Shown: one piece after another, positions 1 through 64,000 of the stretch
Numbering within the stretch: the first letter of the stretch is position 1
Layout: each line of letters begins with the position of its first letter
NCBI RefSeq assembly: GCF_005862235.1
Contig: NZ_VCEK01000001.1
Location: forward strand, 310,001-374,000
Source: Saccharomonospora piscinae
GTDB lineage: Bacteria > Actinomycetota > Actinomycetes > Mycobacteriales > Pseudonocardiaceae
Length of the DNA: 64,000 bases
Direction of reading: 5' to 3'
Translations under genes and position numbers: made by a program
The notes under the pieces: generated by a model
The model's database searches: none
Told to the model about the DNA's origin: nothing
Seen by the model: only the letters and a program-made list of their open reading frames with translations

Positions 1-2
1 CC

Positions 3-590
3 TGGGGCGTCCGGCTCGCCATCCACATCGGACTCCGCGCTCGGGTCTCCGGTGAGGATCGCCGCTACGCCGACATGCGCCGCCGGAGCGGGCCGGCACG
101 CATGTTCGTGCGGGTCTACCTCGTGCAGGCGGTACTGCTGTGGGTGGTGTCGCTGCCGGTGCAGGTCGCCCAGTACGGCGAGGCGCCGCACCCCGCGCTG
201 ATCGTCGCCGGGGTGGCCGTGTGGCTGGTCGGGTTCGTCTTCGAGGCCGTCGGCGATGCCCAACTTCGCCGGTTTCGCGCCGACCCCCGCAACCGGGGCC
301 GCGTGCTGGACCGGGGTCTGTGGCGCTACACCCGGCACCCCAACTACTTCGGTGACGCCTGCGTCTGGTGGGGGCTGTATCTGCTCGCCTGCCACAGCTG
401 GCCCGCCGCGGCCACGATCGTGGCCCCGATCGTGATGACCGCGTTGCTGGCACGCGGTTCGGGCAAACCCATCACGGAGCGCCACCTGGCGCGCTCCCGT
501 CCCGACTACGCCGACTATGTCGCCCGCACCAGCGGCTTCGTGCCGCTGCCGCCCCGACGGCCCGCCACGAGAAAGGACTCTCAGCCATGA
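3..590 (+). CDS. DUF1295 membrane protein (5' end outside window)
   Basis: Integral membrane protein of the DUF1295 / steroid 5-alpha-reductase-like family; the substrate is unknown. The frame is open from base 3, and the residues before the first in-window ATG (75) already read like the family, so the gene begins upstream and is truncated by the window edge. The visible part has several hydrophobic segments and the family's C-terminal signature, with 'TRHPNYFGD' followed by a Trp-rich helix. It overlaps the next gene by ATGA, so the two are probably translated together. Family assignment is fairly sure; the reaction is not known. Confidence 0.8.
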   Translation, partial: WGVRLAIHIGLRARVSGEDRRYADMRRRSGPARMFVRVYLVQAVLLWVVSLPVQVAQYGEAPHPALIVAGVAVWLVGFVFEAVGDAQLRRFRADPRNRGRVLDRGLWRYTRHPNYFGDACVWWGLYLLACHSWPAAATIVAPIVMTALLARGSGKPITERHLARSRPDYADYVARTSGFVPLPPRRPATRKDSQP

Positions 591-982
591 CCTCCACCAC
601 GTTCGCGCGCCTGCTCGGCGCGCTCACCACCGGCTACGGCGCGCTCGTGCTCGCCCGCCCCGCGACGCTGGCCGGTCCCTGCGAGCTGACCGGCCCCGAC
701 GGTGAGGTTGCGCCCGAGACCGCGACCCTGGTCAGGGCCATCGCCGCCCGCGATGTCGCCTCCGGGCTCGCCATGATCGCTGCCCGCACCCCGTCGGCGC
801 TGGCCACCGCGATCGCCGTCCGGGTGGCCTGCGACGCGGGTGACGCCCTCGGTCTCGGTCTCGGCCTGCCCACCCGCGACGCGCGGCGCAAGGCCGCGCT
901 CGTGGCCTCGGCCTGGGGCGCGCTGTGCGCGGCCAGCGCGCTCGGCCTGCGACAGGGGCGCGGACGTCACGGCGCGAGGTGA
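587..982 (+). CDS. Small hydrophobic protein of unknown function
   Basis: A 131-residue protein with three or four predicted hydrophobic stretches and an Ala/Leu/Gly-rich sequence. Its ATG overlaps the stop of the preceding DUF1295 gene (ATGA), which supports both the start and co-transcription. The repeated 'IAARDVASGLAMIAARTP' type segments resemble small actinobacterial membrane proteins of DUF4267-like type, but I cannot assign a family with certainty. No catalytic motif is visible. Confidence 0.65.
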   Translation: MTSTTFARLLGALTTGYGALVLARPATLAGPCELTGPDGEVAPETATLVRAIAARDVASGLAMIAARTPSALATAIAVRVACDAGDALGLGLGLPTRDARRKAALVASAWGALCAASALGLRQGRGRHGAR

Positions 983-998
983 GCCGGAGGTTCACGCC

Positions 999-1024
999 AT
1001 CTCAATATCTCTCTGAGATACATT
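999..1024 (+). promoter_or_regulatory. Candidate PadR operator and leaderless promoter
   Basis: ATCTCA (999-1004), nine bases, then TGAGAT (1014-1019) form a perfect inverted repeat directly before the PadR gene. A TACATT hexamer (1019-1024) sits only six bases before the ATG at 1031, as expected for a -10 box of a leaderless transcript. The repeat overlaps this box, so autorepression by the PadR protein is the simplest reading (inference). Confidence 0.55.
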
Positions 1025-1030
1025 GGTCTC

Positions 1031-1630
1031 ATGCGGAACTTCATCCTGGGGCTGCTCCTACTGCACCCCCTGTCCCTCTACGAGGTGCACGCGCGCTTCG
1101 CGGGCGGTCTCGCCCACATCTACGCCGCCAGCTACGGCAGCATCCACCGGTCCCTCACACAACTCGTGGCGCGGGGCGACATCGAGCCCGAGGCAGCGGC
1201 CCCCACCGCGCGCAATCGCAAGCGCTACGTCGTCACCGACCAGGGGAAGAGGACGTGGCTGGCGTGGATGAAGGAATCGCCGGGGGGCGAGGGCGTCGAA
1301 GTGGCGGCCCTCGCCCGGGTGTTTCTGCTCGGCCTCGTCGAGGACCGTCGCGAGCGCCTGTCGATTCTCGCCGCGCTGCGTGAGCACGCACTCGCCGAAC
1401 ACGAGGCCCTGCTCGGTGTCGACCGCGACGCCGGCGCCGCCGGCGCCGCCGGGGCCGCAGAGGACACAGAGGACACCGCCGGGGCACGTTACCGCGCCGC
1501 CACCCTCGCCTACGGCGTCGCGACGAGCAAGGGACTCGTCGACTGGCTGGACGCGATCGCCACCGACGACCCGGCGCCCGCGGCGCCCGCCACGCCCGCC
1601 ACAGCGTCAACGACGGGAGGCCGACGTTGA
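1031..1630 (+). CDS. PadR-family transcriptional regulator
   Basis: A 199-residue regulator. The N-terminal 75 residues form the PadR winged helix ('ILGLLLLHPLSLYEVHARF', then 'SYGSIHRSLTQLVARGDIE' and an RKRY-type wing), followed by a helical dimerisation arm. The C-terminus carries an Ala/Gly/Thr-rich low-complexity stretch. It probably senses a hydrophobic ligand and represses itself and the small membrane gene that follows, whose TTG start overlaps its stop (TTGA). The dyad at 999-1019 is its likely site. The ligand is unknown. Confidence 0.85.
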   Translation: MRNFILGLLLLHPLSLYEVHARFAGGLAHIYAASYGSIHRSLTQLVARGDIEPEAAAPTARNRKRYVVTDQGKRTWLAWMKESPGGEGVEVAALARVFLLGLVEDRRERLSILAALREHALAEHEALLGVDRDAGAAGAAGAAEDTEDTAGARYRAATLAYGVATSKGLVDWLDAIATDDPAPAAPATPATASTTGGRR

Positions 1631-2007
1631 CGACGTTCGCCCTCTCTGTCGCGCTCACCGTCCTGCTCGGCCTCGCCGTCCTGCAGGTTCTGCTCATCGC
1701 CGGCTACCCCCTGGGCAGCCTCGGCTGGGGCGGGCGGCACCGGGTCCTGCCGAGGCGGCTGCGCCTCGCCTCGGGTGTCTCGCTCGTGCTCTACGGGCTC
1801 TTCGCGGTTCTGCTCCTGAGCCGGGCCGGTGTCCTTCCCGGATCGGACGAGGTCCTCGTCGTCGTCGGCACGTGGCTGTTGTTCGCCTTCTGCACCCTCA
1901 GCGTGCCCATGAACGCGCTTTCCCACAGCCGCGACGAACGGCGGGTCCAGGCGCCGGTCAGCGCCGTCCTCGCGCTCGCGGTGCTGGCGATCGCCCTCCA
2001 GGCCTAG
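1627..2007 (+). CDS. Small four-helix membrane protein, unknown function
   Basis: A 126-residue protein with about four transmembrane segments (roughly residues 5-28, 45-65, 78-98 and 108-125) and a basic loop after the first. The TTG start is chosen because it overlaps the PadR stop and keeps the N-terminal helix. Being coupled to a PadR gene, it is the obvious regulatory target, perhaps a membrane-stress or drug-response protein (inference). It converges on the HrpB gene and overlaps its 3' end by four bases. Confidence 0.7.
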   Translation: MTTFALSVALTVLLGLAVLQVLLIAGYPLGSLGWGGRHRVLPRRLRLASGVSLVLYGLFAVLLLSRAGVLPGSDEVLVVVGTWLLFAFCTLSVPMNALSHSRDERRVQAPVSAVLALAVLAIALQA

Positions 2008-4490
2008 CGTCGCGATCGGCCGGGGCGACTCGGTGTCGCGGTGAGCGGGTCGTCCGGCCAGGCGTGCTTGGGGTAGCGGCCACGCAACTCGGCCCGCACC
2101 TGCCGGTAGCCCTCGCGCCAGAACGACGCGAGGTCGCCGGTCAGGGCCGCCGGGCGCCCGGCCGGGTCGAGCAGCCGCAGCAGCAACGGCACCCGTCCCC
2201 CGCCGACGGTGGGTACCTCGGTCCAGCCGAACACCTCCTGCACCCGCACCGGCAGCGCGGGCTGGTCGGGTTCGTAGTCCACCCGGACCCGCGCGCCGGA
2301 CGGCACCGTGACACGCGGCGGGGCGAGTTCGGCCAACCGGGTGGCCTCGGGCCACGGGAACAGCCGTTGCAGCGCCTGCCCCGCGTCGATCCGGCCGAGG
2401 TCGGCGCGGTTGCGGGCGGTGGACAGCTCCGGTTCCAGCCACGTGTCCACCGTGGCGAGCAGCGCGGCCTCGTCCACGGCGGGCCACGGTGGCCCGAATT
2501 CGCGGTGCAGGAACGCCAGCCGGTGCCGCAACTGGTGGGCGTCGTCGTCCCAGCGCACCAGTCCGGTCCCGTCGGTGGCCAGGCCGTCGAGCAGGGCGGC
2601 CCGCACCGCCTCGGGTGCGGGCTCGGCGAGGTCCCGGGCGGACAGCACGATCGCACCGAGCCGCTCGACCGTGCGGGCGCGGACGTCACCGCCGTGCCAG
2701 TCGACCTCGTCGGTGACCGAGCGCATCCCGGCGGCGGCCTGCTCGGCGAGCCGCTGGTCGGCGCGCGCGGCGAGCCGGACGAAACCGTGGCGGCGACCGG
2801 GTTTGCGCTCGGCGACCGCCACGGCCAGCCACTCCGACCCGGCCAGCCCGTCGGCGGTGGGCATGCCCGAGAGGTCCTCGACCACTTCGGACCGCGGCAC
2901 CTCGACCGCCGTACCTCCGGCCATCAGGTAGGTCCGCGACCGTGGCGCCCGCCTGCGCGCGAGCCGTTCGGGGTGGGCCAGCGCCACCACCGCGGCCTCG
3001 TCGCCGGGGTCGGGTGGGTCCGGCGTTTCGGGGACCAGCCTCTCCAGACGGCGCACCTCCCGCCGCCAGCGACCCGCGGCGGGGCTGTCGCCGCGCAGCC
3101 CGCGCAGGGCCACGGACAGGTCGGTGTCCCGGGCGAGGCCGTCGTCGTCGAGCAGGGCCACGACCTCGGCGGCGGTGCGGCGGCCGGCGATGGCGGCACC
3201 GTCCAGCAGCGCGCGGGCGAGGCGCGGGTGCAGTCCGAGCGCGGCCATGCGGTGTCCGCGCTCGGTGACGACTCCCTCGCGATCCAGCGCACCCAGCGCG
3301 GTGAGCACGTTCCGCCCCGCGACCAGCGGTCCTTCCGGTGGAGCGTCCCACCAGCGCAGCGCCGCACCGTCCGGGGTGCCCCAGCAGGCCAGTTCCAGCG
3401 CGAGCCGCGTGAGGTCGGCGGTGTGGATCTCCGGTTCCGGATACGCCGCGCGCCCGGAGTGTTCGTGCTCGGCCCAGCAACGGTAGGCGTGCCCCGGCGC
3501 CTCCCGTCCGGCGCGGCCCGCGCGCTGTTCGGTGACAGCCCGAGGGGAACGCACGGTGACCAGCCCGGACAGCCCCCTTCGGTGGTCCATGCGCGACACC
3601 CGGGACAGTCCCGAATCCACGACCACCCGCACGCCGGGCACGGTGAGACTGGACTCGGCGACCGCCGTGGCCAGCACGACCCTGCGCCGTTGCCGGGGAC
3701 GCAACGCGGCGTCCTGCTCCCGGGCCGGAAGCCTGCCGTGCAGCGGCAGCACGTCCACCCCGGGCTCACCGGCGAGCAATCCACCGACGCGGGCGATCTC
3801 GGCAGCACCGGGCAGGAAGGCCAGCACGTCGCCGGAGCGCTCGGCCAGCGCCGCCCGCACCGCCCGCGCCACGGTCCCCTCGGTGCCCTCCTTGCGGTGC
3901 GGGGCGACGTGCGTGGTGCGCACCGGGTGGGCGCGGCCGTCGACCCGCACGACCGGAGCCGGGTGACCTTCGCCGAGCAACTCCGCCAGCCGCTCACCGG
4001 CCACGGTCGCGGAGGCGGCCAGCACCCGCAGGTCGGGCCGCAGTCCGGCCCGCGCGTCGAGCAGCAGCGCCAGCAGCAGATCCGCGTCCAGGTGCCGCTC
4101 GTGGCACTCGTCCAGCACGACGACGTCCACGCCGGGCAGCTCGGGATCGGACTGCAACCGGCGCACCAGCAGCCCCGAGGTGACCACCTCGACGCGCGTG
4201 CGGGCCGAGGACTTCCGGTCCCCGCGCACGGCATAGCCGACCCGCTCGCCCACCGGCTCGCCGAGCAGCTCGGCCATCCGGCTCGCGGCGGCGCGGGCCG
4301 CCAGCCTGCGCGGCTCGGCCACCGCCACCCTCAGTCCCCGCCGCGCCAGCGCCAACGGCACCAGCGTGGTCTTGCCGGTGCCGGGAGGGGCCACGAGCAC
4401 GCCGGTGCCGTCGCGGTCGAGTGCGTCGCCGATCGTGTCCAGATACGGCTGGACCGGCAGGTCGGGAAGCGCGGGCGGAGACGACGTCAT
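2004..4490 (-). CDS. hrpB: ATP-dependent helicase HrpB
   Basis: DExH-box superfamily 2 helicase of 828 residues, the usual HrpB length. In order it shows Walker A ('APPGTGKTT'), the DExH motif 'DECHERH', the SAT motif ('ASAT'), helicase motif VI ('EQRAGRAGR'), a helicase-associated region and the HrpB C-terminal domain. It is presumed to unwind RNA, but its bacterial role is poorly defined. The in-frame ATG at 4538 adds 16 atypical residues; the ATG at 4490 places the conserved 'LPVQPYLDTI' region near the N-terminus. It is a housekeeping gene and not part of the downstream cluster. Confidence 0.92.
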   Translation of the reverse strand: MTSSPPALPDLPVQPYLDTIGDALDRDGTGVLVAPPGTGKTTLVPLALARRGLRVAVAEPRRLAARAAASRMAELLGEPVGERVGYAVRGDRKSSARTRVEVVTSGLLVRRLQSDPELPGVDVVVLDECHERHLDADLLLALLLDARAGLRPDLRVLAASATVAGERLAELLGEGHPAPVVRVDGRAHPVRTTHVAPHRKEGTEGTVARAVRAALAERSGDVLAFLPGAAEIARVGGLLAGEPGVDVLPLHGRLPAREQDAALRPRQRRRVVLATAVAESSLTVPGVRVVVDSGLSRVSRMDHRRGLSGLVTVRSPRAVTEQRAGRAGREAPGHAYRCWAEHEHSGRAAYPEPEIHTADLTRLALELACWGTPDGAALRWWDAPPEGPLVAGRNVLTALGALDREGVVTERGHRMAALGLHPRLARALLDGAAIAGRRTAAEVVALLDDDGLARDTDLSVALRGLRGDSPAAGRWRREVRRLERLVPETPDPPDPGDEAAVVALAHPERLARRRAPRSRTYLMAGGTAVEVPRSEVVEDLSGMPTADGLAGSEWLAVAVAERKPGRRHGFVRLAARADQRLAEQAAAGMRSVTDEVDWHGGDVRARTVERLGAIVLSARDLAEPAPEAVRAALLDGLATDGTGLVRWDDDAHQLRHRLAFLHREFGPPWPAVDEAALLATVDTWLEPELSTARNRADLGRIDAGQALQRLFPWPEATRLAELAPPRVTVPSGARVRVDYEPDQPALPVRVQEVFGWTEVPTVGGGRVPLLLRLLDPAGRPAALTGDLASFWREGYRQVRAELRGRYPKHAWPDDPLTATPSRPGRSRR

Positions 4491-4547
4491 CGAAGGCACC
4501 GTATCGCCGTCCCCGGCACGCTGACCGTGGAGGACCATTCGACCCGC

Positions 4548-5390
4548 TCAGAACCGGTAGCGCACGACCCAGGTGCTCAGCCGGGCCCACGACGTACGCA
4601 GCCGCAGCAGGCGCAGGATCGTGCGGAACCGGCGGGAGAAGCCGGGGAAGTGCTCCGGGGCGCGGGCCAGGACGAACTCGTCGACGAACCGCAGCCGGGG
4701 GTTGAGCCGCTCCACCTCGGCCGGGTCGTCGATGCCGAAACCCTGGAAACCGCGCGGGATGCCGACCTTGCGCAGCTCCGGTGCCCGGCCGAGGTCACGG
4801 GAAAGCCAGGTGATGTTGACCTGGCACACCAGCTCGCCGTGGGGGAAGTGCTCGGTCAGCGTGGTCAGCAGCCGGGTGGCCACCGCCGGGTCGAGAAACG
4901 CGAGAACGCCGTCAGCGACGAGGATGGCCGGCCGGTCGGCGGGGATGGCGTCCGTCCATCGTGGATCGTCGAGGGAGGCCGCGATCATGGTCTCCCGGGG
5001 ATGGTGAGGCATCAGGCGGCGACGCAGCTCGATCACCGAGAGCAGGTCGACCGCGTAGTAGTCCACGGTCTCGGGCAGTTCGGTCCGGAACGCGCGGGTT
5101 TCGAGACCGCATCCCAGTTCGACGACGACCGCGTCCGGGTGCCGCCGCACGAAATCGCGCACGTGGTCGTCCAGGAGACGAGCGCGGATGGCGACGTTGC
5201 GCGCGAGGTCCGCGTCACCGGCCGAGGCGCTCCGCACGGACTCGTCGATCCTGCTCGCGACCTCGGCGGCCACGGTGTCGGCCAGCAGCGCCGACGCCGA
5301 CGCGGCGTCGGCGGCTCTGCCGCACAGGGTCAGCAGCAGGGTCCGTTCGACCGCGGTGAGGTCGTCGAGTCGTTCACCGGTGGCCGTCAT
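4548..5390 (-). CDS. PPM1/TcmP-type SAM-dependent methyltransferase
   Basis: A 280-residue methyltransferase of the leucine carboxyl methyltransferase-like family (PPM1/TcmP), common near actinomycete secondary metabolism. Motif I appears as 'VVELGCGLETR', followed by an acidic 'YAVDLLSV' SAM-binding strand and the family's 'ADGVLAFLDPA' segment. The start at 5390 is preceded by a strong GAGGGGA ribosome site; two longer in-frame starts exist. It overlaps the end of the TetR gene by 17 bases, so the two form an operon. The substrate is unknown, and a link to the cluster 1 kb away is possible but unsupported. Confidence 0.78.
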   Translation of the reverse strand: MTATGERLDDLTAVERTLLLTLCGRAADAASASALLADTVAAEVASRIDESVRSASAGDADLARNVAIRARLLDDHVRDFVRRHPDAVVVELGCGLETRAFRTELPETVDYYAVDLLSVIELRRRLMPHHPRETMIAASLDDPRWTDAIPADRPAILVADGVLAFLDPAVATRLLTTLTEHFPHGELVCQVNITWLSRDLGRAPELRKVGIPRGFQGFGIDDPAEVERLNPRLRFVDEFVLARAPEHFPGFSRRFRTILRLLRLRTSWARLSTWVVRYRF

Positions 5391-6069
5391 GGCGGGTCCC
5401 CTCTTCGGTGTCATGCCGGTAGGCGTTCGTGGCCGCGCGAATCCGCTCACCGTCCGGGGAGGTCACGTATTCACCCATGGCGGCGTAGAGGTCCAGCAGG
5501 GCCAGAGGAACGCGGGTGGCCTGTTCGCGCTGGCCTGACTCGGCGCCCATCCGCCGCGTCAGGTATCCGTGCAGGAGAGTCACGCCGCTGTGCATCGCCG
5601 CCATGACTGCGGCCGCGTCGCGCACCCGCTGCGACCCGGCGGGATAGCGGTCCGGCCAGGTGCCGGTCAGAAAGTCCTCGGCACCCGAGGCCAGTTGATC
5701 GAGCACGGCGGTCGCGGCAGGAGTGTCCTCGAGGATAATCCTGCCGAGATACCGCAGCAACGGTGGGCTCGACTCGAACAGCGCCGCCATGAAGGAGGAG
5801 TCGCCGAGCTCGCCGTCGCGCGCGGCTGTCGACAGCCGCTGCCGGAAGATCTCGACGACCACGTCGTCGCAGGCGTCGCGGAGCGCCGCCTTGGAGCCGA
5901 AGTGGTGTTGCACCAGACCGACGGACACCCCGGCGGCGTCGGCGATGCTCTTGATGGTGGCGCCCTTGGTGCCGTGCTCGGCGAACTGCGCCAGCGCGGC
6001 ATCGCGAATCCGCGCCCGCGCGGTCAGATCCGCCGCCGGACGCTCTCCCGAGCCGTAGGGTGAACTCAT
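5374..6069 (-). CDS. TetR-family transcriptional regulator
   Basis: A 231-residue regulator with an N-terminal TetR helix-turn-helix ('IRDAALAQFAEHGTKGATIKSI', 'GVSVGLVQHHFGSK') and a ligand-binding C-terminal domain. The ATG at 6069 is preferred over the longer frame because the residues upstream of it are not protein-like and a -10 box lies just before it. It leads an operon with the PPM1-type methyltransferase and is divergent from the O-methyltransferase at 6327. It could therefore control the left edge of the cluster (inference). Confidence 0.87.
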   Translation of the reverse strand: MSSPYGSGERPAADLTARARIRDAALAQFAEHGTKGATIKSIADAAGVSVGLVQHHFGSKAALRDACDDVVVEIFRQRLSTAARDGELGDSSFMAALFESSPPLLRYLGRIILEDTPAATAVLDQLASGAEDFLTGTWPDRYPAGSQRVRDAAAVMAAMHSGVTLLHGYLTRRMGAESGQREQATRVPLALLDLYAAMGEYVTSPDGERIRAATNAYRHDTEEGTRHDGHR

Positions 6070-6077
6070 AGCCTGGC

Positions 6078-6094
6078 TACTATACGGCTGTATT
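6078..6094 (-). promoter_or_regulatory. TetR promoter with overlapping dyad
   Basis: On the minus strand TATAGT (6083-6078) is a good -10 box nine bases from the TetR ATG, implying a leaderless message. ATAC (6082-6085), four bases, GTAT (6090-6093) is an inverted repeat overlapping it, consistent with autorepression. Confidence 0.45.
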
Positions 6095-6326
6095 GCCCGC
6101 CGTACACCGGTACTGTCACAGCCACGGGCGCTGAGGCGAAGACAGGTCGCCCGCGAGAACAAACGGCCAGGCGCAAGGCAGTGCCGAACGTGTCATTGTA
6201 GGCATATCTCCGGCGCTTTTCCTGCAAGTCTTACTCCCAGTTTCGAGGCTGCTTCTCCGGGGCGGATCGCGACTACACTCCGGGAGCGCGCCAACAGGAA
6301 TCGTGAGCCAGGAAGGAGTCCGCACA

Positions 6327-7349
6327 ATGCCCGGACCGGAACACTCGCCACCGAGTGTGCTCGATATCGTGTTCGGTTACACGGCGGCGCCGATGATGAA
6401 CGTCGCGGCACGCCTTGAAATCGCCGACAAGCTCGCCGACGGAATGAAGACGAGCTCCGAACTGGCTCTGGCCACGGAAACACACGAACCGTCGATGTAT
6501 CGGCTGCTGCGCGCGCTCGCGTGCTTCGGCGTCGTGACCCACACCGAGTCCGACACCTTCGAACTCGGCCCCGCGGGAAGCTCGCTACGGAGCGACTCCC
6601 CCGACTCGGTGCGCTCGATGGTCATGCTGCTCTGCGCTGAGGAGACCTGGCGTAGCTGGGGGCGGCTCGAGCACAGCGTCCGCACCGGGGACCCCGCATG
6701 GGACCAGGTCAACGGGATATCTCATTTCGATTTCCTGGCGCAGCATCCCGAACACGCCGAAACCTTCAACTCGGCCATGGCCGAATACACCAAGGCGGCC
6801 ACTCCAGGAATCGTCGAACGGTACGACTTCTCCCGGTTCTCCACGCTCGCCGACATCGGCGGTGGAGACGGCACACTGCTCGCCGCGATCCTGAAATCGG
6901 CACCCGCCATGCGGGGTACATTGTTCGACCTTCCCGCCGGGATCGAGGGTGCGCGGAGAACCCTCGAAAATGCGGGTGTCGCCGACCGGGCCGACATCGT
7001 GTCCGGTGATTTTTTCAGCTCCATTCCCGCGGGTCCGGAGGCTTGCGTTCTCAAAAGCGTCCTGCACGACTGGGACGACCGGAAGTGCGTGGAGATCCTG
7101 CGTCGTTGCCGGGAGGCGATGCCCGGCGGCGGGACCGTGCTCGTGATCGAGCCCGTGCTTCCCCCGCACGTCAGCTCGCCGTCGATCATGGGGGTGGTGA
7201 TGAGTGATCTCAACATGCTGGTGAACACCGGCGGGCGCGAACGGACCGAGGCGGAGTTCCGGGCACTGTTCTCGGCCGCTGGCTTGAGTCTGACGTCGCT
7301 CACCGGGGAGGGAACCGACTTCTGCGTCCTCGAAGCGACACCGGCCTGA
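6327..7349 (+). CDS. O-methyltransferase (dimerising, class I SAM)
   Basis: Small-molecule O-methyltransferase of 340 residues with an N-terminal winged-helix dimerisation domain (about 10-95) and a C-terminal Rossmann fold. Visible motifs are 'DIGGGDGTLL' (SAM binding), 'DLPAGIEGA', 'GDFF' and 'LKSVLHDWDD', whose His is the usual catalytic base of this family. The ATG at 6327 follows an AGGAAGGAG ribosome site; a GTG at 6303 is in frame but lies inside that site. It faces the FAD monooxygenase that ends five bases away. Likely role: methylation of a phenolic or enolic hydroxyl, for example on the pyridine ring or a chlorinated quinoline/anthraniloyl unit (inference). Confidence 0.88.
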   Translation: MPGPEHSPPSVLDIVFGYTAAPMMNVAARLEIADKLADGMKTSSELALATETHEPSMYRLLRALACFGVVTHTESDTFELGPAGSSLRSDSPDSVRSMVMLLCAEETWRSWGRLEHSVRTGDPAWDQVNGISHFDFLAQHPEHAETFNSAMAEYTKAATPGIVERYDFSRFSTLADIGGGDGTLLAAILKSAPAMRGTLFDLPAGIEGARRTLENAGVADRADIVSGDFFSSIPAGPEACVLKSVLHDWDDRKCVEILRRCREAMPGGGTVLVIEPVLPPHVSSPSIMGVVMSDLNMLVNTGGRERTEAEFRALFSAAGLSLTSLTGEGTDFCVLEATPA

Positions 7350-7353
7350 TCGC

Positions 7354-8541
7354 TCACGGGGCCGCGATCGCCCCGTCCGGAGGTGACCAGGCCAGGGTCT
7401 CGGCTCCCGCGTTGAGATAGGCCCTCGCCGGCATCAACCTGATCAGTAGGTCGCGCAACCCGGCACCGACCGGGTTGCGCGTCTGCTGCACCCGCGCCGA
7501 GCGCCCGGAGATCTGGGCGAGCTTCTGGGTGCGCGGCCTGCGAGCCGCGTCGTAGGCGCGCAATGCCGAGTCCGGCTCCTCGGCCCCGGCCAGCGCGATG
7601 CCCAACACGACGGCATCCTCGATGGCCAGGCAGGCACCCTGGCCGATATCCGGTGTCACGGCGTGCGCGGCGTCGCCGAGCAGGACGACTCGTCCGCTCA
7701 CGAAGCTGGGCAGCGGGTCAGCCACGTAGTAGATGTCGTTGCGCAACAGCGCTTTCGGGTCCGTGGCCGCGATGACCTCGGGAATCGGATCGTGCCATCC
7801 ATGGAAGCGGGTCGCGACGTCGTCGAGTGTGTCGTTCGCGAACGCGCCCTCGGGCCCGGCCGCGCTGCCGTACCAGAACACACGGCCGTCGACCAGCGGA
7901 GCGGTGCCGAAGCGCACTCCACGGCCCCAACTGTCCGTCCATACCGGAGGGTCCGCCAGTCCGCTGCCGGCACCGGGGGGTGCGACACCACGCCAGCAGA
8001 CGTAGTCGGCGTAGGTCGCACCCGGATGCCCCGGGAACAGCATGGACCGCAGCGTGCTGTGCACGCCGTCCGCGGCGACGACCAGATCCGCCTCCAGTGA
8101 CACCGCGCCCTCGGACGTCTCGAAGGTCACCCGCGCTCCGTCCGAGTCCGTATCCAGCGCCGTCGCCCGGTGCCCCGCGCGAATGTCGACCGCGTCCGCC
8201 GCGTCGAACAGAATGCGATGCAGGTCGGCCCGGTGCATCGCGAACATCGGATTGCCGTAGCGCTCGATCAGATCGGCCTCGCGCAGTTGTACGAGCCACC
8301 CTCCCCTCGCCCGCTGCACACCGATTCCCTGCCCCTGGGCCTTCGCTCGTAGTTCGGTCCCAAGGCCGAGCCATTCCATGGCGCGGACCGCGTTCGGAGC
8401 CATGCTCAGCCCAGCGCCGACCTCCCGGAAAGCTGCCGCCTGATCGAAGAGCCGGACCGACCATCCGACCCGGGACAGCGCGCGGGCCGCGGCGAGTCCG
8501 CCGATTCCGGCGCCGACGACGATGGCATTGCGCTCGACCAT
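7354..8541 (-). CDS. Class A FAD-dependent aromatic monooxygenase
   Basis: A 395-residue flavoprotein hydroxylase of the salicylate/6-hydroxynicotinate/zeaxanthin-epoxidase-like group. It has the dinucleotide motif 'VVGAGIGGLAAARAL' at the N-terminus, the 'DG' motif ('VVAADGVHSTLR') and the second FAD motif 'GRVVLLGDAAHA', with the following 'GQGACLAIEDA'. The ATG at 8541 follows a TTGGAG ribosome site and starts just before the FAD fold; the open frame extends upstream without family sequence. NAD(P)H-driven ring hydroxylation in the cluster is likely. The substrate could be the pyridine core or a tryptophan-derived ring. Confidence 0.88.
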   Translation of the reverse strand: MVERNAIVVGAGIGGLAAARALSRVGWSVRLFDQAAAFREVGAGLSMAPNAVRAMEWLGLGTELRAKAQGQGIGVQRARGGWLVQLREADLIERYGNPMFAMHRADLHRILFDAADAVDIRAGHRATALDTDSDGARVTFETSEGAVSLEADLVVAADGVHSTLRSMLFPGHPGATYADYVCWRGVAPPGAGSGLADPPVWTDSWGRGVRFGTAPLVDGRVFWYGSAAGPEGAFANDTLDDVATRFHGWHDPIPEVIAATDPKALLRNDIYYVADPLPSFVSGRVVLLGDAAHAVTPDIGQGACLAIEDAVVLGIALAGAEEPDSALRAYDAARRPRTQKLAQISGRSARVQQTRNPVGAGLRDLLIRLMPARAYLNAGAETLAWSPPDGAIAAP

Positions 8542-8720
8542 GACACTCCAATCGCAGTCGCTGCGAGGTACCGGCGCGTGGACACGCCCAGCAGAGTCCA
8601 GCACCGTGCGGCTCCGCTGAGCCAGGCCGAGCGGAGTTGCCGTGCGATGTGCCCATCCGGGCCCCTCCGACGGGTACGTCGACGGAAGCTGTGCCCGCCA
8701 CGCGGTCCGGGGCAGCCTGA

Positions 8721-10506
<1,786 letters not shown>

Positions 10507-10527
10507 CGCCCCGCGCCGCGAATCTCA

Positions 10528-10565
10528 GGTGTGCCCGGTCGGGAACGGACTCGGCCGGGCACACC
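10528..10565. terminator. Bidirectional hairpin between halogenase and flavin reductase
   Basis: GGTGTGCCCGG (10528-10538) pairs perfectly with CCGGGCACACC (10555-10565), an 11-bp stem around a 16-base loop. It lies in the gap between two convergent genes, where a two-way terminator is expected. There is no U tract, as is usual in actinomycetes. Confidence 0.7.
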
Positions 10566-10614
10566 GCCCCGCCCGCCTCACCCTGGCGTCACCGCACTCC
10601 ACCACCGCATCCCG

Positions 10615-11178
10615 CTAGCCCTCCGCGGCGAGAGCCTCCGGCCAGCGTCGGTATTCGCGCTCACCGTAGAGCAGCGGCGCGGGCGCACCGCGCACTGTCA
10701 GCACCTCCCGCACAACACCGAACACCACACCATGGTCCGCCACCTCCACCGTTTCGGTCAGGCGGCACTCGGCGGTGGCATGCGCGTCCCGCACCAGCCA
10801 GGGTTGGGACAGATTCGGCGTTCGTTCCCATTCGATCCTGCGGAACCGGTCCGCCACGGCCGTGGAGAACAGCTCGGCAGCGTACCGGCCTCGACTGTGC
10901 AGGAAGTTCACCGCGAACGACCCGGCCCGGCGGATCGTCGCCAGCGTGCCACTTCTCAGGTGCAGTGAGACCAGCAGGATCGGCGGCCGGAGGCTGACAC
11001 TGCACAGGGACGTGCAGGTCGAACCTCGCAGGGCGCCCTGCTGGTCCTGGCTGGTGACCACCGCGACACCGCTCGGGAACGTACTCATCAGAGCACGGAA
11101 GTCCGTCTCTTTCGCGAGCTGGTCCCGCGACGCGGTTCTGTTCCAGCCCGCGGGATCGAAGCGCGCCGCGCTCGTCAC
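10615..11178 (-). CDS. NAD(P)H:flavin reductase (FMN-binding split barrel)
   Basis: A 187-residue flavin reductase domain protein of the family that feeds two-component monooxygenases and halogenases. Visible features are 'FRALMSTFPSGVAVVTS', 'GSTCTSLCSVSLRPPILLVSL' (flavin-phosphate binding region) and 'FAVNFLHS'. The GTG at 11178 is chosen because a strong AAGGGAGG ribosome site precedes it; an upstream ATG (11217) is also in frame. Its place beside the tryptophan halogenase makes it the likely FADH2 supplier. It could also serve other reduced-flavin enzymes. Confidence 0.88.
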   Translation of the reverse strand: MTSAARFDPAGWNRTASRDQLAKETDFRALMSTFPSGVAVVTSQDQQGALRGSTCTSLCSVSLRPPILLVSLHLRSGTLATIRRAGSFAVNFLHSRGRYAAELFSTAVADRFRRIEWERTPNLSQPWLVRDAHATAECRLTETVEVADHGVVFGVVREVLTVRGAPAPLLYGEREYRRWPEALAAEG

Positions 11179-11357
11179 ACGGCCCACCTCCCTTTCGATC
11201 GCACGGAATCTCAGCATGTCCTGACCGCGGTGGCCTCGCGATGCTCCTCCGAGGTGGCCACTCGGGTACTCCGCCGGAGGTTGGTGCCGCATCGGTGTGG
11301 CACTTACCTTCGGCGCGGCGAGTGGCGAAACACTCTGTGCGGAAATGGCGGGAAACG

Positions 11358-12110
11358 ATGTCTCTCGAAGGAAAGACAGTACTCATCACGGGAGCCGGCA
11401 CGGGAATCGGCGCGGCGGCCGCGATCGACGTGGCCGCCGCCGGTGCTTCGACGATCCTCGTGGGGCGCCGGGAGAGCGTGCTCGACGCGACGGCGGGCAC
11501 GATCCGCGAGCGTGGTGGCGATGCTCTGGTACTCCCAGCCGACCTCACCCGGCCCGGCGACGTCGACGACGCGGCGGCCACCGTGCTGGAACGGTTCGGT
11601 GGACTCGACGGCCTGGTGAACAACGCGGGCGTCGGCCGGTTCGCGCCCATCCACCGCGCCGACCCCTCGGACCTTCAGTTCATGTTCGACCTGCACGTCC
11701 GCGCTCCGGTCCAGCTCATCCAGCGTTTCGTGGCCACGCTGCGCGAGCGCGAGGGCGCGATCGTCAACGTGACGTCGGTAGCCGGGCAACTGGCCGCGCC
11801 GAACCGCTCCTTCTATGGCGCGACCAAGGCGGCGATCACCCATCTGACTCGCTCGCTGGCCAAGGAACTGGCTCCGGCGGTGCGGGTCAACGCCATTCTG
11901 CCGGGCCCGGTGGACACTCCGATCTACGACGAGCTGGACATGTCCTCCGAGCAGATGGCGACCTTCCGCGCCGAGTTGGAAGCGGCCACCCCGATCGGCC
12001 GGTTCGGCAGATCCGAGGAGGTGGCGCCGTGGGTCACTCGGCTGCTCGACGACTCGGCGGGCTGGGTCACCGGCGTGCAACTCCCGATCGACGGCGGGCG
12101 GTGCGTATGA
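11358..12110 (+). CDS. SDR-family oxidoreductase
   Basis: Classical short-chain dehydrogenase of 250 residues: cofactor motif 'TGAGTGIG', 'NNAG', catalytic Ser in 'VTSVAG', and 'YGATKAA' as the YxxxK pair. The C-terminal 'QLPIDGGRCV' matches the usual SDR end. It heads a three-gene operon with the aminotransferase (ATGA overlap) and tryptophan dioxygenase. It probably acts on a keto or hydroxy group of the tryptophan-derived intermediate, or of an alpha-keto acid made by the aminotransferase (inference). The substrate cannot be read from sequence. Confidence 0.87.
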   Translation: MSLEGKTVLITGAGTGIGAAAAIDVAAAGASTILVGRRESVLDATAGTIRERGGDALVLPADLTRPGDVDDAAATVLERFGGLDGLVNNAGVGRFAPIHRADPSDLQFMFDLHVRAPVQLIQRFVATLREREGAIVNVTSVAGQLAAPNRSFYGATKAAITHLTRSLAKELAPAVRVNAILPGPVDTPIYDELDMSSEQMATFRAELEAATPIGRFGRSEEVAPWVTRLLDDSAGWVTGVQLPIDGGRCV

Positions 12111-13357
12111 CGACCGAGGCACTCCCGACGCCACGTGCGGCCTCGCTTCCCCCGTCGAGCGTGCATGCCGTCTTCCGCTCGGTCAACGCGTGGGAGCGGC
12201 GGACGGGTCGCAAGGCGGCGCGTCTCGACGTGGGGGAACCACACTTTCCGCCGCCCGGCGCCGCGGTGGAGGCGCTGGCGAAGGCCGCGCGAGACGGGCA
12301 CACCGGTTACACCAGCGCGGAGGGCATGTCCACGCTGCGGGAAGCACTGGCGGCCAAGCTGGTGGAGAACAACGCCCACGATACCGGCGCCGACCGCGTG
12401 TACATCTGCGCGGGCGCCGCACAGGGTCTCACGGCCCTGATCCAGTCGCTCGCGGACCCTGGCGACGAGATCCTGCTCCCCGCCTTCCACTGGCCGATCC
12501 ACCTGCAACAGAGCCTTCTCACGGGGATGCGTCCGGTGAGCTACCCGCTCGACGATCAGTTCCGGCCGGATCTGGACGCGCTGCGGCGGCTCGGCGGCGA
12601 ACGCACCCGGATCCTGCTGGTGAACTCCCCGTCCAACCCGACCGGCGCCGTCTACGACCGGCAGCTCCTGCGAGAGCTGTGGGAGCTGGCCGAACAGCGA
12701 AACTGGCAGATCATCAGCGACGAGGCCTACGAGGATTTCGTGTTCGAGGGTGCCCATGTCTCCCTGGGTTCGCTCGAACGGAACGTTCCACCCGCGAGGC
12801 GGCGGGTCTCCACCGTGTTCAGTTTCTCCAAGACCTACGGCATGACCGGCTACCGGTTGGGCTATGTGGTCACCCCGGACGTGGCACGGGGCGCGACCTT
12901 CCAGGTCGTGCAGGAGGCCTCCATTCTCAGTTCTCCCACACCCGTGCAACATGCCGGACTGGCCGCGCTGGAGTCGACGGCCGAGGTGCGGAGCAATCGC
13001 GAAAGCGTGCGTGCGGCGCGAGAGGGCCTGCGTGCCCTCGACCGGGAGAGCCTGCTCGCCGCCTTCCCCTCGGGCGGTTGGTTCGCCCTGCTCGACATCT
13101 CGAGCTTGGCGACCGACGCGGAGACCTTCGCCGCGGCGGTGCTGGACGAGCACGCGATCGCCCTGGCCCCCGCGCACGGCTTCGCGTTGCGCCCCACCGT
13201 GCGAACCGACGGTTCGCTCGGGCCGATGGCCTCCGATCCGAGGGCGGCTGGCCATCTCCGGCTGGCCTTCTGCGGTCAGCCCGCCACGGTGCACGACGCG
13301 GCGAAGAAGGTCGCGTCGTTCGCGCGAACCTGGAGCGAACGGGAGCATGTGCGTTGA
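12107..13357 (+). CDS. PLP-dependent class I/II aminotransferase
   Basis: Fold-type I aminotransferase of 416 residues. It has the substrate/cofactor segment 'LDVGEPHFPPP', 'NSPSNPTG' (PLP-anchoring Asn), 'SDEAYEDFVF' (Asp and Tyr) and the Schiff-base Lys 242 in 'FSKTYGMTGYRLGY'. It is coupled to the SDR before it and the dioxygenase after it. Two roles fit. With (chloro)kynurenine it would give the keto acid that closes to a (chloro)kynurenic acid; with (chloro)tryptophan it would give indole-3-pyruvate. Context alone does not choose between them. Confidence 0.9.
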   Translation: MTTEALPTPRAASLPPSSVHAVFRSVNAWERRTGRKAARLDVGEPHFPPPGAAVEALAKAARDGHTGYTSAEGMSTLREALAAKLVENNAHDTGADRVYICAGAAQGLTALIQSLADPGDEILLPAFHWPIHLQQSLLTGMRPVSYPLDDQFRPDLDALRRLGGERTRILLVNSPSNPTGAVYDRQLLRELWELAEQRNWQIISDEAYEDFVFEGAHVSLGSLERNVPPARRRVSTVFSFSKTYGMTGYRLGYVVTPDVARGATFQVVQEASILSSPTPVQHAGLAALESTAEVRSNRESVRAAREGLRALDRESLLAAFPSGGWFALLDISSLATDAETFAAAVLDEHAIALAPAHGFALRPTVRTDGSLGPMASDPRAAGHLRLAFCGQPATVHDAAKKVASFARTWSEREHVR

Positions 13358-14079
13358 CCGGAGTCACTTACAGCGGATACCTGCGACTCGGCGAGCTGCT
13401 CGCCACGGTCCGGCCGATGACCCGGGCCGGAGACCGGCGTGTCTACGCGGCCGAGCACTTCTTCATCGTCGCTCACCAGACCACGGAGCTCTGGCTCAAG
13501 CAGGTGCTGCTCGATGTGGATTGCGCGCTCGGGGCGGCTTCGGCGCCGGATCGCGACCTCGAACAGGCGGCGCTCGGGGTGCAGCGGGCGGCGGCGGTGA
13601 TGCGGTTGCTGACCGAGCACGTCGGCGTGCTCCGCCGACTCGCTCCCCGCGATTTCGCCGACTTCCGTGGCGGTTTCGGCCAGGCGAGCGGAGCGGATTC
13701 GGAGCAGTTCGCCCGGTTGCGCCTGCTCCTCGGCGCGGAGGTCTCCGAGGAGCAGGAAGGGCCGGAAAGCCCGCTGTACACCGAACTCGCGGCCGCGGCC
13801 GCGGAGTGGGGCACCAGTCTGGACACCGTCTACCGCAGGGCGCCGCACAGTGGCGCGCTGTATCGGCTGGCGGAATCGCTGGTGGAGTTGTCGCAGGCGT
13901 ACTGGGCGTGGCAGGTCACGCACGTGGAGGTGGTCAGCGGCGCCATCGGCCGGGCGCGCGGCACCGGCGGCACCAGCGGTGTCGACTATCTCGCCGATCG
14001 ATTGACCACGCCGTTTCCCGAGATCTGGCGCGCACGCAGGTGCCTGCATGAACCCACTCTCGTCCCCGAGCTCGGCTGA
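13354..14079 (+). CDS. kynA: Tryptophan 2,3-dioxygenase
   Basis: Heme enzyme that opens the indole ring of tryptophan to N-formylkynurenine. The 241-residue protein has 'HQTTELWLKQ' (active-site His 41), 'FRGGFGQASGADSEQF' (substrate carboxylate and indole contacts, family FRxxxGxASGxxSxQF) and the proximal heme ligand region with His 190 before 'GTGGTSGVDYL'. The TTG start overlaps the aminotransferase stop (TTGA). It is somewhat shorter than primary-metabolism enzymes, as cluster copies often are. Together with the halogenase it predicts chlorinated N-formylkynurenine, as in the taromycin pathway. Confidence 0.92.
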   Translation: MTGVTYSGYLRLGELLATVRPMTRAGDRRVYAAEHFFIVAHQTTELWLKQVLLDVDCALGAASAPDRDLEQAALGVQRAAAVMRLLTEHVGVLRRLAPRDFADFRGGFGQASGADSEQFARLRLLLGAEVSEEQEGPESPLYTELAAAAAEWGTSLDTVYRRAPHSGALYRLAESLVELSQAYWAWQVTHVEVVSGAIGRARGTGGTSGVDYLADRLTTPFPEIWRARRCLHEPTLVPELG

Positions 14080-14105
14080 CGGGGCGCACCGAAAGGATTC
14101 GCATC

Positions 14106-14993
14106 GTGTCGAACCGAACTCTGCCCGGGCCGGTTCTGATCACCGGCTGCTCGACCGGCATCGGCAGGCTCACCGCCCGGTATCTGCTTCGTGCGGGCTA
14201 CCGGGTGTGCGCGACCGCACGCGATCCCGAGACAGTGCGGGAACTGGCCGCCGAAGGCGCCCACACCTGCGCGCTCGACGTCACCGACGAGGACTCGATG
14301 GCGAAAGCGGTGGCCGAAGTCGACCACCTGTACGGGCGGATCGGCGCGCTGGTCAACAACGCCGGTTACGGGGAGTACGGCCCGGTCGAGAACGTGCCGA
14401 TGGATCGGGTGCGGGCGCAGTTCGAGACGAATGTCTTCGGCGCGGCCCGAATGTGCCAGCTCGTGCTCCCGGTCATGCGCCGCGCGGGCGGGGGGCGCAT
14501 CATCACCATGTCCTCGGTCGGCGGGCGGATGACTTTCCCCGGCGGAGGTTTCTACAACGCGTCGAAGTACGCGATCGAATCGCTTTCCGACGCATTGCGG
14601 TTCGAAGCGGCGCCTTTCGGCGTCTCGGTCAGCGTGATCGAGCCGAATCTCATCCGCGACACCCGGTTCGAGGACCATGTCGGCGCCTCGCTGGACCGCA
14701 ACACTGATCGGGAGGGTCCCTACCGAGGTCTTGTGCGGGCTATTCAGGACCAGATGAACCGCTGCTTCGACGGTAAACAGATGAGTTCCCCTCCGGAGCT
14801 GGTGGCCAGCACCGTGCATCGCGCACTGCGTAGTCGGCGACCGCGTTCCCGCTATGTGGTGTCGATGAGTGGAAAGCTCATTTTGGCCTCGCAGCGCCTG
14901 GTCCCCGACCTGTCGATGGACACCATCCTGCGTCGGCAGTTCGGCTTAACCCGTTCGGGTGTTTACAACGGCAAGTACGCTCGCCCGGAATAG
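14106..14993 (+). CDS. SDR-family oxidoreductase with a TTA codon
   Basis: A 295-residue classical SDR with 'TGCSTGIGRLTARYL', 'NNAG', 'MSSVGG' (Ser) and 'YNASKYA' (YxxxK). The extended C-terminal 80 residues ('PPELVASTVHRAL') place it in the group often annotated as keto-acyl or 17-beta-hydroxysteroid-type reductases. GTG start. Codon 281 (14946-14948) is TTA, rare in high-GC actinomycetes, so translation may depend on the bldA tRNA. It follows the dioxygenase on the same strand by 26 bases and may reduce a keto group in the same branch. Confidence 0.85.
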   Translation: MSNRTLPGPVLITGCSTGIGRLTARYLLRAGYRVCATARDPETVRELAAEGAHTCALDVTDEDSMAKAVAEVDHLYGRIGALVNNAGYGEYGPVENVPMDRVRAQFETNVFGAARMCQLVLPVMRRAGGGRIITMSSVGGRMTFPGGGFYNASKYAIESLSDALRFEAAPFGVSVSVIEPNLIRDTRFEDHVGASLDRNTDREGPYRGLVRAIQDQMNRCFDGKQMSSPPELVASTVHRALRSRRPRSRYVVSMSGKLILASQRLVPDLSMDTILRRQFGLTRSGVYNGKYARPE

Positions 14994-15116
14994 GCACCGC
15001 TGGCGTGTACTGCGCCTGAGCGGTGTCCTCGGTATAGTCGCCGCGGCCGGTCGCGTCCCACCACTCGGCATGACGCGACTGGGACAACCGTTCGCAGCGA
15101 CTGGGGAGGAATCGAC

Positions 15117-16178
15117 GTGAGCAGCGAACGAGTCGGCACGCTCGTCATCGGTGGAAGTCAGGCAGGCGTCTCCGCGGGCTACTTTCTCAAACGAGCAGGC
15201 GCGGATTTCCGCATCGTCGACGCGGGAAACGAGATCGGCCAGGTGTGGCGGTCGCGGTGGGATTCGCTGAAACTGTACACGGCGGCCAAACACAACAACC
15301 TTCCCGGAATGCCTTTTCCCGGAGATTCGGATCATGTTCCCGGAAAAGACGAGATGGCCGACTACCTCGTCGACTACGTTCGCCACTTCGACCTCCCTCT
15401 CGAACTAGAGGCCGAGGTGGACGCGCTGACCCGGACCGACGGAACCTACGTCGCCACCCTCGGGACCAGGGAGATCGTCGCCGACCACGTCGTGGTGGCC
15501 ACGGGCCCCACCGGGCAACCACGCACTCCTCATCTCGCGCACGAGCTCGATCCCTCGATCACGCAGCTGCACGCCGCCGAATACCGCAACCCCGAGCAAC
15601 TTGCCGAAGGTCCTGCGCTGGTGGTCGGCGCGGGCAACTCGGGAGCCGAGATCGCGATCGAACTGGCCGGAGCCGCGGAGGGCACCCACCCGGTGTGGCT
15701 GGCGGGCCGAGACGTCGGCACGCTTCCCGTGAAACTGGCGGGAATCCCCTACCGGATCCTGAACAAGCTGCTCACCACCGACACCAAGGCCGGCCGCACG
15801 ATGGCCGCCAGCAGCGCGGGCAAGGGAACTCCGCTGGTCCGGTTGAAGCCGGAGGACATCACCGAGGCCGGAGTACGGCGGACCGGACCGGTGGAGAGCA
15901 CGGCGGCGGGCAAGCCCGCGGTGTCCGACGGCTCGGTACTCGACCCCGCGTCCGTGGTGTGGTGCACCGGCTACGTCCGCGACTACGGCTGGATCAAGCT
16001 ACCCGTGTTCGACGAGAGCGGCGAGCCGGTACACCACCGGGGCGTGGTCACGGGCGAGCCCGGGCTGTACTTCCTGGGCCTGCCCTTCCTGCACTCGTTC
16101 GCGTCCTCGCTCATCATGGGTGTCCCGAAGGACGCCGAGTACGTCGTCGAGCAGATCACGGGCCGCAGGCGCCGTTGA
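15117..16178 (+). CDS. Flavin-containing (YUCCA/CzcO-like) monooxygenase
   Basis: A 353-residue two-dinucleotide-fold flavoprotein. The FAD motif is 'VIGGSQAGVSAGYFL', the NADPH motif 'VVGAGNSGAEIAIEL', and 'WCTGYVRDYGWI' near the end matches the FMO-family ATG-like motif. YUCCA-type enzymes decarboxylate indole-3-pyruvate to indole-3-acetate, and an aminotransferase able to make that keto acid is nearby, but many bacterial relatives have other or unknown substrates. GTG start with a GGGGAGGA ribosome site. It ends 16 bases from the convergent methyltransferase. Amine or sulfide oxidation in the cluster is an alternative. Confidence 0.82.
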   Translation: MSSERVGTLVIGGSQAGVSAGYFLKRAGADFRIVDAGNEIGQVWRSRWDSLKLYTAAKHNNLPGMPFPGDSDHVPGKDEMADYLVDYVRHFDLPLELEAEVDALTRTDGTYVATLGTREIVADHVVVATGPTGQPRTPHLAHELDPSITQLHAAEYRNPEQLAEGPALVVGAGNSGAEIAIELAGAAEGTHPVWLAGRDVGTLPVKLAGIPYRILNKLLTTDTKAGRTMAASSAGKGTPLVRLKPEDITEAGVRRTGPVESTAAGKPAVSDGSVLDPASVVWCTGYVRDYGWIKLPVFDESGEPVHHRGVVTGEPGLYFLGLPFLHSFASSLIMGVPKDAEYVVEQITGRRRR

Positions 16179-16194
16179 TCCGCATACCGCCCGG

Positions 16195-16971
16195 TCAACG
16201 CACCCCCAGCAGCACCCGATCATCGAGCCGCTGCCAAGGGACTCCGACCTCACCGAATCCCGCGTAGCGCAACGCGGCGACATGGAAGTCCAGCGCGGGC
16301 TCTGCCCAGTCGCGGGTGATACCCGCGAACAGCTCGCTTCGCTCGGAGATGAGTTCGGCGATGCCCGGTTGCTCCGCGAGGGCCTCCCACCACGTGGACC
16401 AGTCCTCCCCGCCCGCAGCCACCGATCGCTCGATCGCCTCGGCCCTGGCGCGTTCGGCCATCCGGGGCAGCACCGTTGCCTCGCCTGGCTCCGGGATGTT
16501 GTCCGCGTTCAGAAAGAGCCCACCACGGCGAACGAGCCCGCCCAGCTGTGCGTACGTCGCGCTCAGCCGTTCGGCCGACAACCAGTGCAGCGCGGTGCTG
16601 CTGACCACCGCGTCCACGGTGGAGAGACCGAGGACAGCGGGGAGGTGAACCGACATCAGGTCGGCCTGGATCCACGTGATCCGGCCGTCCGCGTCACCGA
16701 GCGCCGCTCTGCCCAGCGCGAGCAGAACCGGGTCGAGGTCGACGGCCAGGCAGCGGGCCGTGGGCAGTCGCTCCACGATGCGTTGACTGAACGAACCGGG
16801 CCCGCAGCCGAGGTCGACGATCACCGGCTCGGCAGTCCCCGCCAGCACCTGCTCCAGGATGTCCACCGCGACCGTGAATCGTTCCTCCCGGTAGGGCAGG
16901 TAGCCGGTCTGCTGCCGGTCCCAGCGCCGCAACCACTGCGTCCAGTCGACCGTTGTCTCCGTGAGGTCCAC
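16195..16971 (-). CDS. Class I SAM-dependent methyltransferase
   Basis: A 258-residue methyltransferase with motif I 'VIVDLGCGPGSFSQRI', the acidic 'LAVDLDPVLL', and 'DAVVSSTALHWL' (motif IV-like), as in trans-aconitate/UbiE-type small-molecule enzymes. It is the last gene of the long minus-strand operon, 12 bases after the opine dehydrogenase. It could place one of the methyl ethers expected on the oxidised pyridine ring, or methylate a carboxylate; the sequence does not decide. Confidence 0.85.
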   Translation of the reverse strand: MDLTETTVDWTQWLRRWDRQQTGYLPYREERFTVAVDILEQVLAGTAEPVIVDLGCGPGSFSQRIVERLPTARCLAVDLDPVLLALGRAALGDADGRITWIQADLMSVHLPAVLGLSTVDAVVSSTALHWLSAERLSATYAQLGGLVRRGGLFLNADNIPEPGEATVLPRMAERARAEAIERSVAAGGEDWSTWWEALAEQPGIAELISERSELFAGITRDWAEPALDFHVAALRYAGFGEVGVPWQRLDDRVLLGVR

Positions 16972-16983
16972 TCCAGCTCCCTT

Positions 16984-18066
16984 CTAGCTCTGTATCCGTT
17001 GCAGGATCTGGCGTCCGGACAGCCGTTCCCAGCCGAGCCGGGCCAGGGTGCGCCCCGTGCTCCGGTAGTTCTCGCCCGCAAGAACCGATACGAAGGTCAC
17101 GATCGCGTCGGTCACCGGGACAGGCACTCCGGCTCGGCGGGCGAGTTCGCTCAGCGGCACCAGCGTGGAGGCCACGTCTTCCCGCAGCATCCGGTGATCG
17201 AGTGAGGTGGGAGCGAATATCTCGCGGTAGACGGGCATGGTGCGCATGGTCTCCAGCACACCGCCGTCGCGACGACCGCCGTAGTAGAGATCGAGAAGCT
17301 CCGCGGGCGGCGGCACGTCTGCCGAGTACGCCCTGCCGACCGCGTGGAATTCCGCACTCAGCGCTTCGAGTAGCACGATCGTGCGTTCGGACAGCCCTTC
17401 CCGGTAGAACAGCACCTTCTCGCCCCGGTCGATGCGGCTGATGTTCGCCAACGTGATCGGGGCGTGCGCGACCGCGCCGAAGTCGGCCAGACCACGCTCG
17501 ATCACGTTGGCCGCCGGCTCCACACCGGGAAACATCTCGCGGAGGAAGTCCGCGTGTCGATCGGTGACGCGCTGCGTCAGGCCGGAGAAGAGGGTCCACC
17601 GCTTGAAGCCGTGCACCCGCACGCCCCGGTCGCCGTCGGGACGCGCCGCGAACAGAGCATCCATCTCGATGACGTCGGCGTCCTCGCTGCCTGCTCCGGC
17701 CAGCGCGGTCGTGAACTCCGCGCAGCCACAGAGCTTGCCGGAGAAGAGCACGACGGTGTGCCGGCCGCTGAGATGGCGGGCAAGCTCGCGCGCGACGCCG
17801 AGATACGCGGTGGTCACGGTCGCGACGAACACGACCGAGCAGCGTCGCACCACTGTGCCGATGTCATCGGTCACCGAGCCCACCGGAAATTCGCCCTCGA
17901 TCGTGCCACGCGCTCGGATACGGCCATCCCGCGTCACCCCGGCGATGCGCCGGGGGTCGCGCGTGTACAGGTGCACCCGGTGGGACGCCGACGACAGGTA
18001 CGCGGCGAGGGCGAGCCCTTCCGCCCCCGCGCCGATCACCCCCAGAGACCGCGGCACAGCCGTCAA
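16984..18066 (-). CDS. NAD/NADP octopine/nopaline dehydrogenase family protein
   Basis: A 360-residue opine-dehydrogenase-like protein. It has the N-terminal dinucleotide fold ('LGVIGAGAEGLALAAYL'), the phosphate-binding 'VVLFSGKLCG' segment, and the family signature 'AHAPITLANISRID' with the catalytic His and Asn. Such enzymes join an amino acid and an alpha-keto acid by reductive N-alkylation, or reduce ketones. The TTG start overlaps the stop of the methyltransferase gene before it, so it belongs to the assembly-line operon. I know of no counterpart in the caerulomycin-type pathways. Confidence 0.78.
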   Translation of the reverse strand: MTAVPRSLGVIGAGAEGLALAAYLSSASHRVHLYTRDPRRIAGVTRDGRIRARGTIEGEFPVGSVTDDIGTVVRRCSVVFVATVTTAYLGVARELARHLSGRHTVVLFSGKLCGCAEFTTALAGAGSEDADVIEMDALFAARPDGDRGVRVHGFKRWTLFSGLTQRVTDRHADFLREMFPGVEPAANVIERGLADFGAVAHAPITLANISRIDRGEKVLFYREGLSERTIVLLEALSAEFHAVGRAYSADVPPPAELLDLYYGGRRDGGVLETMRTMPVYREIFAPTSLDHRMLREDVASTLVPLSELARRAGVPVPVTDAIVTFVSVLAGENYRSTGRTLARLGWERLSGRQILQRIQS

Positions 18067-18722
18067 CCGCGCTCACGCGGCGACGAGTCCACCCGGCGGA
18101 GGAGATAACGCCAGGGATCGAACCAGCCCTTCTCGAACGCCTTGCGCAGCATGGGAGAGCCGCTGCCGTACCGCAGCATCTCGTCCCCGGCGACGCTCTG
18201 CGCGGAGATCACCTCCCACCCGCGGAACCGCCGCCGGACTTCGTCCAGCTTGATTCCCTTGAGCACGGGATGCTTGGCCAGGCCGAGGATCAGCAGCCGG
18301 GCGTCGCTCGCGGCGATCCGCGTCACCTCGGGCACATAGACGTCTCGAAGGCGAGCGGGAAGCCCGTGGAAGCATCCCGCGTCCACGATGAGGTCGTTGC
18401 CCTCGGGGATGCCCATCCGGCCGAGCTCGGTGACGTCGCCCTGCAGCAGTGACGGCGCGACTCCGGCGTCGCGGGCCTTGCGCCGCGCGGTGGTGACCGC
18501 GTCCCGGACCAGGTCGATACCGGTCACGTCCCAGCCGTTCCGGGCGAGATAGATCGAATGGCGACCGTGACCACAACCGAGATCGAGCGCTCTGCCGGGT
18601 GTGAGTGACTCCGCTCCTTCCACCAGGTCCCTGACGGCGTCGTCCGGCTCGTCGCTGGAGGTGGGATTGAACGGGGACTTGTAGAGCAGGTTCACCACAG
18701 CTCGCGTGGCCAGGGATGTCAC
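18063..18722 (-). CDS. SAM-dependent methyltransferase
   Basis: A 219-residue class I methyltransferase. Motif I is 'ALDLGCGHGRHSIYLA', followed by 'VTGIDLVRDAV' and 'IVDAGCFHGLP', close to the thiopurine/tellurite-type and PKS-tailoring methyltransferases. The GTG at 18722 overlaps the stop of the acyl-CoA-dehydrogenase gene (GTGA); longer frames are artefacts. Its position right after that flavoprotein suggests a tailoring role on the newly formed heteroaromatic core, such as O-methylation of a 4- or 5-hydroxypyridine (inference). Confidence 0.84.
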   Translation of the reverse strand: MTSLATRAVVNLLYKSPFNPTSSDEPDDAVRDLVEGAESLTPGRALDLGCGHGRHSIYLARNGWDVTGIDLVRDAVTTARRKARDAGVAPSLLQGDVTELGRMGIPEGNDLIVDAGCFHGLPARLRDVYVPEVTRIAASDARLLILGLAKHPVLKGIKLDEVRRRFRGWEVISAQSVAGDEMLRYGSGSPMLRKAFEKGWFDPWRYLLRRVDSSPRERG

Positions 18723-19912
18723 GGTCGGGTTCCCTTCGTCGATACTGCTTCGGTCGCCTCGGGTACCGAGAACACGGTCGCGGCGATCGTGCGCAGTTGC
18801 ACGTTCGACGTGCCCTCGTAGATTTTTCCGATCTTGGCGTCGCGGTAGTACTTCTCGGCCGGGCATGCGGTGGTGAAACCACTGCCGCCGAACGTCTCCA
18901 GGGCGTGGGAGGCGACGCGCTCGGCCACCTCGGAGGCGAGAAGCTTGGCGCCCGCGGTGTCGCGCAGCCGCTGGCGTGGGTCGTCCGGCCCGTCGGTCAG
19001 CGCGCGCGTCGTCTGGTACAGCGTCAGCCGCGCCGCGTCCACCTCGACCCGGAGGCGGGCCAGCGGGAAACGCACCCCCTGGAAGGCGGCGATCGGGTGA
19101 CCGAACTGCGCACGCCGCTCCGCGTAGGCGAGCGCGTGCCCGAGCGCGCCCTCGGCGAGGCCGACCAGTTGCGCGGCGATGCCGAGCTTGCCGATGTTGA
19201 GCGCCTCCACGGCGATCTGCATGCCCTGGCCCGCTCGGCCGAGGACGTTTTCCTCGGGCACGAACACGCCGTCGAACGTCACATCGCACGTCGAGCTCGC
19301 CCGGATGCCGAGCTTGTCGATGCGCGAGCCGATGCGCAGTCCGTCGCTGTCCCGGTCGACCAGGAACATCGTCAATGCCGGTGTGCGCGCGTCTGCCCCG
19401 GTCCGCGCGCACACCAGAAACACCCCGGCTTCGTGCGCACTGGTGATCCACGCTTTCTCGCCGTGGATGCGGTACCCGCCGGGCGCGGGCTCGGCCCGCG
19501 TGGTCATGGCGAACGCGTCGCTTCCCGCTTCGGCCTCCGAGAGCGCGAACGAGCCGACGACACCACCGGCGAGCGTGGGGAGAAAGCGCCGCTTCTGGTC
19601 ACCGGTGCCGTAGCGCACCAGTGCGGCGGCCAGGAGCGCGTTCTGCACGTCGACCAGCACCGCGATCGCGGGATCCACCCGCGCGAGCTGCTCGATGGCG
19701 AGAACGACGTCGAGCAGACCGGCGCCGAGCCCGCCGTAGGCCTCCGGTACCTCGATGCCCATCAGTCCCTGGGCGAACAGGTCCCGGACGAGCCGTGGAT
19801 CGTACTCGGCGTTGCGGTCCATGTCGGCGACCAGCGGAGCCACGCGGCTCTCGGCGAATTCGGCGACCGTGTCGCGGAACAGCCGTTCTCGATCGGACAG
19901 GACTGAATCCAT
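18719..19912 (-). CDS. Acyl-CoA dehydrogenase-like flavoprotein (candidate trans-acting partner of the pyridine-forming NRPS)
   Basis: A 397-residue FAD protein of the acyl-CoA dehydrogenase fold: N-terminal helical domain, 'FALSEAEAGSDA' and 'KAWITSA' (flavin and substrate contacts), and the C-terminal 'KIYEGTSNVQL' with the catalytic-base Glu. The ATG at 19912 has a GAGGTGG ribosome site. In caerulomycin and collismycin biosynthesis a trans-acting flavoprotein of this superfamily works with the Cy-A-PCP-terminal-C protein to close the pyridine ring. This gene sits in the operon of a protein with exactly that architecture, so the same role is proposed. Simple alpha,beta-desaturation of an acyl starter is the main alternative. 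Confidence 0.85.
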   Translation of the reverse strand: MDSVLSDRERLFRDTVAEFAESRVAPLVADMDRNAEYDPRLVRDLFAQGLMGIEVPEAYGGLGAGLLDVVLAIEQLARVDPAIAVLVDVQNALLAAALVRYGTGDQKRRFLPTLAGGVVGSFALSEAEAGSDAFAMTTRAEPAPGGYRIHGEKAWITSAHEAGVFLVCARTGADARTPALTMFLVDRDSDGLRIGSRIDKLGIRASSTCDVTFDGVFVPEENVLGRAGQGMQIAVEALNIGKLGIAAQLVGLAEGALGHALAYAERRAQFGHPIAAFQGVRFPLARLRVEVDAARLTLYQTTRALTDGPDDPRQRLRDTAGAKLLASEVAERVASHALETFGGSGFTTACPAEKYYRDAKIGKIYEGTSNVQLRTIAATVFSVPEATEAVSTKGTRP

Positions 19913-19922
19913 GCTCACCACC

Positions 19923-21152
19923 TCACGGGACCAGCCGGACAGGGAGCGTGCGAACACCGCGCAGCACGCACGAACGCACGCGACGAACCGGGCCGGCGGG
20001 TTGCACCTGGCGCACCCTCCGGGTCAGTTCCTCGAACAGCACTGTCAGCTCGATGCGGGCCAGTGCGGAGCCGAGGCAGAAGTGCCCACCCTGCCCGAAG
20101 GTGATGTGCTTGTTCGGCGTGCGGTCGATGTCGAAGGTCTGGGGGGCGTCGAAAACCGCGGGGTCACGGTTCGCCGCGGCGTTGAAGACGACGACCTTCT
20201 CCCCTGCGCGGATTCGTTGCCCGCCGAGTTCGGTGTCCGTGGTGGCGGTGCGCAACACGTGCATGCCGGGCGTGGTCCACCGGAGGATCTCCTCGACGGC
20301 GGTCGGCACGGTGGCCGGATCGTCGCGCAGCCGCCGCCAGGCGCCCTCGTTCGTCATGCAGGCGAGCAGCCCGCCCGCCGCGGCGTGCCGGGTGGTCTCG
20401 TTGCCGCCGATGATCAGATTGGTGCAGTTGAGCAGCACCTCCTCGACGTCGAGCCGGTCTCCGTCGATCTCGCCGCGGGCCAGGATGGAAACCAGGTCCT
20501 CGCCGGGATCGCGCCGCCGCCGATCGGCGAGTTCGCGGTAGTAGTCGAAGATCTCGCCGTAGGCCTCCAGCCGGTCCCCCGTGGTGACCTCGGCGGCCGA
20601 AGCGGGATCACCACCGCCGAACGCGGTGCTCGTCAGGTGATACATCCAGTCCTGGTCGGCGCGGGGAACACCGAGCAGGTCGCAAATGATCGCCACGGGA
20701 AGCCGCGCGGCGACGTCGTCGACGAACTCGCAGCCGCCCGCGGAGATGGCGCGCCCGAGCAACTGCCCGACCGTGTCCCGCACCGTGTGTTCCAGCTTGC
20801 CCATCGTGCGCGGGGTGAACGCCCGATTGACGATCTTGCGAAGTTTGGTGTGCCGAGGGGGGTCGGTGGACACCAGCATCCTGCCCGCGGCGGGGTCACC
20901 GGCGCCCGTGTCCGCTCCGAGCACCATGCCGCGTTCGGAGGAGAACGTCGTCGCGTCGCGGTAGACGGCGACCGCGTCGGCGTACCGGGTCAGCGCCCAG
21001 AAGGCGGCCACGCCCGTTCCCGGGTTGCGATACACCGGACTCCGCTCGCGCAACCGTGCCCAGACCGCGTCCGGATCACCGTGTTCGTAGAGGTCGAGAT
21101 CGGCGAGGTTCACGGTCCCGGCCGCCGCCTCGGCCACTCCCTGTGCCGGCAC
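19923..21152 (-). CDS. Cytochrome P450
   Basis: Bacterial class P450 of about 409 residues: I-helix 'GGNETTRHA' (oxygen activation, with Asn-Glu in place of the common acidic pair), ExxR in 'EEILRW', and heme ligand Cys 359 in 'FGQGGHFCLGSALARIE'. The exact start is uncertain; the GTG at 21152 lies just past the preceding stop, and a GTG at 21113 would give the more common 396 residues. Within a thiazolyl-pyridine pathway it could hydroxylate the alkyl side chain, since WS75624 and karnamicin side chains are hydroxylated (inference). Ring oxidation is the alternative. Confidence 0.9.
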   Translation of the reverse strand: MPAQGVAEAAAGTVNLADLDLYEHGDPDAVWARLRERSPVYRNPGTGVAAFWALTRYADAVAVYRDATTFSSERGMVLGADTGAGDPAAGRMLVSTDPPRHTKLRKIVNRAFTPRTMGKLEHTVRDTVGQLLGRAISAGGCEFVDDVAARLPVAIICDLLGVPRADQDWMYHLTSTAFGGGDPASAAEVTTGDRLEAYGEIFDYYRELADRRRRDPGEDLVSILARGEIDGDRLDVEEVLLNCTNLIIGGNETTRHAAAGGLLACMTNEGAWRRLRDDPATVPTAVEEILRWTTPGMHVLRTATTDTELGGQRIRAGEKVVVFNAAANRDPAVFDAPQTFDIDRTPNKHITFGQGGHFCLGSALARIELTVLFEELTRRVRQVQPAGPVRRVRSCVLRGVRTLPVRLVP

Positions 21153-21157
21153 GGTGC

Positions 21158-22339
21158 TCAGCTCGCCGGGGTCAGGTCGAAGGTCAGCATCTGCTCCCAG
21201 CTGCGCACCGACTTGTCGGCGGGTGCCTTCCGCGTACTGAAGTTCCTGATCATGCACATCAACCTGTTCTCGAACTTCTGCAGTTTGTCCAGAGTGAAGA
21301 TCCGTTTGCGCAGCCAGTCGATCCGTGGCTTGCGCCGGGCTTCGTAGGCCCGGAGCGCTTCGACGGGATCGGTGTTGGTGGCGAGTTCCGCACCGAGCAC
21401 GACGGCGTCCTCGACGGCCTGACAGGCACCTTGCGCGAACACCGTCGGCATGGCGTGCGCGGCGTCCCCGAGCAACGTCACCGGACCCGAGCCCCACACC
21501 TCCGCTGTTTCCCGGACCAGTACGGGGCTCACGACGATGCGCTCGCTCGGGGTGGACTCGATGAGCTGGTGAAACGGCGCGGGGAATCCGGCGACGAAGT
21601 CGAGGACGGCGCGTTTCGGGTCGTCTCCGGCGTCCAGCCGTCGTTTCAGGGGGCTGGTGGCCCCGACCGTCCACGACACCGTACCGTCGGCCAACGGCCA
21701 GCAGCCCGCGCCGCCGCCTCGCGGCCCCCAGACCATCGTGACCGTGTTCGGGTCGGTGCCGTGCCCGTTCCGCGCGATGCCGCGGATGGGAAAGCTGCTG
21801 GCCAGGGGGTCGCCGTCGCCGACGAGCTGGTTGCGGATCGTGGAGCGGGCACCGTCGGCGCCGACGAGGACGGCACCCTCCTCGACGCGGCCGTCGGCGA
21901 GCTGGAGGGCCACGCCCTTCTCCGTTTCCCGGTAGCCAGCACACCCGGTTCCGGTGTGGACGGGGATGTCCGCGTCCACACAGGCCTGATACAGCAACCG
22001 CGACAGCTCGGAGCGGCGGATGTTCACCGACGTGGTGCCGAGGCGCCGCCCGATGTCGGCGATCGGGGTTTCGCCGATCAACCCGCCCCGGTGATCCCGC
22101 AACAGCATCCGCTCGATCGGATCGCCCGCGTCTCGGACCTCCCGGCCGAGACCGACTCGGTCGAGTGCGGTGACCGCGTTGCCCCACAGGTTGAACGCGG
22201 TTCCGGCTTCGCGCAGGGGGTCATCGGTGCGCTCGAAGACCACGACCTCGGCACCCGCGCCGTGGGCGGCGAGCGCGGCACACAGCCCGCCGATCCCCCC
22301 GCCCGCGATCAGGACCCTGCGGCCCGTGCTTGCTGCCAT
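21158..22339 (-). CDS. Class A FAD-dependent monooxygenase
   Basis: A 393-residue aromatic hydroxylase-type flavoprotein: 'LIAGGGIGGLCAALAAHGAG' at the N-terminus, the DG motif 'LVGADGARSTIRNQL', and the second FAD motif 'PVTLLGDAAHAMPTVFAQGACQA'. The ATG at 22339 has a perfect AAGGAGG ribosome site and overlaps the NRPS 3' end by 31 bases, so it is translated with the assembly line. It is the best candidate for hydroxylating the pyridine carbon next to the 4-oxygen before O-methylation, as the 4,5-dioxygenated WS75624/karnamicin ring requires (inference). Confidence 0.88.
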   Translation of the reverse strand: MAASTGRRVLIAGGGIGGLCAALAAHGAGAEVVVFERTDDPLREAGTAFNLWGNAVTALDRVGLGREVRDAGDPIERMLLRDHRGGLIGETPIADIGRRLGTTSVNIRRSELSRLLYQACVDADIPVHTGTGCAGYRETEKGVALQLADGRVEEGAVLVGADGARSTIRNQLVGDGDPLASSFPIRGIARNGHGTDPNTVTMVWGPRGGGAGCWPLADGTVSWTVGATSPLKRRLDAGDDPKRAVLDFVAGFPAPFHQLIESTPSERIVVSPVLVRETAEVWGSGPVTLLGDAAHAMPTVFAQGACQAVEDAVVLGAELATNTDPVEALRAYEARRKPRIDWLRKRIFTLDKLQKFENRLMCMIRNFSTRKAPADKSVRSWEQMLTFDLTPAS

Positions 22340-25300
22340 GAGTCGGCCTCCTTGCCCTGTTCACCGATGAATCCGATTTCTTCCAGGTGTTCGAGGTAGC
22401 GCCGCAGTACCGGACCGTCGACCGGAGGGCAGCTGACCTCGTCCCCGAGCAGCTCCCGCGTGCGCGTGGACTCGAACCGGGGATCGCGCAGGCGATGGCT
22501 GGCGTGCTGGGTCCACTCGGACAGCAGGGTGATCGCGACGGTCCAGTCCTCGTCGACGGCCTGGCTGGAGTGGGCCAGCAGCCGGGCGTACCAGTCGGTC
22601 ATCTTCGCTGAGTCCGTCTCGTACCCGGCGAGCTCGAAACCGGCCTGCAGGTCGGGAAAACGCAGTGGGCGCGGGTTGACGAGGTGGAAGACGCCCCCGA
22701 TGGCCTCGCGACGGCGTGCGATCGCGGCGATGGCCGCGCCGACGTAGTCCACCGGCACCATGTCCAGGACGCCGTCGAAGTTCGGCAGCACCTTCAGCGC
22801 CGCGCTGGCCCGCAGCAGCTCGGCGAGCGCGTCGCTGTGCGCGAGCCACGCGCCGGTGGCGCTGTCCCCGCTGACCCGGCCGAGCCGGTGCACCACCACC
22901 GGCAGTCCCCGGTCGCGGGCCTCGGTGACCAGCCGCTCGGCGACCCACTTGGTCTCGGTGTAGCCGTTGGGCAACGCCGGCGCCGCGGCGTCCAGGTCCA
23001 CCTCGACACCGCGGTACTCCCCTTCGGCCGCGGCGCGGGCGGGAAAGACGCCCACCCCGGAGATGTGGTGCAGCACCGAGGTGCGCCCGGTGCAGGCGAG
23101 GCGGATCATCTCCTTGGTGCCCTGCACGTTGGTCGAACGCAGCCTGCGGTACGGATAAAGGAAGTTGACGTGGGCACCGAAGTGGTAGAGCTCGGTGCAA
23201 CGCTGCCCGTAGCGCGCGAACCGCTCCTCGCCCAATCCCAGGTAGGGCTGCGACAGGTCGCCGGGCACCGGGTGCAGCCGCTCCGCGAACGCCTCGTCCC
23301 ACCAACCCAGCGAGCGCAGGTGTTCCACCAGCCTGTCCCGGCCCTCCTCTTCGCCGCTCGCCCGGACCAGGCAGTGCACGTCCGCGTCGGTCGTGCGCAG
23401 CAACTCGACCACGAGCCGTGCCCCGGGGAATCCGGTGACACCGGTGACGAAGACGTCCTGTGGGTCGCCGATCCATTCCCATTCCCGGTGGGGAACGAGG
23501 TCGTCGTCCAGTTCGGCTTCGCGGGCGAGATCCACGGTGCCCGGCCGGTCGGGGCCTTCGCGCACGGCGCCGCCACCGTCGACGACGGTCGCGAGGGAGG
23601 CGACGGTGGGTGATTCGTACAGCCTGCGCAGTGGCACGTTCACCCGCCAGATCCCGCGGATCTCGTTGACGGCCCTGGTGGCGACCAGCGAGTGCAGACC
23701 GAGGTCGACGAGGTTGTCCTCGGCCCCGACCCGAGGCACGTCCAGCAGTTCGCCCAGCACCTCGGCGATGCGCTGCTCGGTCGGTGTCCTGGGGGCGACG
23801 TAGTCGCTGCCGTCCCGGCTCGGGTCGGCAGCGGGCAGGGCCTGGTGGTCGACCTTGCCGTTGGCCCGCACCGGAAGCCGGTCGAGCACCGACACCGTGA
23901 CCGGCACCATGTGCTCCGGCAGCGCATCGGCACACCGGCGTTTCAGCTCCTCGCCGAAAGCGGACTCGTCACCGGGCTCACCGGCACAGACCACGAACGC
24001 GAGCAAGCGCTCGCCCGCGCTCCCGCCACCCGCGACGGTGGCCACCGCGGCGCGAACCCGGTCATCGCCGCGCAGCGTGTCCTCGACCTCGCCGAGTTCC
24101 ACCCGAAAGCCGCGCACCTTCACCTGGCCGTCGGCCCGGCCGATAAAGGCCAGTTCGCCCTCGGCGGTCAGCCGCGCCAGGTCTCCGCTGGCGTAGCAAC
24201 GTCCGGGGGTCTCCCCGGCCGGGTGCGGATCGGTGCCGAACCGTCGTGCGGTGCGTTCGGCGTCGCCCAGGTAACCCGCGGCGACACCAGGGCCGCACAG
24301 CAGCATCTCCCCGGGCGCGCCGTGGGGTGCGAGGTGACCGTGCTGATCGAGCAGGTGGATGCTGGTGTCGACGAGCGGCTGCCCGATCAACGCTCGCGCC
24401 TGCGGATCGCGGCTCTCCGCCGCGCGCAGCCGGTGCGCACAGACCCAGACCGTGGCCTCGGTGGGGCCGTAGGCGTTGACGACCTGGATGGCGTCGCCGC
24501 GCCGGTCGAACCAGTCCCGAAGCGAGCGTGGGTCGACCTTCTCGCCGCCCAGCACCACCAACCGCAACGCGAGGTCGGGCCGGTGTTCGGCGTCGGCGGG
24601 AAGGAGCTGGCCGAAAGCCGACGGCGACTGGGTACACACGGTGACCCGTTCCCGGTCCAGCAGTTCCAGGAAGTCGGCCGGTGACCTGGTGACCCAGTAG
24701 GCGGCGACGACCAGCCGCGCCCCGTGGGTGAGTGCTCCCCACATCTCCCAGCTCGCCCCGTCGAAGGCGGGTGAGAAGAACATCGACCACACGTCGTCGG
24801 CGCCCAGCCCGAATTCCTGGCGCGCCGCTGCCGCCAGCCGCAGCACGTTGTGGTGGGTCACCAGCACACCCTTGGGTCTGCCGGTGGAACCGGAGGTGTA
24901 CATGACGTAGGCGATGTCGTCCGCGTCGAGGTCGACCGCGCGGGGGCGCGCGTCGGCGAGATCGCCGTCCAGCGCCACGATGGCCGGTGCGTGCTCCCCG
25001 GCCGCCGCGCGCAGCCCTTCGACGAACCTGGTGTCCGCGAGCACCGCCGCGGCCGAGGAGTCCGACAGCACGAGCGCGTGCCTGCCGGGCGGATCGGCGG
25101 GATCGAGCGGCACGTAGGCCGCCCCTGCCGTGAGCACACCGAGGACACCGGCGACGAACCGTGCCGAACGGTCGGCGCAGACCGCGACCCGCGTACCCGG
25201 TTCGACGCCGTGGGCCTGGAGGGCCGCGGCGACGCGGTCGGCGTAGCGGACGAGTTCGCGGTAGGTCAGTGAGCCGTCCTCGCCGGTGACGGCGATCTTG

Positions 25301-26730
25301 TCCGGTGTGCGGTCGGCGTGCTCGCGCACCACCTGTGGCAGGTTGCGCCCGGTCGGCACCCGCCCGGTCCGGCGCAGCCGCGCGAGGATGTCGCGGCGTT
25401 CCCGCTCCCCGACCACGTCGATCCGGCCGATCGGGGTCTCCGGGGCGGCGATGAGTGCCGCGAGCGTGGTTCGGAGCCGGTCCAGCATCCGCTGCGCGGT
25501 GGTCGCGCTGAACCTGCGCCGTTCGTAGATCACGCGCATCGGCATGTCGTCGCCGGGCAGCGCGATCAGGCTCATCGGGTACTGCGGCCTGCCGTCGACG
25601 TGGTAGCCGAGCAGTTCCAGGTTCTCCTCCGCGAACGAGATGTCCGGGATCGGCACGTTCTCGTAGGACACGATCGTTTCGAACAGTTCCTCGGAGTTCG
25701 GTACCTCGCTCACCGCGCGGATGTGGGGCAAGGAAGCGCCCGCGTGCTCGCGGACGTCGATGATCTGGTTCTGCAGGTCGCGCAGCCAGTCGACGGCCGC
25801 CTGTCCGGGGTCGAGCCGGGCACGAACCGGCAGTGTGGTGATCAGTGGCCCGACGACGCTCTCGATGCCGGGCACCTCGGACGGCCGATGTGACATCGTC
25901 GCACCGACCACGACGTCGTCCACTCCGTAACAGCGCGACAGCACCAGTGTCCACGCGCCCTGCACGAGCGTGTTGAGGGTGAGCCGCCGTTCACGGGCGA
26001 GTTCGTTCAGCGGCTCGGCGAGCTCACCGAGATCGCACTCGGCGTAGCCGTGGGTCACGGTCTCCGCCGAGCCGTCGAACCGGTCACCGAGGTCGAGCGG
26101 CGGTGGTGGCCGGTAGCCGTCGAGTTGCTCGGCCCAGTAGTGGTCGAGCGCGGCGGCGTCCTGTTCGCGCCACCAACCTACGTAGTCCCGGGTAGAGTTC
26201 GCCGCGGGGAGCCGCACCTCGCGGCCGTGATAGATCGCCTTGTACAGGGTGACGAAGTCGCCCATGATCAGGCCGAACGACCACCCGTCCATCACCAGGT
26301 GCGAGAACCGCCAGGCGAGGCGGTAGGTGTCGGCGTCCATCCGGAACACGGTCAGCCGGAACAGCGGGGCCGTCTCCAGGTCGAAACCCTGCCTGCGCTC
26401 GTCGAGCAGGTACTCGGTGAACCGCCGCTCGCGCTCCGGCTCGTCCAGTCCGCGCAGATCGACCTCGTCCAGTGGCAGCCTCGCGTGGCGCTGGACGATC
26501 TGCACCGGGCGGTTGATGTCCTCCCAGGAGAAGGCCGTCCGCAACCCGGGGTGGCGGCCGATGATGACGTCCCACGCCGCGCGCACCACCTCGGTCCGCA
26601 GCTCGCCCCGCATCGTGAAGTACATCTGTTCCAGGTAGTAACCGGCGGACGGTGCCTGAAGACAGTGGAACAGCAGACCGTGCTGCAGCGGTGTCAGGTC
26701 GTAGACGTCCTCGATGTTCTTCGCTGTCAT
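22309..26730 (-). CDS. NRPS: C-A-PCP-reductase (terminal module)
   Basis: A 1473-residue peptide synthetase. The condensation domain (about 10-440) has 'SHLVMDG' with catalytic His 144. The adenylation domain (about 465-970) has 'YTSGSTGRPKG' and 'YGPTEATVW'. My by-eye specificity code is roughly D-G-W-T-V-L-A-V-W, which I cannot match to a known residue. The carrier Ser is 1014 ('GLHSLV'). The C-terminal thioester reductase (about 1088-1460) has the NAD(P)H motif 'GVTGFPG' and Tyr1257-Lys1261 ('YTETK'), so the chain should leave as an aldehyde or alcohol. Equivalent caerulomycin proteins (C-A-PCP) add a sacrificial leucine and lack, as far as I recall, a reductase. Confidence 0.92.
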   Translation of the reverse strand: MTAKNIEDVYDLTPLQHGLLFHCLQAPSAGYYLEQMYFTMRGELRTEVVRAAWDVIIGRHPGLRTAFSWEDINRPVQIVQRHARLPLDEVDLRGLDEPERERRFTEYLLDERRQGFDLETAPLFRLTVFRMDADTYRLAWRFSHLVMDGWSFGLIMGDFVTLYKAIYHGREVRLPAANSTRDYVGWWREQDAAALDHYWAEQLDGYRPPPPLDLGDRFDGSAETVTHGYAECDLGELAEPLNELARERRLTLNTLVQGAWTLVLSRCYGVDDVVVGATMSHRPSEVPGIESVVGPLITTLPVRARLDPGQAAVDWLRDLQNQIIDVREHAGASLPHIRAVSEVPNSEELFETIVSYENVPIPDISFAEENLELLGYHVDGRPQYPMSLIALPGDDMPMRVIYERRRFSATTAQRMLDRLRTTLAALIAAPETPIGRIDVVGERERRDILARLRRTGRVPTGRNLPQVVREHADRTPDKIAVTGEDGSLTYRELVRYADRVAAALQAHGVEPGTRVAVCADRSARFVAGVLGVLTAGAAYVPLDPADPPGRHALVLSDSSAAAVLADTRFVEGLRAAAGEHAPAIVALDGDLADARPRAVDLDADDIAYVMYTSGSTGRPKGVLVTHHNVLRLAAAARQEFGLGADDVWSMFFSPAFDGASWEMWGALTHGARLVVAAYWVTRSPADFLELLDRERVTVCTQSPSAFGQLLPADAEHRPDLALRLVVLGGEKVDPRSLRDWFDRRGDAIQVVNAYGPTEATVWVCAHRLRAAESRDPQARALIGQPLVDTSIHLLDQHGHLAPHGAPGEMLLCGPGVAAGYLGDAERTARRFGTDPHPAGETPGRCYASGDLARLTAEGELAFIGRADGQVKVRGFRVELGEVEDTLRGDDRVRAAVATVAGGGSAGERLLAFVVCAGEPGDESAFGEELKRRCADALPEHMVPVTVSVLDRLPVRANGKVDHQALPAADPSRDGSDYVAPRTPTEQRIAEVLGELLDVPRVGAEDNLVDLGLHSLVATRAVNEIRGIWRVNVPLRRLYESPTVASLATVVDGGGAVREGPDRPGTVDLAREAELDDDLVPHREWEWIGDPQDVFVTGVTGFPGARLVVELLRTTDADVHCLVRASGEEEGRDRLVEHLRSLGWWDEAFAERLHPVPGDLSQPYLGLGEERFARYGQRCTELYHFGAHVNFLYPYRRLRSTNVQGTKEMIRLACTGRTSVLHHISGVGVFPARAAAEGEYRGVEVDLDAAAPALPNGYTETKWVAERLVTEARDRGLPVVVHRLGRVSGDSATGAWLAHSDALAELLRASAALKVLPNFDGVLDMVPVDYVGAAIAAIARRREAIGGVFHLVNPRPLRFPDLQAGFELAGYETDSAKMTDWYARLLAHSSQAVDEDWTVAITLLSEWTQHASHRLRDPRFESTRTRELLGDEVSCPPVDGPVLRRYLEHLEEIGFIGEQGKEADSWQQARAAGS

Positions 26731-26732
26731 GG

Positions 26733-27464
26733 CTACGCGATTCCCCTCCGCCGCGCGGTTCCGGCTCCTCGTTCCGGCCGCAGCGCCGAGGCGAGCAGCC
26801 GGAGCAGATTGGTGCGGTCGGTCTCCAGGAAGAAGTGGTCACCGGGGTGGATCCGGACGGAGAACTCAGAGTCGGTGTAGGACTCCCACTCCCGCACGTC
26901 GGTTTCCGGCGCTTCCTCGTCGGCGTCCCCGGCGAAGGCGGTCACCGGGCAGGTGAGCGTGACCGCGTTGCGTGGGACGTACTTCTCGGCCAGGGCGAAG
27001 TCCGCGCGCAGCACGGGCAGCAACAACTCCTTCATCTGGTCGTTGGCGGCCACTTCGGGTGGTGTGCCGCCCAGGTGGGCGATGTGCGCCCACAGGGCCT
27101 CGTCGGTCAGGACGTGTGCCTGGTTGCGCGCGGGCAGATGCGGCGCTGCGGCCCCGGAGGGGAAGAAGTGCTCCGGCGGCCTGCCCTCCCGCTGCAGCGC
27201 GCAGCTCAGCTCGTAGCCGAGCAGGGCACCCAGACTGTGCCCGAAGACCGAGTACGGGCGGTGCGCGCGGGGACGTAGGTGGTCCAGCAGGTCGGCCACC
27301 AGCGGTTCGAGTTCACCCAGCGGTGGTTCGGTGAACCGGTGGCCCCGGCCCGGCAGTTCGATGGGCACGACGTCGATCCAGTCCGGCAGCTCCCGCTCCC
27401 AGCCCCGGAAGGTTCCGGCCGACCCTCCGGCGTAGGGCAGGCAGAACAGGGTGTGTGTCGTCAC
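26733..27464 (-). CDS. Type II thioesterase
   Basis: A 243-residue stand-alone alpha/beta-hydrolase thioesterase: 'LFCLPYAGGSAG' at the N-terminus, nucleophile Ser in 'GHSLGALLG', and the catalytic His in 'GDHFFL'. These editing enzymes clear misprimed acyl or aminoacyl groups from carrier proteins. The GTG at 27464 overlaps the stop of the PKS-NRPS gene (GTGA) and follows a GGGGAGC ribosome site; the longer frame upstream is an artefact. It lies between the two large synthetases, as usual. Confidence 0.92.
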   Translation of the reverse strand: MTTHTLFCLPYAGGSAGTFRGWERELPDWIDVVPIELPGRGHRFTEPPLGELEPLVADLLDHLRPRAHRPYSVFGHSLGALLGYELSCALQREGRPPEHFFPSGAAAPHLPARNQAHVLTDEALWAHIAHLGGTPPEVAANDQMKELLLPVLRADFALAEKYVPRNAVTLTCPVTAFAGDADEEAPETDVREWESYTDSEFSVRIHPGDHFFLETDRTNLLRLLASALRPERGAGTARRRGIA

Positions 27465-30400
27465 GAGCGCTCCCCGATGTTGTCCAGGACGAGAGCGAGC
27501 TCGTCGTCGTCGAGACCAGCCAGCGGGAAGTCGCTCCCGCTGGCGCCACCGGCGTCGGGACGGCGGCAGTGCTCCGCGATCGCGACCAGCGCCTCGGCGT
27601 GTGCCCGGCAGCGGTCGGCCACGCCCCAGCCCGGGGCGCGCACCGCCCACTCCAGTCGCAGACGGCCCTGCACGAGAGCGGCGGTGACCGTGATCGGCTG
27701 GGCAGGGACGCGGCGCGGGTCCGGCCGGACCGAGGCCGCACCCAGGTACCGCAGCAGCACCGGCTCATCGCCCCGCACGGCGGAGCGGGCGCGGTAGGTG
27801 GATTTCGCGTCAGTCAGTGCTGCTCTCATCGCGGCCACGGCGGCGTTGCCTGCGCCACCGGGCTGCGACACCGGCACAAGCGCGACCGCGCCGGAGACGG
27901 TGAAGGGCCCGACCGCGCCCTCGGCGGCTGTGTCCCGCCCGTCGCGTTCGACCGCGCAACCCGGCAGACCCGCGTCCCCGAGCACCAGTGCCAGTGCGGC
28001 GAAGCAGGCCTCGTCGAGCCGCATCCGGTAGGACTCGGCGACCCCGTACACCAGAGCTTCGGTCTCCTCCCCGGTCAGTTCCGCCCGCGCGGTCACCGGT
28101 TCTTCCGACAGCGTGTGCTCGATCGCGGCACTCGCCCGCGGCTCCGGCACCGTCGACCGAGTGGGCCCACCCTCCGCGCGAACCCACTCCGCGAACGCGG
28201 TGCACACCGGCGGCGGAGCGGGTTCGGTCCCCGAGCGGAGGTCGGCCAGGACGGCGTCGAGATCACGCAGCATCGTCGTCCATGACGCCTCGTCGGCGAC
28301 GAGCTCGTGGGCCAGCCAGATCAGTCGCCGGTCGTGCGCGTCGAGATCGAACAACGCCGCCCGTGCCACGGGCCCCCGGACCGGGTCGAGTTCGCCCGCC
28401 ATCTCCTCGATCATGGCCGAAAGCGCGTGCTGCCTGCGCAGTTCCGGGAGCGCGGACAGATCGACCAGTGGCACGTAGGGAGGTTCGTCGTCCACGGGTG
28501 CGATCGTCTGACCGATCCCGCCCTCCGGTTCCTCGACCAGGCGCAGCCGCAGTGCCGGATGCCGGGCCAGCAACCACGCGCTCGCCCGGCCGACGAGTCC
28601 GGCATCGACATCGGGTTCCACCGCGACCGACGCCCAGCGGGCTCCCGGGGACGCGGCCAGCCTCGTCGCCTGGTCGGCGCTGATCGGCAGTCGCTCCCCT
28701 GTGGAATCCACGGCCGCGCCGGAACGAGCCTGACACGCCGCGGCGGCGTGCCGCAGGGTGGGCAGCTCGAACAGGTCCTGCAGGGTGAGGTCGAGACCCT
28801 CGGCGTTGGCCCGCGAGACGAGCTGCACGGCGCGAATGGAGTCCCCACCGGCTTCGAGGAAGCCTCTCGCGGGGTCGACCGCCTCGACACCGAGGACCTC
28901 GGAGATCATCGCGACCAGCCGTTCGGTGAGCGCGTCGGCCGCCGCGTCGAATTCGCCATGCTCGGCCGAGGCCGCCGGATCGGGCAGCGCGGACCGGTCG
29001 ACCTTGCCGTTGCCGGTCAAGGGCAGTTCCGAGACCACGAGCAGCGTCGGGGGCACCATGTACGACGGCAGCTCACCGTGCAGGTGGCGCTCCACGTCGG
29101 CGAGGAGGTCGTCGGTGTCGGTCTCCCCGCCGACGGCCGGGATCAGGTACCCGACCAGACGTTTGTGATGGCGGTCGCCGAACGCCGTGACGACCGCGGT
29201 GCCGATCTCGGGATGTCGGAGCGCGGCGGCTTCGATCTCCCCGAGCTCGACCCGGTAGCCGCCCACCTTGACCTGGAAGTCCTCCCGGCCGAGGAACTCG
29301 ATCGTGCCATCGGGGCGCCACCGCCCGAGATCCCCGGTCCGGTACAACCGCTGCCCGGTGTCGGGGTGGGTGACGAACTGGGCCGCCGTCCGTTCCCCGT
29401 CACCGAAATAGCCGTCCGCGAGGCCCGCGCCACCGATGTACAGCTCACCCGTGACGTGCACGGGGCACTCCTGCCAACGCTGGCCGAGAACGTGGAAACT
29501 CTGGTTGCGCAGCGGTGTCCCGTACGGAATCGAGTCCCACGCAGGGTCGATCTCCGCGATCTCGTAGTGGATCGACCAGATCGCGGCCTCGGTCGCCCCA
29601 CCGAGGGAGATGACACGGCAGCCGGAAGCCACCTCCCGTAGCCGGTCCGCCAGATCGAGCGGGATCCAGTCACCGGACAGCAACGCCAGCCGCAGCGGCA
29701 GCGTGGTCTCCCCCGCGCCCCGAGCGTGGTCGGCGAACATCTGCGCCAGCGCGGGCACCGAGTTCCACACGGTGATGCCGTGCCGCCGCACCAGATCCAG
29801 CCAGCGCTGCGGGTCACGGCGCGCGTCCGGCTCGGGCAACACCAGTGTCCCGCCCGCGCCCAGCAATCCGAACACGTCCCAGACCGACAGGTCGAAACTC
29901 AGCGACGACAGGCCGAGCACCCGGTCGTCGGCGCCGACACCGAACCGCTCACAGATGTCGACGCAGGTGTTCAGCGCGGCCCGGTGGGAAACGGCCACTC
30001 CCTTGGGGTCGCCGGTCGACCCGGACGTGAAGATCACGTAGGCCAGGTCGTCCGGACGTGCCAGCGACTCGGGCATCTCGGCCGTGCCGGGATCGGCCGT
30101 GAGGTCGAGGTCGAGCGCCCGGACGCCCTCCGGCCACTCGGTCCGGCCGTCCGGCGCGACGACCGCGACCCGGCAGCGGCCTCGCTCGACGAGGTGGTCC
30201 TGGCGCTGCGCGGGCAGCTCCGGATCGACCGGAAGGTAGGCGCCCCCGGCCCAGTGCACACCGAGCACGGCGGCGATCTGCGCCGCGCTCTTCGGCAGCG
30301 AGACGGCGACCAGCTGCCCCGGGCCCACCCCGAGGGCCCGCAACCGGTGCGCGAGCGCACCGGCGTGCGCACCGAGTTCGCCGTAGGTCAGCGTCGCGTC

Positions 30401-33400
30401 CGGCGCCACGACGGCGATGGCGTCCGGGCGGATGCGGATCTGTTCGCCCAACCGATCGCACAGCAGGCCCTCCGGCAGCGCGCCGCCGGTGTCGTTGGCT
30501 CGCTCGACCAGCTCCCGGTCCCGGGGCGGAAGCCGTGGCCCGGGAATCCGGGACCACGGCTCGTCGGAGTCGGCCAGCTCCCGCAGCAGCGCGGCGTAGG
30601 CGTCCAGCATCTGTTCCAGCAGCCCGTCCGGGAAGAGCTCGTCGATACCGAGCCAGCTCAGATACACCCCGTCCGAGACCTGGATGGCCGCCCCGTCCAA
30701 CCACACCTGGGGCGTCTGCGCGGCCTCGTGCACGATGTCGCCGAGCCAGCCGAGCAGCGACTCGTCCGGAGACTCCGCCTGCTGCACGAGGGTCGAGGTG
30801 AACACCACCGGCATGCCACCCGCGTTGCCACCCTGCTCTCGCGCCAGCTCCCGCAGGACCTCGACGCCGTTGAGGTAGCGGTACTCCAAATCCGACCAGC
30901 TCTGTTCCTGGAGCGCGTCGGCGATCTCGGCGAAGGAACCCGAGCCGAGATCGATCGGGAGCAGGTCGAACGAGGCGAACTCGCCGACGAGGTCCTCCAC
31001 GTCCGGATGCACCTCGAACCGGTTGGTGACCGTGACGTTCACGGTGAAGCGGCTTTCGCGCGTCCACCGGCCGAGCACCACTCCGTAGGCGGCGAGCAGG
31101 ATCGACGAGGCGGTCACGCCGTGCTGTGCGCCCCGGTCGACCAGCCGCTGCCAGACGTCGGTGGGCAGGAGTCTGCCGTGCGAGCCGAAGCGGGGTTCGG
31201 TGAGTTCGGCCGGGTTGCGCGCCAGCGGGAGCTGCGGCGGGGGCGGAAGCCGGCGCGCCCGCTCCCGCCAGTATTCGAGGGATCGCTGGTAGAGCTCCGT
31301 GCCGCGGATCTCCGAGGCGGCCAGAACGTAGTCGCGATAGGAGATGCCCAGCGGCGCGAGCGCGGGCCGCTCGGCGGCATAGGCGCGTCCCCAGTCCCGC
31401 AGCAGGATGCGGATGGAACCGATGTCGGCGATGAGCAGGTCGAAGGAGATGAAGACCCGGTGCCGCCGCTCGGGCAGCCGGGCGACGACGATGTCGAACA
31501 GCGGCCATCGATCGACCGGCCGCATCTCGTGCGAGAGCCGCTCGCGGAGCTCGTCCAGCTCCGCCGCGACCTGCGCGTCATCGTGGTCGCGAAGATCGCG
31601 CACGGTCAGCTCGTACGGTCCCACATCCGGGAGGACGCGCTGTGTGCCCGCGTCGGTGAGCACGGCGTGCAGCATCGGGTGCCGCTGCTCGACGGCGTTC
31701 CAGGCTCCCTGAAGCCGGTCGAGGTCCAGCTCGCCCGCTGCCACTTCGAAGTAGACGTGGGCGGCGACGTTGCCGAGCTGGAAGTTTCCCTGTCTGCCGA
31801 TCCACTGGGCCTGCTGGATCTCGGTCAGCGGGAACGGTTCGTACCGCTGCTCCGGGTGCGCGACGGCCTGCGGTATCCCGGTGCGCTCGTCCGAAGACTC
31901 CGCGCCGAGCTCGGCAGCCAACTCGGCCAGTTTGCCGACCGTTCCGGCTCGGACCAGCCTGCGCAGCGGAATGGTGACCTTGAGTTCCTGCTCGATGCGT
32001 TGCACCACCTTGATCGCGAGCAACGAGTGCCCACCCAGTTCGAGGAAGGGGTCGTGCAGCCCGACCGGCTCGACTCCGAGCAACTCCTGCCAGATGCCGG
32101 CGATCCGCCGCTGGAGTTCGGTGTCCGGCTCGGTGAACTCCGCATCGAGTTCGGGGCGTGGCTCCCGGCCGGAAGCGGGAAGCCCGGACTCCACGCGGCC
32201 CTCGGCGTCGTCGACGGCCGAGTCGGCGGAATCGCCGCCGACACCGGTGTCCAGGGTGAGCGGGCCGCCCGCGCTGGGAGAACCAGCCGGAATCCAGTAC
32301 CGGCGGCGCTGCATCGGGTATCCCGGCAGCGACACGCGACGGCGTGGGGCATGGGCGTCCACGGCGGCGAAATCGACCTCGACCCCGGACAGCCACAGGC
32401 GGCCGAGCGCCGTCGCCAGGGTCACGGTGTCCGAGCCCTGCTCGCCCGCCGCACGCAGCGTGGTCGCGGTGTGCGTGCGTTTGCCCTCGGGGCACACCTT
32501 CACCAGCGAGGTTAACGTGTGCCCCGGCCCGACTTCGAGGCACACCGGATGCTCGGCGGCGCCGCTCACCCGTGCGAAGCCCGCGGCGAACCGGACGGGG
32601 TCCAGGATCTGCCCGGCCCAGTAGTGCGGGTCCGTCGCCTGCTCGGCGGTGAGCCAGTCGCCGGTTCGGTTGGACACCACGCGCTCGTGCGGTGCCCGCA
32701 GCGAGACACCGGTGAGGAAGTCGGCGACTCCCCGCGCGGCGGGCCGCATCATCTCGGAATGGAACGCGTGCGAGGTGTGCAGGCCGCGAGTATGGACGCC
32801 GGTTTCGGACAGCTCGTCGCGGAAGGCGTCGACGGCGGCGTGCGGGCCGGACACCACACACAGCTCGGGCGCGTTGACCGCCGCGATTGACAGCGTGGGA
32901 GGCAGTGTCCGACGCAGTTCGTCCTCGCCGAGCCCGACCGCGACCATGGCTCCGCTCGGCTGCTCCTGCATCAACCTCCCCCGCAGCGCGACCAGGCGCA
33001 GCGCGTCGGGCAGATCCAGCACCCCCGCCAGGTGCGCCGCGGTGATCTCACCGATGCTGTGGCCGAGCATGGCATCGGGCCGGGCTCCCCGGTCCCACAG
33101 CAGTGTGGCCAGCGCGGTCTGCACGACGAACAGGGCGGGCTGGGCGTAGCTGGTCTGGCGCAGCTGTTCCGCCGCGCGCTCCGGGTCCGCGTCCTCGGGC
33201 GGGTAGAGCAGCTCCCGCAGGTCGATTTCCAGCTCGGGACGCAGGATGTCGGCGGCATCGTCGACCACGGCGCGGAAAGCGGGCTCCTGTTCGTAGAGCT
33301 GCGCACCCATCCCCGGGTACTGGCTGCCCTGGCCGGGTAGCAGCCAGCACAGCTCCGGTTGCCCGGCCGGAGCTCGCCTGGTGAACACCCGTTCCGGGTC

Positions 33401-34984
33401 CGGCTCGGCCAGTGCCGTCGCGGCGCCCTCGGCACCCAGCGCGTCCTCGATGACCGCGATCCGCCGATGCCGGAAGTCTTTGCGGCCAGTCTGCAGGGTT
33501 CGTGCGACGTCGGCGAGGTCGGTGCGAGGGTCCGGTTCCGTGCCGTGCGCCCCCCGCAGCGCGGCGGCAAGGTCACTCGCCCGCTCGTCGAGCGCGTGCT
33601 TGCCCTGCGCGGAGAGCGTGAGTACATGCACGTTCCTGCGGGGGCCCTCCGGCGGCCGTGGCGGCGCCTGCTGCAACACGGCGTGCACGTTGGTGCCCCC
33701 GAAGCCGAACGAGCTCACCCCGATCCGCCGCGGTGACCCGTTCCGCTTCCAGGCGGTGGTCGTGGTCGCGACCCGGAACGGCGTGCGGTTGAAGTCGATC
33801 TCCGGGTTGGGCTCGGTGAAGTTCAGGCTCGGCACCAGCTCGCCTTCGCGCAGCTGCAGCACCGCCTTGATGAAGGAGGCGATCCCCGCGGCGCTGTCCA
33901 GATGGCCGATGTTCGACTTCACCGAACCGAGCAGACACGGGTGCGAGCGCCCGGTTCCCTCGCCGAAGACCTTGGTCAGCGCGGCGACCTCGATCGGGTC
34001 ACCCAGCGGGGTTCCCGTACCGTGCGCCTCGACGGCGTCCACGGTCTCCGGCGACACCCCCGCCACAGCCAGCGCGCCCGCGACCGCCCGCGCCTGCCCC
34101 TCCACGCTGGGAGCGGTGTATCCGACCTTGCTCGCGCCGTCGTTGTTCATCGCGCTACCCAGCAACACGGCGTCGATGCGATCGCCGTCGGCGACGGCGT
34201 CGTCGAGCCGCTTGAGCACCACCGCGCCCGCACCGCTGCCGATGGCGGTACCGGTGGCCCGCGCGTCGAACGGCCGGCAGTGCCCGTCAGCGGAGAAGAT
34301 GGAGCCCTCCTGGTGGAGGTATCCGTTGCCGTGCGGAACCCGCACCGTGACACCGCCCGCGAGCGCGACGTCGCACTCGTAGGACAGCAGCGCCTGCGCG
34401 CCGAGGTGGACCGCCACCATCGAGGAGGAGCACGCCGTCTGCACGGCCACCGCGGGTCCGTCGAGGTCGAACTGGTAGCTGACTCGGCTGGCCAGGTAGT
34501 CCTTGTCGTTGGCGACGAGCAGCTGGAAGCTGTCCGGGCTGGCGTCGTAGACGCGCCCGCGCAGCAGGTTGGCGAGCAGGTATCCGGACAGGGTCGAGGC
34601 CGCGTACACCCCGATCGAGGCGTCCCCCGCACCGGGCACGACGGCGGCATCCTCCAGCGCCTGCCACGCGCACTCCAGAAACAACCGCTGCTGCGGGTCG
34701 AGGATCGCCGCGTCCCGCGGAGAGAACCCGAAGAATCCCGCGTCGAACTCCTCGATCCCCGCCAGCGTGATCACGGAGCGCACGTAACGGTGTTCGGCGA
34801 GCATCGCCGGATCGGCGCCGTTGGCGATCAGCGTGTCGTCGTCGAGTTCGGTCACCGACTCGACACCGGACCGCAGGTTGCGCCAGAAGGAGTCGATCTC
34901 CGGCGCGCCGGGCATCCTGGCGGCCATCCCGATCACGGCGACGGCGGGCGGCTCACCGCCCTCGGCGGCAAGGTACTCGCTCAT
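27461..34984 (-). CDS. Hybrid PKS-NRPS: KS-AT-ACP-Cy-A(Cys)-PCP-C*
   Basis: A 2507-residue protein. KS about 13-440 (Cys 185 in 'TACSSS', His 321, His 361). AT about 545-835 (Ser 642 in 'GHSIGE', 'HAFH' at 739-742, the malonyl-CoA signature). No KR, DH or ER. ACP Ser 987. Cyclisation domain 1048-1480 with Asp1182, Asp1187 and Ser1190 of the DxxxxDxxS motif. A domain 1510-2000 with code D-L-W-N-L-S-L-I-W, close to the cysteine code. PCP Ser 2049. A C-terminal condensation-like domain follows (2095-2507) whose HHxxxDG motif reads 'HELVADE', so the catalytic His is Glu. This is the layout of the caerulomycin/collismycin pyridine-forming protein. ATG overlaps the previous stop. Codon 824 is TTA. 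Confidence 0.93.
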   Translation of the reverse strand: MSEYLAAEGGEPPAVAVIGMAARMPGAPEIDSFWRNLRSGVESVTELDDDTLIANGADPAMLAEHRYVRSVITLAGIEEFDAGFFGFSPRDAAILDPQQRLFLECAWQALEDAAVVPGAGDASIGVYAASTLSGYLLANLLRGRVYDASPDSFQLLVANDKDYLASRVSYQFDLDGPAVAVQTACSSSMVAVHLGAQALLSYECDVALAGGVTVRVPHGNGYLHQEGSIFSADGHCRPFDARATGTAIGSGAGAVVLKRLDDAVADGDRIDAVLLGSAMNNDGASKVGYTAPSVEGQARAVAGALAVAGVSPETVDAVEAHGTGTPLGDPIEVAALTKVFGEGTGRSHPCLLGSVKSNIGHLDSAAGIASFIKAVLQLREGELVPSLNFTEPNPEIDFNRTPFRVATTTTAWKRNGSPRRIGVSSFGFGGTNVHAVLQQAPPRPPEGPRRNVHVLTLSAQGKHALDERASDLAAALRGAHGTEPDPRTDLADVARTLQTGRKDFRHRRIAVIEDALGAEGAATALAEPDPERVFTRRAPAGQPELCWLLPGQGSQYPGMGAQLYEQEPAFRAVVDDAADILRPELEIDLRELLYPPEDADPERAAEQLRQTSYAQPALFVVQTALATLLWDRGARPDAMLGHSIGEITAAHLAGVLDLPDALRLVALRGRLMQEQPSGAMVAVGLGEDELRRTLPPTLSIAAVNAPELCVVSGPHAAVDAFRDELSETGVHTRGLHTSHAFHSEMMRPAARGVADFLTGVSLRAPHERVVSNRTGDWLTAEQATDPHYWAGQILDPVRFAAGFARVSGAAEHPVCLEVGPGHTLTSLVKVCPEGKRTHTATTLRAAGEQGSDTVTLATALGRLWLSGVEVDFAAVDAHAPRRRVSLPGYPMQRRRYWIPAGSPSAGGPLTLDTGVGGDSADSAVDDAEGRVESGLPASGREPRPELDAEFTEPDTELQRRIAGIWQELLGVEPVGLHDPFLELGGHSLLAIKVVQRIEQELKVTIPLRRLVRAGTVGKLAELAAELGAESSDERTGIPQAVAHPEQRYEPFPLTEIQQAQWIGRQGNFQLGNVAAHVYFEVAAGELDLDRLQGAWNAVEQRHPMLHAVLTDAGTQRVLPDVGPYELTVRDLRDHDDAQVAAELDELRERLSHEMRPVDRWPLFDIVVARLPERRHRVFISFDLLIADIGSIRILLRDWGRAYAAERPALAPLGISYRDYVLAASEIRGTELYQRSLEYWRERARRLPPPPQLPLARNPAELTEPRFGSHGRLLPTDVWQRLVDRGAQHGVTASSILLAAYGVVLGRWTRESRFTVNVTVTNRFEVHPDVEDLVGEFASFDLLPIDLGSGSFAEIADALQEQSWSDLEYRYLNGVEVLRELAREQGGNAGGMPVVFTSTLVQQAESPDESLLGWLGDIVHEAAQTPQVWLDGAAIQVSDGVYLSWLGIDELFPDGLLEQMLDAYAALLRELADSDEPWSRIPGPRLPPRDRELVERANDTGGALPEGLLCDRLGEQIRIRPDAIAVVAPDATLTYGELGAHAGALAHRLRALGVGPGQLVAVSLPKSAAQIAAVLGVHWAGGAYLPVDPELPAQRQDHLVERGRCRVAVVAPDGRTEWPEGVRALDLDLTADPGTAEMPESLARPDDLAYVIFTSGSTGDPKGVAVSHRAALNTCVDICERFGVGADDRVLGLSSLSFDLSVWDVFGLLGAGGTLVLPEPDARRDPQRWLDLVRRHGITVWNSVPALAQMFADHARGAGETTLPLRLALLSGDWIPLDLADRLREVASGCRVISLGGATEAAIWSIHYEIAEIDPAWDSIPYGTPLRNQSFHVLGQRWQECPVHVTGELYIGGAGLADGYFGDGERTAAQFVTHPDTGQRLYRTGDLGRWRPDGTIEFLGREDFQVKVGGYRVELGEIEAAALRHPEIGTAVVTAFGDRHHKRLVGYLIPAVGGETDTDDLLADVERHLHGELPSYMVPPTLLVVSELPLTGNGKVDRSALPDPAASAEHGEFDAAADALTERLVAMISEVLGVEAVDPARGFLEAGGDSIRAVQLVSRANAEGLDLTLQDLFELPTLRHAAAACQARSGAAVDSTGERLPISADQATRLAASPGARWASVAVEPDVDAGLVGRASAWLLARHPALRLRLVEEPEGGIGQTIAPVDDEPPYVPLVDLSALPELRRQHALSAMIEEMAGELDPVRGPVARAALFDLDAHDRRLIWLAHELVADEASWTTMLRDLDAVLADLRSGTEPAPPPVCTAFAEWVRAEGGPTRSTVPEPRASAAIEHTLSEEPVTARAELTGEETEALVYGVAESYRMRLDEACFAALALVLGDAGLPGCAVERDGRDTAAEGAVGPFTVSGAVALVPVSQPGGAGNAAVAAMRAALTDAKSTYRARSAVRGDEPVLLRYLGAASVRPDPRRVPAQPITVTAALVQGRLRLEWAVRAPGWGVADRCRAHAEALVAIAEHCRRPDAGGASGSDFPLAGLDDDELALVLDNIGERS

Positions 34985-37900
34985 GAGCGCGTCCGTCCTT
35001 CCCCCGCTACAGCGGTCCGCTCCTGCCCTCGGGGAGGGCGTGCGACCCGGCGCATCCGCGCCCGCGCGGTCGCCTTGTCGATCAGCTCGTCGGTCTCGGG
35101 ATCGTCGTCCCGGGACAGTGCCTCGGCGAGCCTGCGCACCGTGGCGTGCTCGAACATGCGCACCAGCGGGAAGTCGACGTCCAGCTCGGTCCGCAGCCAC
35201 CGGTAGGCCCGCACGATCGCGGCGGAGTCCGCGCCGAGATCGAAGAACCTGCTGTGTACGCCGATCACGTCCACGTCGAGCACCCGGCGGAACACCGAGG
35301 CGATGGTGCGTTCCAGCGTTCCGGCCGGGGGGCTGTCGTCCAGCTGGTGCTCGGTGGGTGTCACCATCCGCTCCACCGCCGAGCGATCCACCTTGCCCAC
35401 CGGGGTCAGCGGCAACCGCTCGGTGACGACCAGGGTCGCGGGCACCATGTACTCGGGCAGGTTCCGCCCGAGGTGGTCACGGAGGTCCTCGACCAGATCC
35501 CGTTCGGTGCGTTGTCCGGTCGTGGCGGGTTCGGCTCCGGCGGGCAGCAGCGCACCGCCGAGCACGGCGTGCAGCGGCTCGTGCTCGGCACCGAGCCGGA
35601 ACGCCTCCCTCAGCGCACCTGCGGGGTCGTGCGTACCGACCTGGCACAGCCCGATGCCGTGGGACGGGGCGTGCTCATCGAGCAGCTGAGTCATCAGACC
35701 GGTCTCGATGAGGCAGAGGTCCCGTGCCCGCACGCCGTACAGCGGTCGCACCGCGGCGAGGTCGGCCACGAGGAAGACGGCGAAGGCCGCGGTGCCGACA
35801 GCCTCGGCGTCCACTCCGAACCCCACGGAACCGGTCAGCTCGTGCTCGTCGATCGGCACCAGCCGATGTGCGGAGGGATCGTGGTAGTAGGTGCCGCCGG
35901 CCAGCCCCTCAACCTGTCCGTGGCGGACCCACAGGTAGGTCTGCACGCCGTAGCTGTTGCCCGCCGAGGCGTACGCGTACTTCGGCAACGACTCGCCCGC
36001 ATGGGAGCGCAGCGGAGCCAGCAGCGCCGAGAGCTCGGCCAGAGTCACCGGCCGGGCGGCGAAGCGCCGGTGACTCGCCCTGCTCGGCACCCCGTCCGAC
36101 GCCGCCGTCAGCGACACGGGGTCACACGGCGGGTCCACCGCCGTGTCCAGATCAGTGCGCACCCCGTTCCGGGCCAGGGTGAAGTCCATGCGCTCCAGGC
36201 CCCCGGCCAGCACACCGGAACCGAACATCTCCTCCGTGGTGGGCTCACTGCGGAGCCCGGACGGGACCACGCACGCCGCGAGGCGCTTGCCGTGGCGGTC
36301 GCCGAGCGCGGTGACCACGGCCGCGTCCACGTCCTCATGGGCCAGCAGCGCCGACTCGATCTCCCCGAGTTCGATCCGGTACCCGCCGATCTTGACCTGG
36401 AAATCCGCGCGCCCGAGGAACTCGATCGTGCCGTCCGGCCGCCACCGGCCCAGATCGCCGGTGCGGTAGAGCCGTTCACCGGTCCGGGGATGCGTGACGA
36501 ACCGCGTCGCCGTCTTGTCCGGATCGCCGAAATACCCGTCGGCCAGCCCGGCGCCGCCGATGAACAGCTCCCCGGACACGTGCACCGGACATTCCCGCCA
36601 CCGGTCGTCGAGCACGGACAGGGTCTGGTTCCGCAGCGGTGTGCCGTAGGGGATCGACTCCCAGGCGGGATCGACCTCGTCGATCTCGTAGCAGACGGAC
36701 CAGATCGCGGCTTCGGTGGCGCCGCCGAGGGAGACCACGCGGGCCTCCGGCGCGATCGAACGGATCCTGTCCGGCAGATCCACCGGGATCCAGTCACCGG
36801 ACATCAGCACCAGCCGCAGCGGAACCGGCTCGGCCGCGCCGTGCGTGTAGTCGGTGAACATGCGTGCCAACGCGGGCACCGAGTTCCAGATCGTGACACC
36901 GTGCGCCCGAACCAGCTCCAGCCAGCGAGCCGGGTCACGACGGTCCTGCGGCTCGGGCAGCACGAGTGTCCCGCCCGCGGCCAGCACGCCGTAGATGTCC
37001 CAGACGGACAGGTCGAAACTCAGCGAGGACAGCCCGAGCACTCGATCCTGCGGCGTGACGTCGAAGCGCTGGTTGATGTCGACGCAGGTGTTCAGGGCCG
37101 CGCGGTGCGAGCAGACGACACCCTTGGGTTCCCCGGTGGAGCCGGACGTGAAGATCACGTAGGCCGGGTCGGTGGGACGTGCGGGTGTGCCAGGCGGCGC
37201 CACGGTGCCCGGGTCCGCGTCGAGTTCCACCCGCACCACACCGACTCCGTCCGGCCAGGACGCGCGGTGCTCTCCCGCCACGACGAGACCGCACTCCCCG
37301 CGGCTGAGCAGCAGATTCTGCCGTGCGGGTGGGAGTTCGGGATCGATCGGCAGATAGGCGGCACCGGACAGGGTGACCCCGACGGCGGCCACGACCTGAG
37401 CCGCGCTCTTGGTCAGGCTCACGCCCACCACATCACCGGGGCCCGCGCCGAGCTCCCGGAGCCGGTGAGCCAGTGCCCCCGCGTGTGCGGCCAGCTCCGC
37501 GAAGGTGAGTTCCGCGTCCGCGGCGAGGACCGCCTTCGCCTCCGGCCGCCGGGTCGCCTGGTCCAGCACACCGTCGTGCAGCAGCCCGTCGGGCACCACC
37601 CCGCCGGTGTCGTTGGCGCGCGCCACCAGTGCGTGGTCCGGATTCTCCAGCAGCGTGTCGAGAGGTTCGGACCAGCTGTCGTCGCCGGTCGCGGACAGCT
37701 CGTCGAGCACCGTCCGGTAGGAGCCGAACATGGCATCGAGCGTGCCCTCGACGAACAGTTCGTCCACCGCGTCCCAGTTGAAGTCGAGCCCGTCGGGGTC
37801 CTCGAACAGCTGGTGGTCGAGCAGCACCTGTGGGGTCTGGGAGAGCCCGAAGGCCCGGTCTCCGAGCCAGGACAGCGGCATCGGCTCGCCGGTCCGGTCC

Positions 37901-40900
37901 GACTGCCCCGAAGCACTCGCGAACACGACCGGCGCGAAGATCTCGGCCTCGCCACCGCGGGCCCGCCCCAACTCCCGCAGCAGCCGCACCCCGCTGAACG
38001 CGGAGTGCTCCAGGTCCTGCCAGAGCCGCCGCTGCACCTGCCGTGCCAGGTCGGCGAAGTCCCGCGCGGCGCCGAGATCGACTTCGAGCAGGGTCACCGA
38101 CGTGAAGTCGCCGACCAGCGCGTCGACCTCGGGGTGGACGGGCGCGCGGTTGAACGTCGGCAGGTTCAGCGTGAACCGGCCCCGCTGGCCGAAGGTGCCG
38201 AGCACGGTGGCGTACGCGGCGATCAGCACCGCCGAGGTGGTGACCCCGGCGCTTCGCGCCCGCCGCACGATCCGCTGCCAGCGGTCCCCGTCGACCCTGG
38301 CCTGCCTGCGCACGAACTTCGGCGGCCGGCCCAGCCCCGACGGTGGCCGGGCCAACGGCAGTTCGGGGCCGGGGGGAAGGGTCGCCAAGCGGTCCATCCA
38401 GTACTTTCTGGACCGCTCCGCATGCGCGGGGTCGCCGTCCTCGTGGAGCACGTAGTCCCGGAAGGTCAGGGCGAGCTCGGGCAGCTCCACCTCGGGGTCC
38501 GTGTAGCACGCCTGCCATTCCCGGGAGACGATGTGCAGGCTCCACAGATCGAGCACGAGCAGGTCGAGGCTGACGTGGACGCGGTCGACACCGCCCGGTA
38601 GCCGCGACACCCGGATATCGAACGGCGGCCACGCGTCGGCGTCGAAGGTCTGCACCGACATCTCGCCCCGCGTGAGCTCCACGTGTTTCGCGGCCTGCTC
38701 CTCGGTCGCCTCGCGGAGGTCGAGCACCGCCATCGGAGGGATCTCGGGGTCCGGGAGAACTCGCTGGGTCCCGTCCGCCGAGATCACCGAGCGCAACGCG
38801 CCGTGCCGCTCGACCACCCGGCACCAGGCGCGGTGCAGCCGGTCGGGGTCGAGCCCGGCGGAGTCGAACTCGCCGTAGAAGTGGGTCCCGACCCCGCCGA
38901 GCGCGTAGCCGCCGGAACGGCCGACCAGGTAGGCGTGCTGGAGCTCGGTGAGCGGGAACGGTTCCCCGCGAGCCGCCGGTGCGGGAGTGATCCGCGTACC
39001 ATCCCGCTGCGGACCGGTCACGCCGTCCGCGCTCGCGCGGAGGCTCAGCGCGCGCGTGTCGGTTCCGCCGAGTTCGTGGATCGGCACCGACAGTCCGAGT
39101 TCCCTGGCGAGCACGCCGCGGAGTTTGATCAAACGCATCGAGTCGAGGCCGAGCTCGACCAGCGGGGTGTCCGGGTCGATCGCGTCCGTCGGCGCGCCGA
39201 GCAGGCTCGCGATCCGGTCCCGGACGGCGTCGAGCGGAGTGCGCGCCGCGCTCGCCCGCGCGCTCCCGCCCGCGTACGCCCCCACGGCGCCCAGCGGATC
39301 GAACTCGCCCGCGAGGTAGGCCCGGCGACAGGCGGCACGCTGAACCTTCCCGGTGGAGGTCAGCGGTATCCGGTCCGGGGGCAGCACCACGACCTCGTGC
39401 GGGTCGATCTCCTGCTCGGCGATCACCGCGCGGCGGGCCGTGGCCGCCAGCTCGTCCGGAGCGGTCGGGGTATCCGGCGCCGCGCTCACCAGGACTACGA
39501 GTCGTTCGCCGTCCTCGCCGTCGATCGCGAACGCGGCGGCGGGCCCGGCGGCCAGCTCGGGAGCGCAGCGCTGTGCCGACTGTTCCACGTCGTGCGGCAA
39601 CAGGTTCCGGCCCCGCACGATGATGATCTCGCTCAACCGGCCGCAGATGACCAGCTCGCCGTCGTGGAAGAACGCCAGATCCCCGGTGCGCAGGAACGGC
39701 CCGGTCCCGTCGGCGAGTCGCGCACCGAAGGTCTCGGCCGTCTGCCGCGGCCGCCGCCAGTAGCCGCAGGCGACGATGTCGCCGCGAATCCACAGCTCAC
39801 CGATCTCACCCGGGGCGCATTCCGTGCGCTGCTCGGGATCGACGATGAGCAGCTCCGCGCGGCTGGCCGGTCGTCCGCAGGGGATCAGTTCGGTGGTGCG
39901 CTCGCCAGGGGTGGCGTGTTCGATCCGGCCGCGCTCCAGCGCCTCGGTGTCGACGTGCATCCGGGCGGGGCCGTCGGGGCGGCATCCGCCGGAGCCCATC
40001 ATGATCTCGGTGGTCCCGTACGCGGTGAAGAACGCCGAGGAGGTGAACCCGCACGGGCCGAACGCCTCCGCGAACGAGTCCAGCACCGACGAGCGAATCC
40101 GCTCCGAGCCGACGATGGCCACCGCCCACCGGGACAGGTCCAGGCCGACGCGGTCCGGCTCGGCGATGTCCTCGGTACATCGCTGGTATCCGAACGGCGG
40201 CGCGCCGCTGAGCACCTCGCTGTCCGCCTCGGAGATCGCACGCAGCCATCCCCTCGGCTCGGCCAGCGCGTCCTCGGGAGTCAGCAACGTCACCGGGCCG
40301 TCCAGCCGGCTACCCATCAACAGCAGGTTCAGGCCCAGCACGTGATGGACGGGCACCCAGTTGACCACCGAGGAACCCGGAGGCAAGGCCACCCGCCCGG
40401 CCAGTTCGTCGAGCCACGTGCACAGCAGCCGGTGGCTGACCTCCACGGCCTTCGGTGCTCCGGTCGATCCGGACGAGTACTGCAACACCGCCAGCGTGCC
40501 GGGCTCGATCGTGGGTGGTGTCCAGTCCGGCACCGGCTCGGGCTGTGCGACGTCGAGCACGATCCAGGACACCGGGCCGGCGTCGCGTTCGGCCCAGAGC
40601 TGTCGCGCCGCGGGCGCCGTCGCAGCATCGGTGATGATCACGTCGATCTCGGCGTCCCGCCCGATCTCGACGAACTGAGCTTGGCCGTCCCCGGGCAGTG
40701 GTGTCGGCACGGCACACGCTCCCGCGTACAGCACGCCGGACAGGGCCACGCAGAATTCCAGGCTTCCGGGAAGCAGCAGCAACGCTCGGGTATCCGGCCG
40801 CAGGTGTGCCGCGAGGGCCGACGCACGGTCGTTCCATTCGGTTCCGGTGAGCCGGGCGACGACCGCACCTCCCTGACCGGCGAGCGCGACGGCTGTCCGG

Positions 40901-40965
40901 TCACCGCGGTCGGTGCAGTACCGGCGCAACCGCTCGGTGAGGTTCGGCTGCTGCGGACCACTCAT
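34981..40965 (-). CDS. Loading NRPS: FAAL-ACP-Cy-A(Cys, inserted oxidase)-PCP
   Basis: A 1994-residue protein that starts the line. Residues 1-560 are a fatty-acyl-AMP-ligase-like domain ('LQYSSGSTGAPKAVEVSH', 'TGDLAFFHDGELVICGR'). ACP Ser is 609. The cyclisation domain (668-1095) has Asp801, Asp806 and Ser809 of DxxxxDxxS. The A domain begins near 1125, with code D-L-W-N-L-S-L-I-W (cysteine). Between A8 and A10 (about 1575-1815) lies an FMN-dependent oxidase insert with the nitroreductase-like 'PKYAYASAGNSYGVQTYLWV', which turns thiazoline into thiazole. PCP Ser is 1914. Predicted product on the PCP: a 2-alkyl-thiazole-4-carbonyl thioester. It is the first gene of the operon and is coupled to the PKS-NRPS by ATGA. 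Confidence 0.93.
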   Translation of the reverse strand: MSGPQQPNLTERLRRYCTDRGDRTAVALAGQGGAVVARLTGTEWNDRASALAAHLRPDTRALLLLPGSLEFCVALSGVLYAGACAVPTPLPGDGQAQFVEIGRDAEIDVIITDAATAPAARQLWAERDAGPVSWIVLDVAQPEPVPDWTPPTIEPGTLAVLQYSSGSTGAPKAVEVSHRLLCTWLDELAGRVALPPGSSVVNWVPVHHVLGLNLLLMGSRLDGPVTLLTPEDALAEPRGWLRAISEADSEVLSGAPPFGYQRCTEDIAEPDRVGLDLSRWAVAIVGSERIRSSVLDSFAEAFGPCGFTSSAFFTAYGTTEIMMGSGGCRPDGPARMHVDTEALERGRIEHATPGERTTELIPCGRPASRAELLIVDPEQRTECAPGEIGELWIRGDIVACGYWRRPRQTAETFGARLADGTGPFLRTGDLAFFHDGELVICGRLSEIIIVRGRNLLPHDVEQSAQRCAPELAAGPAAAFAIDGEDGERLVVLVSAAPDTPTAPDELAATARRAVIAEQEIDPHEVVVLPPDRIPLTSTGKVQRAACRRAYLAGEFDPLGAVGAYAGGSARASAARTPLDAVRDRIASLLGAPTDAIDPDTPLVELGLDSMRLIKLRGVLARELGLSVPIHELGGTDTRALSLRASADGVTGPQRDGTRITPAPAARGEPFPLTELQHAYLVGRSGGYALGGVGTHFYGEFDSAGLDPDRLHRAWCRVVERHGALRSVISADGTQRVLPDPEIPPMAVLDLREATEEQAAKHVELTRGEMSVQTFDADAWPPFDIRVSRLPGGVDRVHVSLDLLVLDLWSLHIVSREWQACYTDPEVELPELALTFRDYVLHEDGDPAHAERSRKYWMDRLATLPPGPELPLARPPSGLGRPPKFVRRQARVDGDRWQRIVRRARSAGVTTSAVLIAAYATVLGTFGQRGRFTLNLPTFNRAPVHPEVDALVGDFTSVTLLEVDLGAARDFADLARQVQRRLWQDLEHSAFSGVRLLRELGRARGGEAEIFAPVVFASASGQSDRTGEPMPLSWLGDRAFGLSQTPQVLLDHQLFEDPDGLDFNWDAVDELFVEGTLDAMFGSYRTVLDELSATGDDSWSEPLDTLLENPDHALVARANDTGGVVPDGLLHDGVLDQATRRPEAKAVLAADAELTFAELAAHAGALAHRLRELGAGPGDVVGVSLTKSAAQVVAAVGVTLSGAAYLPIDPELPPARQNLLLSRGECGLVVAGEHRASWPDGVGVVRVELDADPGTVAPPGTPARPTDPAYVIFTSGSTGEPKGVVCSHRAALNTCVDINQRFDVTPQDRVLGLSSLSFDLSVWDIYGVLAAGGTLVLPEPQDRRDPARWLELVRAHGVTIWNSVPALARMFTDYTHGAAEPVPLRLVLMSGDWIPVDLPDRIRSIAPEARVVSLGGATEAAIWSVCYEIDEVDPAWESIPYGTPLRNQTLSVLDDRWRECPVHVSGELFIGGAGLADGYFGDPDKTATRFVTHPRTGERLYRTGDLGRWRPDGTIEFLGRADFQVKIGGYRIELGEIESALLAHEDVDAAVVTALGDRHGKRLAACVVPSGLRSEPTTEEMFGSGVLAGGLERMDFTLARNGVRTDLDTAVDPPCDPVSLTAASDGVPSRASHRRFAARPVTLAELSALLAPLRSHAGESLPKYAYASAGNSYGVQTYLWVRHGQVEGLAGGTYYHDPSAHRLVPIDEHELTGSVGFGVDAEAVGTAAFAVFLVADLAAVRPLYGVRARDLCLIETGLMTQLLDEHAPSHGIGLCQVGTHDPAGALREAFRLGAEHEPLHAVLGGALLPAGAEPATTGQRTERDLVEDLRDHLGRNLPEYMVPATLVVTERLPLTPVGKVDRSAVERMVTPTEHQLDDSPPAGTLERTIASVFRRVLDVDVIGVHSRFFDLGADSAAIVRAYRWLRTELDVDFPLVRMFEHATVRRLAEALSRDDDPETDELIDKATARARMRRVARPPRGQERTAVAGEGRTRS

Positions 40966-41298
40966 CGCTTCGGCGCCCCCGTTCGGACGGTGTGCTGCTC
41001 CTTCGGTGGAAGGAGGTTGTCACCGTCCCGCCGGTCGTGGAGAGCTCTCCGGGGGTGACTTCCAGATCCCCTCCGCGGTGGTACCTGGTCGGGTAGTCCA
41101 GCCAGCAGGCCCGTTCCCGGGCCCAGTCGTGGCCGTTGACGCCGCCCCTCGAGCGCGCCGAAGGTGAATGGGTACGCGGGCCCAGGTCATCGGAACGGAG
41201 TGCTGTTCGTACGGGGCCGGAGCGGTCGAGCGGGTGGCTGTCCGGCCCCGCGAGCCGGACAGCCACGGTGTCAGCGGCGCTGTCGCTGCCGGGCTTGC
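40966..41298 (-). promoter_or_regulatory. Promoter region of the assembly-line operon
   Basis: A 333-base gap between the LuxR-type gene and the 24-kb operon; it holds no convincing gene. A perfect 12-bp palindrome, GGAGAGCTCTCC, lies at 41039-41050 and could be a regulator site. I see no clear consensus -35/-10 pair, so transcription may need an activator (inference). Confidence 0.45.
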
Positions 41299-42006
41299 TC
41301 AGATGATGTCCAACCGGACGGCCTCGGCCGCCGCGAGAGTACGATTGGGACAATTGAGTTTGGCGAGCACATTGCCCACGTGCCGCTTGACTCCATTGAT
41401 GCTGATTCCCAGCCTGGTCGCGATCTGTTTGTTGCTGTACCCCTCGGCGAGCAACTTCAGCGTGTCCCGCTCCCGGGGGGTCAGCAGGTTGACTCCGGTG
41501 AAGCCGATCTTGCTCGGTCGTTGGATCTCGTCGAGTAGTCCCTTGGTGAGCTCGGGAGGCACGTATAGCTGACCCCGCCAGATCGCGCGGATGGCTTCGT
41601 CCAGCGCGCCGATACTGATGTTCCCCTCGACCAGGAAACCATCCGGCCGCAAATCCGCGGCGTCGGCTACCTCGGCATTGTCGACGCCCTGCAACAAGAG
41701 CACGACCTTGATACTGGAATCCCGGATGGAACTCATCTTCGCCGCGTCGGTACGCACCATGCGGTGCGAGACGAGCAGAAGCCTGTCGTGCTCCCGGTCC
41801 GCCAGTCGAGTGGTGAGCGTCGGCCAGTCCTCACACACGTGGGACTGCCCTATTCCGGGCATCCTGGCCACGAGCGACTCGAGCCCGTTGCTGATCACCT
41901 CGTCCGGGTGCGCGACCAGCACCGAGATCTTGCGCTCGCCATCGGGGCGAGCAGCGTCCGAACCGGACCCTTCGACGGCGATAACGGTGGGACTGTGGTT
42001 GAGCAT
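41299..42006 (-). CDS. LuxR/NarL-type regulator with degenerate receiver
   Basis: A 235-residue regulator. The C-terminal 65 residues form a LuxR helix-turn-helix ('LLTPRERDTLKLLAEGYSNKQIA', 'VKRHVGNVLAKL'). The N-terminal domain has the receiver fold ('ISVLVAHPDEVISNGLESL'), but the strand that should carry the phospho-accepting Asp reads 'LLLVSHRM', so normal phosphorylation is unlikely; it may bind a ligand instead. The ATG at 42006 is chosen for a GAGGAGG site 12 bases upstream; an ATG at 42030 is also in frame. It lies directly upstream of the NRPS operon and is the probable pathway-specific activator (inference). Confidence 0.82.
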   Translation of the reverse strand: MLNHSPTVIAVEGSGSDAARPDGERKISVLVAHPDEVISNGLESLVARMPGIGQSHVCEDWPTLTTRLADREHDRLLLVSHRMVRTDAAKMSSIRDSSIKVVLLLQGVDNAEVADAADLRPDGFLVEGNISIGALDEAIRAIWRGQLYVPPELTKGLLDEIQRPSKIGFTGVNLLTPRERDTLKLLAEGYSNKQIATRLGISINGVKRHVGNVLAKLNCPNRTLAAAEAVRLDII

Positions 42007-42094
42007 GGCTTTCCACGACCTCCTCGACATTTCCTAGCTAATCTTCTTCTTGGTCAGCCAGGTGAGCAGCGTTCGACGATGTCGCCAAACCCGG

Positions 42095-42931
42095 CTAATC
42101 CACATCCTTCCCTTCCGGGGTCCGCAGGATACTTTCGGCCAGGATGGACAGTTTGCGCTGCGACGGGCTACCCGGTTCGGCGCAATGGACAATGATCTGC
42201 TGATCCGGAGTGCTGTTCACCGTCAGCGTCTCGCAGGTCAGAATGATCTCACCGACCTCCGGATGCCGGATCCTCGTTGCCTCGCGAACCTTCGCCCGCA
42301 CGTCGTGTCGCGGCCACATTCTTCGAAAATCCTGGCTCTGAGTCGACAACTCGGTGACCAGTTCGATGAGCTGCGGGTCGGCCAAATTCGCCCCGATGTT
42401 CGCGCGCAGGCTCGCAACGGTTCGCAGGGCGATGGTTTCCCAATCGGGATAGAACTCGCGCGCCGCAGGGTCCAGGAATACGAGCCTGAGCAGGTCCCGG
42501 CCGTAGCAGAGTCCCCGGTACAGTTCATCGGCGAGTGCGTTACGAAAAAGAACCTGGTGATAGCGTCCGATGACCAGTGCGGGATGGTTCAGATCAAGCA
42601 GTATTCGCCGCACGATCGAGCTGACCTGATCGCTTTCCTCCGCGTTCCGGCAGGTCGCGACCCGACCTGCCAGTTCGTAGAAGTACGTCTCCTCCTGGCT
42701 GTCCAGGCGTAACGCGCTGGCGAGTGCCGCGAGCACCTGCTCCGAGGGATGGCGTTCGCGTCCCTGCTCCAGGCGGATACAGTATCCGACGCTGACGCCG
42801 GCGAGCATCGCCACCTCTTCCCGGCGAAGCCCCGGCACTCGGCGGCGACCGACCCGGCGCAGCCCTACATCCTCCGGCTGTAGGAGCTCTCGCCGAGCAC
42901 GCAGGAAGTTCCCGAGACGCTTGTCTTCCAT
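42095..42931 (-). CDS. XRE-family regulator with MmyB-like C-terminal domain
   Basis: A 278-residue regulator. The N-terminal XRE helix-turn-helix is clear ('VPGLRREEVAMLAGVSVGYCIRLEQGRERHPS'), followed by a PAS-like MmyB ligand-binding domain ('NHPALVIGRYHQVLFRNALADELY'). The family is common in actinomycetes, where members may sense fatty acids or other lipids. Codon 74 (42712-42710) is TTA, so it could be a bldA-controlled switch for the cluster. It precedes the LuxR-type gene on the same strand with an 88-base gap. A second role outside the cluster cannot be excluded. Confidence 0.85.
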   Translation of the reverse strand: MEDKRLGNFLRARRELLQPEDVGLRRVGRRRVPGLRREEVAMLAGVSVGYCIRLEQGRERHPSEQVLAALASALRLDSQEETYFYELAGRVATCRNAEESDQVSSIVRRILLDLNHPALVIGRYHQVLFRNALADELYRGLCYGRDLLRLVFLDPAAREFYPDWETIALRTVASLRANIGANLADPQLIELVTELSTQSQDFRRMWPRHDVRAKVREATRIRHPEVGEIILTCETLTVNSTPDQQIIVHCAEPGSPSQRKLSILAESILRTPEGKDVD

Positions 42932-43421
42932 GCTATTAGCCTAAGTCGATTCACAACGAGCTCGGTGGTAGTAACACTGCCAGGATGTCGCCAGTACGAT
43001 CGGTCGGAAGCAGAACGTGCCGTTGACTTCGTGTTCGACGAAACCGTACCGCTCCGCTGCGGCGACGACAAACCTTCGCGCCCCGGACGTGGTCCGATCT
43101 ACCTGACCAGAAGGGAACCACCGAAAACTCTTGACATCACATTCAGGACATTTGAAACCGGCTATTGAGAACATTACCACCAATGGCGTATTGATCCTCC
43201 ACTCCTGCTACGCAGTGCTATCGCCCACTTCTGCGAAGACACCGACTTTCGACGTGCTCTTTCACCGCGACGGAGATCGCTCTCACTGCCCCGTCATCCG
43301 CTGTTCATGTCTTCGTGTCAGGGATCATGAGAAGAACCAGAAATCTTCCACGCGAGTCAATTGAGAAATGGCCCCCCGTGGCGGTCCGAAGCGCGCGATT
43401 GTGCTTCTTCGCGCCGGGGGA
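42932..43421. other. 490-base lower-GC intergenic region
   Basis: The stretch between the XRE and LacI genes is visibly richer in A and T than its surroundings and separates the cluster from the flanking chromosome. A minus-strand frame at 42941-43183 (80 residues, with a CPEC motif) is open, but it has no recognisable family and no good ribosome site, so I do not call it a gene. The XRE promoter must lie in the left part. No inverted repeats beyond chance were seen. Confidence 0.4.
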
Positions 43422-44495
43422 TCAGCACGCGGGAAGGTTGGACACCTGTTCGCCGTGTGGCGTCGTGACCGCCGGGCTCCTGGTCGTCGATGTTGTGGGT
43501 GGTGCCGTGGTCCCGCGGATGATCAGTTCGGTGGGCACGACGACGGCTTCGGGTTCGGTGGTCTCCCCGGTGAGCTGCGTGATCAGCATGCGGCCTGCGG
43601 CCTGCCCCTGCTGGACCACGGGCTGAGCGATGGTGGTGAGATCCAGCAGGTCGGCCATTTCGTGGTCGTCGAAACCGATGAGCGAGATGTCTCGTGGCAC
43701 GTGCAACCCGGATCGGCGGATCGCGCGCAGTGCGCCGAACGCCATCTCGTCCGACGCGGCGAACACCGCTGTCGGCAGGCGCCGCGCGGACAGAAGCCTG
43801 GTCATCGCCGCTTGTCCGCCGTTGAGGGTGAACCCGCCGTCGAGATCGAACTCTGGATCGTCGTCGACGGCAAGGCAACGGCGGACGGCGAAGTAGGCGG
43901 CACGTCGCTCGACCGGAGCCCGGAAGCCCAGCGGTGTTCCGGTACCCCCGCCGATGAAGGCGATGTCCCGGTGACCGAGGGTCGCCAAGTGGCGCATCGC
44001 CGTTTCGGCCCCGGCGGCGTCGTCGATGCGGACGCATCCCATCCCCTGCTCGTCGAGCCCGACGGCGGCCAGTGGGACGCCGAGCTCGGAGAGGCGCTCG
44101 AATTCCCCGGGCGTGAGCGGAAGCGCCAGCAGCAACACCGCGTCGACCCGGCCCCGCAACGGCATCTCCTCGAAGAAGCGGGCGCGCCCGTTCTCGTCGC
44201 CCACACTGTAGAGCAGGAGGTTGAAACCGGCCTCCCGGAGCACCGCCTCCGCCCCCGCGATCACTCGGCCGAAGAACCAGCGATCGACGAAGGGCACCAC
44301 CACACCCACGGTCCGGGTGCGCCCGGTAGCCAGCTGGGATGCGGCGGGCGAGGCGACATAGCCGAGTTCCCGTGCCGCGTCGACGATGCGGGCTCGGGTG
44401 GTTTCCGAGACGCGCGGCAGACCGCGCAGCGCCCGCGAGACGGTCGCTGTGGACACTCCCGCACGCTGAGCGACCTCCGCCTGGCTTGCCGCCAT
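43422..44495 (-). CDS. LacI-family transcriptional regulator (orphan)
   Basis: A 357-residue LacI/GalR repressor: N-terminal helix-turn-helix with hinge ('AEVAQRAGVSTATVSRALRG', 'YVASPAASQLATGRT') and a periplasmic-binding-protein-like sugar domain ('VGVVVPFVDRWFFGRVIAGAE', 'FAASDEMAFGALRAI', 'GFDDHEMADLLDLTTI'). The ATG at 44495 follows an AGGAGGAG ribosome site. No sugar transporter or glycosidase gene lies beside it in this window, which is unusual. Two LacI-like sites sit in its own upstream region, so autoregulation is likely; its other targets must be elsewhere. Confidence 0.9.
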   Translation of the reverse strand: MAASQAEVAQRAGVSTATVSRALRGLPRVSETTRARIVDAARELGYVASPAASQLATGRTRTVGVVVPFVDRWFFGRVIAGAEAVLREAGFNLLLYSVGDENGRARFFEEMPLRGRVDAVLLLALPLTPGEFERLSELGVPLAAVGLDEQGMGCVRIDDAAGAETAMRHLATLGHRDIAFIGGGTGTPLGFRAPVERRAAYFAVRRCLAVDDDPEFDLDGGFTLNGGQAAMTRLLSARRLPTAVFAASDEMAFGALRAIRRSGLHVPRDISLIGFDDHEMADLLDLTTIAQPVVQQGQAAGRMLITQLTGETTEPEAVVVPTELIIRGTTAPPTTSTTRSPAVTTPHGEQVSNLPAC

Positions 44496-44550
44496 GCGAA
44501 CTCCTCCTGACCGGTACCGGCCACCCCACTGCACAACACGAACCGCCCCC

Positions 44551-44567
44551 GCGCAAGCTCTTACATA
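44551..44567 (-). promoter_or_regulatory. Candidate LacI operator 1
   Basis: On the minus strand this reads TGTAAGAGCTTGCG, close to the LacI-family pattern TGNAANCGNTTNCA. It lies 56 bases upstream of the lacI-type start codon. Confidence 0.5.
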
Positions 44568-44616
44568 CGAAAGTCGCTGCACGTCCCAGCGCGAGTGCCC
44601 GGTTTCCCGGCCAGCC

Positions 44617-44633
44617 GCGCAACCGCTTACATC
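44617..44633 (-). promoter_or_regulatory. Candidate LacI operator 2
   Basis: On the minus strand this reads TGTAAGCGGTTGCG, matching TGNAANCGNTTNCA at all but the last position. It is a direct repeat of site 1, with 66 bases between equivalent positions, as expected for paired LacI operators that allow looping. Confidence 0.55.
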
Positions 44634-44690
44634 ACTGAAACAGCCCGTTCGCCCACGAGTCGATGCCGCGCGTGCGGGCCGCGCGTGGGA

Positions 44691-45242
44691 TCAGTCCGCC
44701 GCCGTGGCTCTCGCCCGTCTGCGCGCGCGGTAGGCCGCGGCCTTGACGCGGTTGCCGCACTCGTCCATGCCGCACCAGGTGCGGCGAGAACCACGGGAGC
44801 GATCGAGATAGAGCCGGGTGCAGTCGGGGCGACCGCACTCCTTGAGGCAGGCCCCGCGATCGGCCAGCACGGTAATCCCGCGCCGGGCCAGGCGGGTGAG
44901 CACCGCACGAAAGTCGCCGGAGGCGCGCAGCCCGTCGTCGCTGAGGCGAAGCGTGGGCACCGGACCGGCGGCCGTGTCGTTGACGATCGCCAGGCTGCCC
45001 GAATGGAAGGGCCGGGAACGCAGGCGGTCGAGCGCGAGCCGGTACAGCGCTTCGCGCAACGCCAGCGCGGACGCGAGATCGGTGGCGCCGGCGGTCACGT
45101 GGTCAGGAAGTTCGGCACACTCCGCTACCCACTGTTCAAGGTCCGCGGGTGTGGTCAGAGTGTCGACGGGGTCGGCTCGCCGGGACAGCACGGTGGCGGT
45201 GAGGTCGAGGGCCGGATCGCCGCTCACGAACGCGAATCGCAC
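44691..45242 (-). CDS. CGNR zinc-finger regulator
   Basis: A 183-residue protein with the N-terminal stress-induced ABATE-like domain and a C-terminal CGNR zinc finger ('CGRPDCTRLYLDRSRGSRR', then 'WCGMDECGNRVKAAAYRAR'). The four Cys that should bind zinc are present. These are presumed DNA-binding regulators in actinobacteria. The GTG start abuts the first of two 23-bp dyads in the divergent space shared with the HAD gene, so it probably controls both directions (inference). Confidence 0.85.
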   Translation of the reverse strand: MRFAFVSGDPALDLTATVLSRRADPVDTLTTPADLEQWVAECAELPDHVTAGATDLASALALREALYRLALDRLRSRPFHSGSLAIVNDTAAGPVPTLRLSDDGLRASGDFRAVLTRLARRGITVLADRGACLKECGRPDCTRLYLDRSRGSRRTWCGMDECGNRVKAAAYRARRRARATAAD

Positions 45243-45264
45243 GTCACCATCTTGACCGGTGACG
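45242..45264. promoter_or_regulatory. Dyad 1 between CGNR and HAD genes
   Basis: CGTCACC (45242-45248), nine bases, GGTGACG (45258-45264): a perfect inverted repeat touching the CGNR start codon. Confidence 0.6.
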
Positions 45265-45280
45265 GACCGCGTGGCAAGGT

Positions 45281-45303
45281 CGTCACCTGTTCAACCGGTG
45301 ACG
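45281..45303. promoter_or_regulatory. Dyad 2 between CGNR and HAD genes
   Basis: CGTCACC (45281-45287), nine bases, GGTGACG (45297-45303): the same arms and spacing as dyad 1, shifted by 39 bases. It lies just before the ATG of the HAD gene (45321). Confidence 0.6.
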
Positions 45304-45320
45304 CAGACAGGGAGTAGCGC

Positions 45321-46013
45321 ATGGTCGGCATCCGCGACATCGAGGTGGTCGTCTTCGATGTCCTCGGCACATTGGTGGACGAACCCAGCGGGCTCCGAGC
45401 GGAGATCCGCCACGCGCTGCCCGGTGCCGACGACGCGGTCGTCGACGAGTCGCTGACCGCATGGCAGGACTACCGGGGCCACGAGCAGCAACGCATCGCG
45501 CGCGGCCACCGTCCCTACGCCAACTCCGAGGTCATCGACGGCGAAGCCGCGCAGCGGGTGGCCGCGCAGGCCGGGGTGGCCGATCCCGCGGTCGTCTCCC
45601 GCCTGGCCACCGCGGGCAGGCGATTGCCGCCGTGGCACGATTCCGTCGCCGCGCTCGACCGGCTCGCACGGCACTGGCCGGTCCTCGGGCTGTCCAACGC
45701 CGGCCGCGCCGCGCTCCCGCGACTCAACGCCCATGCCGGGCTGCGCTGGCACCAGGCGCTGTCCGGCGAAGCCGTCCGGGCCTACAAACCGGCGCCGGAG
45801 GTGTACCGGCTCGCCCTGGACGCCGCTGACTGCGCTGCGGACCGCGTGCTGATGGTGGCGGCTCATGCCTGGGACCTTCGCGGCGCGCAGGCACTCGGTA
45901 TGCGCACCGCCTATGTCGCGCGCCCGGTCGGCGACCCGCCGGCGGGCTCGGACACCTTCGACGGGAGCTTCGACCGGCTCGATGACCTCGTGGCCGCCCT
46001 GACCCACGGGTGA
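45321..46013 (+). CDS. HAD-superfamily hydrolase, haloacid dehalogenase type II-like
   Basis: A 230-residue HAD hydrolase: motif I 'VVFDVLGTLVDE' with a single visible nucleophile Asp (the second Asp of DxD is Leu, as in haloacid dehalogenases), motif II 'GLSNAGRA' (Ser), motif III Lys in 'RAYKPAPEVYRLAL', and motif IV 'MVAAHAWDLRGAQALGM'. This pattern fits L-2-haloacid dehalogenases rather than phosphatases. Natural substrates of cluster-free copies are usually unknown. It is divergent from the CGNR regulator and shares two operator-like dyads with it. Confidence 0.86.
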   Translation: MVGIRDIEVVVFDVLGTLVDEPSGLRAEIRHALPGADDAVVDESLTAWQDYRGHEQQRIARGHRPYANSEVIDGEAAQRVAAQAGVADPAVVSRLATAGRRLPPWHDSVAALDRLARHWPVLGLSNAGRAALPRLNAHAGLRWHQALSGEAVRAYKPAPEVYRLALDAADCAADRVLMVAAHAWDLRGAQALGMRTAYVARPVGDPPAGSDTFDGSFDRLDDLVAALTHG

Positions 46014-46046
46014 AGCCCGGCCCACCTCATCGCGGTGAACCGGGCT
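46014..46046. terminator. Hairpin between HAD and fasciclin genes
   Basis: AGCCCGG (46014-46020) pairs with CCGGGCT (46040-46046), and CACC (46023-46026) with GGTG (46034-46037) inside it. It starts right after the HAD stop and lies in a convergent gap, so it probably terminates both transcripts. Confidence 0.6.
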
Positions 46047-46065
46047 CCTCTCGCCTCAGCGTTCT

Positions 46066-46749
46066 TTACTCGTTGGTTCCGGGCATCAGCACCGTGTCGA
46101 GCACGAACACCGTGGCGTTCGCGGTGGGGATGTTGCCGCACAGCACGGCCGCGCCGTTGACGGTCATGTCCTCACCCGAGCCCTCGACCTGCACCGGGCC
46201 GCCCTCGGCGTTCAGGGTCTCCACCGTGCCCGCGTCCTGCAGGCCCTGCGCGTCGTAGCGCTCGGGCACCACGTGGTACTGCAGGATCGGCGCGAGCTCG
46301 TCCGGGTTCTGCGCGAGCTCGTTGAACTTCTCCTCACCCAGCTCGTCGAACGCCGCGTCCGCGGGCGCGAACACGGTGATGGCCTCCTGGCTGTTGAGGG
46401 TGTCCGTCAGCTCGGTCGCCTCCACGGCCGCCACGAGCTTGGTCAGCAGCGGGTTCGTGCTCGCGGCACTGGCCACCGGCTGCGGGCCCATCGAGTCGAG
46501 GCTGCCGGGCTCGTCACCCTGCGGCAGCTGATCGCACGCGGGACCGAACACGTCGTCGTTGGTGGTCACACCCTGACCCATGCTCTCGGACATGGAGCTC
46601 GACGGCGGGGCCATCGGGCTGCTGGTGCCGCCGTCGTTGGTGGCCTCACTTCCGGATGCGCTGTCGTCGGCGGCCTCGCTGCCGCAGGCGCTCAGGGTCA
46701 GGGCCGCCACCGCGGCGATGCCGGCACCGGCGAGACGAGCAGTCTTCAC
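46066..46749 (-). CDS. Fasciclin-domain lipoprotein
   Basis: A 227-residue secreted protein. A signal peptide ends in the lipobox 'LSAC', with lipidated Cys 22. A Ser/Met-rich linker (about 25-60) follows, then one FAS1 domain with the H1 segment 'NPLLTKLVAAVEATELTDTL', 'AITVFAPADAAFDEL', and the C-terminal 'ATVFVLDTVLMP'. It resembles the mycobacterial MPT70/MPT83 type, probably an adhesive or extracytoplasmic partner. The GTG at 46749 is chosen because it begins the signal peptide and follows TTGGAG. It lies downstream of the molybdopterin oxidase gene on the same strand, a pairing seen in other actinobacteria. Confidence 0.9.
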   Translation of the reverse strand: MKTARLAGAGIAAVAALTLSACGSEAADDSASGSEATNDGGTSSPMAPPSSSMSESMGQGVTTNDDVFGPACDQLPQGDEPGSLDSMGPQPVASAASTNPLLTKLVAAVEATELTDTLNSQEAITVFAPADAAFDELGEEKFNELAQNPDELAPILQYHVVPERYDAQGLQDAGTVETLNAEGGPVQVEGSGEDMTVNGAAVLCGNIPTANATVFVLDTVLMPGTNE

Positions 46750-46867
46750 GGGAATCACTCCAATCAGGTGGGTCACGGCTCGGCTGAGATCGCCCTGGCC
46801 GCGCTCATATCTGACTTTCGGGGCGGCGCGGCAGCCGGATTGGCCGTGCACCAAGGATTTCTCCGAC

Positions 46868-48430
46868 CTACCGGGCGGTGACGCTCACGGTGTGCCAGCC
46901 GGTGGCGCCGTCGGGCACGGTGCCGGAGCGCTGCTCGGTCTGCGTGACTCCCGACGAGTCCGTGGCGCGGCAGGAGATCCGGTGCGACCCGGCGGGGACG
47001 TCCAGCTCGACCGACCACATCCGCCAGGTGTTCACGTTGACCTCCCGCGCCAGCTCCGCCTCCTGCCACGGCCCGTCGTCGAGCCGCACCTCCACCCGCG
47101 CGATGCCGGTGTGCTGCGCCCACGCCACCCCCACGACCCGCAGCCGCCCGGGTGGCACCGTGTCGAAGCCCTGCGGGCGCTCGATCCGCGACTGGGTCTT
47201 GATCGGTGCGCGCTCGGCCCAGCCCCGGTTCAACCAGTAGGGCTGCCGCGCCGCCCAGGTGGTGAGTTCGAGGTCCACCACCCACTTCGTCGCGGACACG
47301 TAGCCGTAGAGGCCGGGCACCACGAGCCGCGCCGGGAAACCGTGGCGCAGCGGCAGCGGTTCACCGTTCATCCCGATCGCCAGCAGCGCACCCCGATCCG
47401 GATCGGCCGCCGCCGCGACCGGGGTGCCTGCCGTCCAGCCGTCCGAGCTCGTGGAGAACACTTGCTGCGCCTCCGGCCGCACACCGGCCTCGGCCAGCAG
47501 CTCCGCGAGGTCGACGCCGAGGAAGTTCGCCGTGGACACGTAGGGTCCGCCGACCTCGTTGGACACGCACGTCATGGTGATGGTGCGCTCCACCAACGGC
47601 CGGTTCCGGATGTCGGCGTAGGTGTAGCGGAGCTCGCGCTCCACCAGGCCGTGCACGCGCAACTCCCAGTCCTCGGCCCGCAACTGCGGGACCACCAGCG
47701 CCGTGTCGACACGGTAGAAGTCGCGGTTCGGGGTCAGAAAAGTCGGTGTGCCCGCGCGGGCGAAATCCGCGCCGGGCGGGATCGGCGGCGCGGGCTCCGC
47801 CGCGACGAGCCTGCCCACGCGGGCGCGGGAACCCGCGGCGTCCCGCGCCGTTCCGACCTGCTCCCCCACCAGCCAGCTCACCCCGGACCCGGCGGCGACG
47901 CCCGCCGAGGCCAGCAACACCGAGCGCCGTGACGCGCCACCGGCCGCACGCGGCATCGCCGCCGACCGGGCCAGCCGATGCAGCCATCGGAAAACGGCCA
48001 CTCCCACCAACCCGCTGGCCAGCGGAGCGAGCACCGCGAGACCCCCGAGATCCGGCCGTGCCAGTACGGCGGCGAGGCCCACCAGTCCCAGCGCCGCCAC
48101 CACCGTGGTGCCCGGCCGCGGCGAGCGGCGTGACGCCAGCCCCGCCACCACCGCGACCCCCACCAGCACCACCGCCATGCCGCCCAGCAGCACCAGCTTG
48201 TCCGCCGTCCCGAAAGTCCGCACCGCCCAGTCCTTGAGCCAGGCAGGCGACAGATCGATCGCCGTGTTGCCCACCGCCAGAAAAGGCGAGGCGTTGCCGT
48301 CGACGAACCCGGCGACGACGTGGCCCGACGCCAGCGCCGCCACCAGCGCCAGCACGCCACACCCCGCCGCCGCAGGCCGGGACAGCCGCGGCAGCTCCCG
48401 ACGTTGTGGTGTGCCGGTCATGTCACTCAT
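46868..48430 (-). CDS. Membrane-anchored molybdopterin-dependent oxidoreductase, sulfite oxidase family
   Basis: A 520-residue protein. Four or five N-terminal transmembrane segments (about 20-45, 75-98, 108-125, 130-147) are followed by a Ser/Arg-rich segment and another hydrophobic stretch (about 170-188). The sulfite oxidase molybdopterin domain carries the metal-ligand Cys 288 in 'TMTCVSNEVGG', then a dimerisation domain ('GVAWAQHTGIARVEVRLDDG'). The oxidase portion should face outside. Start ATG 48430, with ATG 48421 also possible. A sulfite exporter gene and a Rrf2 regulator lie just upstream, which supports sulfite or S-oxide chemistry (inference). Confidence 0.88.
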   Translation of the reverse strand: MSDMTGTPQRRELPRLSRPAAAGCGVLALVAALASGHVVAGFVDGNASPFLAVGNTAIDLSPAWLKDWAVRTFGTADKLVLLGGMAVVLVGVAVVAGLASRRSPRPGTTVVAALGLVGLAAVLARPDLGGLAVLAPLASGLVGVAVFRWLHRLARSAAMPRAAGGASRRSVLLASAGVAAGSGVSWLVGEQVGTARDAAGSRARVGRLVAAEPAPPIPPGADFARAGTPTFLTPNRDFYRVDTALVVPQLRAEDWELRVHGLVERELRYTYADIRNRPLVERTITMTCVSNEVGGPYVSTANFLGVDLAELLAEAGVRPEAQQVFSTSSDGWTAGTPVAAAADPDRGALLAIGMNGEPLPLRHGFPARLVVPGLYGYVSATKWVVDLELTTWAARQPYWLNRGWAERAPIKTQSRIERPQGFDTVPPGRLRVVGVAWAQHTGIARVEVRLDDGPWQEAELAREVNVNTWRMWSVELDVPAGSHRISCRATDSSGVTQTEQRSGTVPDGATGWHTVSVTAR

Positions 48431-48572
48431 GGTGGAGCTTCGGAGCCGCTCACCGCACGTATTGGTCGGCGGTGGCCCGCGCACTTGGCGGACCTGCCCA
48501 TCTCCATGTCGATCACGTATGCCTGTGGTGGGGCGAGGCCGGGATCAGTGGAAAGGGCAGGCCGGGAGGAGC

Positions 48573-49502
48573 TCAGGTTGTGGTCGGGGATTCCGTGGTG
48601 CGGCTGTCGGCATCCGACTGTGATGCTGTTACCGACTGGCGGCGGTGTTCCCTGAGGGAGTAGGCGATGGCGGCGCCCCAGAGGGCGAAAAGGGCTGCGT
48701 AGACGGCCCACTGGACGGAGTCGCCGGTCGTGACCCAGTCGCTGCGGAGCAGGGTGCGGGTGTTCGTGATGATGATCAGACCACCAACTGCCGAGCCGAG
48801 GATGCGTGGGGGTATGTGGCGGACTAGCCACGCCGCGATTGGAGCGGCTATCAAACCCCCGGCCAGCAGGGCGCCAGCCCAGGCGAAGTTGACGCCTTGG
48901 GAGCCCAGGCCGACGAGGAAGCCGAGGCTGGCGGCGACGGCGACGAGGAACTCGCTGGTGTCGATGGAGCCGATCACCTTGCGCGGCTCCAGACGGCCGC
49001 TGGCGAGGATGGCCGGCGTGCCGACCGGTCCCCAGCCGCCCCCGCCGGTGGCGTCGACGAACCCGGCCACGAGGCCGAGCGGGGACAGGAACCGCTTGCG
49101 CAGCGGCTTACCGAGGTTGCCCTTGGGCAGACCGAGGAACGTGAATCTGGCCAGTACGTAGGCGCCGAGACTCAGCAAGATCAGCGCCATGACGGGTTTG
49201 GCGAGATCGGTGGAGAGGTGGGAGAGGAAGGTGGCGCCGGCGAACGCTCCCAGTGCGCCGGGTATGCCGATCTTCGCCACGACTCGCCAGTCGACGTTGC
49301 CGAAGCGCCAGTGGGCGGCACCCGAGGCGAGGGTGGTGCCGATTTCCGCGAGATGGACGGTGGCCGAGGCCGCCGCCGGGCTGGTGCCGATGGCCAGCAG
49401 CAGGGTGGTGGAAGTCACGCCGTAGGCCATGCCCAGGCTGCCGTCCACCAGTTGAGCACCGAGCCCGGCGAGGGCGAGCAGGATCAGCGTTCTCACAGCC
49501 AC
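48573..49502 (-). CDS. TauE/SafE-family sulfite/sulfonate exporter
   Basis: A 309-residue permease with about eight transmembrane segments and the two-fold TauE repeat: 'GAQLVDGSLGMAYGVTSTTLL' in the first half and 'GFVDATGGGGWGPVGTPAIL' in the second. These glycine-rich hairpins form the anion path. The C-terminus is hydrophilic and Ser/Thr-rich. It lies downstream of the cysteine-free Rrf2 regulator and upstream of the sulfite-oxidase-like gene. The likely job is export of sulfite or an organosulfonate; the exact anion is not known. Confidence 0.88.
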   Translation of the reverse strand: MAVRTLILLALAGLGAQLVDGSLGMAYGVTSTTLLLAIGTSPAAASATVHLAEIGTTLASGAAHWRFGNVDWRVVAKIGIPGALGAFAGATFLSHLSTDLAKPVMALILLSLGAYVLARFTFLGLPKGNLGKPLRKRFLSPLGLVAGFVDATGGGGWGPVGTPAILASGRLEPRKVIGSIDTSEFLVAVAASLGFLVGLGSQGVNFAWAGALLAGGLIAAPIAAWLVRHIPPRILGSAVGGLIIITNTRTLLRSDWVTTGDSVQWAVYAALFALWGAAIAYSLREHRRQSVTASQSDADSRTTESPTTT

Positions 49503-49516
49503 CTCAAGTTCCCTAG

Positions 49517-49542
49517 TATTCCCACTAGATTAGTAGGGAATA
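49517..49542. promoter_or_regulatory. Candidate Rrf2 (CymR-like) operator
   Basis: TATTCCC (49517-49523), twelve bases, GGGAATA (49536-49542) is an inverted repeat with ACTA/TAGT continuing inward. It lies 15 bases upstream of the exporter start in a distinctly AT-rich patch. Long AT-rich dyads are typical for Rrf2-family proteins. Confidence 0.6.
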
Positions 49543-49635
49543 TTGGCATAGAGACACACCTATCCCAAGGGGTGTTCACATGCTGGATGGCCCGCGCCCG
49601 TTTGGTGGCCTGCCAGCGAGTGGTTCCGGCTCGTG

Positions 49636-50094
49636 CTACGGATTTGTCCAGGCGTCAGGGTTTTCGGTCAGATCGGCGACCGCATCAGGCAACTTGGCTG
49701 ACGCGACATCGGCCAGCGACACGCCGTCGAGGATGTGGCGCACATGTGCCCGCAGCGCAATCCACAGCGGCAGCAGGGTCTCGGCGGGCCCGGTATAGTA
49801 CAGCTCCGGCGGCCGTGCGCCCCGCACTGAGACCAGCGGCCCGTCCACCATACGGATAACGTCCGCGATGGAGATCTGCTCCGCAGGCTTGGCGAGCCGA
49901 AAGCCACCGCGACCGCCACGTTGGCTGACGACCATACCGCTGCGGCGCATGTCGGCCAGGATTCCCTCAAGGAACTTGTGCGGAATCTGCTGGGCCTCAG
50001 CGATAGTCGCAGCCGTCAGCGGCCTAGAATCCTGCCCGGCAGCCAGTTCCAGCGCGGCCCGCACCGCGTAGTCCGCCCTGGCCGAGATTCGCAT
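49636..50094 (-). CDS. Rrf2-family transcriptional regulator (no cysteines)
   Basis: A 152-residue Rrf2 regulator with the N-terminal winged helix ('ADYAVRAALELAAG', 'QQIPHKFLEGILADMRRSGMV', 'RGGRGGFRLAKP') and the dimerisation helix. It contains no Cys at all, so it cannot carry the Fe-S cluster of IscR, NsrR or RsrR and is more like the CymR sulfur-metabolism type. The sulfite exporter gene follows on the same strand with a strong dyad between, so a role in sulfur or sulfite response is likely (inference). Confidence 0.87.
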   Translation of the reverse strand: MRISARADYAVRAALELAAGQDSRPLTAATIAEAQQIPHKFLEGILADMRRSGMVVSQRGGRGGFRLAKPAEQISIADVIRMVDGPLVSVRGARPPELYYTGPAETLLPLWIALRAHVRHILDGVSLADVASAKLPDAVADLTENPDAWTNP

Positions 50095-50190
50095 ACCGCA
50101 AGCTTAGAGCCCCTAACACGTTGGCGTTCGCTCAGGGAGCGGCGGCCAGGCGGTCCCTGACCGGGGTGGCGAGCGTCCCCGCCGGGGACC

Positions 50191-50282
50191 CAGGCTCGCA
50201 AGGCGGAGGGGTGTCCGCGTACTGGAAGTACGTGGGCGCCTCCTCCAACGCAGCGAGGCGCCGCCTGGGCGTCGCGAGCCGA
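50191..50282. repeat. Structured intergenic element
   Basis: GGCTCGC (50193-50199) can pair with GCGAGCC (50274-50280) and encloses further stems. The best is a 10-bp hairpin with CGTACT (50218-50223), loop GGA, AGTACG (50227-50232) and outer G-U and C-G pairs. GGCGGAGG and CGCCTCC segments can pair around it. Similar sequences recur, from memory, between genes in related actinomycete genomes. It lies in a 339-base gap between the Rrf2 and MerR-HEAT genes with no credible coding frame. It may be a REP-like element or a transcribed structure. Confidence 0.45.
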
Positions 50283-50433
50283 ACAGACCAATGTGCTGGG
50301 GCTCTTAGCCCCGCCCCTTTCTGCGCCCGCCCTGGGCTTTTCCAGCGTTTCCCGCTCTGCGCCCCGCTATCGGCCGGGCTGTGGCGGCGCCCCGACGTAC
50401 AACGCCTGTCCGCCGCCACAGCCCGGCGCAAGG

Positions 50434-51450
50434 TCAGCCGAGGTCGCCGACCCGGTCACTGCCGCGCGCCGCAGCTCGCGCGATGGCCGCGACAGCCCGG
50501 TCACCGTCATGGACCAACCGCCCCAGGACATCTCGCGCGCGGGACCCGGGCAGCTCGGCAAGTGCCTGCGCCAGCCGGCTCCGCACCGCCGGCTCCCCGG
50601 TGTGCGCGGTGAGTGCGGCGACCACCGCGTCCACGATCCAACCCGCGCACGCCGGGTTCCGCGACAGCGACCCCAGGACCTCGGCTGCTTCGACGTCGTT
50701 CGTGCCCACGACCACCATGCCGACGAGCGTCGGCACGGCCGCGGACTCTCCACGTCGCCCGAGGGCCAGCGCGGCGAGCGCGCGCACCGTCGCGTCCCCG
50801 CTGCCCAGCGCGTCCGCGAGCGCGGCGGTCGCCCTGTCACCGGACATCCCGGACAGCGCCCGGACCGCGCGCCGCTCGACGTCGACGTCCCCCGAAGCCA
50901 GACCGGAGGCCACGCTCGCCACGCCCTCATCACCCGCCCGCGCGAGTGCCCACCGCAGGGCACCCGCGACGTTCGGGTCGGACTCAGCGAGAACCGCCCT
51001 GGCCAGAACATCGGCCGGAACGGGCACACCTCCCACCGGAGCCAGGACGGCCTGCTGCCTGCGCGCCGCGCTGGGAGAACCCAGCCCGTGCAGCAGTTCG
51101 ACGATGCGCAGGACACCCTCCCAGCCGGCGGGCGCCGAGGCGTCGATCGCGCGGAGCCGTTCCAGCAGCTCCCGCTCCCGCCTCACCCGGTCCTCGGTAC
51201 GCCGGATGAGATCGCCGACGAGCGCGGACGGCGCGAAGTCGGGGTCGGCCAGCGCACGCCCGACCTCGCGCAGCGACAGCCCCAGCGACCGCAGCCCCTC
51301 CACATGCAGGATTCGGCGAATGTCCTCCGCGGAGTACTCGCGATACCCGCCCACGGTGCGGCCCGTGGGGCGCACCAGCCCCAGCGAGTCGTAGTGCCGC
51401 AGCATCCGCGCACTCACCCCGGAGCGGCGTGCCACCTCGCCGATCAGCAT
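50434..51450 (-). CDS. MerR-type regulator fused to HEAT repeats
   Basis: A 338-residue protein. Residues 1-70 are a MerR winged helix ('MLIGEVARRSGVSARMLRHYDSLGLV', 'GYREYSAEDIRRILHVEGLRSLGLSL'), followed by the coiled dimerisation helix to about 110. The rest is a series of helical HEAT/PBS-type repeats ('RAVRALSGMSGDRATAALADAL', 'VRALAALALGRRGESAAVPTLV') in place of a small-molecule pocket. It follows a separate HEAT protein by eight bases, so the two probably act together. The signal sensed may be a protein rather than a metabolite (inference). Confidence 0.86.
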   Translation of the reverse strand: MLIGEVARRSGVSARMLRHYDSLGLVRPTGRTVGGYREYSAEDIRRILHVEGLRSLGLSLREVGRALADPDFAPSALVGDLIRRTEDRVRRERELLERLRAIDASAPAGWEGVLRIVELLHGLGSPSAARRQQAVLAPVGGVPVPADVLARAVLAESDPNVAGALRWALARAGDEGVASVASGLASGDVDVERRAVRALSGMSGDRATAALADALGSGDATVRALAALALGRRGESAAVPTLVGMVVVGTNDVEAAEVLGSLSRNPACAGWIVDAVVAALTAHTGEPAVRSRLAQALAELPGSRARDVLGRLVHDGDRAVAAIARAAARGSDRVGDLG

Positions 51451-51458
51451 GCTGCTTC

Positions 51459-52106
51459 CTACCCTTCCGACCCGAGCGCGACGAGCCGTTTCGCCTCCTC
51501 GATGACCGAATCGAAACCGGCCTCCGGGTCACCCAGGAGCACCTCCGTGGCGCGGGCGTGCGCCCGCACCGCCGGGTCGCCGCTGAGCGATCTCGCCTGG
51601 AGCACCGGCTCGACCACGTCGCCGAGCGCCACGAGCGCCCTGCTGAGACTCCGCTGCACGTCCCGGTCGCCGCGACCGAGCTGCGCGCCCAGTTCCGTGG
51701 CCAGCGCCTCCTCCTGCCCCGCTGGCACCAGGACGACGGCGGCCCGCCACGCGCTGCGCGCCACCTCGTCGTCGGCGTCGCGCAGCAGCGACCGCGTGAT
51801 CGCGGGCCACGCGCTCCCTTCTCCGATCTTGGACAGCGTGTGCAACGCCTGGCTCCGGGCCTGCGCGCGATCCGAACGAAGCTCCGTGAGCAGCGCGGGA
51901 ACCGTGTCCTCCGGCGGCTGGCGGGTCAACGCCCAGGTGAGCATGTCGCGCACGAAGAAGTCCGGCTCCACCGCACACCGCTGCACCAGCGCGGTGACGA
52001 AGGCGGCCTCGGGATGCGTGCCCGCCGCTAGGGCGGCCTCGAGCCGTGTCGACGAGTTGCGTGCGCGCAAGGCGTCGAGCAGATGTGCCGATCCGATGGG
52101 GATCAC
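51459..52106 (-). CDS. HEAT-repeat protein
   Basis: A 215-residue all-helical protein with four or five HEAT repeats, for example 'DFFVRDMLTWALTRQ', 'DTVPALLTELRSDRAQARSQALHTLSKIG' and 'DDEVARSAWRAAVVLVP'. It has no enzymatic motif. The GTG at 52106 directly follows a CAGGAG sequence and a MerR-type promoter dyad. It is the first gene of a two-gene operon with the MerR-HEAT fusion, and a broken copy of part of it lies at 53690-53868. Likely a protein-protein adaptor for that regulator. Confidence 0.8.
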   Translation of the reverse strand: MIPIGSAHLLDALRARNSSTRLEAALAAGTHPEAAFVTALVQRCAVEPDFFVRDMLTWALTRQPPEDTVPALLTELRSDRAQARSQALHTLSKIGEGSAWPAITRSLLRDADDEVARSAWRAAVVLVPAGQEEALATELGAQLGRGDRDVQRSLSRALVALGDVVEPVLQARSLSGDPAVRAHARATEVLLGDPEAGFDSVIEEAKRLVALGSEG

Positions 52107-52124
52107 CTCCTGCCCGCAGTCAAG

Positions 52125-52145
52125 ACCCTGTCACAGTGTCAAGGT
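52125..52145 (-). promoter_or_regulatory. Candidate MerR-type operator/promoter
   Basis: ACCCTGTC (52125-52132), ACAGT, GTCAAGGT (52138-52145): an imperfect 21-bp dyad before the HEAT-MerR operon. The minus-strand -35-like TTGACC (52148-52143) overlaps one arm, the arrangement MerR proteins use to untwist a long promoter spacer. Confidence 0.5.
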
Positions 52146-52331
52146 CAAGTGCTCAGTGTCGGTGGCTCGATGACCCAGCATCCACCCACTCAGGTGATCG
52201 ATCTGGGAGCTGATCGCGATCGGACTGTTCGTGCTGGTGATCTACGCACCAGTCGTCCCGGCCAAGGGGCTGTCGGCTGAGCCGGTGTCGCTGGAGCGTG
52301 GACACGCTGGGCGGCCCTGTTACCTTGCTTC

Positions 52332-53648
52332 TCACTGATTACTTCGCGGCTCAGGACAACTTCGGGAGTTCCGGGCTGGGACCGGCTGCAACCGACCCCA
52401 TGACATGTCCGGGTCCTCACCCTCTGGCATCCCTTCCCGCGCGGCCGAGACCAATTCGCAGCTCCAACCAGCTGGCCACTGATGTTTGTGGTCGCACCGC
52501 GCTCTGGCGCTGTGTAACGCAATGCCGTTGTCGAACGTGGTGTCGCGGAACAAGACGGGGCCGGTGAACGTGGCCATGGCGAACGTGGCCACCTTGGTGA
52601 AGGTGGCGTTGCGGAACCAGGCGACGCCGGTGAACACGGCTTCTTCGAACACGGCGGTATCGATGAACGTGGTGTCATCGAAATACGCGCTGCCGGAGAA
52701 CGTGGCCTTGATGAAGGAAGAGGCGCCGCTGACCGTGGCTTGGGCGAACGAAGCCTCACTGGTGAACGTAGCCTCACCGAACCAGGCGCTGCGGGTGAAC
52801 ACAGTCCCGTTGAACCAGACGTGGCCGGTGAAGGTGGCCTCGGCGAACCAGGCGTCGCCGGCGAACGTGGCGGAGCGGAATCGGCTGTTGCCGGCGAACG
52901 TGGCGTGGGTGAAGGTCGTGCGCGGGTGGATGCGGCAGGCGTCGAGATCCAGTTCGTGGAGGGTGGCGCCGGTGAGATCGATGTCCAGCTCATCACCCCA
53001 GAACCGTGGTGAAGCGGGCTTCTCTCTGTAGGGGCCGGAGTGGACGTGCTCGCGCAGCAGCCGCTGCAACGTCACCCGCACTTCCCGCTCCTGGCGCCAC
53101 TCCAGGCTTTCTTGCTCGTCCAAGCCGTCGGCGGCGGGGTCCCGGAAGGACATCCGCAGGTAGGCACACCACACGTTGACGATCGGACGCCGCTGCTCGG
53201 GATGGTCTTGACCCAGCCGTTGTAGTGCGTACAGCGCGCCGAGCCGGACCGCAGCGCGATCGTGGCCGAGCTGCTCGACCGCGGCGGTATATAGCTCGGT
53301 CACCCGCCGCTGCTCGGCGTCATGCTGGGTGGTCCTGGCCTCGGCCAGCTTGTGCACCAGGTCGAGTTCGGTGGTGCGTTGCCGCCGCAGAGCCACGAAC
53401 AAAGCCGCACCGCCTCCGGTGCCCAGCACGATGGTGCCGGCAAGCCGGATCGCCTCCAACCGCACCTTATCGCTCTCGGTCCCATCGCCGAATACGAGCA
53501 GCAGCACCGCGGTCACGACCGCCGCGACACCCAGCAGCCCGCCGAGCACCCACCACACACTCGATGCCGGCAGCGGCCGCAGCGCAACGCCATCCTCTGT
53601 CACCGACTCGTCACCAGCGCCTGTGCGGTGCCCCCATCTCCACGTCAT
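52332..53648 (-). CDS. Membrane-anchored pentapeptide-repeat protein
   Basis: A 438-residue protein. Two transmembrane segments (about 30-53 and 69-87) are followed by a cytoplasmic helical part (90-200, with 'RRVTELYTAAVEQLGHDRAAVRLGALYALQRL') and then about 30 pentapeptide repeats (220-375) with the A(T/N)F-xx-x pattern typical of a right-handed quadrilateral beta helix. The ATG at 53648 is preferred; the upstream frame is not protein-like. The helical linker plus pentapeptide layout is common in actinomycetes but has no settled function. It is not similar enough to Qnr-type proteins to suggest quinolone resistance. Confidence 0.82.
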   Translation of the reverse strand: MTWRWGHRTGAGDESVTEDGVALRPLPASSVWWVLGGLLGVAAVVTAVLLLVFGDGTESDKVRLEAIRLAGTIVLGTGGGAALFVALRRQRTTELDLVHKLAEARTTQHDAEQRRVTELYTAAVEQLGHDRAAVRLGALYALQRLGQDHPEQRRPIVNVWCAYLRMSFRDPAADGLDEQESLEWRQEREVRVTLQRLLREHVHSGPYREKPASPRFWGDELDIDLTGATLHELDLDACRIHPRTTFTHATFAGNSRFRSATFAGDAWFAEATFTGHVWFNGTVFTRSAWFGEATFTSEASFAQATVSGASSFIKATFSGSAYFDDTTFIDTAVFEEAVFTGVAWFRNATFTKVATFAMATFTGPVLFRDTTFDNGIALHSARARCDHKHQWPAGWSCELVSAAREGMPEGEDPDMSWGRLQPVPARNSRSCPEPRSNQ

Positions 53649-53689
53649 GGCAGCACTATGCCGACCCTCGTGATCCCGCGCGGTCGGAA

Positions 53690-53868
53690 TGTTCGATCGT
53701 GGCCACACCTGATGCGGTACCCGAACAACGCCACCCGCGTGAACAGCGTGTGCCATGCCTGGCTGCGGTCCTGCGCGCGATCCGAACGAAAGTCCGCGAG
53801 GAGCGCGGGAACCGGGTGCTCTGGCGTGGGCGGATCAGCGTCAAGGTGAGCATGTGGCGCACGAGTCG
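53690..53868 (-). pseudogene. Frameshifted fragment of the HEAT-repeat gene
   Basis: This stretch closely resembles 51834-51965 inside the HEAT gene. Both contain the same run around 'gcgcgatccgaacgaa', then 'gcgcgggaacc', and a 'gtgagcatgt-gcgcacga' segment. Translated, one minus-strand frame gives 'PALLADFRSDRAQDRSQAWHTL' against 'PALLTELRSDRAQARSQALHTL' of the intact protein, while the adjoining 'VRHMLTLTL' (intact 'VRDMLTWAL') is in another frame. The copy is truncated at both ends, has a frameshift and ends where the Lrp gene's 3' end begins. It is a decayed partial duplication. Confidence 0.75.
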
Positions 53869-53880
53869 ATGACCGAGCAG

Positions 53881-54348
53881 TCACCCCCTCAGGTGGTCCA
53901 GCGGCAGCGGGCTGGCCTGTTTCACCGTGCGCAGCGAGAAGTTGCTCCGCAGGTCCTCCACCCCGGGAAGCGTGAGCAACGTGTCGAGCAGGAGCCGCTC
54001 GTAGGCTTGCAGGTTCGCCACGACCACCTCGAGCAGGAAGTCCGCCGACCCGGACACCAGATGACACCCGACCACTTCGGGGATCCTCGCGACCGTCTGC
54101 TCGATCCGGCCCGCGAGGTCCCGGGAATGCCCGGCCACCTTGATCTCGACGAACACGGTCAGCCCGAGCCCGACGGCGAACCGGTCGACCTCAGCCCGGT
54201 AGCCACTGATCACACCGCTGCTTTCCAGGCCGCGCACCCGGCGCAGGCACGGTGACGGGGACAGCCGCACCCGATCGGCGAGGGCGGTGTTCGGCAACCG
54301 CCCATCGCGCTGCAACTCCTCCAGAATCCGCCGATCAACGCCATCCAT
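53881..54348 (-). CDS. Lrp/AsnC-family transcriptional regulator
   Basis: A 155-residue regulator with the N-terminal helix-turn-helix ('VDRRILEELQRDGRLPNTALADRVRLSPSPCLRRVRGLESSGVI') and the C-terminal RAM ligand-binding domain ('LTVFVEIKVAG', 'VVGCHLVSGSADFLLEVVV', 'LPGVEDLRSNFSL'). The ATG at 54348 begins the conserved start; ATGs at 54363 and 54366 are alternatives. It is divergent from an amino-acid-type permease and probably controls it in response to an amino acid (inference), using the paired sites at 54383-54409. Confidence 0.9.
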   Translation of the reverse strand: MDGVDRRILEELQRDGRLPNTALADRVRLSPSPCLRRVRGLESSGVISGYRAEVDRFAVGLGLTVFVEIKVAGHSRDLAGRIEQTVARIPEVVGCHLVSGSADFLLEVVVANLQAYERLLLDTLLTLPGVEDLRSNFSLRTVKQASPLPLDHLRG

Positions 54349-54382
54349 CTCGACGCCTGCCATCATTGCCCCCAAAACGGGT

Positions 54383-54409
54383 TCGAACACGCTGAATATT
54401 GCTCGAACA
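54383..54409. promoter_or_regulatory. Candidate Lrp operator between divergent genes
   Basis: TCGAACA occurs at 54383-54389 and again at 54403-54409, exactly 20 bases apart (two helical turns), with AATATT (54395-54400) between. Phased repeats around an AT-rich centre are typical for Lrp octamers. Confidence 0.5.
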
Positions 54410-54468
54410 GCGTATCCAGCGGCATCATTTGGCATCGCGTGCCCGGCCGGACATGCCATCGTTTCCGC

Positions 54469-55746
54469 ATGAGCCGCACGACGACCCGGCACCACCCCGA
54501 ACCCGACCGCGCGGGGCTGTCCCGCTGGCAAGCGGTCCCGCTCGCGCTGGGCTCGGTGGCGGGGTCCGGGATCCTGTTCCTGCCCTCGGCCGTGTATGCC
54601 GAGGTGGGGCGTAACAGCGTGCTCGTGTGGGTGCTGGCGACCGCGCTGTGCCTGCCGATGCTGCTGATGTTCCAGGACATGGTGCGCCGGTACCCGACCG
54701 GCGACGGCATCGAGTCCTTCGTGCGAGCGGGACTCGGTCCCGCACTCGGACGGTGTGTCCCGATCCTGTTCGTGGCTCTGGTCGTCGTGGGCCTTCCCGC
54801 CGGGGCACTGGTCGCCGGCCGATACGCCATGCGGGCGCTGGAGGCCGGTCCCACCGTTCAGACAGCCACGGCGGCGGCAGTGTTGCTCGCGGCCCTCGCG
54901 GTCAACACCGTGGGCGCCCGCGCGAACCGGCGCGCACAGCACGCCGGCGCGGCGGCACTGATCGTGATGGCCCTCGTGCTGGCGTGCTCGGCCCTGCCCA
55001 CCGCCGACGACGCCTCGCCCATCACGCCGCAGGCGGAGACCCTCGGCCTGGTGTTGCCCGGCGTGCTGCTCGCCTTCTGGGCGTTCGCGGGTTTCGAGAA
55101 CCTGACCTTCCTCAGCAGGCAGTTCCGCGCACCGGACCGGGACTTCCTCCCCGTCAGCGTCATCGCGCTCAGTGTCTACGGGCTGCTGACCATGCTGCTC
55201 ACCGCCGCCCTCGCCGTGAGCATCCCCGCGCAGGCGGTGGACGGCACCACCGGCCTACTGCAACTCGCCGAGCACCTTCCATCCAGACAGCTCGTCGTCG
55301 CCCTGGTCACCGCGATCGCGATCGGGGCGATGGTGCAGAACGCCGTGTCCTGGGTCTGGGGCGTCAGCCAGCTGGTCGTCGGCGCGAGCCGCTCGGCGAT
55401 CCTGCCCGCCGCACTGGCACGCACCACCGCACGCGGAGTGCCACGCCGCGCACTCGGCCTGCTCGCCGTGCTCTTCCTCGTGGCGGGAAGCACGCTCGCG
55501 GCCTTCCCGGCGTTGCTCGTCGACGCACTCGCCGGAACCAGCGCGACCTTCGTGGTGCTGTACCTGCTCAGCATCGCCTCCTACCTCCGGCTACAGGGCC
55601 GTACCGTCCGATCGGTCCTGAACCTGCTGATCGGCGTGGTTCTCCTGGCGTCTCTCATCGAGTCCGGCTGGCGGTCGCTGTACGGCATCGCGGTGCTCGC
55701 GGTCGCGCTCACCGTCACGCTCGTCCGGAGACGGCGACACCACTGA
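54469..55746 (+). CDS. APC-superfamily amino-acid permease
   Basis: A 425-residue transporter with about twelve transmembrane helices. The first helix has the APC signature 'LGSVAGSGILFLPSAVYAEVG', helix six carries 'FWAFAGFENLTFLSRQFRAPDRDF', and the sequence ends in a basic tail. Substrate not readable; divergence from an Lrp-type regulator suggests an amino acid or amine, possibly as efflux. The ATG at 54469 is preferred to one ten codons upstream because it leaves a normal short N-terminal tail. Confidence 0.87.
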   Translation: MSRTTTRHHPEPDRAGLSRWQAVPLALGSVAGSGILFLPSAVYAEVGRNSVLVWVLATALCLPMLLMFQDMVRRYPTGDGIESFVRAGLGPALGRCVPILFVALVVVGLPAGALVAGRYAMRALEAGPTVQTATAAAVLLAALAVNTVGARANRRAQHAGAAALIVMALVLACSALPTADDASPITPQAETLGLVLPGVLLAFWAFAGFENLTFLSRQFRAPDRDFLPVSVIALSVYGLLTMLLTAALAVSIPAQAVDGTTGLLQLAEHLPSRQLVVALVTAIAIGAMVQNAVSWVWGVSQLVVGASRSAILPAALARTTARGVPRRALGLLAVLFLVAGSTLAAFPALLVDALAGTSATFVVLYLLSIASYLRLQGRTVRSVLNLLIGVVLLASLIESGWRSLYGIAVLAVALTVTLVRRRRHH

Positions 55747-55776
55747 CGACGTGAGCGATCCGAACGCTCGATCAGC

Positions 55777-57012
55777 TCAGGGCCTGCGGCCGCGAAAGGT
55801 GCGGCGCAGGTCGCTCACCCAGGCTTCCGGGTTCTCCCAGGGGATGAAGTGGCCGCCGTGGTCGTGGGCGTTGACGTTGACATGGTTGAACCAATCGGCC
55901 TGCGGGCCGGTCTTGAACGCCCGGACGCGCTCGTTGGCGGTGCGGATGCCTGGCGGGTTCTCGAACGTGACGAAGGTGAGGCCTACCGGGGCCTGCACGA
56001 CCGGAGTGCGGTCATGGGCGGGGGTCCAGGGATAGCGGTTGGCGTTGGCGTAGTACCGCATCGATGTGGCGATGGAGTTGTTCACCCAGTAAATCGTGGC
56101 GTGAGTGAGCAGGTCGTCCTTGGTGAAGACGGACTCGACGTCGCCGCCGTTGTCGCTCCAGGCGTGCCAACGCTCCAACAGCCAGGCGAGTAGTCCGGCG
56201 GGTGAGTCGCTCAGTCCGTGGGCCAGGGTGGCGCCGTCGAGCATGTGCACAGCGAGGTGGGACGCCGCGCGGTGGTCCAGCTCGATGATGCGGGCGCGGA
56301 CGTCGGCGGGCTGGCCGTCGGTCAGGGGCCGATTCCGGGCGAAGTCCCAGGCGCGGTCGCCGGTGAAGAAGTCGAGCGGCAAACCAGAGCCGATATGGAT
56401 GCCGTACAACTCGTCGGCGTACTTGTGGCCGAGCTGGCTGGAGACGATCCCGCCGATGTCGCATCCCCCGGCGGCGTACTTCTCGTACCCCAGGGTCTCG
56501 GTCATCAGGGTGTGCCAGAGGTCGGAAACCTTCCAGAAGTTCACGTCCGGAAACCCGGTGAGCGGGCCGGGGAAACCGAAGCCGGGCAGGGACGGCACGA
56601 TGACGTCGAACGCGTCGGCGGGGTCGCCCCCGAACGCGGCCGGGTCGGCGAGCGGATCGACGACCTTCGACCAGTGCCAGAATGTCCACGGCCAGCCGTG
56701 GGTGAGGATCAACGGGATCGGCCGAGGGCCGCGACCCGGCTTGCGCAGGAAGTGCACCGGGACACCGGAGACGCTCACCTGGTAGTGCTCGTAGGCATTG
56801 ATGGCGGCCTCGGCCGTGCGCCAGTCGTAGTCGTCGCGCCAGTAGGCGACCAGTTCAGCAAGATAGCTCGCCGGAACGCCGTAGGACCAGTCCTCGTTTT
56901 TCTCGTCCAGCGGCGGACGGGTCCCGGTGAGGCGCGCGCGCAGGTCGCCGAGCACCGTGTCCGGCACATGAATACGCGTGGGCTCCACAGCAACGCCGTA
57001 CTGGGTGGACAT
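55777..57012 (-). CDS. Epoxide hydrolase (EHN-type alpha/beta hydrolase)
   Basis: A 411-residue epoxide hydrolase. The N-terminal EHN domain ('RIHVPDTVLGDLRARLTGTRPP', 'YDWRTAEAAINAYEHYQVSV') precedes the alpha/beta-hydrolase core with oxyanion motif 'HGWP' (105-108), nucleophile Asp 185 in 'GGCDIGG', and the catalytic His in 'HDHGGHFIPWENP'. The ATG at 57012 follows a GGAG site; an ATG five codons upstream is also in frame. It hydrolyses epoxides to diols; actinomycete copies mostly act in detoxification. It is convergent with the permease and has no obvious partner. Confidence 0.9.
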   Translation of the reverse strand: MSTQYGVAVEPTRIHVPDTVLGDLRARLTGTRPPLDEKNEDWSYGVPASYLAELVAYWRDDYDWRTAEAAINAYEHYQVSVSGVPVHFLRKPGRGPRPIPLILTHGWPWTFWHWSKVVDPLADPAAFGGDPADAFDVIVPSLPGFGFPGPLTGFPDVNFWKVSDLWHTLMTETLGYEKYAAGGCDIGGIVSSQLGHKYADELYGIHIGSGLPLDFFTGDRAWDFARNRPLTDGQPADVRARIIELDHRAASHLAVHMLDGATLAHGLSDSPAGLLAWLLERWHAWSDNGGDVESVFTKDDLLTHATIYWVNNSIATSMRYYANANRYPWTPAHDRTPVVQAPVGLTFVTFENPPGIRTANERVRAFKTGPQADWFNHVNVNAHDHGGHFIPWENPEAWVSDLRRTFRGRRP

Positions 57013-57126
57013 GGCATAGCTCCTCACAGTGGTCGGTACGGCAGCGCCGACGGCCTGCGATTCTCGCGTCCCTCGCGGTCGGCCTCGGAGATCAGTAAAC
57101 CGTGACTGGTCCGCCGACCAGCCACC

Positions 57127-58290
57127 CTATCGCTCGCGGCCGGCCTGTTCGGCGCTGCTGGACTGCTCCGAGCGGGACCCGGGTCCCGCGCCGTCTCCCG
57201 GTTCCGCGGACCGCCCGGCATGAGCCGCCAGGAGCCGGTCGAGACGCTCGTGCGCCGCACGGAGCTGTTCGGCCGCCTCGGCCAGGCGCGCCTGCCGGTC
57301 GGCGGCGGTGGCCTCGGCGGCCGCGGCGCGAGCGTCGGCGAGCGCGCGGGCCGTGCGTTCGCTGGCCGCGTTCTCGCGTGCGGCGTCGCGGTCGGAGCGC
57401 AGCCCGGTGATCTCTTCGCGTGCGGCGCCGAGCTGGCTCCGCGTTTCGGCGAGCGTGGAAGTCAGCTCGTCGGCTCGCGCCTCGGTCGCGTCGAGCCGTT
57501 CCGTGAGCCGGGCGTGGGTGGTGGTGAGTTCCCGTAGCTCGGCGCGGACGTCGTCGAGCCGGGACGCCAGCTCGTCCCGCTCAGCCTCGGCCGTGTCGAG
57601 GCGCTGCCGCTGCGCGCGCAGTTCGGCGGCCAGCTCGTCGCGGGCGCGTTCGGCGGCCTGCGCGGCGGCGTCCGCCGCTCCCCTGGCGCGCTCGTGCTCG
57701 GCCACCGTCGCCCAGGCTTGGCTCCGCACCGACTCGGCCTCCGAGCGCGCGTGCTGTGCGGCGCGTTCCGCGTCTTCCCGTGCCGCGCGGTCCTCGCGGG
57801 CCTGTACCAGCGCCCGGTCCCGGTCCCGGTCCGCCTGATCGGCGCGGCGTAGCGCGTCCTCGGCGTCCGCTCGCGAGCCGGCTGCCTGTTCCTCGGCCTG
57901 CCGCACCTGGGACAGCGCTTGTTCCTCGGCGTGGGTCAGTCGGCTCGCCATGTCGGTCAGCGCGTCCACCACTGGCGCCGAGACCGTGGTGAACACCTCG
58001 GCGGTGCGGCGCAGCTCCACCAACGGGTCCACGATCGCGGCCGTCCGCGCGGCCCGGCGTTGCCGGGACGCCGCGTCGGCGTGGCTCTTGCAGCAGAACG
58101 ACGAGGGGCGACCACCCTTGCGGCGCCCGTGCTCGTCCACGGCGGGCGGCGGGAGCGGATTGTCGCACCCGTCCAGCGCGCACACCGCGTTCTCGGCTGT
58201 TGTCTCGTCGTTCTGCGTCTCCACCAGCTCGTCTGTCACCGGATCAGTATCGCGCACGCGATACGCCAAACCATTCCGCGACACGCGCAA
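57127..58290 (-). CDS. Zinc-cluster, long coiled-coil protein
   Basis: A 387-residue protein of unknown function. Cys 37, Cys 42, Cys 66, Cys 67 and His 70 form a plausible zinc-binding module ('CALDGCDNP' then 'SFCCKSHADAASRQRRA') with basic residues after it. From about 100 to 360 it is a continuous Ala/Arg/Glu-rich coiled coil. The layout recalls KfrA-like DNA-binding coiled-coil proteins. The start is unsure (TTG 58290 or GTG 58284). A perfect 8-bp-arm dyad lies directly upstream, which suggests it binds its own promoter (inference). Confidence 0.75.
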   Translation of the reverse strand: MRVSRNGLAYRVRDTDPVTDELVETQNDETTAENAVCALDGCDNPLPPPAVDEHGRRKGGRPSSFCCKSHADAASRQRRAARTAAIVDPLVELRRTAEVFTTVSAPVVDALTDMASRLTHAEEQALSQVRQAEEQAAGSRADAEDALRRADQADRDRDRALVQAREDRAAREDAERAAQHARSEAESVRSQAWATVAEHERARGAADAAAQAAERARDELAAELRAQRQRLDTAEAERDELASRLDDVRAELRELTTTHARLTERLDATEARADELTSTLAETRSQLGAAREEITGLRSDRDAARENAASERTARALADARAAAAEATAADRQARLAEAAEQLRAAHERLDRLLAAHAGRSAEPGDGAGPGSRSEQSSSAEQAGRER

Positions 58291-58302
58291 CAGTGAAACT
58301 CA

Positions 58303-58330
58303 ATGGCACACAATGGATGTTATGTGCCAT
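58303..58330. promoter_or_regulatory. Perfect dyad upstream of the coiled-coil gene
   Basis: ATGGCACA (58303-58310), twelve bases, TGTGCCAT (58323-58330). It lies 13 bases before the coiled-coil start and 88 bases before the divergent MerR gene, so either protein could use it. Confidence 0.55.
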
Positions 58331-58345
58331 CGCGAAGAATGACGA

Positions 58346-58387
58346 CCGTGTCCGCAGCCTGCGTAGCCGTGTCCGCAGTCTGCGTAG
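58346..58387 (+). repeat. Tandem 21-bp repeat upstream of the MerR gene
   Basis: CCGTGTCCGCAGCCTGCGTAG (58346-58366) is repeated immediately at 58367-58387 with one change (C to T). Each unit holds the palindrome CGCAG-N-CTGCG, so two identical palindromes are placed two helical turns apart, 31 bases before the MerR start. Confidence 0.7.
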
Positions 58388-58417
58388 CTCGCAGCACGCC
58401 GGCGTAGGCTCTCAGGG

Positions 58418-58786
58418 ATGCGGATCGGCGAGTTGTCCAAGCGCACGGGCGTGAGTCCGCGCTCACTGCGGTACTACGAAGCGCAGGGCCTGCTGAGCAG
58501 CTCACGCTCCGACGCCGGGCAGCGGCACTATTCCGACGCCGAGGTGCAGCGCGTGTCGCTCATCCGGCAGCTGCTCGACGCGGGCATGTCCAGCCGGGTG
58601 ATCGCGACAGTGCTGCCGTGCGTGGAGACTCCGAGTGACCCGGACGTGGTCGAGTCGGCGTTCGCGACGATGACGCGTGAGCGCGACCGGATCGACGCCG
58701 ACATCGCGCACCTGACCGAGACGCGAGAGGCGCTCGACGTGCTGATCAGGGCCAATGCCCGGCACCAGGCGGAGCTGTCCACGTGA
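58418..58786 (+). CDS. MerR-family transcriptional regulator
   Basis: A 122-residue MerR regulator: 'MRIGELSKRTGVSPRSLRYYEAQGLL', wing 'GQRHYSDAEVQRVSLIRQLLDAGMS', then the dimerisation coil. It has no metal-binding Cys pair; the single Cys ('LPCVET') sits at the start of the coil. It closely fits the group that regulates oxidoreductases. The downstream quinone-oxidoreductase-like gene on the same strand is its likely target. The tandem palindromes upstream are candidate sites. Confidence 0.88.
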   Translation: MRIGELSKRTGVSPRSLRYYEAQGLLSSSRSDAGQRHYSDAEVQRVSLIRQLLDAGMSSRVIATVLPCVETPSDPDVVESAFATMTRERDRIDADIAHLTETREALDVLIRANARHQAELST

Positions 58787-58894
58787 CGTTGTGACCCGCA
58801 CCTCAGCCCGTTGCCTCTGACATCGATGTCAGCGGTGAGGATGGCGACCAGGCCCGGTAATCACGGGGTTCGGTCACACGAGAGGCAGCGGAGA

Positions 58895-59818
58895 ATGGGA
58901 CAGGCGTGGGGTTTCGGCAAGCATGGTGGGCCCGAGGTGCAGGAGTTCTTCAATCGTCCCGATCCCGTCCCCGGGACTGGCGAGGTGCTGGTCCGGGTCG
59001 ACGTCGCCGGTGTGAACCCCCTCGACCATCTCCTGCGCTCGGGTCTGGTCGAGGGGCTCGACGGTGGGCGTCCGTTTCCCCGCGTGCTGGGCATGGAGGC
59101 AGCGGGAACCGTTCTCGCCCTGGGCGAGAATGTCGACGAGTTCGAGGTGGGTGACGCGGTCTTCGGCTTCGCGCTCACCGGTGGCGGCACCTACGCCGAG
59201 ACGACGGTGCTCTCGGCGCCGAACACCGCACGCATTCCGGCGGGTCTGTCCGCGAGCGTGGCGGCAACGCTGCCGGTGGCCGGGTCGACCGCGGTGGACG
59301 CGCTCGACCAGCTCGGCCTCCCGGCCGGTGCCACGGTTCTGGTCAACGGAGTCGGGGGCGGGGTCGGTCTCGCCGTCGCGGGGCTGGCCGTCGCGCGCGG
59401 GCTGCGGGTGGTCGGCACCGGAAGCACCGCCAAGCGCGAGCACGCCGAGACCGTCGGGGTGCGGTTCATCGACTACGCCGCCGAAGACGTCGCCGCCGCG
59501 GCACACGAGCTGGTTCCGGGCGGCTTCGATGGGATCGTCGACCTGGTCGGAGGCACCTCGCTGCGGAGGGTCGCGCCGCTGGCCCGGAATCCCCGCGATG
59601 TCATCGCCGTGGGTGATGCGTCCGTGCCCGAGCTCGGTGGGCGTTTCGTCGAGCGTCGCCTCGACCGCGAGAGCCTGTGGCGGGCCGCCCGGTTAGCGCT
59701 CGACGGAGTCCTCGCACCTGTGATCACCGCGGTCCATCCGCTCGCCGACGCCCCGGCCGCCCTCGCCACCGTCGAGAACGGTCACACCCCGGGCAAGGTC
59801 GTCATCAAGGTGACGTGA
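58895..59818 (+). CDS. NADP-dependent medium-chain oxidoreductase (quinone oxidoreductase-like)
   Basis: A 307-residue zinc-independent MDR protein: GroES-like N-terminal domain ('EVLVRVDVAGVNPLDHLLRSG', 'RVLGMEAAGTVLALGENV') and a Rossmann domain with 'ATVLVNGVGGGVGLAVAGLA'. The catalytic zinc Cys/His set of alcohol dehydrogenases is absent, as in quinone oxidoreductases. The ATG at 58895 starts the conserved region. Probably reduces quinones or activated alkenes under control of the MerR protein upstream. Confidence 0.88.
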   Translation: MGQAWGFGKHGGPEVQEFFNRPDPVPGTGEVLVRVDVAGVNPLDHLLRSGLVEGLDGGRPFPRVLGMEAAGTVLALGENVDEFEVGDAVFGFALTGGGTYAETTVLSAPNTARIPAGLSASVAATLPVAGSTAVDALDQLGLPAGATVLVNGVGGGVGLAVAGLAVARGLRVVGTGSTAKREHAETVGVRFIDYAAEDVAAAAHELVPGGFDGIVDLVGGTSLRRVAPLARNPRDVIAVGDASVPELGGRFVERRLDRESLWRAARLALDGVLAPVITAVHPLADAPAALATVENGHTPGKVVIKVT

Positions 59819-59969
59819 AAGGTGGTGCCCGACCGTTCGGCTCCGGCGTCTGGTCAACATTCGTGTCGGATCGTGTGCTGTGCCCTCGTCGTCCGTGGTC
59901 GTTGGCTGACCGCGACGCCTTCCCGGGACGACGACGGCGGGCAGGAGCGAGGATCAGGAGCCGATCGGA

Positions 59970-60695
59970 TCACTGCGCGACGGGCAGGCACTCATCGAGC
60001 AGCGCGACGATGTCACGCCAGGCTCGCTGTGCGTGCCGCGGATGGTAGCCGACGCCGGGAGGTGCGGGGTGGTCAACCGGTGGGTGGTGGAAGGCGTGAA
60101 GAGCTCCTCCGTAGACCACGAGGCGCCAGTCGACGCCCGCGCCCTGCATCTCTGCGGTGAATTCCTCCCGTTGCGCGGGCGGCATGATCGGATCTTGCGA
60201 CCCGACCCCGGCCCAGACCGGGCAGCGAATGCGTGCCGCCTCGCCCGGGCGGCCCGTGGTCAGACCGTTGACTGTCCCGATCGCGCGCAGGTCGACGCCA
60301 TCGCGACCGAGTTCCACCGCGACTGCACCCCCGGTGCCGTAGCCGAGGGCGGCGATGCGGTCGGGGTCGGCCCGTGGTTCGGCACGCACCACGTTGAGGG
60401 CGGCGTGACCGATTCCTCGCATCCGGTCGGGGTCGGCGAGCAGCGGCATGCAACGGGCCAACATCTCCTCCGGGTCTTCCAGATAGCGTCCGCCGTGGAT
60501 GTCGAAGGCCAGCGCCACGTACCCAAGCTCCGCCAGGGCCTCGGCCCGGTGGCGCTCGACGTGGCTGGGTCCCATGCCCTCGGGTCCGATCAGGACTGCG
60601 GGCCGGCGATCGGTGCCGGCCGGGAGCGCGAGGTGTCCGATCATCGTCAGGTTGTCGGCTGGATACTGCACCGCGCGCGTTGTGACTGTCGTCAT
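59970..60695 (-). CDS. Dienelactone-hydrolase-family protein lacking the nucleophile
   Basis: A 241-residue alpha/beta-hydrolase of the dienelactone hydrolase family: 'GPEGMGPSHVERHRAEALAELGYVALAFDIHGG', the elbow region 'IAALGYGTGGAVAVELG', the acid loop 'GVGSQDPIMP' and the His loop 'ALHAFHHP'. The elbow normally reads G-x-C/S-x-G-G; here the nucleophile position is Gly followed by Thr. Unless a neighbouring residue substitutes, the protein may not be a normal hydrolase. It is convergent with the MDR gene. Confidence 0.82.
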   Translation of the reverse strand: MTTVTTRAVQYPADNLTMIGHLALPAGTDRRPAVLIGPEGMGPSHVERHRAEALAELGYVALAFDIHGGRYLEDPEEMLARCMPLLADPDRMRGIGHAALNVVRAEPRADPDRIAALGYGTGGAVAVELGRDGVDLRAIGTVNGLTTGRPGEAARIRCPVWAGVGSQDPIMPPAQREEFTAEMQGAGVDWRLVVYGGALHAFHHPPVDHPAPPGVGYHPRHAQRAWRDIVALLDECLPVAQ

Positions 60696-60910
60696 GCGAC
60701 TGGACTGTAGTGACCGTCACGTTCACTTGGACGGGTGTTCACTGCTGGCGGACAGGGGTCTGTTCTTACGCCGCCAACTCCTCGCCCGCTGCGGGGAGCG
60801 CCGCGCAACGGGCTCGCGCACGCGTGGGGACGTCGGGCATGCTGGCGGTCAAGATCAGGTGTAGTGCGCGGACCTGTCGCGCTGCACCGCTCACCGAGAA
60901 GGAGCCTGGG

Positions 60911-61738
60911 GTGCCCGAGAGAGTCGCCGACGTCGTTGATGCGTGGATGCAGCAGCCCAATGACGTGTTCATGCAGCAACCGTGGTTGGAGACGCTGCTG
61001 CGCTGGACCGGGGTGCGCAGGCAGGCACCGCCGGTGCGGGACACGGTCGCGGCGTTGGACCAGGGCGGGGTGTCCTGCGGGCTGCTGTCGGCCTGGCACG
61101 GGCCTGCCGGGCCGCTGATCTCGAACGACGAGGTGGCCGGGGTGGTCGCGGCCTATCCCGACCGGTTCCGTGGCGTGGCGACGGTGGATCTGACCGACCC
61201 GGTCGGGGCGGTGCGGGAGATCCGCCGCTGTGTGCGCGAACTCGGCTTCGTCGCGGTCCGGGTGGTGCCCTGGTTGTGGAATCTGCCACCGAACGACCGC
61301 AGGTACTACCCGCTGTACGTGGCCTGTGTCGAGCTGGGTGTGCCGTTCTGCACCCAGATCGGGCACACCGGGCCGCTGTGCCCGTCCGAGCCGGGAAGGC
61401 CGATCCCCTACCTGGACGAGGTGTTGCTCGACTTCCCGGATCTGGTGGTGGTCGGCGGGCACGTCGGCTACCCGTGGATTCACGAGGTTCTGTCGTTGGC
61501 GACGAAGTACCCCAACTTCTACGTCGACACCTCCGCCTACGCGGTGCACCGGCTGCCCGGCGAGCTGGTCGAGTTCATGCGGGGCCGGGGCCGCGAGCGG
61601 GTGCTGTTCGGCAGCAACTACCCGATGATCACCGCGGCCGAGTGCCTGCGCAGGCTCGACGAACTCGGGCTCGACGACGAGGCGAAAAGCCTGTTCCTCG
61701 CGGGCAACGCACGCCGTGTGTTCGGCTTGAGCGGATAA
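60911..61738 (+). CDS. Amidohydrolase-2-family protein
   Basis: A 275-residue TIM-barrel amidohydrolase-like protein with 'YPDRFRGVATVDLTDPVGAVREIRR', the metal-site His region 'VVVGGHVGYPW', 'NFYVDTSAYAVHRLPGE' and the C-terminal 'VLFGSNYPM' (usually D-Y-P; here Asn). The N-terminal HxH metal motif is missing even in the longer frame, so metal binding is incomplete or uses other residues. The GTG at 60911 has a GAAGGAG ribosome site; the open frame to 60710 is not family-like. Function unknown. Confidence 0.78.
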   Translation: MPERVADVVDAWMQQPNDVFMQQPWLETLLRWTGVRRQAPPVRDTVAALDQGGVSCGLLSAWHGPAGPLISNDEVAGVVAAYPDRFRGVATVDLTDPVGAVREIRRCVRELGFVAVRVVPWLWNLPPNDRRYYPLYVACVELGVPFCTQIGHTGPLCPSEPGRPIPYLDEVLLDFPDLVVVGGHVGYPWIHEVLSLATKYPNFYVDTSAYAVHRLPGELVEFMRGRGRERVLFGSNYPMITAAECLRRLDELGLDDEAKSLFLAGNARRVFGLSG

Positions 61739-61808
61739 CCGGCCTCGGGAGCATCGGCACATCCCGTGAGTGGGGGCGTCGCGAACGATGAGCATCGTGC
61801 GCCGGGTG

Positions 61809-62462
61809 TCACCGTTGCGGCTCTGGGTCAGGTTGGCGAGTCGTGGTGTATCTGGCGAGCATGGTCTGGACGGCCTGTTCGACGGCGTCGTGGATGTCGG
61901 AGGCTGAGGGGTTCCAGTCAATCAGCAGCATGCGGGGCCACAGGACGTAGTTGGCGATCATGCCGAGGAACTGGTTCGCGGCGCTCACCGCGTCCGGGAC
62001 ATCAGCGTTGCCCGCCTCGTGCTCGGATTCCAAGTAGTGCCGAACGGAGTTGAAGTAGGGCAGTTTGCCTAGTTCGAACTGCATCCGTCCCAGTTCCGGG
62101 AAACGAGGCAGTTCGGCGATGACGATCCGGAACAGGGCTGTCATGCCGGGCTGGCCGACCAGGTCGGCATAGCGGTGGCCGATGGTTGTCAGTCCGGAGC
62201 GCAGATCTCCGGTCTGTGGCTGCGCGGCCGTGTCGCCGGCGTCACGCTGCCAGGACTCGGTGACGATGGCCTCGAAGAGGGCCGCCTTGGTGGGGAACCG
62301 CTTGAAGAGGGTGGACTTCGAGACCCCGGCCGCTTCGGCGATCCGGGCTAGTGAGGTGCCGTCGTAGCCACGCTCCAGGAACAGTTCGGTGGCCGCGGTG
62401 GTGATCGCCTCGCGTTTCTGCTGAGCGAGTCTGCGGTGGTGTTCGGAGAGTTCTGCTGCCAT
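61809..62462 (-). CDS. TetR-family transcriptional regulator
   Basis: A 217-residue TetR regulator: 'KREAITTAATELFLERGYDGTSLARIAEAAGVSKSTLFKRFPTKAALFEAI', then a helical ligand domain with 'LVGQPGMTALFRIVIAELPRFPELG', typical of the AcrR-like group with a TetR_C_7-type domain. The ATG at 62462 is used. It is divergent from an SDR gene; two 18-bp palindromes between them are its probable operators. Confidence 0.9.
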   Translation of the reverse strand: MAAELSEHHRRLAQQKREAITTAATELFLERGYDGTSLARIAEAAGVSKSTLFKRFPTKAALFEAIVTESWQRDAGDTAAQPQTGDLRSGLTTIGHRYADLVGQPGMTALFRIVIAELPRFPELGRMQFELGKLPYFNSVRHYLESEHEAGNADVPDAVSAANQFLGMIANYVLWPRMLLIDWNPSASDIHDAVEQAVQTMLARYTTTRQPDPEPQR

Positions 62463-62487
62463 GCGGACAGTATGCCGCAACCCCGAG

Positions 62488-62505
62488 GCGAGTCACTTGA
62501 CTCGC
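62488..62505. promoter_or_regulatory. TetR operator 1
   Basis: GCGAGTCA (62488-62495), CT, TGACTCGC (62498-62505): a perfect 18-bp palindrome next to the TetR start. Confidence 0.75.
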
Positions 62506-62537
62506 TTCGAAGGTCCGGCTTACGATGCGGAAGCAAG

Positions 62538-62555
62538 GCGAGTCGAGTGACTCGC
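62538..62555. promoter_or_regulatory. TetR operator 2
   Basis: GCGAGTCG (62538-62545), AG, TGACTCGC (62548-62555): the same palindrome with one arm mismatch, centred exactly 50 bp from operator 1. It lies within a larger ACGATGCG...CGCATCGT inverted repeat (62522-62560). Confidence 0.75.
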
Positions 62556-62611
62556 ATCGTATCTGTGGCGCCCGGGTGAATTCCGGCGGCCGCGCGGTGG
62601 AGGAGCAATTC

Positions 62612-63370
62612 ATGACAAGCAACAAGATCGCTTTGGTGACCGGCGCGAATCGCGGCCTCGGACGTAGCGCGGCCATCGCTCTGGCCACACGTGGGGTGCG
62701 GGTCCTGGTCACCCATCGCGGTGATGCGGCCGGGGTTGAGAAGACGGTGGAACAGGTGCAGGCGGTGGGTGGGACTGCCGCTGCTCTGCGGCTCGACCTC
62801 AGCGACGTCTCCTCTTTCGCGTCCTTCACCTCCGAACTGAGCGAGCAGCTGGAGCGCTGGGGTACTTCGCGGCTCGACATCGTGGTCAACAACGCGGGAG
62901 TGGGGATCTTCGGACCGCTGGAGGACGTCACGATCGACGACTTCGACACGGTGCTGGGCACCAACGTCCGGGGCACGTTCTTTCTCATCCAGTCCCTTGT
63001 GCCGCTGCTGGCCCAGGGTGCCCACGTCATCAACGTCTCGTCGTCGCTGACCCGCCACACCAGCCCCGCCACCTCGGTCTACTCCGCCTCGAAGGCCGCC
63101 GTCGAAGCCCTGAGCCGCACCCTCGCCGCGGAACTCGGCCCGCACGGAATCCGGGTCAACTCCATCGCCCCGGGACCGACCGCCACCGATTTCAACGGTG
63201 GGGCGATGCGGGACGACGCCGAATTTCGCCAGGTTCTGGCCGGACAGACCGCGCTCGGCCGCGTCGGCGAACCTGACGAGATCGGCGACGCCATCGCCGC
63301 GCTGGCCTCCGAGGACCTGCGCTGGGTCACCGCCCAGCGTATCGAGGTCTCCGGCGGCGCCATCCTCTGA
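62612..63370 (+). CDS. SDR-family oxidoreductase under TetR control
   Basis: A 252-residue classical SDR: 'VTGANRGLGRSAAIAL', 'NNAGVG', catalytic Ser in 'NVSSSLTRH', 'YSASKAA' (YxxxK), 'PGPTATDF' and the C-terminal 'IEVSGGAIL'. The ATG at 62612 has a GGAGGAG site. It is divergent from the TetR gene with twin operators between, the common arrangement of a detoxifying reductase and its repressor. The substrate is unknown. Confidence 0.9.
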   Translation: MTSNKIALVTGANRGLGRSAAIALATRGVRVLVTHRGDAAGVEKTVEQVQAVGGTAAALRLDLSDVSSFASFTSELSEQLERWGTSRLDIVVNNAGVGIFGPLEDVTIDDFDTVLGTNVRGTFFLIQSLVPLLAQGAHVINVSSSLTRHTSPATSVYSASKAAVEALSRTLAAELGPHGIRVNSIAPGPTATDFNGGAMRDDAEFRQVLAGQTALGRVGEPDEIGDAIAALASEDLRWVTAQRIEVSGGAIL

Positions 63371-63377
63371 GCGAGAA

Positions 63378-63394
63378 GCCGCTCCCCCAGCGGC
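63378..63394. terminator. Hairpin between SDR and 2H-phosphoesterase genes
   Basis: GCCGCT (63378-63383), loop CCCCC, AGCGGC (63389-63394). A compact perfect stem just after the SDR stop, in a convergent gap. Confidence 0.6.
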
Positions 63395-63438
63395 GTCACC
63401 GTGCTTCCCGCCGGACGGTCGTCGCGTGTGGTGTTGCG

Positions 63439-63969
63439 TCAGCGACCCCGGCCGAGTTTCCACGATTCGCGCACGTGGCAGTTGTGGTTGGCCCACCACT
63501 GCAGATCGACCCGGTCGACGTGGAGCCGTGCCGGGAGCAGGTGGCGCAGATCCTCGCCGACGCTGTCCGGGGTGATTGTCTCGGCTCGCCGGTCCAGGGT
63601 CAGGTGCGGGACCGGGTCCGGGAACCGGCCGCCGTAGGGCGGGCAGTGCGGGAAGGCGTCCACCAGGGCGGCGGTCAACGCTCGGAACGGCTCGTCCGGA
63701 TCGGGACGCAGGTGGATCAGGCCGTCGGGAAAGGTCTCGACCCTCGCGAGAGTGGTGTCGAACGGCTCCGCCGCCGCCACGATCCGCTCGACCGTGTCGA
63801 GGTCCGGTTGCGACGGCGTCGTCAGCCAGGGCCCCAGCACCGTGATGTGCGCGTGGGAGAAGGCGGGGTCCGAGGACAGGAACGAGGCGTCGTAGTGGGC
63901 GGTCCGGCGCTGGATGTAGTCCTCGAACGCGGGTACCGCGACGGCGAGGACCGAGTGCCCTGCGGTCAT
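63439..63969 (-). CDS. 2H phosphoesterase / 2'-5' RNA ligase-like protein
   Basis: A 176-residue protein with the paired HxT motifs of the 2H phosphoesterase superfamily: 'HAHITVLGPW' in the first half and 'PHLTLDRR' in the second. These His residues act on 2'-5' or cyclic phosphodiester bonds of RNA or small nucleotides. The length fits the LigT/YjcG-like group. The start lies 31 bases from the window edge, so the promoter is not seen. The natural substrate is unknown. Confidence 0.85.
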   Translation of the reverse strand: MTAGHSVLAVAVPAFEDYIQRRTAHYDASFLSSDPAFSHAHITVLGPWLTTPSQPDLDTVERIVAAAEPFDTTLARVETFPDGLIHLRPDPDEPFRALTAALVDAFPHCPPYGGRFPDPVPHLTLDRRAETITPDSVGEDLRHLLPARLHVDRVDLQWWANHNCHVRESWKLGRGR

Positions 63970-64000
63970 CCCGACTACGGTGCCGCTGTCCCGGCCCGGG

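Follow-up and report, generated by a model that had tools for sequence, protein, structure and literature searches.

A probable thiazolyl-pyridine assembly line in Saccharomonospora piscinae that appears to retain the residue added after the pyridine

Nonribosomal peptide synthetases have been reported to form a pyridine through a C-C bond in caerulomycin, collismycin and karnamicin; each of these pathways discards the residue added after the pyridine (PMC8149447, PMC9838390). Caerulomycin and collismycin (cae, col) start from picolinate, and their leucine is traceless (PMC8149447). For karnamicin (knm, Lechevalieria rhizosphaerae), a thiazole-pyridine architecture of FAAL-ACP-Cy-A-Ox-PCP and KS-AT-ACP-Cy-A-PCP-Ct proteins has been published; the third synthetase, C-A(Leu)-PCP, adds a leucine that KnmE removes, and the amide needs KnmC (PMC9838390). 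Karnamicins inhibit ACE (PMC9838390), which gives a pharmacological reason to look at related scaffolds. Here we analysed one stretch of S. piscinae DNA, the window (64,000 nt; NZ_VCEK01000001.1, positions 310,001 to 374,000), and fetched 21 related lines for comparison.

An earlier note on this DNA had described, at 18719..40965, a thiazole module followed by a caerulomycin-type pyridine module with tailoring genes. All the genes and domains that it listed were found, every one on the minus strand and with E-values far beyond chance (Table 1), in a single minus-strand series that holds two assembly-line proteins, a flavoprotein, a P450, a FAD monooxygenase and methyltransferases. Left out of the account, although they lie within those coordinates, were a C-A-PCP-R synthetase, NRPS3 (26730-22309), and a type II thioesterase (27464-26733). 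With knm the window shares the NRPS1 and PKS-NRPS architectures, the type II thioesterase, the acyl-CoA-dehydrogenase-like flavoprotein, FAD monooxygenases and a methyltransferase (PMC9838390), and with cae and col the pyridine module and trans flavoprotein, with a thiazole module in place of the picolinate starter (PMC8149447).

Table 1. Features of the window, with positions counted from its first nucleotide
Feature	Position	Strand	Basis or remark
Helix-turn-helix regulator, MmyB-like ligand domain	42095..42931	-	profile
LuxR-family regulator	41299..42030	-	profile, locus comparison
NRPS1, FAAL-ACP-Cy-A(Cys)-Ox-PCP	34981..40965	-	profile matches, motifs, code
NRPS1 FAAL-type ligase	39301-40965	-	best matches fatty-acyl-AMP-ligase models
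NRPS1 ACP	39070-39231	-	
NRPS1 Cy	37666-38970	-	motif DLLVLDLWS
NRPS1 A(Cys)	36241-37563	-	code DLWNLSLIW
NRPS1 oxidase insert	35551-36183	-	nitroreductase fold
NRPS1 PCP	about 35098-35340	-	
PKS-NRPS, KS-AT-ACP-Cy-A(Cys)-PCP-Ct, putative pyridine-forming module	27461..34984	-	profile matches, trees, code
PKS-NRPS KS	33665-34942	-	TACSSS
PKS-NRPS AT	32375-33352	-	GHSIGE, HAFH, no YASH
PKS-NRPS ACP	about 31919-32107	-	
PKS-NRPS Cy	30545-31846	-	DLLIADIGS
PKS-NRPS A(Cys)	28976-30454	-	code DLWNLSLIW
PKS-NRPS PCP	about 28730-28927	-	
PKS-NRPS Ct	27464-28669	-	C-like domain
Type II thioesterase	26733..27464	-	CaeA4/KnmA4 counterpart; profile, locus comparison
NRPS3, C-A-PCP-R	22309..26730	-	profiles, code, C-domain tree
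NRPS3 C	25384-26730	-	groups with CaeA3-type C
NRPS3 A	23821-25350	-	code DGWTVGAVWK
NRPS3 PCP	23584-23772	-	
NRPS3 R-like domain	22366-23454	-	
FAD monooxygenase (group A type)	21158..22339	-	likely pyridine hydroxylase; profile, locus comparison
Cytochrome P450	19923..21152	-	profile, locus comparison
Trans flavoprotein, acyl-CoA-dehydrogenase-like	18719..19957	-	CaeB1/KnmD counterpart; profile, tree, alignment
Small class I methyltransferase	18063..18722	-	profile, locus comparison
Opine-dehydrogenase-family protein	16984..18066	-	structure match, locus comparison
Methyltransferase	16195..16971	-	profile
Flavin-dependent oxidoreductase (ArsO/MSMEG_0569-like)	15243..16178	+	profile, locus comparison
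SDR oxidoreductase	14106..14993	+	profile, locus comparison
Short tryptophan-2,3-dioxygenase (TDO)-like protein	13354..14079	+	profile, alignment, locus comparison
PLP-dependent aminotransferase (class I/II)	12101..13357	+	profile, locus comparison
SDR oxidoreductase	11241..12110	+	profile, locus comparison
Flavin-dependent tryptophan halogenase	8830..10506	+	structure match, locus comparison
Second FAD monooxygenase (HpxO-like)	7354..8604	-	membership less certain; profile, locus comparison
O-methyltransferase	6303..7349	+	membership less certain; profile, locus comparison

The thiazole module claimed by the earlier note is present in the predicted order, which matches that published for karnamicin. 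The top models for its ligase are fatty-acyl-AMP-ligases, all scoring below the curated whole-protein cut-offs, and the loading domain could activate a substrate that is not a fatty acid. Both cysteine-type A domains read DLWNLSLIW at nine positions, the tenth letter (Lys) having been added by script, and resemble what we take to be the cysteine consensus, DLYNLSLIWK; cysteine selection is predicted from these codes.

As in CaeA2-type lines, all the domains of the pyridine module lie in one protein. In quick trees with SH-aLRT support, 18 pyridine-type Cy domains grouped in a single clade (98 %) that excluded 14 thiazole-type Cy domains and 25 of other kinds, and 18 pyridine-line KS domains did likewise (99 %), to the exclusion of 17 others. 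Within these clades the window falls in an R-terminated sister clade to the cae/knm-type lines. Among the sequences that group with its Cy, KS and flavoprotein are those of loci G215 and G417, which were identified as cae-type through a peptide published for CaeA2 (F at residue 2042; PMC8149447). The terminal Ct domain, from which the earlier note had also expected a bipyridine-clade placement, is too divergent for rooting (29-43 % identity); its position and its loss of the second His of HHxxxDG (10/10 aligned sequences, including the window) are the same as in the bipyridine and karnamicin lines.

The flavoprotein reported in the operon lies at 19957-18719 and clusters with CaeB1-type proteins: 19 rows of pyridine-line flavoproteins formed one clade (100 % SH-aLRT), with a single misread frame, from G370, outside it. 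Only three proteins among 150 genomes of the order matched it at E 1e-85 or better, and all three belong to pyridine-type lines. The catalytic Glu (E372) is retained in the alignment, while Thr replaces the FAD-binding Ser (S168) in 5/5 aligned flavoproteins of R-terminated lines, G211 and G215 having Ser; this numbering was placed through an inferred offset of 5 to G215. Against our reading, the nearest solved structures are short/branched-chain acyl-CoA dehydrogenases (2jif, 357 bits), a group absent from the tree. Given the domain order and the membership of Cy, KS and flavoprotein in clades with caerulomycin- and karnamicin-type lines, a thiazole-pyridine core is very likely. The earlier note had attributed an oxygen at C4 to the lack of a KR. 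That explanation does not hold, because C4 would be the malonyl-derived carbonyl; a KR, if present, would act on the ring-closing C2 ketone (both by inference from PMC8149447).

The C domain that follows Ct forms one clade (support 100) across 16 lines, both cae/knm-type and R-terminated. The adenylation codes next to it differ: 7/7 cae/knm-type lines carry DYWSFGLVVK, the leucine step, whereas in clade I the code is DGWTVGAVWK in three of four members, the window among them, and DGYTVGAVWK in the fourth. The window code shares 7/10 positions (6/9 read) with Trp1, the first module, of a taromycin-type line, 6/10 (5/9 read) with the CDA Trp code and 5/10 each with the Kyn and cae/knm Leu codes. 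A tryptophan assignment from the code is weak, since what we take to be a leucine code also shares 7/10. Taromycin, a daptomycin-type lipopeptide of Saccharomonospora, shares Trp/Kyn chlorination and FAAL initiation with the window, but is a 13-residue cyclic lipopeptide without pyridine chemistry (PMC9113097), and served here as code control and analogy only. An R-like domain ends 13 of the 21 related lines. Four of the R-terminated lines (G145, G872, G876 and G915) have no C domain read that falls in the CaeA3-type clade; the case for a kept post-pyridine residue therefore does not extend to all R-terminated lines.

Domain order, active-site motifs, clade membership and conserved neighbourhood were read from the sequence, and from these we infer every reaction, the starter, the added residue and the released form. 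A starter acid activated by the FAAL would be joined to cysteine, Cy would cyclise and the inserted oxidase aromatise, giving a 2-substituted thiazole-4-carbonyl thioester that KS-AT would extend by one malonyl unit. A second cysteine may be dehydrogenated on the PCP by the flavoprotein, recruited by Ct; Cy would then form the C-C bond, and closure would give a 4-oxygenated 6-(thiazol-4-yl)pyridine-2-carbonyl thioester. NRPS3 would append one amino acid that probably stays in the product, whereas the leucine added in caerulomycin, collismycin and karnamicin is traceless. We put the probability of a thiazolyl-pyridine core together with a kept terminal residue at roughly 0.7. Tryptophan, or a halogenated or oxidised tryptophan, would be the leading candidate for the residue, although a tryptophan type is no better than an even bet; the halogenase, TDO-like protein, aminotransferase and SDRs may supply or modify it. 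The R-like domain would release the chain, in the simplest case as an aldehyde or alcohol. In our best model the product is a thiazolyl-pyridine-carboxamide keeping a terminal, perhaps tryptophan-derived residue, and it is probably new to the literature.

Reductive release is not assured, since the T-Y-K triad of the R-like domain lacks its Thr, which we presume to be catalytic. The domain scored 301 bits with the thioester reductase model, whose curated cut-off is 213, and 257 bits (query residues 6-396 of 414) against the C-terminal R domain of MxaA (PDB 4u7w), in which the Thr of the STV motif corresponds to Gly in the window. Clade I keeps Tyr, Lys and the TGxTGF nucleotide motif, with Gly for Thr in three of four members (the window included) and Ser in one; in clade III (G390, G920) Thr and Lys are both substituted. 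These losses would fit a non-redox release or docking domain, with the type II thioesterase, which could hydrolyse the chain, or another enzyme freeing it; against the retained motifs and the reductase score we consider this unlikely. A similarly doubtful alternative is that the tryptophan-side genes, which adjoin the NRPS series and are partly conserved in relatives, make a separate building block that NRPS3 does not load. The FAAL-like domain would then be primed by a halogenated acid derived from tryptophan or kynurenine, or else an amine made from them would couple with the aldehyde on its release, and the opine-dehydrogenase-like enzyme would reduce the imine. Locus G196 has a halogenase and a TDO-like protein, yet its last two modules carry Ala- and Gly-like codes, so tryptophan genes need not feed NRPS3. 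The opine-dehydrogenase-like gene is part of the operon here and recurs in the Saccharothrix locus (62 %), its product matches a solved opine dehydrogenase almost throughout (138 bits, residues 7-353 of 360), and the FAAL motif is HHVLGL as against HDMGLV in the karnamicin type. On the other hand, a scan of the cluster region revealed no second ligase, the best models of the loading domain remain fatty-acyl-AMP-ligases (below cut-off), and the stretches of G841 and G854 that were read contain no gene of the opine-dehydrogenase-like kind.

The earlier note had proposed a karnamicin/WS75624 scaffold as the end product. It is improbable that this is such a cluster, with a traceless third-module residue cut by a housekeeping amidohydrolase and a distant asparagine synthase making the carboxamide. 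The shared NRPS1 and PKS-NRPS architectures are compatible with it, as is the finding that a knmE mutant still produced karnamicins, so that other amidohydrolases can act (PMC9838390). A gene for a KnmC-like protein (46 %) lies 71 kb outside the window, and the O-methyltransferase at 6303 shares 41-42 % identity with one found in G215 and G417, both caerulomycin-type loci. No KnmE- or KnmC-like gene was called in the cluster, however; the best KnmE match genome-wide reached only 26.8 bits, and a KnmE-like gene was called in 7/7 cae/knm-type loci and in 0/13 R-terminated stretches. With its differing code and R-like domain, NRPS3 does not match the karnamicin-type C-A(Leu)-PCP, and Cy and KS fall in the R-terminated sister clade. 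The P450, FAD monooxygenase and methyltransferases of the earlier note are present. The two FAD monooxygenases do not qualify as orthologues of KnmB1 and KnmB2, since they share only 28-30 % identity with the proteins of that type in G211, a karnamicin-type locus. Compared with knm, the window has in addition a P450, a tryptophan halogenase, a TDO-like protein, an aminotransferase, SDRs and an opine-dehydrogenase-like protein, and the tryptophan-side genes, conserved in relatives, are absent from the published karnamicin pathway.

Literature searches found no published description of an R-terminated pyridine-forming line and no title on WS75624 biosynthesis. Tentatively, the window and its relatives may form a sister family, so far undescribed, to the caerulomycin/karnamicin lines. 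In this family a leucine step that was traceless would have turned productive, the residue being kept, varying between clades (Trp-like, Ala/Gly-like and Thr-like codes) and released through the R-like domain, here giving a halogenated tryptophan-ended thiazolyl-pyridine. Such a clade, if real, would show a traceless helper step becoming a source of diversity, and the 13 R-terminated lines offer a larger set for examining the effect of the downstream C domain on the sulfur.

Orthologous loci occur in Micromonospora echinofusca MPMI6, Saccharothrix sp. NRRL B-16314 and G841. The opine-dehydrogenase-like gene (18066-16984) and the tryptophan-side genes (8.8-16.2 kb) lie outside the coordinates first described. 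The best solved match of the halogenase is a Trp 5-halogenase (8fov, 795 bits), followed by a Trp 6-type enzyme, and counterparts occur in G854 (74 %) and G196 (66 % over 354 aa). The TDO-like protein retains in alignment two His and an Arg that we take to be active-site residues. Both SDRs and the aminotransferase are conserved in G841 and G854, and the flavin oxidoreductase in G841 (50 %). At the cut-off applied, the methyltransferase at 16195..16971 had no match in any of the other 20 loci. The P450 is present in 4/4 clade I loci (66-71 % identity), the small methyltransferase is 68-76 % identical to its counterparts in the other clade I loci, and homologues of the LuxR-family regulator adjoin several related lines.

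The genes around the predicted thiazole-pyridine line were analysed for domain content, gene order and relatives in other genomes. In this GC-rich DNA, from a genome of 4.9 Mb, the genes from NRPS1 to the second methyltransferase form a single minus-strand series whose ends overlap or nearly touch. The anatomy described in the earlier note, a thiazole module ahead of a caerulomycin-type pyridine line, was borne out: each domain it named was found with decisive scores and active-site motifs, and the FAAL call for the NRPS1 loading domain is that of the best matches, under curated cut-offs. Absent from that account was NRPS3, a C-A-PCP-R protein, whose presence changes what the cluster means.

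Positions of the gene series, in operon order, and of other features mentioned in the text
Feature	Location	Position	Strand
Whole gene series	window	40965-16195	-
NRPS1	window	34981-40965	-
PKS-NRPS	window	27461-34984	-
Thioesterase	window		-
NRPS3	window	22309-26730	-
FAD monooxygenase	window		-
P450	window		-
Flavoprotein	window	18719-19957	-
Methyltransferase	window		-
Opine-dehydrogenase-like protein	window	16984-18066	-
Methyltransferase	window		-
Fasciclin, molybdopterin oxidoreductase and TauE/SafE genes	window	46066-49502	
Asparagine-synthase-like protein	source genome, C3	237323-239236	
Further NRPS region	source genome, C7	67570-94153	
NRPS1 of G841	L072-L073, joined stretch	1897-14106	
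Split line of G390	L044	3410-10004	
Split line of G920	L078-L079		

In reconstitution work on caerulomycin, CaeB1 is the flavoprotein that dehydrogenates the cysteinyl group on the CaeA2 PCP; the C-like domain (Ct) of CaeA2 recruits CaeB1, and the CaeA2 Cy domain is proposed to form a C-C bond and then close the pyridine (PMC8149447). The CaeA2 peptide given there was found in two genomes, G215 and G417, with F at residue 2042, and these could therefore be used as a caerulomycin anchor; their CaeA1-/CaeA2-like proteins measure 650/2484 aa and 644/2484 aa, respectively (published, 650/2484 aa). All trees were quick trees with SH-aLRT support only. The second Cy domain of the window fell in a clade with 17 others (98), separate from 14 thiazole-module and 25 other Cy domains, and its KS in a clade of 18 (99), separate from 17 other KS domains. 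Placement of KS and Cy against the bipyridine lines, a check proposed in the earlier note, thus joined both to those lines, and clustering away from them was rejected. The flavoprotein belonged to a clade of 19 (100), separate from acyl-CoA dehydrogenases of related genomes, which were 35-40 % identical to it among the matches listed. Matches to it at E 1e-85 or better came to three proteins in 150 genomes of the order, all in such lines; the closest solved protein was a short/branched-chain dehydrogenase (357 bits), a type outside the flavoprotein tree.

Sequence motifs were also inspected. At the positions matched to the catalytic Glu and the FAD-binding Ser, the flavoprotein has Glu and Thr, respectively, and the second His of HHxxxDG is missing from Ct in 10 of 10 aligned sequences, which are too divergent for a rooted tree. 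Both predicted cysteine A domains read DLWNLSLIW over nine positions, the Cys consensus being DLYNLSLIWK. Nine positions of each code were read and the tenth (Lys) was added by script; in a separate reading it was seen for the NRPS3 and PKS-NRPS A domains and is a gap for NRPS1. Based on the Cy, KS and flavoprotein clades, the catalytic Glu, the Ct His loss and the Cys codes, we infer with good strength that the window would encode a thiazole-pyridine core, in support of the mechanism first proposed. The core is not new by itself, since two proteins of the same architecture make that of karnamicin (PMC9838390).

The pyridine-type lines were found to be of two kinds. The 18 pyridine-type Cy domains divided into seven of caerulomycin/karnamicin types (100) and 11 from lines with an R-like domain (100), the window among the latter, and the KS tree showed the same split with weaker support (91 and 89). 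An R-like domain was present in 13 of the 21 fetched lines (window, G841, G854, G460, G196, G1263, G947, G145, G872, G876, G915, G390 and G920). Seven were of the caerulomycin/karnamicin types, each with a KnmE-like gene called, while gene calls within the stretches read gave none in the 13 R-terminated lines. Likewise, nothing KnmE-like was found among genes called near the window cluster; genome-wide, the strongest match scored 26.8 bits. Such absences are valid for the stretches read, several of which stop at contig ends (G460, G854, G417) or the fetch edge. The remaining line, G370 (L050), belongs to this family in decayed form, with the PKS-NRPS end and flavoprotein split across frames; its broken genes enter no conclusion, and one misread frame is the outlier of the flavoprotein tree. 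In G460, NRPS1 and PKS-NRPS are each spread over two frames and were kept so; the G947 PKS-NRPS frame (2559 aa), missed by the simple gene caller, is absent from both the Cy and the KS trees. Outside the fetched set lie matches in G462, G494, G537, G464, G389, G531, G452, G460 (C32) and G809, with open frames of 1397-6410 aa, and weaker matches of a further search. No R-terminated thiazolyl-pyridine line was described in the literature searched, whose coverage mostly excludes subscription papers.

To which amino acid NRPS3 responds was considered from its domains and the neighbouring genes. The C domain following Ct forms a single clade (100) in 16 lines of both kinds, separate from 29 other C domains, and on this ground the window NRPS3 is classed by sequence as the CaeA3 counterpart; in the four other lines with intact genes (G145, G872, G876, G915), three of them cut at the fetch edge, the C domains read are of another type. 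The A code is DGWTVGAVWK in the window, G841 and G460, and DGYTVGAVWK in G854. Neither the DYWSFGLVVK of the leucine step, found in seven of seven caerulomycin/karnamicin-type lines, nor the taromycin kynurenine pattern fits, with 5/10 positions shared with each. Trp codes come closest (7/10 and 6/10 shared). A second Leu code also reaches 7/10, however, so leucine is still a possible substrate. The source probably belongs to Saccharomonospora, since a genome of its own genus, G223, has a taromycin-type line in which the Kyn and 3mGlu codes equal those of S. viridis (PMC9113097) at 9/9 positions read.

Upstream genes encode a Trp halogenase, two SDRs, an aminotransferase, a flavin oxidoreductase and a shortened TDO-like protein in which the conserved His and Arg are retained. 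The genes at 8.8-16.2 kb could be regarded as an unrelated neighbouring cluster; this was rejected, as G841 and G854 also have the SDR-aminotransferase-TDO-SDR set next to this core (54-69 % identity). The halogenase scores 795 bits to a Trp 5-halogenase, with the next two at 761 and 759 bits, the third being a Trp 6-halogenase, and is conserved in G854 and G196. TDO-like genes were called in six and halogenases in three of the 13 R-terminated stretches. Cleavage to kynurenine is not the sole reading of the TDO-like protein, because a TDO homologue from another source has been described as a Trp 4-hydroxylase (PMC6920865). Against a simple link from these genes to the NRPS3 residue speaks G196, which has both halogenase and TDO-like genes, yet Ala- and Gly-like codes. 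With Trp codes nearest, the Leu code tied and the G196 codes as they are, we put the probability that the NRPS3 residue would be Trp at about one half.

The product read in the earlier note, WS75624 or karnamicin, is not supported, as the NRPS3 code differs and no KnmE-like gene was called in the cluster. The genome encodes, 71 kb ahead of the window, an asparagine-synthase-like protein that shares 46 % identity with the KnmC-like one of the karnamicin-type locus G211. Leucine contributes no atom to caerulomycin, collismycin or karnamicin (PMC8149447, PMC9838390); a residue kept after the pyridine would plausibly be new.

A P450 is present in all four clade I loci (window, G841, G854 from Micromonospora echinofusca MPMI6 and G460 from Saccharothrix sp. 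NRRL B-16314), and gene calls gave none in the other 17; a P450-alignment scan of the named genomes gave three loci, two of them clade I. Its best solved matches are two CYP125MRCA proteins (375 and 372 bits), then 3mgx and 4l0e (312 and 308 bits), OxyD and P450sky, both of which hydroxylate carrier-bound amino acids. The P450 may act on the side chain, as the earlier note proposed, or at the beta position of the loaded residue. The R-like domain retains TGxTGF, Tyr and Lys; the triad Thr is replaced by Gly, and the form in which this predicted domain would release the product is therefore uncertain. The opine-dehydrogenase-family gene, which shares its operon with an NRPS ending in an R-like domain, has a counterpart in the Saccharothrix locus (62 %); imine reduction after chain release is possible.

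Several relatives differ in architecture. NRPS1 of G841 (4069 aa) is FAAL-Cy-A-Cy-A-Cy-A-Ox, with three Cy-A units before the oxidase; the A5 motif of the middle A domain is altered (GSASG versus GGATE in others), and this domain is perhaps inactive. In G390 and G920 the line is split: the C-PCP-R protein has no A domain, a separate A domain carries a Thr-like code, and the R-like domains lack both triad Thr and Lys; G390 also has a protein made of an AMP-binding fragment and a methyltransferase. The thiazole Cy of G211 (L038) adjoins the pyridine Cy domains in the tree (92), not the thiazole Cy of R-terminated lines, and the histories of these two types of thiazole module may thus be separate. 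The fasciclin, molybdopterin oxidoreductase and TauE/SafE genes stand in a row beyond the cluster, and the same genome holds a further large NRPS region with open frames of up to 3936 aa.
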